From Aphrocallistes beatrix (Eukaryota > Porifera > Hexactinellida > Sceptrulophora > Aphrocallistidae): 64,000 nucleotides of DNA. Both the position numbers and the translations under genes were made by a program. The notes under the pieces are model-generated. The model had not been told where the DNA came from. It was given only the letters and a program-made list of their open reading frames with translations, and searched no databases. Below are positions 1 through 64,000 of the stretch, one piece after another (position 1 is the stretch's first letter; each line of letters begins with the position of its first letter). The DNA lies in contig OY725488.1 of the NCBI GenBank assembly GCA_963281255.1, positions 310,001 through 374,000 of the forward strand, given 5' to 3'.

Positions 1-1673
1 GCAGTCGGTTCTTCCGCTAAACTGAGTTTAGCTAACTTCGAGGTAAGACAGTCTCTTGAGAATGAGAGTGTGAACATACTCAGTTTGACATTCGTGTTTG
101 CAGCTAAACAGTAACAAAACCTTTGATCTTGATCTGACAAAGTTTGAACAACAGACATAATGCCTGGAGCTGTCAGTTTGTTCTCTCTTGACACTATTCG
201 GACATTGCTCAATATGACAGAATTGTTCATTAACTGGTGTGCACGTTTTATATTAGAGAATGCATCTAGTATGCGTTCTGGGAGAGTCACAAGAGAGATG
301 TGACCAGTAATATCCTGTACAAACACGTGGAAATAACGTAATTCCATCGAGTCGGTTTCGCACATAACATGAGGGTTCACCGAGTGTGTTACGTGGACGA
401 TGTTACCAGCTAGAGTCAGATCCTCCCAGCGCTGAGATTTTAGTGCACAAGTAAGACTATGCTCTTTCAAACACAGCTCTGCATCCATGGTACTTTCGTC
501 ATCTACTAGCGCTGAAGCAAATCGAGAGTGTCTAGCATCCTGAGACCCTACTGACTTCCATAAACTCGTCACTCCTTTGGCCTTAATAAGTTGATCGGTC
601 TGCATCGTAGTGTCCGTATGCTGGAATGCTGAATCACTGAGAAATGAGAAGTAGGTGCAGAGGATTACTGGATAGTTAAGTTCTCTGATGGGGAGGAGAG
701 TCCAAGGCGGGCAGATCTTGACACAAGATTTCTGCGTTATCCTCAGCATCTCAACAGTCTGGTGAGAGAATATGATCGTGATCTTGCCGTGCTCCTGATA
801 ATGGTCGTTCTCAGTGATGTTTTCTGGGATCGGTTCACCGAGACTGCACAGCATGGTGTACAGGGGACCATGGACTCGTATTGAGCTCACGAACGCAGTT
901 ATGATAGCGCTGCTATCGACCCCTTCTAAGTGAGACTCGCGCTTTACGCTGTGGTACCAGAGGTGGGCGTCGTTTGCAACTCTGCGTGAGAGGAGACGGA
1001 TATATTCCGCGAACCCTTCACTCACTAACTTTTTGTTTCGCTTTCTTCTTTTTGAATTCTCAACGTCTCTTTCCTGAGGGGTGCTACGAACTACTGACTT
1101 AATCCAGTCCCCAACTGAGTCATTACGAATTCTCAGAGAATTATTTAATTTCTCCGGAGACTTATCAATCACCTTCCCAATGAATTCACTGATAGACATG
1201 CTGCTTTTCCTATCTGAGTCTGAGAAGTTGGGTTTATGGTTAGCATAGGGTGGGGTAGGCATAGGGAACAAGTTTTCCATGGAGGAATCGGTTTGAACCT
1301 TAGATTGATTGGTTATATTTACAAAGCTGGATACTGTCTGATTATCTGTCGGAGCTTGGTTAGGAGATTCTTGGTAAGTAAGTTGTTGAAATCGAGGCAA
1401 AATACCTGACATTTCTTTTCCATGTGATGGTGCAAACAGTCTCACGGTGTGTCGGCGCAGATTATGTTTACCTAACTTCCTCCCGTCTCTTCTCCTTTCT
1501 AAAGTAGAATTCAAATCCCTCCGAACGGGGAGTGGGTAGGGAGCAGTCCTGGCCTTCTTCAGGGAAGAGACACCAGTCTCGCGGAGAGGTGACTCCCTCA
1601 CAACTTGAGAAATAAACTCAGATATGCTGCGAGTTGTCGAGTTCCGCTTGCAATAGTCAGGATTACTCTTCAT
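1..1673 (-). CDS. SPIDR: SPIDR-like DNA-repair scaffold protein, 5' part (runs off left edge)
   Basis: An open frame of 557 codons starts at the ATG at 1673-1671 and continues without a stop to base 1; an in-frame stop lies just upstream at 1697-1695. The central part resembles vertebrate SPIDR: an LWYH segment near residue 237, then VKICPPWTLLPIRELNYPV (PPW at residues 322-324) followed by ILCTYF, and further on VQDITGHISLV and FCYCLAANTNVKLSM, each with a clear counterpart in the same order in human SPIDR as I recall it. In vertebrates SPIDR is a nuclear scaffold that links BLM/FIGNL1 with RAD51 in homologous recombination. The acidic N-terminal region of the human protein is missing, so an upstream exon is possible. 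The C-terminal half lies outside the window. The N-terminus is Ser/Arg-rich and carries a duplicated SISEFI motif. The assignment rests on recognised motifs, not on an alignment. Confidence 0.72.
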   Translation of the reverse strand, partial: MKSNPDYCKRNSTTRSISEFISQVVRESPLRETGVSSLKKARTAPYPLPVRRDLNSTLERRRDGRKLGKHNLRRHTVRLFAPSHGKEMSGILPRFQQLTYQESPNQAPTDNQTVSSFVNITNQSKVQTDSSMENLFPMPTPPYANHKPNFSDSDRKSSMSISEFIGKVIDKSPEKLNNSLRIRNDSVGDWIKSVVRSTPQERDVENSKRRKRNKKLVSEGFAEYIRLLSRRVANDAHLWYHSVKRESHLEGVDSSAIITAFVSSIRVHGPLYTMLCSLGEPIPENITENDHYQEHGKITIIFSHQTVEMLRITQKSCVKICPPWTLLPIRELNYPVILCTYFSFLSDSAFQHTDTTMQTDQLIKAKGVTSLWKSVGSQDARHSRFASALVDDESTMDAELCLKEHSLTCALKSQRWEDLTLAGNIVHVTHSVNPHVMCETDSMELRYFHVFVQDITGHISLVTLPERILDAFSNIKRAHQLMNNSVILSNVRIVSRENKLTAPGIMSVVQTLSDQDQRFCYCLAANTNVKLSMFTLSFSRDCLTSKLAKLSLAEEPT

Positions 1674-2026
1674 TACTTTGTAGTACAGAAACACTCAGAA
1701 ATTAACCCTGAGAGAAATACAACTAGCAAAATAATAGCCAAGTTTAAAACTGGATTCATCCGTCTAAATATTTCGCCATCTTTCTAGTTCGAAAAAATTC
1801 AATTCAATATTCTTAATTTTACAAACAGAATATCGCGACCCATCTGCACCTGTGTATCCCCACTAATTAAACATGACTTGATTAATGCAAATTGAATTTC
1901 AAATTTACAATACAAAACGCGTGATCAGCATGCAGTAAATACACAACAATAGAATCCATGGGAAATACATACATTTGATTCAGAACAAACTAATTACTGG
2001 TTAGAGTCCGTAAGAAAGCACTGGCC
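1674..2026. other. Short AT-rich intergenic spacer
   Basis: Spacer of 353 bp between the 3' end of the BACE-like gene and the start of the SPIDR-like gene, both on the minus strand. It must hold the protease 3'UTR and the SPIDR promoter. A 60-residue frame at 1605-1787 on the plus strand shows no family signature and is not called. I see no repeat or RNA gene. Confidence 0.5.
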
Positions 2027-3562
2027 TCATTTGATGACCAAGTCATCATCTGATCCGAGGGGTTCCTCGCTTTCACTGCTGGAATTCTTCAGAAGCATAC
2101 TCTCCAGGTCGGCTCTGTTGCTGGAGAGAGTGGAGGCCTGCTTAGGTGTGAAGCAGCGTCTCTTGGCCAGACAACACCCTCCTACTCCAACCAGTACAAA
2201 CATGGCTAGCACCACGCTACCGATAATGATACATATCACTATCTCCAGAGGTGTCAGTGTGTGTGTAGGACTTGTGTATGCGCAATTTTCTATATTTCCT
2301 CGTTCCCTTATCGCGATTTTTAACTCCCCGCTAGGATTATCGAGGCCTGCTACATTACAAGCTGAAGGTGCGAATCCGATCCTACCTCCGCCCCTATCAA
2401 ACTCGACAGTGTAGCCCTTGAACAGCATCATCCCGAGGATGCTACCACTGGCACTGGGCTCAGAGGTGTTCTTGATCCCGAGTTTGTACCAGGTGCAGTT
2501 TGTGGTCGCGCAATAATCTCCTTTTTCCAGGTTTACGCTTGATTCGCTCACTTCCTTCAAGTAGAGCTGCGGCGGTATCACTATACTCAGTTCTTCCTCC
2601 TGTGTGTTGGGGACTTGGAGCGATATTTCGAGGGTTTTAAACGATTTGAACTCTTCGTTTGAGCCCTTCTTCCAGCCCAGTGCAGACATACCATTCCAGA
2701 AACTGTCTGGAATGTTAATGTTATTTTCTCCATTAGATTTCAATGCATTTATTAGAGCAGAAAATGTTTGAGCGTTGAAGACCAGCTCAGTTGTTCCGCT
2801 GTCCACTATACTGAACTCTTGGTTAAAAACGGTGCAAGGCAAGTCAAGGCTTGTACCACCCACTTTAATATTTGTCAGGATGACCTCGTAAAAAGACTCC
2901 TCTGTAATGGCTACATACCTGAAGACATCGCTGTTGCTAGGAAGGAGGGGCCTCGCAGAGCCCAGGGACATCTTACCGCCCTGATTCACCAGTTCTCCTT
3001 CTGAATTGCTTAGGGGCTGACACAGCTGCAAACCGAACTTGTCCGAGGTGACTCCTTGACTGACTAAGCTATCCATGACAGGAGTTATGCTTGAGTCGGG
3101 CTTGGCTAGAACCGCATATCCCATCCCGAGTATTCCCACCCACCCTCCAGATGTTTCAAAAAACCCTTCGGAAACCGATTCTATCAGTGAGACGTATACT
3201 TTTACGCTTTTAGAAGCGTTACTGATCACGTCCGAGGCAAATGAGAAATAATCTTCTCCCACTCGCCCGGACCATGACCCATCAATGTATTTTACTCCGA
3301 CTTCGCTATTGATATCACGGAATGTATTTGAGAGTGATTTGTTAAAATGCTGATAATTTTGAATATATTCGAAGCCTTTAGCAGCGACTGCAAAGTTGCT
3401 AGATCCAGAATCAACAAGCACTTTAAACTCTTGTGGAGGAGTGCCCAAGTTCACACTCAGATAGTACCCCGACTCCGGCTGTCCTTGGAGCTGGTAGACT
3501 TGGCAATGAATGCAGGAGAGTGCTATAAATAAAAGTAATTCTACTCCTAGCAGTATCACCAT
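2027..3562 (-). CDS. BACE-like transmembrane aspartyl protease (beta-secretase family)
   Basis: Intronless 511-residue type I membrane protein. A signal peptide covers about residues 1-20. The pepsin-type bilobal domain has both catalytic aspartates, in DSGSSNFAV (D51) and DSGTTEL (D254), and the flap tyrosine lies in VKYIDGSWSGRVGED (Y92). A single membrane span lies at about 440-462, followed by cysteines (C463, C464, C470) that recall the palmitoylated cysteines of BACE1. The short cytosolic tail is acidic and ends DDDLVIK, close to the acidic-dileucine endosomal sorting signal DDISLLK of human BACE1. Length and domain order match BACE1 (501 aa). Members of this family cleave membrane proteins in acidic endosomes and the Golgi; the substrate here is unknown. 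The ATG at 3562 is the first of the frame and gives a proper signal peptide. Pepsin or cathepsin D is unlikely because of the membrane anchor. Confidence 0.88.
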   Translation of the reverse strand: MVILLGVELLLFIALSCIHCQVYQLQGQPESGYYLSVNLGTPPQEFKVLVDSGSSNFAVAAKGFEYIQNYQHFNKSLSNTFRDINSEVGVKYIDGSWSGRVGEDYFSFASDVISNASKSVKVYVSLIESVSEGFFETSGGWVGILGMGYAVLAKPDSSITPVMDSLVSQGVTSDKFGLQLCQPLSNSEGELVNQGGKMSLGSARPLLPSNSDVFRYVAITEESFYEVILTNIKVGGTSLDLPCTVFNQEFSIVDSGTTELVFNAQTFSALINALKSNGENNINIPDSFWNGMSALGWKKGSNEEFKSFKTLEISLQVPNTQEEELSIVIPPQLYLKEVSESSVNLEKGDYCATTNCTWYKLGIKNTSEPSASGSILGMMLFKGYTVEFDRGGGRIGFAPSACNVAGLDNPSGELKIAIRERGNIENCAYTSPTHTLTPLEIVICIIIGSVVLAMFVLVGVGGCCLAKRRCFTPKQASTLSSNRADLESMLLKNSSSESEEPLGSDDDLVIK

Positions 3563-3600
3563 ACTAATTAGGCGAGATAATTTGAATTGAATACTGTTCT

Positions 3601-3708
3601 TAACTGTAGAATGCCCCGCATTTATATGGCTTCAGTGCCATAGAAAATGACTGGGAGACATCCGCGATATCGGGGACACTGTGTCCCCTCTGGACATTCT
3701 ACGGTTAA
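3601..3708. repeat. Short terminal-inverted-repeat element (possible MITE) 5' of the BACE-like gene
   Basis: Left end AACTGTAGAATGCCC (from 3602) pairs with right end GGACATTCTACGGTT (3692-3706), with two mismatches. Both ends abut TA, as expected for a TA-duplicating transposon. The interior contains a perfect 17-nt palindrome, GGGGACACTGTGTCCCC (about 3672-3688). It lies 40-150 bp upstream of the BACE start codon, so it could overlap that promoter. Only one copy is visible, so transposon origin is inferred. Confidence 0.45.
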
Positions 3709-4073
3709 CTAGCTAGTATTTTATTATACGTATGTACCCTCTTCAGATTTCACCAGAATTTTCTAGAACCTGCATAATTTACCACTCAATACCCTGAATT
3801 CCTTCATAATCCGACATAGTTTCCCAGTTCAATAAGTGTCTGATCATGTAAATTCGAATGGCAAACTATTTTTTTGCATTATCTAAGACTCGAAGGAGTG
3901 TAGGATTATGCAGGTTCACGACACCATATGCTCTCGAGTGGACATGGTTAATTAAATGCATTAAGTTTAAGGTTTAAAAAACTAAGAGTGAATGAATTAG
4001 CATTTATTGCTAAGCTGCAATTTTAATAATATATTGACCTAAAACATATTGAACTGAAAACACCTTCAAACAG
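3709..4073. other. Intergenic spacer with SLC35B1 3'UTR
   Basis: AT-rich spacer between the BACE-like and SLC35B1-like genes, both on the minus strand. The part next to 4073 should be the transporter 3'UTR and the remainder upstream sequence of the protease gene. Apart from a poly(A) signal candidate I see no conserved element. Confidence 0.4.
4003..4008 (-). terminator. Candidate poly(A) signal of SLC35B1-like gene
   Basis: AATAAA on the minus strand, about 66 nt after the stop codon. Position and hexamer fit; cleavage site not verifiable here. Confidence 0.45.
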
Positions 4074-5036
4074 CTAGGATGTCTTTTTTTCTTCATTAGA
4101 AACAATTTCTTTATCTTTCTCTGAAATCGAACTCTTCCCGAAGTTATCCATGAGAATGCCAGTGAATACCACCAACACAGATAGCTGCTGGAGGTTTGAG
4201 AGTGTGTGTCCGAATATCACCACAGAGCCTAGGACAGTGAAGAACTTGCGTAGAGTAGTTAGGAGGGACAGTGTTAAAGGACCGAAATTCGTTAACGTAA
4301 GGTAAATGAAAATCTGCCCAATCGCGCTGGTAAAACTAAACCCGAATATCAAGGGAAGAACCTGTGGGTTGCGGATCATAAATTGATATGCTGAGGAACC
4401 TTCCACAAAAAGAACGAAGGGAAACAGAAATATTACCGCCCACTTATTCAGTTGATACATCAATAAATATGAGTTTGTTTTGTATTCTTTATTTATAACC
4501 TCTTGAAACGAAGCTGTAAATCCGTCGAACATGAGAGAGGTCACTATGAGGAAATCTCCCGGGGACATCGAGTAGTCAATCTCTTTTCCTGGTTTAAATA
4601 AATGGAACAAAATAACTCCTGCCACCATTAAAAAGCTTGAAATCCATCTGATGAAATGGTGGCTTCGTTGAGCTAGGATGGTGGTCAAAATGAGTATGGG
4701 GATGGGTTTGCATGATTTCCCTATCACTTGTGTGGGATAGCTCACCCAATTCAGTGCGTAGTTACTGGCTAGCATAGCAGATAAATAACAGAATGAACAT
4801 CCCATATAGTAACTCTTTGGAGATGGGTTATCCCAGACATTGTATGCACTACATATCAGAAATCCTAATATGCAACTAAAGATAGACTGAAAGAAGACAA
4901 GAGTTAAAATGTAGGTGAACTTCTCAGCGTTCTCGTATTCAGATTTCTGGATCTTTTCTTGAATGAACCCAAAGGTAAGGTAGGAAAAGAAAATGCCAGC
5001 GAAACAGGTATAAAAGAGTAAAAGTCTTCTATTCAT
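4074..5036 (-). CDS. SLC35B1: SLC35B1-like ER nucleotide(-sugar) transporter
   Basis: Intronless 320-residue polytopic membrane protein of the SLC35B (UAA/NST) family, with about 8-10 hydrophobic segments. Diagnostic stretches are YPTQVIGKSCKPIPILIL (residues about 100-117) and FGPLTLSLLTTLRKFFTVLG (about 250-270), both nearly as in human SLC35B1. The C-terminus is KKTS, a KKXX dilysine signal for return to the ER; the human protein ends KKTSH. Human SLC35B1 (322 aa) is described as an ER transporter, proposed to exchange ATP for ADP (AXER) and earlier called a UDP-galactose transporter-like protein. The predicted role here is to supply nucleotides to the ER lumen. Length and start fit the family. 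Confidence 0.9.
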   Translation of the reverse strand: MNRRLLLFYTCFAGIFFSYLTFGFIQEKIQKSEYENAEKFTYILTLVFFQSIFSCILGFLICSAYNVWDNPSPKSYYMGCSFCYLSAMLASNYALNWVSYPTQVIGKSCKPIPILILTTILAQRSHHFIRWISSFLMVAGVILFHLFKPGKEIDYSMSPGDFLIVTSLMFDGFTASFQEVINKEYKTNSYLLMYQLNKWAVIFLFPFVLFVEGSSAYQFMIRNPQVLPLIFGFSFTSAIGQIFIYLTLTNFGPLTLSLLTTLRKFFTVLGSVVIFGHTLSNLQQLSVLVVFTGILMDNFGKSSISEKDKEIVSNEEKKTS

Positions 5037-5722
5037 TTCTTAATTAATATATATGAAATCGATTACTTGGAAGAAAATAAGTTTATATCACAAACACAAG
5101 CTATGAACCATAATCAGAATGTAAAGGTATTAATCTAGATAAACTACGCACACTTGGTAGCTTTTGATTGACCGGGAGCCGTAGCTTGTGCACGAAGATT
5201 AACAAGGAACATATAACATGCGAAGAAAGGCTGAGCCAGCTGCTAGTCGATCTTACATATCGATTAGTACAACTTGCACAATCAATGATGTCTCAATTAT
5301 AAACATCGATTGAACAGGTGTGTATGTATGTGCAAGAGTGGATAATATTGCATTCATAAGAAGCAGAAAATGTTTGTAAATAGAGAAATATTTGTGGGGG
5401 CTACAAAGGTTTGCTTTATTTATAAACTAAAAACAATGATTTAGCCATTTCTCTTGGATGCTATATTGCGCGGCTATCAGGTGACCAAACCGAATTGTAC
5501 AAAAAGCATGTAATACAAAGGTTCAGATTAAAATCGGAAGTGAACGATCGAATTGAAATCGAATCAGATACGTTGACAAATCTGTTCTATGACAAAATGG
5601 AATTATTCCTACTTATCGCATCCTCTGAAATACCTGAGATACCACAGTGATTCTAATGAATATTAATGTATTAATAGATTCGTGTGTAACGAATTGAATT
5701 ACTACTCTAAGTAAAGAACTAA
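5037..5722. other. Intergenic region, no gene seen
   Basis: 686 bp between the SLC35B1-like start and the mL44 3' end, both on the minus strand. It should contain the SLC35B1 promoter and the mL44 3'UTR. No long frame, RNA gene or clear inverted repeat was seen. Confidence 0.4.
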
Positions 5723-6628
5723 TTATATATTGGTGTCCAATTTATAAGTGGTTCCATAGATATCCGATGGAATTTTGAATTTGCGCAAGTCTTTGTTAAA
5801 TAACTGAAGCACAGCAGTTTGGTATGCATCATGCTTGGCACGAGAAATCGTCTGTCCAACCCCTTCGGCAAGCTTTTCTTGTCCGGAATGCACTGATACA
5901 CAGAATGTGGGTCTAGTCGATTCTCTCCCGGTTTCCCACAGAAGCTCATCAGTCGGTTTCTCACGATCCTTCATGCCTAGAATCTCTGTGAGCGTTTCTA
6001 CGGGATGTTCTAGCTTGATCATGTCGTATACATCCCGACTTTGTAGGTTATACAAAATAAACTCTCTCACTATTTGCCTAGCGAGAAGTGGGCCCTGATC
6101 CTGGTACACGGATCCCACTATTGCCAGCAGAGCTTCAGCTAGCCCAGTATCCAACTGCTCCTTTTTTTCTTTGGTTAAATAAAGCTCTTGAATTCCCAAA
6201 TGCTTCGCAGTTTTCACTAGTTGAGGAATATCCACCACAAAGTTATGCACATCCCTCAGAGCAAAGCTGGACAATTTGGGATATTTCAAGAAAATAAATT
6301 CCATTAGAAAATGAGTCATCACTGTCTGACCTAGAATTGCGTATCTGTCATTGTCTTCATAACCCTGTAGAGCGGCGGGGTCGTTGAGAATGTAGGATTT
6401 GTGAGTCAGTGCCCTTTGTATCACGGTTAAATCAGATATAGGGACAGCAAATCGGTGTCTGAACGCAATCAATTCTGTTTGGTAGTCCCAGTTAACTACA
6501 GGGGTCTCTGTCTCGGGATCTACGGGCGGGGAGTGTCCCTTAGTGAGGGGTTGTTGCGAGAAGAAACGGGGTGAGAAAACACGAGCAGATGGGAATAATC
6601 CCCGTAAAGGGAAACGGAGGAACGACAT
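5723..6628 (-). CDS. MRPL44: Mitochondrial large-subunit ribosomal protein mL44 (MRPL44)
   Basis: Intronless 301-residue protein. The first ~26 residues are rich in Arg, Ser and Phe with no acidic residue, as in a mitochondrial targeting peptide. NWDYQTELIAFRHRF (from about 46) matches the start of the mL44 RNase III fold, followed by ALTHKSY and NDRYAILGQ, the positions of the RNase III signature NERLEFLGD. The catalytic Glu and Asp are replaced by Ala and Gln, so the nuclease is dead, as expected for this structural ribosomal protein. The C-terminal part (about 215-285) is a dsRNA-binding-like domain with KLAEGVGQTISRAKHDA. mL44 sits in the mitochondrial large ribosomal subunit and is needed for its assembly. 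Drosha or Dicer are excluded by size and by the lost catalytic residues. Confidence 0.87.
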   Translation of the reverse strand: MSFLRFPLRGLFPSARVFSPRFFSQQPLTKGHSPPVDPETETPVVNWDYQTELIAFRHRFAVPISDLTVIQRALTHKSYILNDPAALQGYEDNDRYAILGQTVMTHFLMEFIFLKYPKLSSFALRDVHNFVVDIPQLVKTAKHLGIQELYLTKEKKEQLDTGLAEALLAIVGSVYQDQGPLLARQIVREFILYNLQSRDVYDMIKLEHPVETLTEILGMKDREKPTDELLWETGRESTRPTFCVSVHSGQEKLAEGVGQTISRAKHDAYQTAVLQLFNKDLRKFKIPSDIYGTTYKLDTNI

Positions 6629-6779
6629 TTTAATCTAATATTTAATTTTAAATTGGTTTTGAATAAAATCCCATCATAAATAATATGCACCACAATTTAT
6701 TAAACTCTTAATGGGTAAGCTGAAAACAAGAATCCATAATTAATAAAGTCAATAAATGCAATAGAACAAATTAAAATCC

Positions 6780-6785
6780 TTTAAT
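6780..6785 (-). terminator. Candidate poly(A) signal of FEN1
   Basis: ATTAAA variant on the minus strand, about 48 nt after the FEN1 stop codon, in an AT-rich stretch. Confidence 0.35.
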
Positions 6786-6832
6786 GATTGTAAGTGACTT
6801 GTAAGTGACCGTTTAACCAACTAAGCAGTAAA

Positions 6833-8245
6833 TTATTTTCTTCCTTTACCTTTCCCGGATGCTAGTTTAGACTTCTTCGAGGTCCCTGTAGCTCCAGCAG
6901 GATCTGCTTTACGTTTTGTTATGTCAGGAGAAGCCACCGATTTGAAAAACGAGTCCATTCTAGACTGACTCCCCTGTCCTACAGAATTGAGTGTGGTGGT
7001 GTATATGTGGATGGTTTTATTATCAATTGACGTTAACACGAAATACTACCTTTGCTCTTCTGTATTCTCTTGAACACATTCCTAACTCTCTCTTCATTAA
7101 ATCCCTTCTCTAGTACAAGAAAGTTCACCATCCCCTCCTCATCCACTTCTCCCCACTTGAAATCCACCTCCTCCCCCAAGGTCACTTCCGGTTTCAAGAA
7201 GAGCTCCCTAGCTTCTGTGTACTTCCAGTCTTCTGGAAGAGGGAACTTCTTGGAGTCCAGCCCCTTCACTACACCTTCAATATTCTTGTGTTCTTTGATA
7301 TGAATTAGAGCCTTGTTATACCCAATACCTACCGTGAATGTAGAATAATAGATTATTATAAGGCATACCCATTATGTGTCTACTCACCCTTGATGGAATC
7401 TGCATAGTCACAACCCATGAGAATGCAGAGATCCACGAACTCTAAGTGAGATAGATTCACATTGTGCAATACCGAGTCAAGATGGATTTCTCTAATTGGC
7501 ATTTTCTTAGCTTCACTCATCATCAGGTTTCGCAAAAGAATTGGAGAGCCAAACGTTAGAGCATCCATATCCTCACTGGCCACAGCATATGCTTTACCTT
7601 ACAATACGTGGTGCGTATAAAAAACACCGTAGGGCATTGATCATTTTTGTGACACAATTTGTTACCTTTTTTAACTAACTCGGCACATTGGGCCTCAGCT
7701 TCACAAGGCGCCTCAACAAAGGGAACGCCCATCAGAGAGAGAAGCCGTTTGCATTCGTCGCTATGCTGTCGTGTCGCTTTGACTATTCTCTTCGAGAGTC
7801 TTTCTGCTGTCTCTTTGTCTCCTACTTCCTCTGCTTCCCCTAACTCTGCCTCTGCTTTAACTCTGCGTTCCTTCCTCTTCGCCAGCTCTCCCGACTTCAT
7901 CATTGGAGGTTTACCATCAAACACATACACAGGCTTCAGGCCGTTTTCTAGCATGCGAGTCGTTCTGTACAGCAAACCCTGGGAATAAGAATTGAAAATA
8001 AATAAATTTGACCTGACTATTCGGTTTCACTCTGAAGAATTGCTCCTCACCTGAAGATGACTAGTAACATCTCCTTGCTCATTCATCAGCACATCTCCAT
8101 CTGATCGGATTGCTATCAGAAACTGATAGATACACATTGAAGCGTCGATAGCAATCTTTCTACCGAAATAGTGCTTGATATCGTTCTCCTTGATAGCCGA
8201 CGGAGAATAATCTCCGATCAAAGTCATTAGTTTATGAATTCCCAT
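6833..8245 (-). CDS. FEN1: Flap endonuclease 1 (five exons)
   Basis: Exons on the minus strand: 8245-8051, 7978-7666, 7597-7388, 7328-7050 and 6978-6833. The four introns are 59-72 bp with GT..AG ends and consistent phases. The spliced frame is 380 residues, the same length as human FEN1. Metal-binding acidic residues are present: D34 (IAIDASM), D86 (VFDGKPP), E158/E160 (CEAEAQ), D179/D181 ([10 protein letters not shown]) and D233 ([10 protein letters not shown]). A PCNA-interacting box, QSRMDSFF, lies at residues 336-343, followed by a Lys-rich nuclear-localisation tail. FEN1 removes 5' flaps during Okazaki fragment maturation and long-patch base excision repair in the nucleus. The initiator methionine is followed by Gly, as the family requires for the free N-terminus that threads into the active site. 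Identity is secure; boundaries were worked out by hand. Confidence 0.95.
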
Positions 8246-10379
8246 TCGAAATATATCCTCTCTGAAAATAAGCTAAATGAACTAGAACTTCATAAGTTAT
8301 GCCATTAGGTTATTAATCTTTCGAAAAATAAATCCTACAACTCATTTATAAAATGTTTGGGTCGGGATTCTCGAATAAAAGTTTATTCATTTTGATCTCG
8401 ATCCTTTTCCCTAACATCGCCTGGATTTCATCGGCGTAAAAGGCGCATTGTAAGCATAAGAGCAATCAGGTCCGGAGACTCCGTAGTGCTAACTTGTCAG
8501 TCACTTCCCTATTCCAGTCTTGCATATAATTCGACCTTATCCAGTCAACCCTTAAAATCGTTTAACCAACCCCAGCCCTTCAGTCATTAAAGAAGAGAAG
8601 CAAACTTTTGAAGAATAACAAATTAAGGTTTCAAATTGACCAGTTGTACAAAGGGATGAGGAGAATCAAACGTAAATTTGTCACCTTATATACAGGGTGT
8701 CACATAAGTTCTGTTACGAGCTTCATTAGGTATAAATTTTGTTATCTTTAGCAATCTTAATTATTATTATTGTAATTCGAATATTTTCAAATGATTTGAA
8801 AAGCTTTTTCGAGTCAAGACCGAGAACTGTTTTGTATGGTGAGTTTTGTGAAGCAAAAATGTGTCCTGGCACGCAGCGAAGATCTCGAATCAGGGCCCAC
8901 TGCTTCTGTAAAAAATGTCTTTATAATCGATATTCCATGACGATTAGCATCATATACCTTCCATTCGCCATGGAAATATCACAAATCCATTGAATTCATT
9001 ATCAGACATGAGAGAAGGTTATTTCATTCGCGAGTTTAAATTAGCTACATTTTGCAAAATCCCCCAAAATAGCACCTTTTTTCATGTCACCAAAAAATCT
9101 GATCCAAAAGGTTCCTAAAATGCACTCATCTGAACATCGTATATTACTAAAAAGGTGTTCGAGGAAAATGTGTGGGCTAATTTTTCCTAGAGTTTGAAGA
9201 CTCTGGAAAGAAACTTGAAAAGCAGTGGGCCCTGATTCGCGATTTTCGCTGCGTGCCGGGCACATTTTTTCTTTACCATACTCAACATACAAAACACAGT
9301 TCCAGGTCTTAGACTAAAAAAAACACCTTTAAAATCATTGAAAATATTCGAATTACAAACTCTAAAGAGCATAATAACCAAGATTGTTCAAGTTTTAGGA
9401 ATTTTATGCCCAATAATGCTTGTAACAGAACTTATGTGTTACCCTGTAGCTAGCTGTACATACATTCATCCATGTTCAAACAAGGCATGTGCAGCTACTC
9501 CATATATACTTTATAGCATCGACGATAACATGAGATATCTGATGTATCTTGGTCTAAAGACGTCACAATTGACTAAGGGTATTATACAGCCCTCCAGAGA
9601 TACGCTCCTAGTCTCCAAACCATAAATTCTCTTACACCCAAATCGATAAATTAAATAACATTATAATGTAGGGTAAATTGGGCAATATTCGAAATTTTCA
9701 CGCTCCTAAAACCTTTCCGACTTAAAATCATACGCCTAAAGGAGCGTCTCGCGCTCCTCGATAATCCCTTGCAATTGACCCATTGTGAAAAAAGTGGTGA
9801 ATACACCCCACCTCTCGACGAATAAACCATCGAGTCCGTCTAGGAAGGTCTGAACAAATTCACTAAGTAAACAGTGGGTTCGTTTCGTTTGGTACCTAGT
9901 TAGTGGATAATACCGCCACCATACATTATGCGTGAAAGCGACATAATAATATTTAATTAAGCTATTAAAAAACACGATAACAAGATTGAAACAAAGCTAT
10001 ACGTACATCAATCACTTGGCATGTGTTAAAGTAAACAAGTTAGATCAATAAATAGGAACAGTTCTTGCACAAAATTGTCTATATAATAGACCCAGATATA
10101 TATTAGCAAAATAAATCCTTGAACTGATTACCACAAAGCGAACCGTATGCAGTTAATTTTAATGAGAGAATAATAAGCTAGAGTAAATGCGTCTTGAAAT
10201 TAGCTGATAATGCAGGATTTAGTAAGGTACTAAGGTATCCGGGTTGAAAACAGAATCCTCTGATGAACTTGGATGCATATAAAGATAGTTGAAAATGAGA
10301 AGATATCAGAAAACATCAAGATGAAAGGCATTTTATGCCAGAATAATCGCTATCCTTAATTATGATGGAGTTGGCTAGG
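8246..10379. other. Intergenic region between FEN1 start and R-Smad 3' end
   Basis: About 2.1 kb, occupied from 8691 to 9448 by a transposon-derived inverted-repeat element. The rest is AT-rich. A 79-codon frame at 9736-9975 (minus) has no recognisable similarity and is not called. The region next to 8246 should include the FEN1 promoter, and the region below 10380 the Smad 3'UTR. Confidence 0.5.
8691..9448. mobile_element. Non-autonomous Tc1/mariner-type element with long terminal inverted repeats
   Basis: The left end, TA then CAGGGTGTCACATAAGTT (8693 on), is mirrored at the right end by AACTTATGTGTTACCCTG followed by TA (ending 9448), so a TA target duplication flanks both ends. The inverted similarity extends inward about 230-250 bp on each side, with mismatches. 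For example, left AATTCGAATATTTTCAAATG near 8775 pairs with right CATTGAAAATATTCGAATTA near 9337, and left TGGCACGCAGCGAAGATC pairs with right ATTTTCGCTGCGTGCCGG. No transposase frame remains. The CAGGGTGTC-type end fits Tc1/mariner families. The arms have diverged, so the copy is not recent. Confidence 0.8.
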
Positions 10380-18763
<8,384 letters not shown>

Positions 18764-19131
18764 TAAGTTGAAGACTTCAGTATCTCCAGATCAAAAGTAA
18801 GTCACTTTAATCAAGGTAATTCAAGTGGCAGCCTAGTATAACTAGTGCATTGCACAGTCTATTTATACTCCATTGTTACGAGTTCACGAAGAAAAGTAGA
18901 TAACAGTTGTCAAAAACTATCTCTACTCAAATAGGTAGCACAATTTATGGACAAGGGAGAGATTCGGTGAACTCAAAGTTGTTAGTAAAATCAAACAAAT
19001 CTATTAGCAATAATGATCTAATTATACAGAAAATAAGAAGAATAAAAACGGTTAAAATGTAGGATTTTGAAATTACAAATATACAAACAGAAATAAAAGC
19101 ACGAATGGATTCCTTCCACTAAAAAGTGCTA
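18764..19131. other. Smad upstream region
   Basis: 368 bp between the R-Smad first coding exon and the SLC15-like stop codon, both minus-strand genes. It should contain the Smad promoter or 5'UTR and the transporter 3'UTR. No distinct motif was identified. Confidence 0.4.
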
Positions 19132-20969
19132 TTAATTGCAATACCATCTCTCAATCTGTTGTCTCTCTCTGCGTTTATATTTCATGGCGACAAAGAGAAA
19201 GTAGAAAGTGTAGAAAAGAGCGAAAAGAGCGAACAACAGAAAGTAGACGAAATCATTATTTTTGTAAAAGTAACAATACTTGTCTGCGACAGTACATGAA
19301 GAGCATTGCAAAGTTTGGTTATGAGTCTGAGGACAGTGACTAGCCGCAAGCATTATGTATCTTACTAAGGTTGGAGTATAGCTATTTACTCCATTAACAG
19401 TATTTAAAATCCCGAATGTAAATCCCTTCATATCACCTGGAGACTGTGCATAAACAAACTCATATGCACCTACAATCGCGAATATTTGAGATAAACTCAT
19501 TAAAACAGTTTGTGGCAACATAGCTAAAAGGAGGACTGTCATAAGGCAGTTCGCTGTTGGCTCGCCGAGGTGAACACATTGTTTATCTGCGTCTCCTCTC
19601 AGATACATACTGATACCTACCACGTTAGCACATAAGACACTCAACAGTGCCAAACATATCCCCAGTTCCACTCTGTATAGAATTTTGAAGAAATAGAACC
19701 GAGAGGAGCGCGAGATTAGCAGTACAAATGGGACCACGAGGATAACAATGAAGCTGTCCGTCAATCCGATGGCGAGACTGCTAGAGTAGGAGCTCGTGTC
19801 TCTAATAAGCTCCTCCGCCTGCAGAATGTACATATGAGTCTGTAGATGGTAGAGAGAGAAGTATCCGAACAGACTTGCTAGCACTATGACAATGCGGTAG
19901 AAGGTCTTCACATCTTCCACATCTTCGAACCTAGCTCTTCCATAATGCTGCAACTTGGCATAGTCTAGGAGAGTTATGGACTCGTACTCGTTTATCTCAT
20001 CGCGTCTGTAGTAAAAAATTCGTAATGAGGATTTCGTGACATTATATATTTTCCTCAGAGGTGTGCCGATGTTAGGACCTCGGTGCAGTACATCGAATGA
20101 TCGCGAGAATTTAAAAGTTACAACGGCCAAGAAAGAGGCAATGGTAGCTAGATAGCTGCTGCTAAGTAAATAGAAGGAGTCTTTAGGGGTGTAGGCCAGG
20201 TAATGTCCAAAAGACAGGAGACTACCGAAATTAATGAACCAAAAGAACCAGTAAAAATAAGGCTTCATTATGCCCTCCCCTGCTTCTTCCATCTGGTCCA
20301 CGCCGTAAGGAAGAAGGAGGGCAGCTACGCCAGAAGAACCAAGGATGAGAATGATAACAACTGGGAAGTGAATTGTATAGTAAAGTCCTCTGTCGATGTA
20401 GATGCCATGGATATCAAGTTCAAAGAGGGTATGAAATAGACTCTGGACACATGAACCTAAGAAGCAGAGGAGAAAACTGAAAGAGAGAACTTTTGGACGA
20501 CCAAAATACTTGTCTGCTAGTATTCCAGGTAGTGGACCTAAAGTAGTGTAGCTAGTCAATACACAGTCTCACAATTGACAATAAGACTATAAATCATGCG
20601 AGTTAAACTACCAAGTATAAGGGAAAACGCTAGAAATGCATTCGCAGTCTGCAATGAGTCTTCATCAGCATCATCAGCATCGTTGTCTGATACCCTCGTG
20701 GCTGATAGGTTCGTAATGAATGCGTGAACCGAGTAGAAGTGTACCCGATGGAGAAACGTTAAATAGAGAATAACCTTGACCCCATTGAACCCCTTGAAGG
20801 AAGGAGGGAATGGTATTCTAGTTATCAGCGAGTGTACTAGTTCTGTAAAAGTCGATTTTGTTTTCTCTTTCACCGCTTTCTGGACTTTAACCACAGGTTT
20901 AGTTTTAGAAATGGACACTGAGTAGTCGAGATCATCTGTTGAATAAGGAGAATTCCGGGAGTATTCCAT
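19132..20969 (-). CDS. SLC15/POT-family-like MFS transporter (two exons)
   Basis: Exon 1 is 20969-20612 and exon 2 is 20537-19132, joined by a 74-bp GT..AG intron in phase 1, giving 587 residues. The architecture is that of a 12-TM MFS protein of the proton-coupled oligopeptide transporter family (SLC15A4 has about 577 residues). Visible family features: LPGILADKYFGRPKV at the end of TM2, GSSGVAALLLPYGVDQ (compare the GADQ of SLC15A4), and FYWFFWFINFGSL, equivalent to FNWFYWSINLG. The TM1 proton-coupling motif ExxER(F)xYYG is reduced to LTFLHRVHFY, so both glutamates are missing. Substrate coupling may therefore differ or be lost. A Cys-rich loop lies near the C-terminus. The subfamily is uncertain. 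The gene is transcribed divergently from the cadherin giant, with about 0.8 kb between the start codons. Confidence 0.72.
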
Positions 20970-21783
20970 CTCCTATGGAATCGGGATATAATAGTAAGAA
21001 TAGAGCTAACTGATAGAGTGTGCATAAATTGTCATTATCAATTGATTTTAAGTAAAGGCATTTATTCAAGGTCGTCGGAAGTGTGGCACTTTTGGGCTTC
21101 GTACTTATTCAGATTCCGAATTCAGGTGCTAGAAGTTGACACAGAGCAATGAAACGTAATAATGGTTCCTACGAGCATAATTATAGCAAGAATATCAAAT
21201 ATCTGTCAGTTAGAACCACATAAACCTCTCCTCACCCTTCAAGATAAACTTTAAAAATCGGGAAGGATAATTAACTATTCCTTCCTTCACTCCAGACAGA
21301 GGCTCTAATTAAATTGATAAAATAGAAGAACCTTTCGTGGCCGAAATTCCAATAATATTGAATATATATTTATTTTATAATAATTGGCCTACATATGTTT
21401 TATAGATTTTGGTATTATGTAAGCAAGTCTAAAAGTCACAAGAAGAATAATTCATCATCATGAAGTAAAATGAACTAAGGACTGACTTAGAAAACTAACT
21501 ATTGCGCGTGATGGAAAATGATTTGCTATGACATCATCCTGCATACTTGTGCTGAGAAGAACATTTGTTTTGCTTCAACTCATCAATTCTTGTTGATGGG
21601 AACCATGCAACTTGTTTGTTCGCATACTTGTGGTATACTCGCGGATATTCTAGCATAATTATTATAGTCGTTATGTTCACATGTCTATAAATTGGATAAA
21701 ACACTCAAAAACATGTTTACTTGCAATTCTGTGTTCACACTGTTATCCTCTCTGACAATTTCATCTTTGGGGGAAGTAACAAG
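20970..21783. promoter_or_regulatory. Divergent promoter region of SLC15-like and giant cadherin genes
   Basis: 814 bp lie between the start codons of two genes that point away from each other, so both promoters must be here unless upstream exons exist. It is AT-rich with no obvious TATA-centred motif or CpG cluster. Function is inferred from geometry alone. Confidence 0.35.
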
Positions 21784-24700
21784 ATGTCTCAACACCGAAT
21801 TCATCTCATACTCTACTCTTTTGTTTTTACACTACTTTTTTCTCAAACTTCTGTTTTGTCACAAGATTGCGATAATTTGACTCTTCAGTATTACGGAATT
21901 GGTGCAGGTGGTTATGCCCATAGCATCACTTTCTATGAGGACGGACAACCCATCAAACTCCTCCCGGATAATGTGACCTTTACTGCTTCCAACAACATTG
22001 GAGGGGTACAAGTGGTATTAGGTGAGTTGCAGAATTTTCATTTTCATTTATTCAAGGGATAGTGTCGAGTGGTATTCTCGATTCATATATTATCTAGGTG
22101 TATTTTTTACAAACTACCCGGTCCCATTGAACGAGAACATTACAATCCCAACGAATGCAACCTTTGCGGATAAATTCGACATATCCTATGGCGTGGTCGC
22201 CAACAGTCTTGAAATCAGACCCAAAGATCCCAACGGACTCCCTCCTTCTGAGTTTATTCAACCTCTCAAGGACATCGTCTACATCATACATGGGGAACCG
22301 ATACCACAGTCTAACCGCTTTGCCATATTTTTGGTGTTCAAAGGCCGTTCTCTGTGCAATATTCCTTCAAGTGAGTTTTTTATCTAACTTGTCAAACTGA
22401 ACTTTGAACCTTGTTGTTATTATTCTTTCTTCCAGCATCTGCGGGCACCCTTATATACCTGAGGGTGTTCAATGATCTCCCGCAGCTGAATCTATTCGGA
22501 GGCTTCGCAATAACCAGAAAGCAATATACGTTCACAATCGGAAGAAACTCTTCTCTCCGATTCTACGATCCACCTGTTCAGATATCAGATCCAGATTCTG
22601 ATAGTTTCTGCTCCATCAATGTAAGATTCATACTACGCGTGTTTATGCAAACAACAGCGGTGCTTATTATTTTTTATTCAGGTATCACTGACCGGCCGCA
22701 GCAGTCCCAATGAAATAATCGTAACCAACGACCCTCTCTTAGTGACCACCTCAGGCTCAACTTCCTCTTCCTATCGGTTGGACGTCGCTCTCGCTCAGGT
22801 CTCCACTCCTCGACTCATAGAAGCCATCGAATCCCTGTTTTATCAGAACTCAACGAATCCTCAGATTGGATTTCGTGAAGTATCCATCTCTGTTTCTGAC
22901 TGTGAGTTCCTACTAACAATCACTCTATTCCTCTCAACTAATGATTTACGTATTATTGCTGTAGGTGCTAACTCGAGTATTGACTACGTTGCTACGATTC
23001 TGGTGGTAAATCCGAATGACTATGCTCCTGTATTCGATTCACAGAGTTATTCATTCATTCTCACTGAAGACCAACCTCCCCAAACAACGGTTGGAAGTGT
23101 TCGCGCGACTGATGCTGACGATCCGACCACTCCTCAGGGACAAATTGAGTATTCTCTGAGAAGCTTTGAAGCTGAATTTTCCATTCACAATGAAACTGGT
23201 GAGTAGATAAGATATGTGCTTTTGGCTTGTACGGCAAGGAACTGACTTAGCGAACCGAGGACCAGAGCGCAGCTCCTGGTCCGGATTCGCTAACTGATCA
23301 GCCTCCCACCCCCCCTCACCCCCCTCACCCCCCATGTTAATGAACTTAATTCATGGGCCCAACCGCCAGAGCCAGCTTATTACCCACAGTGCGGAAGGTG
23401 TGAGGCATACCTAGAGTTCACACGAATTTTACAATATCTCTTCCTAGGTCAAATAACTAGCGACAGGGCTCTGGATAGAGAGGCTAAGACGGACTATGCT
23501 CTCGTGGTCGTTGCCAGTGACAAGGCTCCGTTTATTCCCAAGTCTACCACTGTGAGTTATTCCTCATCATATATGCATGCGTTGCATTTGGTTTACTGTA
23601 CAGCAATTAGGTCTCAGTTGTAATATCCATACTCGACATCAATGATAACAGTCCTCAATTCGTTCTTCCTTCTCTGAGCATTCAAGTTTCAGAAGACATT
23701 CTTGTGCCCGCAACCATTGGTAGAGTCGAGGCAACAGATCGCGACGTAGGACAGAACGCGATCACCCAATTCACTTCCCCAGATATTGCCGCTCCCTTCT
23801 CTATCAATTCTGATGGCAGCGTTTCTCTACTGACTTCTCTCGACTATGAAAACAGGACAGAGTACATGTTCTCTATCATCGCTACTGACGGTGGTGGGTA
23901 ATTGCTATTATCATTACTGGATTATGTCATTACTGAGATAGAATCATCACTAGAATTATACTGCTAATATCATATTCTATACCAATAGCTTGATGTCATC
24001 GCTACCCTCTTAGCTTAGAAGACACTATTATATTGTCAGTGCTATAATGTCATCACTAAATACTTACTTACCTGACCGTAAAACAGGAATGAAAGTTGAT
24101 AATTGGAACGCAAACTCGATGAGAAATATATTTAAATAAACTGTTAAGTGAAACTTGAAACTGTAACTTAGGCGCCACTCCACGCTCTGCCACTGACACC
24201 TTGGTGGTTAGAGTCCAGGATGTCAATGATGAATGTCCGGTGTTCTCCCACGCTAACGGACCCAGCGGAGCTATCCGTTACACTCAGGAAGGCTCAGTGC
24301 TGGTAGCAGGAGCTGACATCAGACTAGCAGACCCGGATTCCATCCTGATCTCTCAAGTGACCATACGAATGCTCTCGGATGATAACCCAGTGAGTCCACT
24401 CAGTCACGACTAGATTGATGATTACTTCTGTATTCCTAACTCGCATTGCTATTGAATTCACTAATTATGAGCTAAAACAACAGATTGTAAAGTCAGCAGG
24501 TAGTGATCGACCGGGATAAGATTTTCTGCCGGGACGGGATTTTGCCGGGATTAGTACATATTGTCAATTGTCAATAAAATGTTTTGGTTTAACACGTAAC
24601 TATTGATTCAACAAGTAGTGAACTATTGATGTAATGAATTGACCGTATTTCTGAGGTTAAATGTAGCCTTAGGTAGGGTTTCGTCCTAAAAGAATGGTCG

Positions 24701-27700
24701 GAATTCGGAATAGCGGGGTGTCCAGAATTCTGAAATAAATTAATGTTATTGTCTATAGTGTATAATAACTACGTTTAACCATAAATTACATGAATAGAAT
24801 ATTAATTCATTCTGAGTTCCACTATATAAAGGTTTTTAAATTCCCGGCTAGATCCCGGTAAATTTACGCGATCCCGGCAATAACCGGAATCCCGGTAAAA
24901 TAGCCAAATCCCGGCAAAACCGGGATTCAACCGGGATTCCCGGTCGATCCCTATCAGCAGGTAACTGACCTTACAATTTTAGTTGTTTTTACCGTTTCTG
25001 CTATCTCCCAACAGCCGAGATCCTACCCCCAGACAGACGCATACTGTCGCTACCTAACAACCACAGATCCTGACTTCTGTGTTCCATCCAGTCACTCCAA
25101 AGTTGAATTACTCAAACTGCCCAGCCAACTCCGGACATACACGGCCAATCTTGACCCAGGGCTTTCCTCAACAGTAAACGATAGGTAACTTAGACCAAAT
25201 CTCCTCACCTTATGCGTTAAGATATGTTACCCTTGCCTTATACGCATGTATTATATCCTAGAGAATACCAGACACTAACCAATGATCATTATCTCCAATT
25301 GACTGACATATCCTCACTCTCACCTTCTTCCAACCCACTGGTCGACAACTTCACATATACTTCTTGGGTCTTTGTACAAGACACAGATGTCAACTATGAG
25401 TACATATTCAGCATCAATAGTGGCTCCAATCGATACCTTGCATTCACGATTGCCAAATCCAACCGTTTTGAGGTGTACTATCGAAGTACTAATACAAACG
25501 TTCAAGTTTCAAGGCAAATTGTGAGAATGAATTTTAATGTGGATGGATTTATATTCAAAGATACCTGGCATTTCATCTCTGTCACCTTCTCCTATCCTGA
25601 TGTCCGTGTTAGCATTGACTGTATTCAACTCTCATTGGCTACGGTGGTGTACTTTGATGGAAGCAACAACAAACAGAAAGACCAGAGCAGCCTCGTAATG
25701 CCATTTCCATTCGCAGGCTTCACACCTTCTCAAGTGGTTAATAACATGATCCCTACCCTTGAGTGACTAGTGAATATCTATTTTTATTCATTACATTTGT
25801 TTAGACTTCCTATGTGTTTACAAGAGAGGGGAGGTCTATCTACACAACCTACGGCCGTTCTGTTCTCACCTCCTTCCATCGCCCTCTCCTCAGCTCGCAA
25901 CAGATATGTTGTCTAGCTTCCTGTGGTCACTTATTCGATGCAACCACTTCCAATGGCGTTGTAAAGCAGTTCAATGGTGTGACTCGTACCCTCACTCTCT
26001 CCAGCACTGCTCCCCTCTCTGCCCACTCCAGCATAACCAGAGGGTTTACATACCGCAACCAGGACCAGGACCTGAGTACTTCCTCCGACGAAACTATTGC
26101 TTTCCAGGTTTCTATTGAATAACCAAGCGACTATTTTATGTAGTTTACCGTTTCTGGGAAGTTACGCATGCATTCCTTACTTAGGCTTACGATGGGGTCT
26201 GTTTTGGGCCAATTCTGCATGTTCCACTCTTGATCGATGTTTCCAACTTCAACCCTCCAATACTCTTCCTCAATGGCACTTCTCAGCAGAATATTTCTGT
26301 GGAACTGAGAGAGACTCCCACAGTCCCGCGGGACCCCATTCCTCTCACCACCCCCCTCAGCACCGTGACGGATGCAGACACCACGTCCCCTCGCCTCACG
26401 AATATCACGGTCACCCTCCGCGGGGCGTTGGACATCTCCGAGCAGATCAATTTCCAGGGGACTGTGTTCCCATCCACGATATCTCGCACTCGACTTAGCT
26501 TCACTGAGATTGCTCTCCTAGCGCTGGCGTCTCCCTCGGCTGCTGACTTTCTCCAAATTCTCAATAGCATCAGATACTCGAACGACGAGCAGGAGCCAAC
26601 TCCCGGGGTTAGGACGGTTGAATTCCGCATCTCAGATGATCTTTTCACCAGCTTGTCCATCACCTACGTCGACGTTATCGAAATTAACGACGTCCCCACC
26701 CTCTACCTCAACTCCAGCAGAATTCCAGGCCCGATTGAGGCCAGCTACACACAGGGGGCTCTTCCTGTACTCTTCATATTTGGCGCCAGTATTTCTGATC
26801 CTGATAGTAGCATCGTCGCGGCGGTTATCACAATTCAGGTTTTTGACGATGGAGATGAGATTATTTCTGTCAGCCAGAGAGAGGCAGAGAGTGCAGGGAT
26901 CAACTCAACGACGATGACTCGCAGAGAGAGCACTGGTCTGTTCATTACTTTACCTTTACTATCTACTACTATGCTCTATATTTGATGGTGTGTCTTGCTT
27001 ATCCTCGTAGGGACTTTCCAAGTGCTGACCTTGCAAGGCGACACGAGCACCGCTGTTTTTACTCGTGTGTTGCAATCTGTTTCGTACATTCACACTGGAC
27101 GCGGGACTGGCTCTTCGAATGGAACCAGAGAGGTCTCCATCTACGTGGTTGACTCAAGAGGAGGCCAGAGTGAGACGAGACTAGCATTCATCACTCTCTT
27201 TGTGAAAACCTTGATTGACTACTTTTTGAACTTTCCAAACGATACCATCCTCTTCAACACAACATTCTGCGAGTCCTCGCCCCCAATTCCAATCGTGGGA
27301 AACGTTCTCTTCTCGACGGCTGAGAGCGTCCCCACCACCATCTCAGAGCTGAGGCTGCGCATCAACGAGCCGCTCATTGATGACGACATGCTCCGAATCG
27401 ATTCGACGGAGCTGGACGAAGTGCTCTCCCTCGAAATCAACACCGCCCAGAAGTTCATTATTGTGTCAGGCATTTCCAGTCAATTCGAATATGAGAATCT
27501 CTCAAGTAAGTCTGCCTATCATACAATACAAGGGATACATTTGATTGCAACTTTAATTCGAACGCTAGGATATCACAAAATTCATTTTGTATTTAAGTTT
27601 TCATTCAATTCCTTGGTTCGCAGACACTTTTAAATCCAGCAAGCAATTCGTCTTCTCAAATTTTTCGTTGAATCTTTCAATCCTTCAATAATTGTTCAGG

Positions 27701-30700
27701 GATTTATTCAGAGCTCGTGACGCTTCTCTAGGACTATGATTTAGTCCAACTGTGTTCATTCCATGTAATATATTCAGTCTCTATGAAGGAATTTATACGA
27801 TTTTGTATGCATTTGCACACACTAGACTGCAACATATATAGAGACCGGATTGAATGTGTGCGTCTCTTCTAGAACTGATGTCCTATGAGAATCCTGAATC
27901 CCCTGTCAGCGAACCGGCTATCTTGGAGCGTCTCATTCAGTGGTCAGTCAACGACGTGAACCCTGACACGATATTCTTCGGGATTACTCACGTGTTTATT
28001 CTGCTGAAGAACGACCACACTCCCTCCATACTCAACTTGAACCCCATCCCCGTCCTTGAGAACATAACTGCACCCTCCCTCATCTACACATTCCAAGGGC
28101 AGGACTTGGATACCGGGATTGATGGAGAGTTCTATTTCCTTTTGCAAGAGACGGACTCCACTAATGTATTCTCCTTAGAGTCTGATACTGGCAATTTGTA
28201 TGTCATCGGAAGTTTGGATCATGAAACCCAAAATACCTACAACATTAGATTGACCATTAGAGACAATGGTAAGCTGTAGCCACTGCTGAGGCTGAGTTAG
28301 GATTGGGCGCGTACTTATTCTATTTTTAGGTACCACGGTGTGTGAGGGGCCTGGACCGCTGCAGACAGTGTATGACGTCACTATCGCGGTTCAAGACATC
28401 AATGACAACCCGCCTGTTTTTAACGCGCCATTTAGCGCCAGTTTCGAGGAGGGAAAAACCGGGTTTATCACATCGCCTAATATCACGGACGCGGATTCTG
28501 GAATTAATGCCATGTTCACCTTACAAATAGTGTCGGGTAACAAAATCGTCTTCTCCATTCTCAACGGCCGCAGCATCCAGGCGAACATGGAGCTAGACTT
28601 CGAGACGCAGACCTCCTACACACTCCTCCTGGAGGCCACCGACCAGGGCTCGCCTCCTCTCTCCTCGCGAATGAACTACACAATCGACGTCAAGAACATC
28701 AATGACATGCCTCCTGTATTTATAGTCCCGCCCGCGCCCAACTCTCAGCTGGCCTTCATCCCGGAGGATTTCGCGCTTGGCGATGCACTGCCATTCACGC
28801 TGAGTGCTACTGATGCGGACGCTCCGCCTTTTGATGAGGTTAGGTTTTATTTCGCGACTAATGTGCCTGTCTCTGCACAGAATCACTTCTCGATTGAACC
28901 TGCGTCAGGACTTATCAGAGTCACAGCTGAGTTGGATCGTGAGGCTATTCCTACCTTCAGTTTTGATGTACACGCTTTCGATGGGACTTTCAACACTACT
29001 GGGACAGTAGAGGTGATTTTACAGGACGTTGATGACAATCCCCCTGTCTTCCTTCCTCCCTTCCAGTTCTCCATTGCAGAAAACGCGACTAATGACACCA
29101 TCATTGGGACTGTTCGAATCTCCGACAGAGATATTCCACCTAACGACGATGCAATGTTCAGATTATTTGATAGTCAGCTTCCTTTCAGATTAAGAGGAGT
29201 CGGGACACAGAGTGCAGAGTTGCTCGTGTCTGGAATGCTAGACTTCGAAACACAGTCCAGCTACAGCATCGCCATTCTTGCCTTAGACGATGCTGGTAGA
29301 ATGTAAGTCTAATCACACACTCGATTCGCCGTATTATACCGTATCTGTGTACGTACGAGTATAATCTCTGTTTTATGGTTGTGTAGAGTGAATGAGACGT
29401 ACGTGATAAAGCTCTTGAACGTGGATGACACCGCTCCCATCGTCAACCTGGACTTCTCCACACGTACGATAGTGGAGAGTACAACGCTTCCGCTCACCTC
29501 TGACATATTCGCGCGGGCTGAGGTGTTTGATCCCGACTTCTTCCCTGTCAATTTCCTCAGGATAGGAATCGCAGATGCTTCTGGCGATTTCTTCACTTCT
29601 CCTCGCTGCTCTTTCGCTCAACTTGTCCCATCTTGTGCGGGAAACACAGCTTTCTCAGCTGATTGCCAGGCTAATTGTGGGTTCTACATTGACTTGCAAC
29701 AAACATCCCCACAGTTAGTTGTGGACTTAAACACCTCGCTTGGCATACTGGAGATATCGAGTCCTCAGGGTAACATATAGCTCTATCCAATTGCTCGAAT
29801 TTACTCGATAATCCAGCAACTTATTGAATTTTTTATAAACTTGTTTCCAGGCCTCTCCGTTGAGAACATGAGTCTCGTGCTCCAAGCTGTCAACTTCGTG
29901 GATGTGCGGGATGAGCCGGGAGAAATCGACATCCTCATTCTAGTTCAGGCAGGAGACCAGTATCAGATCGGTCCAATCTCCCATTTCAATCTGATCATTG
30001 ACCCGATCAATGACAACCCTCCGGCGCTCGATTTGAGCGCCAGCGAGACCGCTACTCCTCACCGGCTAGGCACTGCCCAGTACGTAGAGGGGTCTGGACC
30101 TCAAACCTTCTCCACGGACCCGTCGATTGCAGACGCAGATCTCAATCTCCCCTTCGAGGTAGTGCTTAGGTCTAACTACGTGCACTGTACTAATTGCTGT
30201 TGCGCTGATTGACTGCTGATTTGGATAGGTTGTGTCGGTGACGGGTCTTCTCACGGGGCCTAACGTGCTAGCTCCGATGGTCCGACACTCAGTTTCATTC
30301 AACCGGACTGCTGCGCTGGATTTTTTGCGCGAATACCCCTTCCATGACCCGAGAGATGAACCTGGCCTCTGCGCCATGGCAGAGGACTCACAGATGAATA
30401 TCAGTGTCACGATAAACGACAATCAGTTTGACAGCAATCTGGCGGTGATATCTGTACTCGTGCTCTGTGTGAACGACCCTCCCATTCTAGACCTGGACTC
30501 TCTACTCCCGGGGATAAATAGCGATGTTGCATTCATTGAAGACACATTCGTAGTTCCTCTCTATAACACTTCAAGAGTGAATCTGACAGACTCTGATTCG
30601 AGAATCTTCTACAACGCCACAGTACGACTCAGGAACCGTTTGGATGTGCCAGAATATCTCGTTTTCTACCACTCCGGTTATGGACTCAATTATACCATAT

Positions 30701-33700
30701 ATGGAAATAACAGCGAGGATATTTTTCTCTTCAGTCCGAATGGTATCTCTTCGCAAACTGTGAGTTTCTGCTTTGCTTGTCCACATTCAACCATACAAGT
30801 TATTATATGCAGTCTTTATTAACACTTAATTAGGTCATAGAGTTCCTGTCCTTGATGCGGTACGTGAATACGGAGCTGAACTTAACCTGTGAGACGAGAC
30901 AGATCGAGACGTCCCTGTTTGACGGACTGGATTGGAGCGAGATAGCTATTACTCGACTGCTGCCCGAGTGTGTCAACGACATTCCTCAGCTCATGCTAGA
31001 CCCAGCCAACAACCAGAGGGACGTCTCTGTCACATTTACAGAGGGTTCCCTCAGCCCTGTCAGGCTGTATCGAGACATATTCCTGCAAGACATAGACTCG
31101 GCTGTTCTAATATTAGCCAATATATCTCTAGTCGATGGCCAGCAGCAGAATGAAGGTAGCATTCTACCAGTGTACCAGGGATAACTGTACTACTTATGAC
31201 GATTCCATACTATTTCCTTGTTTCAGGTCTCAACAACTCTCTTAAGTCCCTCATCAAGAATGGACCCGCCCCGGTTTCAGAATACAGGGACTTCTTACTA
31301 GCCTCTCTCTTCTACTTTTCCGCTGAAGATGAGCTCTCAGGAGACACTCGCCTGGTCTCAGTCTACTTGGTGGACTCGGATGGCGGTCGGAGCGAGACTG
31401 CGTTTGCGTCCATCAGTCTAGTCCACGTGTGCGACCACCCTCCCATACCGGAGCGGTCCCTCTACCTCCCCCAGATAGAGGAGGACGCCGGGACTGGAGT
31501 TCTGGTCCAGCGAATCAACTTCACAGACGCGGACTTGGGTCCTCCGAACCGAGTCACCTGTCAGATCAGCGGCAGGAGCCCCGACCCATTGGTTCTGTTC
31601 TCCATTCGTCACTATGATGACCTAACCTGTGACGTCATCGCTGAGGCTTCTTCGTCATCGAATCCTGTATTCGATTATGAGAGGCGAACACAGTATTCGC
31701 TTACAGTGGAAGCAATTGGAGTGATGTGTCTACGAGCTAACACGACCATTGAGTTATCAGTAAGTTAAACCTATTTAGTTCTCACTCAGTATTGCTCAGC
31801 AATGCTAAATCGATTCTAGATTTTGGATGTCAACGATAACATTCCTTATCTAACCGATCCGAGTACAGTGGACATTCCTGAGACACATCTGGACACGATA
31901 TTCAACAGCTCCTGTCTGCGCATATTTATGCTCAGCGCGGTAGACGAGGACGAAACAGCACCCAACAACCAATTTACATTCTCACTCCTCGGTTGGTATT
32001 CATTGTCCGTATTATTAATCGCATTTGTGTTGCTTTAATGTGATCCTATCTCAGCTGCGGTTGCTGCCAACACCTACAGCGTACTGTCAGATGGAACTCT
32101 CTGCATAACGCGGCCTCTCGATAGAGAGATAGATGATAGCGACACGATTACCGTACAAGTGCGGGATCTCGGAAACCCCACTCTTAGCTCCAATAGGACA
32201 TTCACAATCAACATTACAGATAGGAATGACAATGTCCCTCAACTCGTCTCTTCAGTCCCGCACATCTCACTGCCAGAGAATGCATCGATAGGAGAATCCA
32301 TTCTCTTGATTGACGTCACAGATCTGGACGCGTGTATTAATGCGGAAATTGCGCTAACTTTGGAGGACACCTTGATTTTGGGACTGAGTGACTTCCGTAT
32401 ACGTTCTCCCTTCGTTTCCCTTCCAACTCCTAACAACCATATCCAGAGGTCTTGGCTGGAGGTTGCGGAAAGTTTGGATTTTGAAAGGATCAAGAGTTAC
32501 CGTCTCAAGCTGACTCTATTCAATCCTACTCCGTTTGAAGGGTCACAACTCATGGCTCAGGAGGTAAGCTCACAGATGTATTTCACATAGATTTTGTTTA
32601 TTCAAGTACATACTTGTAGTAATTAAATTTGTCATCTTGTTAGGTGCTGATCAGCATAACAATAACGGATATTAACGATAACGCTCCATTTTTCCCCTTC
32701 CCGTATCGGTTTTCAGTGTTAGAGAATTCTCAGCCGTTTACATTTGTTGGGAATGTCAATGCGACAGATTTTGACTCAGGGCGAAACAGGATGCTCACTT
32801 ATTTAGTAGAAAATAGTTCGCTTCCTTTTACGTTTAATGGATCTACCTTACAGACTACCAGACCTCTGGACAGGGAGACGACGGACTTCTATTCGATTAC
32901 GGTGTGTGTTTAATTAGTAAAGTCTTCAAAATTGATTTCTTCAAATTCATTACTCAACTAGGTGATTGCAGTTGATTCCGGAGTTCCACAGCTAACAGGG
33001 TCAACCACAGTACTCGTGTCAGTGCTAGACGTTAATGACAACGTTCCAATGTTTGTCAATGATTCCCATGCTATCTCTGTCAGGGAGAACGGCACTTCTC
33101 CTGCAGCAGGTAAGCTAGCTGTCTGTGCAGCATAATATTTTAATATTATTATGCTCACCATACGGTATACAGATGTAGTTTTGCTCGCGAAATGTGATAT
33201 TTTGTATGTTTTATATGCGACTTCTGTGCTACTTGGGTATTAAATAATGCTGCATTTCAATACTTTTCCATGTTTTGTTGAAAATTGCAAAATAAGAATT
33301 TTAATTTTATTACGATATTTCTGCAGCTGATTCCAAAGTATACTTCGAGGCGAGGGATCCCGATCACTTGAGGAATGCACTGCTGTCATTCTCTCTTGTG
33401 GCAGCTTACCCCGATTTTACTTTCGCGTATTTCAGTCTTGTGAGTTCGAATTACAGTTCCAACAACTCCTACAATGTGGCCAGAGGATGTGTGGAGCTGA
33501 ACAGTGTGATAGATCGAGAATTAACCGGGGATGTTATCTATCTAACTCTACAAGTGCGGGACATGGGAATGCCGCAACTCTCTTTATCCGTTAGCATCAC
33601 TTACAATGTTATTGAGTTGAATGACGAGAATCCAGCGTTTGATAGGGACAGCCCGACATCCTTCCTTGTCCGAGAAGACTTCCCAATTCGGTCCATATTA

Positions 33701-36700
33701 CATGTTTACACAGCACAGGATCCTGACAAGTTCCCCTACTTGACCTATCTCCTAGAACCGCAAGGGATTCCCTTTGCAGTCGCATCTGATAACGGCACAG
33801 TTTACCTGCGGTCAGGCCTGGACTACGAGGCGACGCAGAACTACACTCTTCTAATTCGAGTGAATGACATGGGCAGCCAGACCGGAGTGCAGAGTGACAG
33901 TCTAATCATCAGAGTCCAGATACAAGACGCGAATGACAATTGCCCCACGTTCACTAACCTTCCTCTGTTCTCCCCTCTAGAAGTATGCCAATCCAACTTT
34001 AACTTTAGTCTTGCATGTCAAGTTCTATCTATATTTCTGATTATAGGTCTACGAGAACATCCCCGTCTCCACGAGTGTGTACCGCGTGACGGCAGCTGAT
34101 GGGGACTTGGATGATACGAGTGGGAATAACCAGCTGAGTTTTAGTATCTCACCTCTCGGAGATGGGGTTCTGAGTCATTTTACGATCGACCCTTATACCG
34201 GAGTTGTTTCTACAAATCACACAATCGACAGAGAGATAAGGCCGTATTATTCACTGACAATCACCGTGCAAGACAACCCCACCAGTCCTCTGGATACCCC
34301 TTGTGTCGAATCGGTTTCCATTAACATCAGAGTTCTAGACCTCAACGATAACGACCCGATATGTCGATTCAATGAGACTATTATTCCGGTTTTGGAGGAC
34401 CTGTTCAACTCTAGCGATGTATTTACTTCTTCTGTTCTCATCAGCGATCTCTCAAACTCGTGTCTGGATATTGATCTTGGTACGGAACCTGTTGATATAC
34501 TCTGTTTTCCTCTAACCGATTTTAATAATCTGGTTTTTTAGATTTGAACGGATTACTTCAGTACAGAATCCTCTCTGGGAATATCGCATCTGCTTTCTAT
34601 TTGGATAGTACGACAGGAGAGTTGATGCAGAGAGCATTTTTCGACAGAGAGACAGTTGACAGATACGATCTAGAAATTGAAGTTAGCGACAGTGGACTAA
34701 ATGTCACGAGAACTACCGATGTTAGACTAACAGTCTTGATAATGGATCTTAATGACAATACACCTGAAATATCTCCCCTATCTGCTGAGGGGGAAGTGAT
34801 TGAGACAACAACTGTCGACACTGCCTTGCTTACCTTCCTTGTGCGAGACTTGGATAGTTCGCAGAATGCACAGCTGACTTTAGAAGTCAACAGCTCAGTG
34901 TTCGGAGTCAGACCCAACAATGTATCAGGTAGCTTCGTAGTTTACGAAATACTGTTTTTACAAAGTAACTGAAGTATTCGATTATTTCAGATTTGATTGG
35001 AATTCGTTTGTAGCGAACACTGCAGTTCAGATTGAGTTCTACCTGAACCAGCCTCTTGACTACGAGACAACGAGACAGTACATGGTGGTGCTAAGCGTAT
35101 TGGACCAGGGATCCGTACCTCGATCAACCTCTGCCTTGATTGAAATCGCCGTGACTGACGCGAATGACAACCCCACGAATGTAAATGTCGACCCGACACC
35201 TCTCCACTACTGTGAAGACCAGAGCCCAGCTCCCATTTTCAGAGGAAACATCAGTGATCTCGACACCCTCGATTATTACGGACTCTCCGTGCGTGTTATA
35301 AATGGCTCAGCTTACGACGTTTTAGATGTAGACCTAACTGGGATAGCAGCACTCAAGTACTTCAACCCACTCGCTCGCATTCTTTCTGTAATCGGATCTC
35401 TGCCTCCTTACGTCTACCAGAACATCCTCTCGCTTGTACTGTATGAAAACACAGCAAAGGAACTTCTCGGAGACCAGAGATATTTTGATATCTACATTGA
35501 ATCTGACATCATTCCCAATCTTCCTATTACAATGCCTAACTCGACGAACAATACAACCAACTCTTCCATCCTTCAAGACACAGAGCTAGCCACAATCTTC
35601 CTAAACCTAGAATCGAATGCAAGTTACTTTCTAAGATTACAAAGTGCATCAACTAAGATTTAACAATAATCTCCTCCAGGTACTCAGTAGAATAGACGTT
35701 TCTACTAGTCTCAACCTTAACTGCGTAAATGACGCTCCTGAACTCTTGTCCGACGCTCTCCTCCAAGCGATTGAGGAGGATTCAGTGACGATTCTGTACA
35801 ATGTATGGACCTTGATTGGAACTGTCGCGACTGACGATCAGAAAGATGGCTGTGCTTCCGATGCAGCTGAGCTGCCAGTGGTGGGACTCGCATTTGTGTC
35901 TGTGCCTAACGAGCATCAGGTGACAGTAGCTTATAGCTACGAATTCCTTGTTACCTACCCCTTATTCATTAACGGGGTGAGGGTAATCTTGAAGTTACAC
36001 GCAAACGAAACAGTGGAGGTGTCTGTAGAGAGAGTAGGTGAGTCATGTTCTTGTCAACATACATATTGATACATATACTTTAGTATATAAGCATTTGTGT
36101 TTGTAGAAATGGTCAATCCATTCTCTTTGATAATGAGGCCAATTCTCAACGGCAGAGAGAGAGTGATTGATTGCAAGTTTACTATTAGAAGTCCAACCTC
36201 CGAAGGCATTACACTAATCAGCGGGATCACCTTTACACTCATGATTGATGATGTCCTCTATCCAACCATATCAATTGACGGAGATGAGAATACAAACTAC
36301 TCTTTCAGTGTTCCTCAATTGATACCTTACATCCACCCAATTCTAACGTACACTGGTGTGGTTACCATAGTGAGCGATGCCGTTTCTGCCACTGCCAATG
36401 TACAATTTACTCCAGTGCAATCTCCTCTCTGCGACCAAGCTTCGATATCAGAAACTAGCGCCATTCAAATACCTAGATTATCCGCAATTCAGGTGACACC
36501 TGCGACTAATTTCTTTGGGGAAATAAGAATTGGGTTTAAAGCTTATGATGGAGATGAATTTAACATGGTGGGATCCAACTGGTGTTCAGGTTACGATACC
36601 ACGTTACCTGTCACTGTGTCAGAATGCCCAGTCGCTATCCAACCCGCGAAATATAGCGAAAATTCCCGAGACATCATTCTCAATGTTAGCCCTGTCAACG

Positions 36701-39700
36701 ATAAGCCTGTTGTGGAATGCGGAGCTTCTAGCTACACGTTCTACGACGGATGTCCTGCTGTGCACATCGGGGGAGAAATCAGGATTTCAGATATTGATGA
36801 TACGGAGCTGAGCTGGGCTAGGCTCCGCATACAACCTGATAATGGGACATGCCAGCTGGCTTCTGAGGTAAGCACATGGCCTATTAGTCTTGGGTATTGA
36901 ATGTAGCATTATTCATGATGTGTTAAATTTAGAATCAAACTGATGATATCTCTTTTAACTCTGCCAGTTGGTTCAATTTCATAAGTTCCACCTCCTTCAC
37001 CAACAGCTCCTGCTCCACAGTTAGGATATCCCTCAACAGCAGCTACACAGGCAATGTCACCAAGACACTCAGTTCCGTGTCCTACGCCCCCTCCGACCTA
37101 GAGCTGTGGCAGTGCTACCTGCAGCTGGCCGTGTTCTCGGCTGGAGAGGAAGAGCCTGAGGCGCACACAAGGACAGTGTCTGTCTACGTGTTCGATGGGA
37201 CCGACGCCAGCGAGACGTGCTACATCACAGTGGACATTGTGCTGAAGAACGACAACCCGCCAGAACTGGAGTTAGGTGAGTGAATAGGTCCAGCTATCCT
37301 GAACTACGAATTCCAAGTCATGGAATGTTACTGTATTACGTATTTTTACTTGTAGGTCAGACTAGACTCAACTACACAGAAGATTCTCCTCCGATTCACT
37401 TTGTACCGGATCTGTCACTGACTGATAGAGACCTCAACTTCCCAATCCAGAGGGTAGAGATCAGCTCACAGCCCATATGCGACTCAACCACTCGCTGTGT
37501 CCTGACCAGCCCTTCCTCACTCCCGCACAGCTTCAGCTATGCGAATGGCATTTGGACTGTAGGCAATGCGAGCTCTACTGAGAACTTCCATCGCATTCTT
37601 CGGGAGCTAATGATAACATTTGATACTCCCGAGCAAATAGAACCTTCTTTCATCTTTACAATTTCAGTCTTTGACTCGTCAGATACTCCTGTTCCAAGTT
37701 GCAATGTGAACTTTGGAGATTTCGTTGTTTTCGACTCGTTTACGCTGAATTTCATCCCAGTGAATGACAATTCTCCCATCCTCGATCTCAACGGTCCTGC
37801 GAATCCCGGCACCAACTTCACTACCACTTTTATTGAAGAAATGTCCTCCGTTCAGATCGTTGATTCACAGCTCACACTCGTAGACGCAGACAGACCCAGC
37901 CTACCTCAATACAACTACAGAATATTGATCACGGTAAGAGAATATTTCTAAATTTATATTTTAGAAATGTTTATTCTATCTACTATCTTCCAACCAGGTG
38001 TCCCCTTGTTCCGAGTACGAAGTCCTGCTTCCCAGCAGCAGCCCTCCTGCTAGTGTGGGGCAGAGGTACAACTCTACTACGTGCACAATGCATGTCACGG
38101 GTCCAGCGTCTCTGATAGAGTTCTCAGACACTCTCAAAGAGATCGAATACCAGAGCACAGCTGACGAGCCGGTCCCTGGAGATAGAACTATTTCATTTCG
38201 CTTCTACGACAACTCTCTCGTCTCGGCTGATTTCATTACCACTGTCCTGATCCAGTTTGTAGAGGACGCGCCTCGTATCATTCTGAATGGCACTGCGTTT
38301 GTTGTATCATTAACGTACACTGAAGGGATGGGGAACCTCACTCTTGCACCCTCTCTGCTCGTAGAGGACGACGACAGCACAGCTCTATCTTACCTCAGAC
38401 TGTCTCTCTCAATCTACTCCAACGCTCTCTACCTCCCACTGAACTTCTCGACAGAGGAGTACTTGTCACACCCTCAGCTCGGTCAGACCGTCAATGGAAT
38501 TTCCATTAGTACTCAGACCAATGGTGTTCTTTTCTTTTCTGGAAATGCTACTTTGTCCGAGTATCAATATATTGTTCGAAGAACTTTCTATTTCCGGGAA
38601 GGACAAATTCCACTTTATAACAACACTGAGCGACAGGTATTTATTTGTTACTCGTTTCATCTTAAGATCTTGTTGATTCTATGCCAAACAGGTTGCGTAT
38701 GTTGCTTCCGATGGGACGACAGTCAGTGACACTTCCAGAGTTCTGATCACTCCTGACGGCGTTAACGACAGACCGATCATTGACCTAGACCCCTCAGTGG
38801 CTGATGTCAACTTCATGACCTCGTTCTCAGAGAGGGGCTCTCCGATCCCGCTACACAACGGCCTCGTTATAACCGATGCAGACGATGTGCATCTGTGTAA
38901 TGCCGTCGTCACGGTAGCGAATCCTCTGGATGGAAGTGCTGAGAAGCTGATAGACAATGCGATCGGAGACCCCCTGATGAGTATTGTGATTACTGATCAT
39001 TCCATCCAACTCATCGCTATGACTCCCCTTCCAATAGCTAACTTTGAAAGTATCCTAAGGATGGTATGTCGCGATTACTCTGTGTCTTGAGTCATCCTAT
39101 TTACTTAATTATGATTCATGTAGATTCAATATCAAAATCAAAACCCACAGCCTACGGACGGGATTCGCAACATATCTTTCGTAGTAAGTGACTGTAATGG
39201 CGGAGTTTCCGGTGCAGCATATGCCTTTGTGACGACCATACTCAACAATGAAAACCCATCCCTGGATTTGGATATCGGAGTTCCAGGTAACATTCCGTAC
39301 AATTATATTCCTAAATTGGAGAAAACTTGACACATGCACACTACACAGGTTTTGGCTTTGTTACTACTTACATTGAGAGCCGCGGATGCGTCGGGATAGC
39401 TAGTCGCTACAACCCTAATTCTACCCAGTCGATCAGTCTGTCCACACCTCTCTCTTTCATTGGAGAAGGAGAGGCCGGCGCTACTTCGTCTGAACTTGGT
39501 TATAGCCTCACCGATCCTGACTCGAGGAACCTGGCGAACCTTCGAGTTGAAATTACTCTTGGGAGCTTCGATGTGCAGACAGACTTGGTGCGTGCTCGAT
39601 GCAATGATTCAGTTAGTCCATGCTCCCCCCAGCTATGTAGCGACCTGACAGTGAACATGGGTTACTCTGGAGGCATCTTCTTGTACGAATTTACGTAAGT

Positions 39701-42700
39701 TGACAGTACTTCTAGTTTGAGGAGAAGGTTTAGACTCTAGAGTTTAAACTGTTTAACTAACTGATTTACTCTGTAGCTTTACACTGAACCAGTCTATCGA
39801 ACGATTCTACGAATTAGTTGGTTGTCTCTGCTATGAATCTCTATTAGAAGAACCAGATGGGACCTCGAGAATTCTTACGGTAATTTGGTTACATGCCTCA
39901 GGCTAAATTAACTGAGCATTTCAAGAATTAAATTTATGAATTACATCTTTTATAATCTTTACTGTAGACGACCGTTAGTGATGGAGATCTGATCAGTTTG
40001 CCAGCAGTCACGACCATCTACATACAACATGTAAATGACAACCCACCAGTATTCACAAAGAACTTTTTCGAGTTTTCAGTGGAAGAGATATTTGGACCAA
40101 TTGTAACAGGCACCAACTACCCACCCTTACTCCAAGAAGTGGTGGATGCAACGGATGATGACGGCGGAATTATAACCTACTCCATCCTAGAGAACAGCTG
40201 CTCACAGAACTACTCGATTGAGAATATCATGCTCATGAGTCTTTCAGGAGAATTAATCGTTACAGCATTAGACAGAGAACTGACTCCTTTCTGTGACCTC
40301 GTTGTGGAAGCTACAGATGGGTTGCAAGCTCAAAACGTCCCAGTTCGCATTACTGTTATTGATAGGAACGATCACACGCCTTACTTCGTTGACCTGCAGC
40401 AGGCGAATGTATCGAACAGAACTAGCCCCGCTACTTTCTACACAATACAAGCATTCGACGATGATATCGGAAGGAATGCTGAAGTTTCCTTTGTACTCGC
40501 AGGACCAGAAAGTGATAGGTTTGTTTCTCTTATAAATATATTTTTTTAAATATTATTGTATAGTACTGTTGCATGATTTAGTTCAAAATCTTAGTTTCAA
40601 AGCAATTTCAGATAACAAATTTACGAGTAGGGAAATGGGAACAAATTGACAATATCCTGCAACTGACTTAATTGTAATCTGTGAAACTATTGTAGTTCCT
40701 CGTGTCTCTCTCATCTTGACTCATTGATTTCGGTGTTGAGGTTTTCGGTTGAATTTTGCTCGCTCCATCGGACATGTTGTTTTCAAACTTCCTTGACAGG
40801 GTGTATGAGGTGTTGACGTTTTCGGCTTGCTTATACATCTGAGATTGCAGTTTCCCCATATCTTCTTTCAACGAGATTAAGCAGTTTTGAAGTGCTGCCA
40901 CATTCTTACTGGTACCAGCTCCAGCTGATCTAAGTGAGGTAGATGAGCCTCTTGACAGTTGGTAGTCAATCCTCGGTTGGGATGTATCCTGCAGTGTGGA
41001 GTACATTCCTCTCAGAGATTGTAGCTCGCTTTGGTGTCTCTTTTCGGAAGAAGAAAGCATCTCTTCGAGTTTCCTTGAATGAGCTTCCATATCGGTTATT
41101 TGAGATTGGGCCATGTTTAATCTATCTTGAAGGAAGTTCGCTTGTTCGTTTCTCTTCGAGTTCTGATTTTCAAGTTGTCCGACATGACTTTGGAAACGAG
41201 AGCGTTCATTTTCGATGTGCTTATACCTGGATTCTATTTCTTTTTTACTTTCTACCGCCGCGTTATATTTCTCTTCGAGATTTGTGATCTTTAACTCCTG
41301 GGAATCTTTTCTATTTTGTAGGGAGGTCTGGTCGTTAAAAGACGCCCTCAGATCTGCTTCAATTCTCTTGACTCGTTCTCTTAGCAGTCCAGTTTCGTAA
41401 AATGCAGAATCCCTCTCTTTCTCGCTCTGACGCACTCTCGTCGTCATTTCTAACATTCTCTGTTGCATCTCTTCGTCTTCAACTTGTTTATGTGATAGCA
41501 CCAGCTCAGCTTGACCTGACAGTCGTGTTAGCGTTGCTTCTTTCTCTGTGAGAGCTCTCTCCAGTGCATGAGCGTGTTCTGTTAACTGAGCGTAGCCCGC
41601 CTGCATTGTATTCAGCTGACTCTTGAGTGTTTCGGATTCGTAGCTTCTCTGCGAGAAAACTTGTTCGATTTCTTCTGTCTTTCTGTTTGATTCACGCTTC
41701 GCTTGATCCAATGCTCTCAAAATCTGAGATTTTTCACCCTGCACATTATTCAAATTGACTTGCATTGTTTCCATTTCTTTTTTATTATTTTCAAATGTCG
41801 CTTTCAAATCTTCATTTTGCTGCTGAAGTAACGTGTATCGTTTTTCTAACTTTTCAAGCGATCGCGCCTTTTCCAAATCTGCTCTACCCATTTTGTTTCT
41901 CACCTCCTGCTCTAGCTGCGCGTTTAAACTCGCCGCTCTTGCTAAGGTTTCCTCTGTCCTGAACAACTTCTCTTTCAGCTGCTGTTGATCAGCTGTAAGC
42001 TGATGGACTTCGCCCTCTCGATTTGTTTCTGCTTGTCTCATTTCCTGTTTGAGACCAGCTAGATTTTTACCATACTCCAATTGTGCCTGATTGAGTTGTA
42101 AGACTAGCTTTCCCCGCTCTTCTTGTAGCGCCCTTACCTCTTCACCTCGACTCTCTTTGGCTCGCATCGCCTCTTCATACACGCCTCCTAATTCTGTTTT
42201 AAGCGGTCCCATGTCTCCTTGGAGTTTGTTTAGCTGAATATTTGCTTGTTTACTTTCTCTCTTAGCCGCATCTAGTTCTGCGATTAGTGACTCCTCTCGT
42301 TCTGATTTATCTTTTAGGCGCTCCTCCATATCTGTCATCTTCTCTGCTACGTCTTTCATTGCATATTGGAGATTTCTGAATTTCTTTTCTTTTGCTTCCA
42401 ATTCTTTTTGTAATTTCTTCTCGTTACTGGCTTTCTCTCCCAATAAGGCGTTAAAATCTTGTTTAACACCCCTTAGCTCATCTTCTGCGAAATCTCTCTC
42501 TTGTATTGCACGCTGCATTACTCTCATTTTTGTCTCCTCCTCGAGCTCAGCTTCATACGCTCGCTTCTTACACTCCACTAATTCTCCATTTATCGCTACA
42601 AGTTGCGTGTTGAGTTGAGATATCTCCTGCCTATTGGCTTCCAATTGTCTGTCCAGAAGATGTTTTTCCTGTCCTAAACCGCCCAAAATGTTGTCCTTGT

Positions 42701-45700
42701 TAACTAAAAGACGATCAGCTGCTGCTTTCTGAACCTGTAGTCCGTCGCGAGCTTTATATATCTCAGATAATTCGACATCTTTTGTTTCAAACTGCGCGTT
42801 CACTTGGGACAGTTCTCTTTTCAATTCCTGCTTCTTCCTCTCGACTCCTTCCAAATTTTGTCTAGTTTCTGCCAGCAGGTCTTGGTGCTGCTGGAGCTGG
42901 GATTCTAGATCTTCCTTCTCAATCTGTTGCTCAGCTAGGATCTCCCTTAATTCGTTAACTTGTTGACACAGTTGATCTTTCTCTTCACTGAAGGAAAACA
43001 TTTGCGAGTTGAGCTCTTCTAATCGGGAGTCTTTTTCCAACACCTCTTCTTCTACCCCCTCCAGGGTCGTCACTATTTGAGCCCTCTCTTTCAAGCTCTG
43101 AGTTCTTAAATTGCTACATTCTGTGCGCACTTTTGACAGTTCTGCTTTCGCGGTTTCTAACTCGGCTCCCTTTGCCAGGACCATACCTCTAGAAGCTGCT
43201 AGTTCTTGCTGTAGCTTGATTCTCTCTTTCATCATCTGATCCAGCTGTGACTGTAACCACTGCTGACCTTCCTCGGCACTATTCTTCTCTTGCCGACCTA
43301 CCTCGCACTCTCTCTCCAACTTCCTGACTTGCCCTTTCAACTGTTTCACCTGCTCGTTATCAGTCATATTCTTCTCGTCGATATCCTCCATCTGACGTCT
43401 CAACGAGCTGACCTTTTCATCTTTGTATTTCAGTTCGTTCTGAAGACGATCTCGCTCCCTTGTTCTCTCATTCAACTCTCTTCTTATCTCCTCTACATCT
43501 GACCAACCCAAGGAGATATTTTTCGGCGCCATCATTTCCTCTCTACCGAATTCGGTTAGTCGGAGTGGAACTGGTTCATCATGGAGGGGTGTTTCGATGC
43601 TGCTACGGTTTGAAATGTCTCCTGCAATGCTGCTGTCTGTACTACCGAAGTTTTGCAATGGTTTTAGATGCGCTGGACAGTCAAGTGCACTCAAACTGGC
43701 AGAGAGCGGTATCGATAATTGGGGATTGTAGCTACGGGATTGTTTGATCGGATTGGAGTGTGCGAGAGCTGAGAAGATCTCTGACTGAGTGGCGTGTGTG
43801 GACACGACGCTCAGGCTTCTCCGGATATTCTCTTGTTCAGGTGCTGAGGGAGATTGAATGCTCATGAGTGAGTTCTGTGAGACAACTTCTTCTCTGCTAA
43901 CAAATTCTTCTCGATTACTCTCGCTTTTAATACTCACTAGCATCGTCTTGAAAAGCTCTTCGCTCGAATCCTTGGCAATTTCTATTTTAGGATTGCTACG
44001 AATTCCTCTCAATTTTTCTTCACTGGCTGACTCCATAACTGAAATACCTGACCACTTTTATAGTTAGTACGTATATAGAAAAATAGATTGTCGCAGTGTC
44101 TCAACTGATTCTTCAAGTTTATTTCTATTCCATAGCTAGCTATGTATATGTACCTATCAGCTTACTCTGAAACACACAAATTCTATTGGTAATTATCAGA
44201 GAAATCTTAAATGGATTATATCTGTTGTATTCCTAGTTTATTCGTCTATCATATGGTCAAGTCCATTCATATATGCACTGAGCGGTTGGCTGAATCACTT
44301 TTAATAACCACCACAAAATAACTTGATGGTTTTTTCTATAGACACGATATAAACTTGCATTTGATCTCTACGTCACGATTATTATTTAATTAGTATACTG
44401 TACTATACGTATACTATGAGACATTAAGCATGATGACATATTGCTGTTAATTAATAAAATGTACAATTTGTTCACAGGTTCAGGATAAACAGAGAAACCG
44501 GAGAGTTGAGTGTAAACGTCGAGTATGTGACTCTACCTGTAAGAGAGTTTACCTATCCAGTTCTGGTTTTTATTTTTGATAATCCAGAGAGAATACACGA
44601 AGCGAGAAATAATTTTGCGACAGTATTAATATATATTTCTGAAGTTGATCCTTGTTTTGAGGTTCAAGTAAATGACAGGTACGAAGTAAGAGAAGATTTA
44701 CCTCTCTCTTCGATTATTTTTTCTCTTGCTTATCCCCTCATTTCTCCTCCCATATCCCCTTCAATCGTGCAGATTTCAGTGAGCTCTACAGGACAAGTGA
44801 TTAATCCTCATCCATTTTCACTCGTCAACGACAGTATCTTTCTGGTTAGTGCATTGGACTATGAGAATATTGCTGGATATGAAATTTCTATATTATTCTC
44901 AAATTCCAGACCAATGTGTGATATTATAAGAACAGTGGCAATTCGAGTTATGGACATAAATGATGTCACACCAACTATTCAACAAATTAATACTACATAT
45001 GTCGAAGAAAATACTCCTCAAATGATCTCGTTCATTGCATCTGACCTTGATTTTCTGCCTCTTATGTACTCTGTGAGTGGAGTACCATCTTCTCAGTTTA
45101 TGTTTCCAGATACGTTACAGCCGACCCTAGCTGTTTCCTCGTTAGATCGCGAATCCAGGAGCAGCTACCTGGTGACAATCATTGTGCGAGACAGTGGTGT
45201 CCCATCTCTGTCCTCTTTCATTAACTTTCTCGTAATTGTCTCCGATCAAAACGATAACACACCTCGCTTTAACCAGACACATTATGTCGGCGCTATTCCG
45301 GAGAATCAGGTTGGCCGCGTGGTTACTATAAATGCAGTTGATATTGACTCAGGCAGCAATAGTGATATCGTCTTCACTCTCGCTAATTTCCTGACTCCTT
45401 TGTTTACCATTGAAACAGTGCAACTATCTGATGGCTACTTCGAAGGCCGTATCAACTTGACCACTGCTCTGGACTACGAGTCTCAGCAAAGAGTGCACAG
45501 CTTCCTGGTACAAGCTGAGGACAGAGCTGCCTCCGCTGGTGAGCGACTCTCTTCAACTACAAACGTGACTATTTATATACTTGACGTGAATGACGTAACT
45601 CCCAGTTTTGTGAATGAGCCTTACGCTGTCACAGTCAATGAAGAACTGCCGATTAACGATACTCTATTTTCTCAAGTCATTGTCTCGGATCCAGAAGAAG

Positions 45701-48700
45701 GTGTAAATGGGGAGGTTGTTTTCCTTCAGAACTCGACTTCTCTCTTATCCGTAGATCCAGACACTGGTGTTATCACTGTGTCAGGGCGACTTGACAGGGA
45801 AGACACGGACCTAATCAGTGTGACATTGTACGTGTTTGATATGGGTGTACCCTCGTTAACTGCGACAACCACGTTTTCCCTTACGCTCCTTGACATAAAT
45901 GATAACCCACCGATCTTTATTGAGTCGCCTATTTATCGCATTTTCCCTGAGAACACAATGACTAACTCGATCTTACTCAATCTTTCCATTCTCACCACAG
46001 ATGCAGACGTGGGTGGCTCTTCCACTCACTCATACAGCTTACAATCTGTTTCGAGCAGATTTGATGTTTCACAGACATTCGAGATCATGAGTGACCTGCT
46101 CGTTCTCCGCGGTCTATTCGACTTTGAGTCGGATGTCTATTCCTACGAGTTCAGAATATGTGCGAATGATGGAGTGAATACAGATTGCGTATCAGCTGTG
46201 ATAAACATTACTGACATTAACGATAACGCGCCTGAATTTAATTTCCCTGTCTACAACTTCAACATTAGTGAGAACAATCCTATGGTGACATTTATAGGTC
46301 TTGTATCCGCCATAGATGCGGACTCAGGTATAAATAGGAAAATCGACTACTCCCTGATGCAGAATGAGACTAGATTCAGCATAACCTCCAATGGGACTAT
46401 TTGGAGTAATTTCATCTTTGATCGTGAAGCTACCCCGACGGTTAATTTCGTGGTTACTGCTACAGATCGAGGGTCTCCTCGAATGAGTGATTCCGCAACT
46501 GTGATTATTGACATTCTAGATGTTATTGATGTTACTCCACGGTTTGTTGGTGGGCCATTTAACCTACCAATACCTGAGAATATCAACACCTCGTCTAGTA
46601 TTTTTTCCTTCATGATAATCGATCCAGACATCGAACCTCCTCCAATCTTAACACTCAACGGATTTGGTAGTGAAGACTTTAGATTAAGCGGCAATACACT
46701 TTATGCAGACTCGCCTTTAGATCGAGATGAAGGGCAGTCGTTATATCAGTTAACGATTGTTGCGAACGATTCCGCCGGGCTAACTGCCATGGAAACACTC
46801 ACTATTGCTCTCATGGACGTAAATGATAACGCTGCCGAATTTGAAGAAGACGTCTACGGGTTTATGATCATAGAGGAGAGAGCTCCTATCTTTAACTTGG
46901 GGCGGGTTACTGCTGTCGATATAGATTTTGGGGACAATGCCAAGTTTCAATACTTTATCAAAGAAGGTAAGCAGCTGTTCGGCAGGATATTTTCACGAAG
47001 TACGGATTGTGTGTTCAGTGGCACCTCTGGAAATGTGTTTGGATTCAGTATCAACCGAGAAAATGGCTCTCTTTCTCTCAATTCCACTGTCGACTATGAG
47101 TCAGTTCATTTTTTCTCACTTTCTGTCTGCACCTCCAACGTGGCTCCTCCCTTCCAAGAGAGATGCGTGTGTGTCATTATATCCGTGCAGAATATCAATG
47201 ATGTTCCTCCCGAGTTCTTTCCAGACGAAATCTCCATGAATATTTCGGAAACAGCTGGAACCTTGGCCGACACCTCGAGATTGGTCACAACTACCTCATT
47301 CACAGATCTAGATGGGTTCGCCAGCGATTCCTATTCTATGGAGGTCAGGCACAGTTATGGTTCGCAGTTTCCTTTTGCACTCTCCCCGGCTAACACTTCT
47401 CTAAAAGAGCCTGATGGAAGCATTCAAATTACTCGCACTATCCTAACTGCTTCAAATGTTGACAGAGAAGTTAGGGATTCTTACTTTTTCCAGGTGTGTG
47501 TTTTTGATGGTACATTTACTGACTGTGCACAAATTTCTCTGACAATTCTCGATGTCAACGACAATCCTCCCATATTTGGCCTTGCCTTTATCTACCTTTC
47601 AGTGCAAGAGCATGTGCCTGTTGGATTCCAAATAGACATTATAAATGCGACAGATGCTGATATCAATAGAAACTCTGTAATTGAATATCGTCTTGTTAAC
47701 GGAACGGAGTATTTCTCCATCCATCCTTCCACTGGAGTACTGAGCGTAGCTGCTGACATAGACCGCGATCCTAATAACAATACGGTCACGGTGCTTGTGC
47801 AGGCATCAAACCTAGTGCCAGGGGTGCCTGTAGATTTCGGTGTGATCAGTGCGGTTGTCTATATAGACATACGAGACATTAACGATAATGTTCCTCAGTA
47901 TCGCGGTCCACTTAGCGCTTCCCTTCGTGAGGATGTGTTAGACCAAATCATATTTAGCGTCACAGCTACAGATGCTGATATCGGGGAGAATGCTCGGCTC
48001 AGCTTTACCATCATCAGAGATCCCGATGACTCCTTCACAGTTGACATGCATGGCGTTGTTAGGAACCGGCGGTACCTAGATAGAGATGTCCGAACGGGTG
48101 GGAAGGTGAACTACTACTTTACTCTTCTCGTTGCAGACAATGGCATTTATCCGTCCTCTCTTAACGTATCATTCAACTTCAGCGTTACTGCTCTGAACGT
48201 GAATGATCACGTACCTTCTATAGAGGGAGTTCGTTCATTCGATATTGTTGAGAATATGCCTCCTAATTTCTGTTTGGGAATGCTTACTGTTGACGATTTG
48301 GACTTTCCTGATAATATTACAGTTGTAATAGAATTTGCTACAAATTCTGAGTTCTTCTCAATCAATCAATCGAGTGGAGAGATATGCAGTCGGGTTTTAT
48401 TTGATAGAGAATCAAGGTCAGCATATTCTGTAGAAATAATACTAATTGATTTGCAATCTCCTGTACTAAACACCACCGAAACAATCTCAGTGTCTATTGG
48501 AGATGAGGATGATAACCCTCCCTCATGGGTCTCTTCTTGTCCTATCTACGTGCAGGATTCCATAATGAGGTCTGGCTCAAGGGTTGCAACTCTTGATGCA
48601 AACGATCCGGATCTTACACCGTCGTTGATTTATCGCATTGTTGGTTCAGATTTTGGGTTTTCGCTAATTGGAAGCGATCTCTACCCTCCATCAGGGGCTG

Positions 48701-51700
48701 ATGTCAGTGACACTTTAAAGTATTGGCTGGCATTCTCTGTTCATGACAGCGTCCATGTTCCTGTTATCCTGGACTGCACCATTCTGGTGACTGACCAAAA
48801 CAGTTATGATCCTGTTCTCTCACCTTCTCAATACTCAGTCACGGTCATAGAGGACATTCCAGTCAATTACGTTCTTTTAACGGTTTCTGCAGTAGACCTT
48901 GATGAAGGGATCAATGGGAACATCTCCTTCGAGCTGTTAAACGGTGATGATGTTTTCAGTTTGGACAACGACGGTGAGAAAAAAACTTTAGATTTGAATT
49001 TTTCATATATCTTCATTGCGTTACTTGATGCTTTTAATTTGCTTAGGTATTTCAAGCGCCGTGCTACGTCTGGATGTCCCACTCAACTTTGATAATCAAT
49101 CTGAGTACAATCTCACGTTCAGAGCTTTCGACATGGGTCGTATCAGGCGATTCTCTGACTCGGGGAGCATCACGGTCAACATAGACGATCTAGCTGATCA
49201 TTCTCCAGTCTTCCTACAGCCTTACTACGCTGTAACCATTTCTGAGAGCACTTTACAAGTCACGCAAGTCTTGAAGGTCTGATAGCTATGAGTTATTTTA
49301 ATAGCGTTTATTTTGACTTACGACTGTGTTACTAATTAGGTTGAGGCTACTGATGAAGACTCGGGAGATGCCGGCAGGATCATCTACTCACTCCAGGAAA
49401 CAGACGCTTTCTTCATCACCCCGATCAATGGCGAGATATTCACTCAAAGTCTGCTCGACAGAGAAGCTAGATCCAACTACTCCTTCGCGGCATTTGCCAC
49501 AGACCAAGGATCTCCTCCTCAAACTTCCTCGGTATCAGTTGTCATCACTATCTCAGATGTCGATGATAACCGTCCGACTATCTACATCTCTAATTCGATG
49601 CAGAACTTCTCTGAAGGAGGTCCTCTAGTTACCATTGTTCCACAAAATGATCAGGTTGTGATTACAGACGATGACAATATGACCATATATGGTGTTTCCC
49701 AGGTCAGGATCACATTGAAACCAACTTCAGGGGGTGACAAGTTCCCCCTGCCTGGCGGGTGAGTAGTGAAAAACAGACTAAATTATATTTTCAAATATTA
49801 ATTAATTAATTATATATTTATTGTTTTGTGTCTAGATATTGTGACTATTCTTTACACGCCAATTTCAACGACATCAACGGCTTCACTCTCTGCGGCGGTT
49901 CTATCCTGCCGACCTCGTCTGTGGAGAGGGCGGGCGGTGTCAATGAGATCACCACACCGATCACTCTGTTCACGCTGCCAGGACAGAATAGCGCACACAT
50001 ATCGTACTACCTCCTCACTGAGCTAGAGTCTCTGTCTAGCTATTCACTCTTCGTTTGGTTCTCTTTATCCGGATTCACTGACCCAGTCTACGTGCTTCAG
50101 CAAGAGGGATACTTTTCAATAAAGTTGAATAAGATCTCTAATTCAGACTACTTGATCGTGCTGGATAACCCGGATGGTAGTCTATCTTACACTTGCACTT
50201 CTTGCAATTTGGTCGGTTCAGGCTGGCATATGTTTGGTTTGAGTAGAACTGATTCGGAACTCTGGATTAGCCTCGACCATCTCACAGATAGAATCCCTGG
50301 GTCGTTTATAATCACTCTCAATACAAGTCTTCCTATCCTTTTTGGTAGGAGCCTTGAAGGTTCCATTAACAAACCTGTGTTTTCTAAACAAACCTATTCG
50401 CAGGGCCTGCTAGATTTTGTCACATGTGTTATTGCTTGTGGTGAATTTCTTCAATACAATTCTTCACTTGGTAATATTACTGTCATCCGGAACTATAAAG
50501 AACGATCTCTTCTAATTCGTATTACCAATACCTTCTCACATTCACCAATCGACACATATAGGCTACTAGAAGATAGCTTAAGGTTCGTCTTCTACTCAAA
50601 CGTCCTAGATGAGCCCAGTTCTTACCCCAGAGACGTTGCTTACCAGGTGCTGGACTCAGGAGGCTACGGCCCAGAATTTGAAACGCGACTTAATCCAATC
50701 TTCCTTAATGATAAAGAGCCAGTTGTTGACCTCAATGGAGGTGATGATGGGGTTAACTTTGCGACCATCTTCGTGGAAAATTCTCCCGGCGTTTCCATAA
50801 TACCCCCAGATGCGTTTATTCTAGATCAGGATAGTGGCTCGTTTCCTTTAACTGCTATTAGCATCACCTTGACTAACCCTATCGACGCTGGCGATGAGAG
50901 ACTGTTCACTATGAATCTCCCCCCTGGCTATGTCTCCGTTATCACAGGTAATGTTCTCGAAGTGACATCTCTAATGGACAGGTCTTTCGGACAATGGACG
51001 AGTGAAATATTGCAGGGTAATGTTATATTCTACATAAACAATTTCATCGAACCAACGAATGGGACTCGAAACATAAGTTTAACAGCACTCGAACAAACTA
51101 ATGGATTCACATTCACGGCTACTGCTTTTATATACGTCGATATTCTTCATATAAATGACGAACCAGTCATCGACCTTGCCCCATCTGACCCTTCAACAAT
51201 TAATACTGTTGTTATGTATGCAGAAGGAGATATGGACATATTTCTCCTGAACACAGATATTTCCATCACCGATTCGGACAACGTAAATCTTCAATCGGCA
51301 TTCATCTGGCTAACCCCGACACCAGATGGAATACTCGAGTATATCAACATCACTAATGATGGATCTGGAACTTTCGTTATTACCCGAAATGCGACTTTAA
51401 TCAGCATAACAGGAAATGCAACGAATGTAAGTTACTCGAGCTTACTCCAAAACTTGGTCTACACCAACCTCAACGAGGAGAATCCGGATAATTCGACACG
51501 AATGGTTTCAATTACGGTCTATGATACGGATCAACAGCCGAGCGTTACTGCTCACATCTTCATCGACTTCGAAGCAATCAATGACGCCCCAGTCGTTATT
51601 TTGAATAACGATAACAATAATCCGTTTGGCTATGATACTGTCTTCGTGGAAGAAACTGGTTGTGTATCCATGGTAGGGACAGCGTCTAATATTATTGATG

Positions 51701-54700
51701 TAGATAGCAACAATCTCATGAGTATGGCTGTGTCTTTCAGAGAAGGTAGAATCGATATTGACGAGTTTCTAAATGCAACATTCACTAATGGACTTTCAAA
51801 AGTGAGTGACAATGACGGCGGAATAATCCTCACCGGTATCAGGAGTGTGTCTCAATATAATGACGTACTGCGTTCACTGGAGTACTGCAACTTCGGAGAT
51901 GAACCGAATAATGACACGATTCGCAACGTGACCATATCTGTCACAGATGAAGAGGGAGGCGTGAGTGATGTGGTTATCTCAGAAGTTATGGTAGAACGAA
52001 TTAACGACAATCCGAATGTGACCGTGGGGTCAAGAATGAATGCTAGCTACGGTTCTTCTTCAGAATTTGTCTTCGGATCACCAATCATTGTAAACGATGT
52101 CGACAGTATCTTTTATTTCCGCGCCCTCATCTATATTTTCTATCCCTATGATGGTAAAGACTTTGAGATTATCACTTTCGAAGGAGATTTAGGCGAAAGT
52201 ATAATTTCCATAGGTCCAAATGACATCACTTCAGGACCATTCCAAGGTGCCATATTTTATAATGTGACATTCCTAATTCGGGTTATGAAAGAAACGGTGG
52301 AAGAAGTTATTGCGCGAATCAAGTACAGCAATACTGCTCCCGATCCCACGACTAACCAAACAAGGACCATCTGCGTCAGTGTGTTGGACATTGAGGGTGC
52401 TCTGAGTGGGTTGTCCTGCATCGGCATCAGCATAAATGAGCCGAATGTGTTCGCTCCCGAATTTCTTAACGCGAGACAAACTCTGACCATCAATGAAGGC
52501 ATGCCGATCTCCTCCGTCTTGCACACAGCTACTGCACGGGACTTAGACGGAGATCTAGACCTTACATTCTCTATTGTGTCCGTGTCATCTGTACCCACCA
52601 ATGCTCCCAAATCCGGTCTCTTTACAATCGATAGCTCTGCAAACATTATTCTGCTCCAGACATTAGATGCGGAGTCAGCTGATATGTATGAGCTTGAACT
52701 TCAGGTGACTGATAGTGGCGTACCATCAAAAACTGGACAAGCTCGTCGAACTTTTATGATAGATGATATCAATGATAATAGACCGGTTTTTGCAGCACCA
52801 CTCGCTTGTAGCACTAGTTGCTCGTTCTGCATCGATGAACAAGCCTTGTTTTCGGCATCTTTAGTTGCAACTGACGGTGACAAGACCTCTCCCAACAATG
52901 ATATCGTCGATTATAACGTTGATTCAATGTTTTTCGACATTAACACAGTGGGTGGTCCAAAACTCGAGAATATACTGCCTTTAGATTTTGAAAGTACTCC
53001 CACCATATCCCTGACAGTCACTGCTACTGATGGAGGAGTTAGTCCCGGATCATTGAACGGAGAAATCAGTTTGACAATCTGTCTCGCCAATCTAGATGAT
53101 GAAATGCCAACCTCGATTCAGCGTACAAACGGTGTTTACGTCAAAGGCTCAGATCCAGTTCTAGTTGACCAATTCTTAGAAGTAACGGACGTTGACAGTG
53201 CAAACTTGGACCAAGCTATGGTATCATTCACAAACCCATCCAGTCCATCTTCTTCTAATCTGTTAAACTGTACTGAATTTTGCTTCGATCGGAGACTCGA
53301 AATGTGTCAAGCATCCCTCACACTCTACGACTTGCTTAGCTTAGGTGTGATTGAGAATAACAATCCTGCTAGTGGATTATTTGAAGAACCAGATCCATTC
53401 GCTCCTGCTTCTTGCCCTTATATCAGAATGCTTGGACAGAATTCTGCCGGTTCAAGAGATTTGAGTCTGACTGCTTTTAGCCGAGTAAGCGAAAATGATC
53501 TCCCGTCCCTTGTAGGGGAGCAAGTGACTCTCCTTGCGGAACTTAGCGATTTGGCAGGCGAGGGTTACCTGGTTTCGATCAATAATGATTCAGAGCGCTA
53601 CCTCTCCATTTGGGTTCAAAAGAGGAGACTGTCAGTCTACTACACAGCTAATACGATTCGGTACCGATGGCGGGCGACTGGTCTCAGCCTTGCAGGCAGA
53701 TCCTTGTTTTCTCTAATAGTGATCATAGACCCCACACGAGGTTCAGGTCAGGGTGCAGTTCGCGTATATATAGACTGTAATGAAATCATTGGCTCCTTTC
53801 GCCAGGAAGGTACCTTGTTCACTCTCCAAAACAGAGATTTGGCGATAGGGAAAAGGTTTCCTATTAACAGAGCAGAAAATAGGCTATCAGCCGGCATTCG
53901 AAACCTTTTCATAATCCCTGCCATTCTGTCTGACGAGACAAGAAATTGTTTCTGCCCTTGCCATGAATTCATAGACATCCGTAGAGGACTGTTGGCGAGT
54001 ACTGTTGATGTGAGCTACTCCACGAACGCAGTAATACTAGAGAACAGGGGAAATTTAACAGAGTTTGTAACTTCTATTAGAGGGCTACAATTCGGCAGCT
54101 TTTTTAATAATCCCGTGACTCAGTTTAATACATTGTTCAATCTCCGTTCGTTTAATATCTTTTTGAGAGATATTTCCGGGAACTCAGCTACAGGAGTCCT
54201 CCTAGTGTATGTAGCCAACTCGCTCCTCCCGCTTACCCTAGACCTGGACGACAGCACCCCAGGAAACAACGCCCTAGCTTCTTTCACAGAAGATACAACT
54301 GCTGTTGCCTTTTTCCAGAATATGGGGATCCAATTCTTAGAGGGTACCAGTGCCCGCCCTCCCGTACAGATACTTACCCTCACTCTGTTGAATCCGCTGG
54401 ACGGATCTCGGGAGTATTTGTCTGCTCAGAATTACTTAAATATAGTGGCCAGCGTTGAGGAGCATAGAATCGTGTTCACAGGACCTGGGGCTCCGATTCA
54501 TTTTCAGAATGCACTTCAAACTGTGACCTATATTAATGAGGAAGATGTCCCAGATACGACCACGAGGCAGATCCAAGCCAGCTTCACAAGTGTTAATAAC
54601 CGCAACAGTGCACCCTCCACTGTTTTCCTATCACTCACAGAAGCGAATGACTGTCCTCAAATAGATCTCAATAATAACACGCAATCTTCTATTAGTGTTT

Positions 54701-57700
54701 CCTTCACTGAGGGTTCTCCCTCAATCCTCCTCTTCCCAAGCCTGTCCATCACTGATAGTGATGGGAGCTTTATCCTGCAAGCTACCGTGGATATTTCCAA
54801 TTCCACTTATATACAGGGAGAAGACGTTCTCTCATTCGATTCTTCCCTCGCTCCTCTAGTGAACGCTACTCTTTCAGGAGACCAGAGAACAATACAAACA
54901 ACTCTCACCACAAACTTGAATAATTATGAAACCTTCCTTCGTTCGATTTCCTACCGGAGCACCTCCAATCCTCTTCTGAATGCAAATGGTCAGGTTGTTA
55001 CTGGAAATGACAAGAACATCATTCTGAGAGTAACTGACTCTTCAGGCTCCAACACGAACTGTCCTGATGGTCTTGTTAGTGTTTTGTTTATTCCGATTGA
55101 TGCCTTCCCCATCATTCTCTTGCCGCGCACTACCATCAACTTCACTGAGGAAAGTAACAACACAGTTCCCATTCTGTGGGATCTGACGCTCTCCGACACA
55201 GATTCTGAGGTTTTGGGTGAGTAATTTATTGTTACCACGAGTAGTGTCATAGTACATTCATCATCTTGTATATTATAAAATTTTCATATAACTCTTTACA
55301 TTTTGATAGGCAACAACCGAGTGATCATCCGACTGAGTTGGATAGGAGATCCAGGAAAGGAGCACATCACCCTCACAACGAATGGCATCGCCCAGCATGC
55401 AACCAGCTTTGTATTGACAGGAGATGTCGTGATATCTTCAGCTCAGTCCAGCTTACGTGGTGCCACCTACATCAACACAGCTGAGGAGCCCAGCATCTCT
55501 AACAGAAGCATTGAGGTGTCTCTCTACTCAGGGGACGGGACTCTCCTCTCCAGGGAGTACCGGGGTATCTGGATACGCTACATCAATGACCATGCTCCGG
55601 ATGGGTTGACTCGCTATGACTTCTCTGTTCCAGAAGAACTTGAAATCAACTCAATTGCTGCTCAGATCATTCCGGTAGACAACGATAAAGACATCAACCC
55701 GAGCTTCACGTTTAGTATAAGCGGAAGTGTGTCTATTCCTTTCTTGTTAAACGGCACAACTGGAGAGTTGATTGTCATTTCGCGAATCAGTTTTGAACTT
55801 ATGGCAAGCTACCAGTTTGAGGTGAGTGACTGATTTAACTTTGTACGCAATTATTTTAAGATCTAACTTGAGTATCTATCAAATACGTGTAGGTTGTAAT
55901 TAGTGATGGCGGAATCGATGGTATGAATGAGCTCACTGCTGTGGTGATGATTGTAATTGCCATACAAGACTTGCCTGAAAAACCTGTGTTGGACCTGAGT
56001 CCTTCGGACAGTTCGACTCTTGACCAGTCCATCCCTACCTTCTTCGTTGTGGGTAGAAGCAGTGTGCAACTGTTTAGCGAGGCTGTTGCCATAACTGATG
56101 AAGATATTGGAGATTCAATCGCTGAAGTTAGAATTAAGTTTTCCAACAGACCTAATGGTGTACAGGAAGGCCTTCTCAAGAATTCGAACTCTCTGCTCTC
56201 CACTAGTGACATTTTCACAATTCCTCTCACTGGCACGCTTGATTATTCGGGTGAACTTGCGACATTGTTCTATTTCAACTCTCTCACGTCGCCTGATTCA
56301 CAATCTCGGATGGTGGAGGTCACAGCAGTAGACTCCACTGGAGAGGAGAGTGAAGCTGCGAGATTGTTGATTCAGTTCCTCACCATACCTTCATTCCCCA
56401 TGTCGGATTATACTCTGTTTGTTTATGAGAACAGTCTCCTGCCCGATGCGATCGTGGTATCAGCATTTGTAGGAGACGGTTCATTCACTGGTTTTATCTA
56501 TGGGGTGTCTGGCCCTGGATCGGACCACTTTAGTATATCTGACACCGGAAATGTGTCTTTGATAATGGAGCTAGACAGAGAAGGTAGTCTTGGACACACA
56601 TTCCCCATTACAGTCTCGGTAAGTTTACTCAATTCATACTCCATTTCTTCGTACAACACGTGTTGTTATGTCATTCTCACAGGCTACAGATCCACGTAGT
56701 CAACCAAGAACCGGAAATACAACTCTGATTATAAGAATTCTGGATCGTAACGACAGGGCTCCATCCATTTCAGGGATAAATGAAACATTTAACTTACGAA
56801 GAGAAACTGAAGTACCTCCTTTCCCTCCATGTAAGTTATCAATTTTCCAATACCTACTTTCTGCTTAGTAATACCGTTTATGTCAACTAAACTCTCTAGC
56901 AACTGAGGTTACTGACTTGGACCTGTTTAACCTAACTCAGATATCAGTCCGTGTCATTGGCCTGCACCCATTGGAACAGAACCCGTTCACTTACCTCACA
57001 TGTGAAGATGACCTTGTGGCAGTCATAAAACACCGGTTAGTTATTCAGCATGAACGATACGTGGGAACAATTGGCTTGTTATTGTTTTTATTTATTCACT
57101 CCGCTTTAGCTCATGCGGCCTGATGGATATTCCAGATGACCTCCTCCTGAATTCAGTTATCTCAAGCGACTCGAATTCAAGTACTCTTTCAGGAAACAGT
57201 ATTTTACACATCCGTCAAACTTCTCACGTCTATCTTAACCGCACTTCGGTTTTCAACGGACCCTATAATAATATGACGATCGCTCTGTTTGTACGCTGGA
57301 TAGGCACTGAGAATGGATATATATTCGCTCTCACAGATGGTGGCGGTTATAAGAGGTAGAGTCATTTAATATTAATCTTGCTGATGTGTACACACCATAC
57401 CATAATTATAACCTTGCTACTAGATTTGCAGCTTTATATTATGATGTGGAGAGACAACAGATCAGTCTCTATTTCACCGAGGACAATTTTGATCCAGATG
57501 AGGGGAGGATACGGGTCTTGTGTCCTGTTGATCTCACTGACGGTCGCTGGCACCACCTCGCCCTTGTGATTGTATTCCCAAGTGTCTACTTCTATGTTGA
57601 TGGAAGTCGATTGAATTGCATCATTTATACTGGACCAGCTGGAGATCTTAATCACACACTAGAAAACTCAATTGAAGGTAAGTTGAAGTAACGGCTGGTT

Positions 57701-58453
57701 ACCAACTCCTCTCTTCTGTTGTGGAGAGAGGAGATGACACCGAGCCTACACGATCCGCTTTAGCAAGCTGCTATCCGCTGGTAGTAGGCTGTTCACCTGT
57801 GGATACATTTATTGTTAAATCGGGCATTTATGATCACATTATTGTTCTGCACAGGTCATCCTATATCTGGGCCTAATCCCACTGACAGTTACGTCACATT
57901 CACGCTGGGAGCAAGGATCCAGAATACTCATTGGACGCAGAGAGGAGAATTTGACATTTCGACCTTCATTGCATTGGATTTTGCACTCAAAGCTGAATTT
58001 ATTCAATGTCTCCTTTCTTGTATGGAGCGGTTCAAGTTAGGACTCGATTCCTCTGAATTTGTACAGGTATGAATTATTGATTATTGTAGCACTTCTCTAA
58101 ATTTGATGATATCTTCCCTACAGAGTTTCAACCAGTCATCAAGGGAATATGTGATTGAAGGAGACTTTTCTCCTGAGTATGCTGCGCAGATCATACGAGC
58201 CATCCTCTACTTCAACCAAGCTGACCAGCCTAACGTCCAGTATCTACGACTATCGGTACATGATGGTATATTCTCCACAGATGGGGATTTGACTGTTAAC
58301 GTCGCTGCTATGCGCAGACGACGATCAATGGAGTCCATCTTTGAGCCGATCCAAGCAACCGGCAATTGGCACCCAAGCAGCGCATGTTCCCTCTCTCCAC
58401 TTTTTATCACTCTGCTATTTAGCCTCATTCTCCACTTACTATTTCTACTTTGA
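21784..58453 (+). CDS. Giant secreted or surface protein: cadherin and calsyntenin-like repeats with LamG modules
   Basis: Multi-exon gene. The ATG at 21784 starts a signal peptide (LILYSFVFTLLF then SQTSVLSQ); the ATG at 21721 is less likely. Early exons by hand: 21784-22021, 22098-22370, 22436-22620, 22682-22901, 22975-23198, 23448-23551, 23611-23893, 24172-24389, 25015-25184, 25262 on. Later exons: one ending at 40518, then 44478-48973, 49047-49276, 49340-49758, 49836-55216, 55310 on; the last ends at 58453. More than 50 beta-sandwich repeats end in LDxNDNxPxF-type linkers. Many are classical cadherin repeats (DxD, DRE); others have Y-x-N..P..R..(V/I)xD like calsyntenin. Four LamG domains occur near 25.3, 50.1, 53.6 and 57.3 kb. 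The tail has an RRRR site and a hydrophobic end with no cytoplasmic domain. The estimated size is 9,000-9,500 residues. The likely role is calcium-dependent adhesion or matrix formation. Splicing around 25.7 kb is unresolved. Confidence 0.85.
23199..23447 (+). other. Cadherin intron with hairpin and G-rich strand
   Basis: Intron of 249 bp. It contains an imperfect hairpin at 23247-23293 (TTAGCGAA pairing with TTCGCTAA, plus GGACCAG with CTGGTCC) and a C-run tract at about 23303-23333, whose minus strand has four or more G-runs. Confidence 0.6.
24501..24953. mobile_element. 453-bp hAT-type MITE in a cadherin intron
   Basis: The element starts TAGTGATCGACCGGGA and ends with the inverted TCCCGGTCGATCCCTA (one mismatch). 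It is flanked on both sides by the identical 8-bp duplication TCAGCAGG (24493-24500 and 24954-24961), which is diagnostic of hAT superfamily insertion. Inner subterminal regions carry repeated GCCGGGA-type motifs. It lies in the intron 24390-25014 and has no coding capacity. Confidence 0.92.
25262..25960 (+). other. LamG module 1 of the giant protein
   Basis: FTYTSWVFVQDTDVNYEYIF followed by SNRYLAFTIAKSNRFEVYYR and DTWHFISVTFSYPDVRVSID forms a LamG/concanavalin-like sandwich. After a short intron it continues to CCLASCGHLFDA near 25908-25935. A partial repeat with the Y-x-N pattern follows. Confidence 0.7.
40519..44477 (+). other. 3,959-bp cadherin intron holding an antisense gene
   Basis: The donor AG/GTTTGT at 40518/40519 and acceptor TTCACAG/GTTC at 44477/44478 restore a cadherin reading frame across the junction: GPESDR, then FRINRETGELSV, a normal EC-repeat motif. 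This shows that the cadherin gene is continuous and that the coiled-coil gene lies inside one intron. Confidence 0.85.
40668..44036 (-). CDS. Large coiled-coil protein, intronless, nested in the cadherin gene
   Basis: A single frame of 1122 residues. Residues 1 to about 175 are Ser-rich and apparently disordered. From about 178 to 1030 the sequence is nearly continuous heptad coiled coil, rich in Glu, Lys, Gln and Leu. The last ~90 residues are again Ser/Thr-rich and non-helical (SRGSSTSLRSAGAGTSK near 1030). No motor, kinase, membrane or zinc motif is visible. General composition is like rootletin, golgins, centrosomal coiled coils and myosin tails, but coiled coils match each other by composition, so I do not name a family. 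A cytoskeletal, centrosomal or Golgi scaffold is possible. The gene lies wholly in the cadherin intron 40519-44477, opposite to its host, with about 440 bp of intron upstream that must include its promoter. Confidence 0.85.
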   Translation of the reverse strand: MESASEEKLRGIRSNPKIEIAKDSSEELFKTMLVSIKSESNREEFVSREEVVSQNSLMSIQSPSAPEQENIRRSLSVVSTHATQSEIFSALAHSNPIKQSRSYNPQLSIPLSASLSALDCPAHLKPLQNFGSTDSSIAGDISNRSSIETPLHDEPVPLRLTEFGREEMMAPKNISLGWSDVEEIRRELNERTRERDRLQNELKYKDEKVSSLRRQMEDIDEKNMTDNEQVKQLKGQVRKLERECEVGRQEKNSAEEGQQWLQSQLDQMMKERIKLQQELAASRGMVLAKGAELETAKAELSKVRTECSNLRTQSLKERAQIVTTLEGVEEEVLEKDSRLEELNSQMFSFSEEKDQLCQQVNELREILAEQQIEKEDLESQLQQHQDLLAETRQNLEGVERKKQELKRELSQVNAQFETKDVELSEIYKARDGLQVQKAAADRLLVNKDNILGGLGQEKHLLDRQLEANRQEISQLNTQLVAINGELVECKKRAYEAELEEETKMRVMQRAIQERDFAEDELRGVKQDFNALLGEKASNEKKLQKELEAKEKKFRNLQYAMKDVAEKMTDMEERLKDKSEREESLIAELDAAKRESKQANIQLNKLQGDMGPLKTELGGVYEEAMRAKESRGEEVRALQEERGKLVLQLNQAQLEYGKNLAGLKQEMRQAETNREGEVHQLTADQQQLKEKLFRTEETLARAASLNAQLEQEVRNKMGRADLEKARSLEKLEKRYTLLQQQNEDLKATFENNKKEMETMQVNLNNVQGEKSQILRALDQAKRESNRKTEEIEQVFSQRSYESETLKSQLNTMQAGYAQLTEHAHALERALTEKEATLTRLSGQAELVLSHKQVEDEEMQQRMLEMTTRVRQSEKERDSAFYETGLLRERVKRIEADLRASFNDQTSLQNRKDSQELKITNLEEKYNAAVESKKEIESRYKHIENERSRFQSHVGQLENQNSKRNEQANFLQDRLNMAQSQITDMEAHSRKLEEMLSSSEKRHQSELQSLRGMYSTLQDTSQPRIDYQLSRGSSTSLRSAGAGTSKNVAALQNCLISLKEDMGKLQSQMYKQAENVNTSYTLSRKFENNMSDGASKIQPKTSTPKSMSQDERDTRNYNSFTDYN
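49960..50460 (+). other. LamG module 2 of the giant protein
   Basis: SYSLFVWFSLSGFTDPVYVL, EGYFSIKLNKISNSDYLIVL and GSGWHMFGLSRTDSELWISL form a LamG-like fold. It ends FVTCVIACGEFLQYN (near 50417-50460), the same cysteine motif as the other modules, then a Y-x-N..P..R-type repeat. Confidence 0.75.
53470..53980 (+). other. LamG module 3 of the giant protein
   Basis: VTLLAELSDLAGEGYLVSIN, ERYLSIWVQKRRLSVYYTAN and AVRVYIDCNEIIGSFRQEG form a LamG-like fold. It ends RNCFCPCHEFIDI (near 53941-53980) with the shared cysteine motif, followed by another cadherin-like repeat. Confidence 0.75.
57123..58072 (+). other. LamG module 4 of the giant protein
   Basis: MTIALFVRWIGTENGYIFAL, then across introns FAALYYDVERQQISLYFTED, GRWHHLALVIVFPSVYFYVD and FTLGARIQN form a LamG domain. 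It ends FIQCLLSCMERFKLG (near 57998-58040) with the shared cysteine motif, then the final repeat with LYFNQADQPNVQYLRLSVHD. Confidence 0.8.
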
Positions 58454-58742
58454 ATCTGTCGAAATTTCCTTAGCACTTATATATCCTATTAGGTCTTGAC
58501 TAGACTTTTCTCTTAGTTTTACTCATAGCCTTTTATGGGGTTTTTTTCATTCTCTATTTTTACTTTATTAACATTTTTGTTTTCCTTCGAAGTATCCCAC
58601 TAACCGCATAATATCATAATAGAGAAAGTGATTTTAATATAAAGTCAGGAGTTTGCTTTATTTTACCTTGAATCGAAATCATTAACTTCGAGTCAAACTA
58701 ATTATTTCTACCCGGTTGTCTTTAGTGAATAGTGTTTGTAGA

Positions 58743-59714
58743 ATGAGTGTGATTACTGACACGGCTCGCTGTAGCCTTTGCAAAGAAATGTTCGAGACAC
58801 AGGAAAAGATAATAAACAGCGGAGGAGAGGTTTGGCATGAAAAGTGTTTTGTGTGTGTCCAATGCTTCCAACCGTTTCCAGATGGACTATTTTATGAATC
58901 AGATGGACGCAAATACTGTGAGCACGATTTTCAAATGTTATTCTCTCCAGTGTGCCACAAATGTAACAAGTTTATATCTGGCAGGGTTATTCGAGCCATT
59001 GGGCACCCTTGGCATCCTGATTGTTTCCGTTGTGTCTGGTGTGATAATTCACTCGCAGATGTAGGATTCGTGAAGTTCCAAGGACAACCGCTCTGTAAAA
59101 CTTGCAACTCAGTGATGAAGGAGTCTGGGAAGCAGCTGTGTCAGCTCTGCTTCAAGCCAATCGATGAGGAGCCGTTGTTCCACATGAACATGGTGGTACA
59201 CTCGCACCATTTCCACTGTTTCAAGTGCAAGAAGTCTTTGGAGAAGATGTCTAAGGTATACGAGGGAGAGCTGGTCTGTATCCGATGCTACGATAGTATG
59301 GAAGCATCCATCTGCGTGGCGTGTCGCAGACCGATAGAAGGCCGTATCATCCACGCGATTGGGAAGACTTGGCATCCAGACCATTTCGTGTGTGCATACT
59401 GTGAGAAACCGTTTGAGGGACAAATTCACTTCGAAAAGAAAGGCCAGGCTTATTGTGAGACGCACTACAATCAGCTGTACGGAGATATCTGCTTCTATTG
59501 CAACAATCACGTCATCAGGGATGTAGTCAATGTCCTCTGCAAATCCTGGTGTTCAGGTCACTTCCGGTGTACGGCTTGCGATGTCCTGCTCGCGTCAAAA
59601 AGTAATGCGAAATTTATCTTCTACGACAACCGGCCCCTGTGCCGTCGCTGCTACGACAAGTTTCCGCAGGAGTTCAGACGCAGGCTTAAGCGCATGGACG
59701 AACAAAAGAAGTGA
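58743..59714 (+). CDS. LIMS1: PINCH/LIMS five-LIM-domain adaptor
   Basis: Intronless 323-residue protein consisting almost only of five LIM domains, at about residues 10-61, 71-122, 135-185, 193-243 and 252-305. Each has paired zinc fingers of the type CxxC..HxxCFxCxxC. The tail is basic (FRRRLKRMDEQKK), like the nuclear-localisation tail of vertebrate PINCH. PINCH binds the ankyrin domain of integrin-linked kinase through LIM1 and forms the ILK-PINCH-parvin complex at integrin adhesions. Length (325 aa in human LIMS1) and domain number fit exactly. The ATG at 58743 is the first in frame; the frame is open a little further upstream only with a TTG. It starts 290 bp after the cadherin stop on the same strand. 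Confidence 0.94.
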   Translation: MSVITDTARCSLCKEMFETQEKIINSGGEVWHEKCFVCVQCFQPFPDGLFYESDGRKYCEHDFQMLFSPVCHKCNKFISGRVIRAIGHPWHPDCFRCVWCDNSLADVGFVKFQGQPLCKTCNSVMKESGKQLCQLCFKPIDEEPLFHMNMVVHSHHFHCFKCKKSLEKMSKVYEGELVCIRCYDSMEASICVACRRPIEGRIIHAIGKTWHPDHFVCAYCEKPFEGQIHFEKKGQAYCETHYNQLYGDICFYCNNHVIRDVVNVLCKSWCSGHFRCTACDVLLASKSNAKFIFYDNRPLCRRCYDKFPQEFRRRLKRMDEQKK

Positions 59715-60556
59715 TCTCTCTCGTAATCGTTGTGTCCCCTTACTCATGAAAGGTCCTGCGAGAACAATACTATCTTATATCCAAAGTTTATTTTGTTTAT
59801 TAGTAAATACGTAATTCATATTGATAGTCATTGTAATAATATTGTTTATATACTAGTAAAATACGTTTCTATTTCTCTATCCAAGTGTATTATTAATTTC
59901 TGATGATTTAATTTCTCTTTTATTAGAACCAGTGTGCATATGACCTATGTATCGCACTCTTGTTGGCACTCATTGATTTTATTTATAACAAGCGCGCTTC
60001 GCTTGTTTAGGCGCCCTTTGGGCGCCTAGGCTCACATTCATTAATTATATGGTAGATACCATCTCTAAATACGTCCACCTGACTCAATTCTATTCTTTCA
60101 TTTTGATTATTATTAAAGCAAAAATCTATTCCTGCCTAAAACACCGAAGTCTATGGGGTTCTATTCGGTATGTCACCAGAGTCGCCACTTGAGATCAAAA
60201 TGCCTCAGTGGACACCTCAAACCCGTATCTACGTATTCGAAAGGTTGATCAATCATTAAAAGTCAAACCATTCAAAACTTGAAAAGTCAATGAATTGACG
60301 CATCCCCACTAGACCAAGTTACTTCTAACATATAAAACTGAATGCATGCTGTGTGAATGTTACACTGAAACACTGGAATGTATCTAAATATAATATCCGT
60401 ATTCTGAAACACATTACCTAATTCCAGACCAATTGAATCCTTTAATATTTTATATTCTTCAAAACACTAGTATTCCTAGAGGTGTTATTAACTATCACCA
60501 GGTCCTGGCAGTCAGTTTATTACCAGGATTGCGCATCAGCTAGTTGATACACCAAG
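59715..60556. other. Intergenic region between convergent PINCH and ZNFX1-like genes
   Basis: The two genes end toward each other here, so this AT-rich region is mostly 3'UTR and terminator sequence. It contains two perfect hairpins in tandem at 59988-60028. No coding frame was recognised. Confidence 0.5.
59988..60028. repeat. Tandem perfect hairpins
   Basis: The first hairpin is ACAAGCG, loop CGCTT, CGCTTGT (59988-60006). The second is TAGGCGCCC, loop TTT, GGGCGCCTA (60008-60028), a 9-bp GC-rich stem. They stand out in an AT-rich spacer between convergent genes. Confidence 0.75.
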
Positions 60557-60562
60557 TTTATT
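60557..60562 (-). terminator. Candidate poly(A) signal of ZNFX1-like gene
   Basis: AATAAA on the minus strand, about 44 nt after the stop codon at 60606. Confidence 0.5.
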
Positions 60563-60605
60563 TTCTCTACTAAAACGTAATTAATCATGAAATCTACGCT
60601 GCCAG

Positions 60606-63600
60606 TCAGCAGTAGGGTTTTGTGATGTGCATCGCATGAGTAGGAGGTAGTTGAATTCTGTATTTGCAGAAGAAATTATTGAGATAGAGCTTGCAACTGG
60701 ATAGCAAATCGGTTCGAGTTTGTGATACATTTTTACTTGCACTCTTTTCAAACTTTTCTTTAAGTTTGGTGAGGTTAGCTTTATCCTTTTGAGAAATATT
60801 GATAGCTTCGAAAGCTAAATAAAATAACAATTTAAAACGACAATTTACTGCTATTGCATTCAATTGTGAAATTGCCACATCATCTACTCCAGGCCGGTAC
60901 GCAGGCGAATCCAGTATAGAGGTTATGTGGAGAGAGTTCAGGAGTGAATAGTGACAATTGTCCTTGGTCCACAGTGTTTTCTTGTTCTCACACGTATCTG
61001 CGAATATCTGGAGGAGGTCTCTAATAACCGAGAGTTTCGTGTTGTCGCATAGTGGTATTAGTTCGAGAATTTCTTGGGAGTATTCTAGCATTGCTCTGAG
61101 ATAATCAAATCCCATTAGTTTCTTTGACATTTGTTCGCAATGCTTCAATAAATGATTTTGCATCTCGTATTTCATCATTTCCTTGGTCTCCTCTATTTTC
61201 ATTTGAATAAATTTTATTAATGTCCCGTATCGAAGGTTCTTCACCATCGGCGCACCGCAGTTGTTAAGCGGGCATTTTGGCAGTTCAAGTCGAGTACTCT
61301 TCATATCTTGTTTATCATAATTTCTACACATCCACCTGTCCAGTCCGTGTATCTCGAAAACATGATGGCAATCCTCTAGCACTACGAATTTACTGCTTTT
61401 CCTTTTCTCATCGCCAAAGAAAATGTTAAATGTCAGGTCATTAGGGTGGCAGATGGAGCAGACCTGTGGACAAGGCTCTCCACACACTCCCAAGCATGCA
61501 TGACCGCATTCGAGTCTGAATTTGCACCTTTTGTAGCATTTTTCTCTGTCACATGGGTCTGAGCACGCTTGTTGGCATATAAATGATGGGCACACCCACT
61601 CACAAGGCTCAGAGCAGTAGCTACACATGTCACCACAAACTCGAGTACAAATTCCATGGACACATCTGGTCCTGCACTGTGCCTTACAACTTCCACACGA
61701 GTAAGGCCAATGGCAGGACTCCTTGCATAGATGTCCGCACGCTAGACTCTTGTCGCAAGGTCGAGAGCAAGGCTGATGAATTTGGTTTCTAAAACAGCTC
61801 GAGCAAGTACCAGGACATGTATGACCACATTCCAGTTTAGATTGACACTTCTCTTTACAGCAAATTTCCAACATATCACATTTGGATAAGAAACATGGGG
61901 TAGACTGTTTGTGTCCGCAAAATAGCTCTACAGGTAAACCAGATGTAAATTGACACTCTGATGAGGTAGAATCACTCCCGCACTCACTCATACTCTTGTG
62001 GCCACATGGGAAAGACTTTTCAACGAGAACAGTGCATTCCCCGCAGTCCTCATAGCAGAGTCTTGGTCTCCCATTTCTATCTCTGCAAGGATGTCCGCAG
62101 GGGTCGTATTTCTTCTCACATTGCTTGAAGCATTCGACAGTTTCATGACTATAAGGGTGACAAAGTAGTTCACACTTGTGACCACATTCCATTCGTTCAT
62201 CACATTTTGCATTGCATCCGCCGTTTCTCACCTTCCTGAAGTCTTCTGGATCCCTGACATAACTTCTTGTTTTAGGATGTTTCTGGCAGCAAAGAACTAG
62301 ATTAGCACCAATATTTTCGTTGAAATTATTGATGACGTGATTCCACAAGTCATTTTTCATGGACTTACTAGCTATTCGTAAGCACTGTGCGTTTCCAATC
62401 ATGTAAAATCCATTCCTGGCCCTGGATAACGCGACACATACTCTGTTATCCACCTTGCAATACCCAATGTTATTTTCTTGGTTGCTACGGACTGCAGAGA
62501 AAAGAATGATCGTGTTTTCTTCGCCTTGGAATTTATCTACTGTACTCACTCTGATTTCACAATCCATTTTGCTTTTCAGGAGAAAGTCTTGGATTAGATA
62601 TTTCTGTCCTTGGTAAAAAGTGAGAATCGTTATCTCTTCTTCGGTATATCCTTGTTTAGTGAGGTAGAATGCAAGTTTTGAGATGAATTTGGCTTCATGA
62701 GAATTCGTGCGAGTAGTGGAGTCTCCTTTAATTGGATCTTCAAGTTTCAAATGATTGATGAAGAATATATTGGACGACATTCCCTTTACAGCGTCACGGT
62801 TCAACACGACCGGGTGATCTTGAAGGAGTGGATAAATCGGTTTGATGAGACGAGAAATCTCAGGCCTCATTCTATGTTGATATTCTAGAGTGACATGCTC
62901 CACTTCATTATTTATCAGCCGTTCGAAGAGCGATAGATTGAGGTTATACCTAACTGCCAGTTCGTAGACTGCGTTAGAAGGTCTCAGCTGCTGATGGTCT
63001 CCAATCAGAATGAGGTGCTCCAGCTCGCTGGAGAGACTGGAGATTATGTGTGCTTCTAGAACTTCTGCGGCCTCTTCTACGAAAATGATTCTGGGCTTGA
63101 CCCGCTTCAGTAATTCCGAGTTCTTTGCAGCACCGGTGGTCGTCATTCCAACGATTGCAGCTGTTTTCAGCACGAAAGAGTCGATTTCAATGTTTTTCTT
63201 CTGCAGCTCTGTGCTTAGCTCACAGTAGTCTCGTGAGTAAATATCGATCACCTCGTTAAGCAACATGTTCTTCTTCATTAGCCAGTAGTTGTAGAGAGTA
63301 TACCTGTCATCTATCCCCAAATCCCACACGTTGGCGCATGTACGAATGTGGTGAGGGAGGTCTGCTTCATCCGAGATACTCCCTAAATCCATTTCAAAAA
63401 GTGCTTCATCGAGTGCGATGTTTCGTTCGTCAAATTCATCCTCAGACTCAGATTTCGGTTTCTGCTGTTCTAAAAAATATCGATCATCCAAAATGTTCTT
63501 GCTAGCACAATCTTCAGTATCACTATCTTGGTCGAGAATTCTTTGAAGTTGTTTAGTTTCTTCATATTCATCCGTTTGAGGCATACTTTTATCAGATGGT

Positions 63601-64000
63601 AGAACAGCACCTACCACATCTTGGTCTATATGTTCACACCTGGTACTATTCTCACTAATTTCCAACCTAAAAGGATGTTCTTCTGTTGTAGAATCATTAG
63701 TTTGTATCTCTTTCAGTTCGAAGGCACTTACTCCAGAATAATCTAGCCTTCTAGAAATGATTGCCTCTCTATCGAATACTTCTTCTTCATCAGAATTCTC
63801 TTCAATGTCTGCTAATAACTTAAAATGATTTTCATCCAAAAAATATTTGTTTACATAGCCAGATGACTTTGTTACATCTTTTGATCTCTGTTTGCATTTT
63901 GCTTTTGATTCGTCTCCATACAGCCAGTAGTCACACATGGTTTTCCCCTTCTCTAAAACCTGTTTGAACTCGTTCCTCACCCTGAACATACTTTGATATT
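60606..64000 (-). CDS. ZNFX1: ZNFX1-like SF1 helicase with NFX1-type zinc fingers, C-terminal part (runs off right edge)
   Basis: The frame is open to the right edge, so the Met at 63989 need not be the start; at least 1130 residues are visible. Upf1-like SF1 helicase motifs are present: II IIFVEEAAE (near 63080), III LILIGDHQQLRP (near 62995), V VSTVDKFQGEEN (near 62530) and VI VALSRARNGFYMIGN (near 62410). The Walker A motif is not in the visible part and should lie off the edge. Then follow at least eight Cys/His-rich NFX1-type fingers (CGHKCELLCHP, CGHTCPGTC, CGHLCKESCHW, CGHACLGVC) and a C-terminal helical region. An acidic segment of about 200 residues precedes motif II. ZNFX1 proteins bind RNA: in nematodes they act in germ-granule small-RNA inheritance, in vertebrates in antiviral sensing. 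NFX1 itself lacks a helicase, which excludes it. Confidence 0.88.
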   Translation of the reverse strand, partial: YQSMFRVRNEFKQVLEKGKTMCDYWLYGDESKAKCKQRSKDVTKSSGYVNKYFLDENHFKLLADIEENSDEEEVFDREAIISRRLDYSGVSAFELKEIQTNDSTTEEHPFRLEISENSTRCEHIDQDVVGAVLPSDKSMPQTDEYEETKQLQRILDQDSDTEDCASKNILDDRYFLEQQKPKSESEDEFDERNIALDEALFEMDLGSISDEADLPHHIRTCANVWDLGIDDRYTLYNYWLMKKNMLLNEVIDIYSRDYCELSTELQKKNIEIDSFVLKTAAIVGMTTTGAAKNSELLKRVKPRIIFVEEAAEVLEAHIISSLSSELEHLILIGDHQQLRPSNAVYELAVRYNLNLSLFERLINNEVEHVTLEYQHRMRPEISRLIKPIYPLLQDHPVVLNRDAVKGMSSNIFFINHLKLEDPIKGDSTTRTNSHEAKFISKLAFYLTKQGYTEEEITILTFYQGQKYLIQDFLLKSKMDCEIRVSTVDKFQGEENTIILFSAVRSNQENNIGYCKVDNRVCVALSRARNGFYMIGNAQCLRIASKSMKNDLWNHVINNFNENIGANLVLCCQKHPKTRSYVRDPEDFRKVRNGGCNAKCDERMECGHKCELLCHPYSHETVECFKQCEKKYDPCGHPCRDRNGRPRLCYEDCGECTVLVEKSFPCGHKSMSECGSDSTSSECQFTSGLPVELFCGHKQSTPCFLSKCDMLEICCKEKCQSKLECGHTCPGTCSSCFRNQIHQPCSRPCDKSLACGHLCKESCHWPYSCGSCKAQCRTRCVHGICTRVCGDMCSYCSEPCEWVCPSFICQQACSDPCDREKCYKRCKFRLECGHACLGVCGEPCPQVCSICHPNDLTFNIFFGDEKRKSSKFVVLEDCHHVFEIHGLDRWMCRNYDKQDMKSTRLELPKCPLNNCGAPMVKNLRYGTLIKFIQMKIEETKEMMKYEMQNHLLKHCEQMSKKLMGFDYLRAMLEYSQEILELIPLCDNTKLSVIRDLLQIFADTCENKKTLWTKDNCHYSLLNSLHITSILDSPAYRPGVDDVAISQLNAIAVNCRFKLLFYLAFEAINISQKDKANLTKLKEKFEKSASKNVSQTRTDLLSSCKLYLNNFFCKYRIQLPPTHAMHITKPYC

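Follow-up and report, generated by a model that had tools for sequence, protein, structure and literature searches.

Calsyntenins are synaptic proteins of nerve cells, about 950 aa long, that contain one unit of cadherin repeats, LamG, CxxxC and Y-x-N..P..R repeats. The locus described here raises the question whether a giant cadherin may carry such a unit several times over, and whether the likeness is one of kinship. The window, the whole stretch of DNA that was analysed, is 64,000 nucleotides long, and the genome searched comprises 100.5 Mb in 28 contigs. According to the original prediction, made from the window, four distant LamG domains are each followed by a similar cysteine motif and a cadherin-like repeat, in the order known from calsyntenins.

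Gene model and repeat types

The dynamic-programming model joins 50 exons on the forward strand, from the ATG at 21784 to the TGA at 58451-58453, into one spliced gene that encodes 9,233 aa with no internal stops (Table 1). Exons 1, 10, 11, 16, 39 and 50 were edited by hand, and in places exons may have been missed or edges set wrongly. The 49 introns, with a median length of 71 bases, all had GT-AG ends when counted before the last exon edit, and the single donor that was shifted later is GT too. Words of the CCCGG type recur in the intron between exons 8 and 9 (window 24500-24950), and few exon edges of unit M1 are less certain than those close to this CCCGG-rich intron. The 19-residue hydropathy of the whole protein peaks in the C-terminal segment (2.34, at aa 9215). 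A cytoplasmic tail is absent from the gene model, which has 0 residues beyond this hydrophobic segment, and the C-terminus would be a GPI signal or a tail-less anchor.

The protein contains 35 EC repeats when scanned with an in-house cadherin profile. Pfam, used independently, recognised 10 cadherin stretches in one of the two largest frames (44458-49089; Pfam Cadherin, 350 bits over the 10) and 2 in the other. A second repeat type of about 135 aa, YxN, was found in 30 stretches, or 27 domains once split halves had been merged by hand, so that the predicted number of more than 50 repeats is borne out. The order of repeats is YxN2-EC2-M1-YxN3-EC4-E1-YxN2-EC9-YxN7-EC16-M2-YxN4-EC2-M3-YxN3-EC1-YxN1-EC1-M4-C-terminus, and the map includes stretches with no assigned repeat, e.g. 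aa 3443-3775.

Table 1. Features of the giant cadherin gene in the window, and its relative on contig C16.
Feature	Position	Strand	Basis
Giant cadherin gene, 50 exons, 9,233 aa	21784..58453	+	dynamic programming and manual fixes
Signal-peptide-like N-terminus, MSQHRIHLILYSFVFTLLFSQTSVLS	21784..21861	+	in-frame ATG in exon 1; judged by eye
Unit M1: YxN N-half, C-x10-C, LamG (about 25168-25906), CLASCGH, YxN C-half	24222..26241	+	Laminin_G_3; clean YxN profile
E1: YxN-like domain, first after 4-EC array, C-x8-C-x9-C-x3-C, no LamG; candidate empty site	29442..29999	+	
YxN array without LamG, 7 repeats	35151..40033	+	YxN profile, 49-106 bits
Largest EC array, 16 repeats, split by 3,959-bp intron	40109..49579	+	Pfam Cadherin and in-house EC profile
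Unit M2: YxN N-half, C-x16-CGG, LamG-type domain (about 49936-50420), CVIACGE, YxN C-half	49559..50709	+	split YxN match
YxN array after M2, 4 repeats	50722..52440	+	YxN profile, 61-96 bits
Unit M3: YxN N-half, Cys pair, divergent LamG-type domain (about 53404-53943), CFCPCHE, degenerate YxN C-half	53092..54213	+	hhalign; clean YxN profile
Unit M4 (C-terminal): YxN N-half, C-x12-CG, LamG (about 57180-58003), CLLSCME, YxN C-half	56746..58303	+	Laminin_G_3; clean YxN profile
C-terminus: MRRRRS basic (furin-like) site, then hydrophobic segment up to last residue	58310..58450	+	hydropathy
Second giant cadherin with M5, 4,203-aa open frame	C16:2098300-2110908	-	open frame; gene ends outside model

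Repeat 2 of the YxN array after M2 gave a confident fold model in AlphaFold2 (pLDDT 85.9, pTM 0.83). A fold search with the plain-repeat model returned only a general Ig/cohesin-like arrangement, calsyntenin not being among the matches listed, and the YxN profile retrieved no PDB sequence at E 10. Twelve YxN repeats searched against Pfam matched CLSTN_C in two cases (best E 0.011) and five other families in one case each, CLSTN_C being the only Pfam family matched by more than one of the 12; against NCBIfam and PHROGs the matches were scattered and weak, with one member each. YxN repeats are present in bacterial giant proteins: at a threshold of E 0.01 tblastn retrieved 11 records from plasmids, the best with E 2e-14, and a 'tandem-95 repeat' giant of Variovorax paradoxus (QRF62046.1, CP063167.1) contains three YxN repeats at 78-82 bits. 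The two giants have these repeats in common; unlike the window protein, that of Variovorax is nearly free of Cys (1 in the 3,161 aa examined) and is matched by the LamG units in their tail only. The M5 unit, described below, matched one plasmid record (E 0.1), in its YxN part only. In the same genome a single open frame of 5,789 aa on C11 (839501-852907, minus strand; L010-L011) showed 18 YxN stretches and no LamG in the 4,469 aa read; some of its segments presumably resemble proprotein-convertase P domains. A 900-aa frame on C20 (2733884-2735488, plus strand; L042, L048), by its matches a further YxN protein, contains no LamG-CxxxC unit in the parts examined.

The LamG units and their place in the YxN repeat

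The four predicted cysteine motifs were all found in coding frames at the places claimed, within this one spliced plus-strand gene: CCLASCGHLF at 25907, CVIAC of TCVIACGEFL at 50425, CFCPC of NCFCPCHEFI at 53947, and CLLSC of QCLLSCMERF at 58007. Each lies between a LamG-type segment and the C-half of a YxN repeat. The order of LamG, cysteine motif and repeat stands in 4/4 units, but LamG exceeds the Laminin_G_3 cut-off of Pfam (27.6 bits) in M4 only (30.3 bits). M1 remains under it (24.9 bits, E 2.6e-5), and M2 and M3 gave no LamG family match in Pfam. Compared by hhalign with M1/M4/M5, M3 aligns both in LamG and in the tail (87.5%, E 3.6e-6) and M2 in the tail only (80.7%, E 1.3e-5); a match found with M5 as the query touches the end of the M2 LamG (E 0.006). 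The pattern Y.N...P..R...D, judged by eye, is complete in M2 and M4 (2/4), whereas M1 is without P and R and M3 without Y.N. It was originally read as the mark of a cadherin-like repeat; it marks instead the YxN repeat, which is present in bacterial giants too.

M5 is a fifth LamG unit, located on contig C16 in another giant cadherin from this genome, with the order YxN3-EC12-YxN(LamG)-YxN4-EC7-YxN(four Cys)-... This protein resembles that of the window in its EC and YxN arrays and in having LamG in YxN, and differs in having one LamG unit in its frame. Other frames retrieved in these searches were set aside: the weak matches of the M5 search on C8 and C17 are other proteins, two C20 frames from that search have a YxN match only and no LamG-CxxxC unit in the stretches examined, and a 4,712-aa frame on C6 with a weak LamG match is another type of protein, which we take to be fibrocystin-like.

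LamG had been thought simply to precede the repeat, but it appears to be inserted in one loop of a YxN repeat, always the first YxN after an EC array, and between Cys pairs. This reading of the sequences is supported by the two halves of the repeat. The clean YxN profile was made from 12 plain repeats, with no LamG unit among them, and on it the part before LamG falls at positions 11-58 and the part after LamG at positions 55-134 in 5/5 units. M2 was split at hmm 1-52 and 48-131 by the first YxN profile, which was iterated and may have taken up unit halves in its training, and at 11-50 and 65-120 by the clean profile. With a YxN profile free of any unit, the C-halves of all five units scored better than 1,000/1,000 shuffles. 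The N-halves did so in 3/5 units, with 10/1,000 shuffles as good for each of M4 and M5. The clean profile gave 5.6 bits (N-half) and 16.4 bits (C-half) in M1, and 17.1 and 12.9 bits in M3, with 0/1000 shuffles as good in any of the four cases; in M4 the C-half was likewise matched by 0/1000 shuffles. When scanned within the whole unit, the N-halves reached only 2.0 bits in M1, -0.6 in M4 and -1.0 in M5. Placed on the plain-repeat model, the putative insertion point falls in the loop that joins strands 42-50 and 58-62. AlphaFold2 gave no usable model of the whole M5 unit (pLDDT 45). An alignment of plain repeats around LamG was also tried and rejected, the N-halves being misplaced in it.

In 5/5 units LamG is preceded by a Cys pair and followed by CxxxC. 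CxxxC was found in 7/10 YxN domains directly behind an EC array and in 0/29 other YxN domains, a count made by hand after the pattern had been noticed. The seven comprise the five LamG units and two sites without LamG, both candidate empty sites, in which four Cys stand close together at the putative insertion point. One is E1, in which the YxN C-half scores 3 bits only and the N-half is undetected; the other occupies aa 3360-3517 of the C16 frame.

Comparison with calsyntenin

With CLSTN1 as the query no calsyntenin ectodomain was found among the PDB sequences, and for this reason a single, provisional sequence of human CLSTN1 was used as the reference. Its identity was checked by Pfam alone, in which it matches CLSTN_C at 703 bits, cadherin at 58 bits and Laminin_G_3 at 29.8 bits. 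A whole-unit profile of M1-M5, calsyntenin left out, aligns with the reference CLSTN1 in a single colinear stretch that takes in LamG, CxxxC.E and YxN. The match scores 28.9 bits, which in a database as large as the PDB set corresponds to E 6.4e-6; none of 1,000 shuffles exceeds 2.7 bits. Like the gene and the repeat order, this colinear similarity is a direct result of calculation. Among 177,635 PDB sequences the top match of the same profile is NELL2 (21.9 bits), in LamG only, and the FAT-like C14 frame of the same genome scores 2.2 bits. The units and the reference CLSTN1 align in hhalign at 91.2% (E 1e-6, 217 columns), and M4 in BLASTP at 38.9 bits (24% of 266, E 2e-7 for a single comparison).

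Taken singly, the parts of the unit behave otherwise. The LamG part of the profile scores 18.8 bits on an EGF/LamG_3 frame of the same genome (L015) and 17.7 on CLSTN1. The tail part, from CxxxC on, scores 94.6 bits on the Variovorax giant and 5.4 on CLSTN1 (best shuffle 4.5). Even the whole profile has a higher total on Variovorax than on CLSTN1 (82.3 bits, best repeat 37.0, tail only). M4 alone gives 19.7 bits with CLSTN1, 20.1 with its paralogue M5 and, with a longer query, 20.6 with laminin alpha-2. An earlier whole-unit profile placed several YxN-only frames of the genome above CLSTN1 in summed score; in best-domain score these frames reached 24.7 bits against 25.9 for CLSTN1. Since the parts score CLSTN1 below L015 or Variovorax, the repeat is nearer to the bacterial type, and the link to calsyntenin lies in order, colinearity and cysteines. 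The predicted link, put to profile searches, therefore survives for the whole unit, which is colinear with CLSTN1, and not for LamG or tail singly, which are nearer to other LamG domains and to bacterial repeats. Nor is the Y.N..P..R repeat a hallmark of calsyntenins, the YxN repeat being general.

The N-half of the reference CLSTN1 is weak (12/1,000 shuffles as good), and the Cys pair before LamG is present. Both segments after its LamG match the profile of 12 plain repeats, at 9.8 and 15.3 bits, above the best of 1,000 shuffles for each (7.1 and 4.8 bits); consequently the C-terminal extracellular region of calsyntenin may be composed of two YxN domains. CLSTN_C itself has no match in M1-M4 in Pfam, and a scan of the whole genome gave nothing above the cut-off. 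Its best score in a large exon (49837-55215) is 18.5 bits against a cut-off of 27, on a repeat that is not behind a LamG. A calsyntenin gene was not found in the genome with CLSTN_C or the reference CLSTN1 in an exon-by-exon search, which missed M4 as well.

The window protein resembles calsyntenins and alcadeins (CLSTN1-3, CASY-1; for CLSTN1, the provisional reference) in having EC repeats, LamG between Cys pairs, CxxxC.E and YxN-type repeats, all in equal order. It differs in its 9,233 aa, about 35 EC repeats, four LamG units, long YxN arrays, lack of a cytoplasmic tail and CLSTN_C score under the cut-off, and its identification as a calsyntenin was rejected on these grounds. It probably shares the calsyntenin core and is no calsyntenin. 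PMC6224480 deals with tryptophan-acidic peptides of calsyntenin-1; no such kinesin-binding motif is possible in a tail of 0 residues past the C-terminal hydrophobic segment. In the available text of PMC9064300 a calsyntenin consists of two N-terminal cadherin domains, one LNS, a TM and a short cytoplasmic tail, no domain is named behind LNS, and the basic role of these proteins is given as unsettled. The word 'calsyntenin' occurs 0 times in the portions available of PMC4265756, PMC13245172 and PMC5968619. No account of the present architecture was found in a limited literature (titles and abstract openings) on calsyntenins in sponges, choanoflagellates, cnidarians and Nematostella/Trichoplax, on bacterial repeats and on sponge cadherins.

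Interpretation and genomic context

The best explanation, with a probability of roughly 0.6, is that the gene encodes a giant adhesion protein whose LamG-in-YxN unit is homologous to the calsyntenin core. The product would be a cell-surface or matrix adhesion protein of about 1 MDa, in which stiff EC arrays alternate with bacterial-type beta-sandwich YxN arrays. At several EC/YxN joints the first YxN would hold a LamG in one loop, with the Cys pair at the entry and CxxxC at the exit probably closed as disulphides, and this unit is most likely homologous to the calsyntenin core, EC-EC-YxN(LamG)-YxN-TM. Ca2+ would stiffen the EC arrays into a very long surface filament, from which the clamped LamG domains could project at fixed spacings as side heads that bind a ligand, be it of the laminin type, a glycan or a partner receptor. 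The C-terminus would anchor the protein, perhaps through GPI, with possible release at RRRR.

This homology is supported by the colinear match to CLSTN1 through LamG, CxxxC.E and YxN, by the position of the unit, which is in both cases the first YxN behind EC repeats, and by Cys pairs that flank LamG in M1-M5 as in the reference CLSTN1. The same three features make it unlikely that mobile LamG and YxN domains were joined separately here and in calsyntenin, with CxxxC convergent. Such independent shuffling would agree with the failure of the LamG or tail part alone to single out CLSTN1, with M4 matching laminin alpha-2 about as well as CLSTN1, and with the occurrence of YxN without LamG on C11 and in Variovorax and of LamG without YxN in other frames of the genome. 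It is improbable that the protein is a bacterial-type giant adhesin, its repeats of bacterial origin and its likeness to calsyntenin incidental. The YxN profile scores on three Variovorax repeats (78-82 bits), the tblastn E of 2e-14 and the 94.6 against 5.4 bits of the unit tail all point that way; however, the Variovorax stretch of 3,161 aa contains a single Cys and matches the unit in its tail only, plasmids match only the YxN of M5, and the introns, EC arrays and animal-type neighbour genes place the gene in an animal genome. Bacterial kinship of the plain YxN repeat is moreover compatible with the calsyntenin-core homology.

FAT and CELSR proteins have EGF and LamG domains near the membrane and a large cytoplasmic tail or 7TM. 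A protocadherin of this type with degenerate LamG would fit the giant size, the many EC repeats and the scores of the frame 44458-49089 with Cadherin_FAT4_N (59.5 bits, cut-off 35) and Cadherin_CELSR2_9th (34.7 bits, cut-off 36.8), but these two are models of single cadherin repeats. A regular expression for EGF-type Cys patterns found 0 in the 9,233 aa and 12 in the FAT-like C14 frame. The C14 cadherin shares EC arrays and LamG domains with the window gene and, unlike it, has EGF-type patterns and, by eye, TM and cytoplasmic tail; its LamGs are dissimilar to the units. With FAT-like LamGs at 2.2 bits on the unit profile and no cytoplasmic tail, the units were rejected as FAT/CELSR-type LamG, and this origin is scarcely credible.

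If the homology of the unit with the calsyntenin core is right, a family of synaptic proteins would need a new domain map, calsyntenin relatives would be found among the giant adhesins of an early-branching animal, and their repeats would be linked to bacterial giant proteins, a hint at a core common to a synapse protein and giant adhesion proteins. A testable anatomy is offered, with LNS within a beta-sandwich repeat and behind a four-Cys clamp, and the window gene and its C16 relative together provide five divergent copies of the calsyntenin-like core and two candidate empty sites for comparison. A further step is put forward only tentatively, the odds being against it: calsyntenin may have arisen by reduction to a single unit from an ancient class of giant adhesins of animals, in which bacterial-type YxN was joined with EC and one YxN gained a disulphide-clamped LamG at the cadherin boundary, calsyntenin keeping only EC-EC-YxN(LamG)-YxN-TM. 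On this view CLSTN_C would correspond to two YxN domains, of which the first is split by LNS, and, if the host is a sponge, animals without synapses would employ this same ligand-binding head several times in a row.

Other genes were noted in and around the locus. Smads are animal proteins, and the genome, which has five matches to Smad MH2, is taken on this ground to be that of an animal; its cadherin content, short introns and size would point to a sponge. Two of the five matches, exon-sized, are in the window (about 10566-13018, minus strand), and a stop interrupts the matched frame of one of them. Wnt gave no match at E 0.001 in the whole genome, though a search of this kind does not establish absence; PMC10280926 reports that Wnt is lacking from a glass sponge genome. 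An intronless antisense frame of 1,129 aa (window 40671-44057, minus strand) is wholly contained in the cadherin gene's intron of 3,959 bp. It is Glu/Leu-rich, heptad-like and of the coiled-coil type, with no Pfam match at E 0.001. Directly downstream of the cadherin gene, one open frame (window 58701-59711, plus strand) encodes a five-LIM protein, which we take to be PINCH-like.
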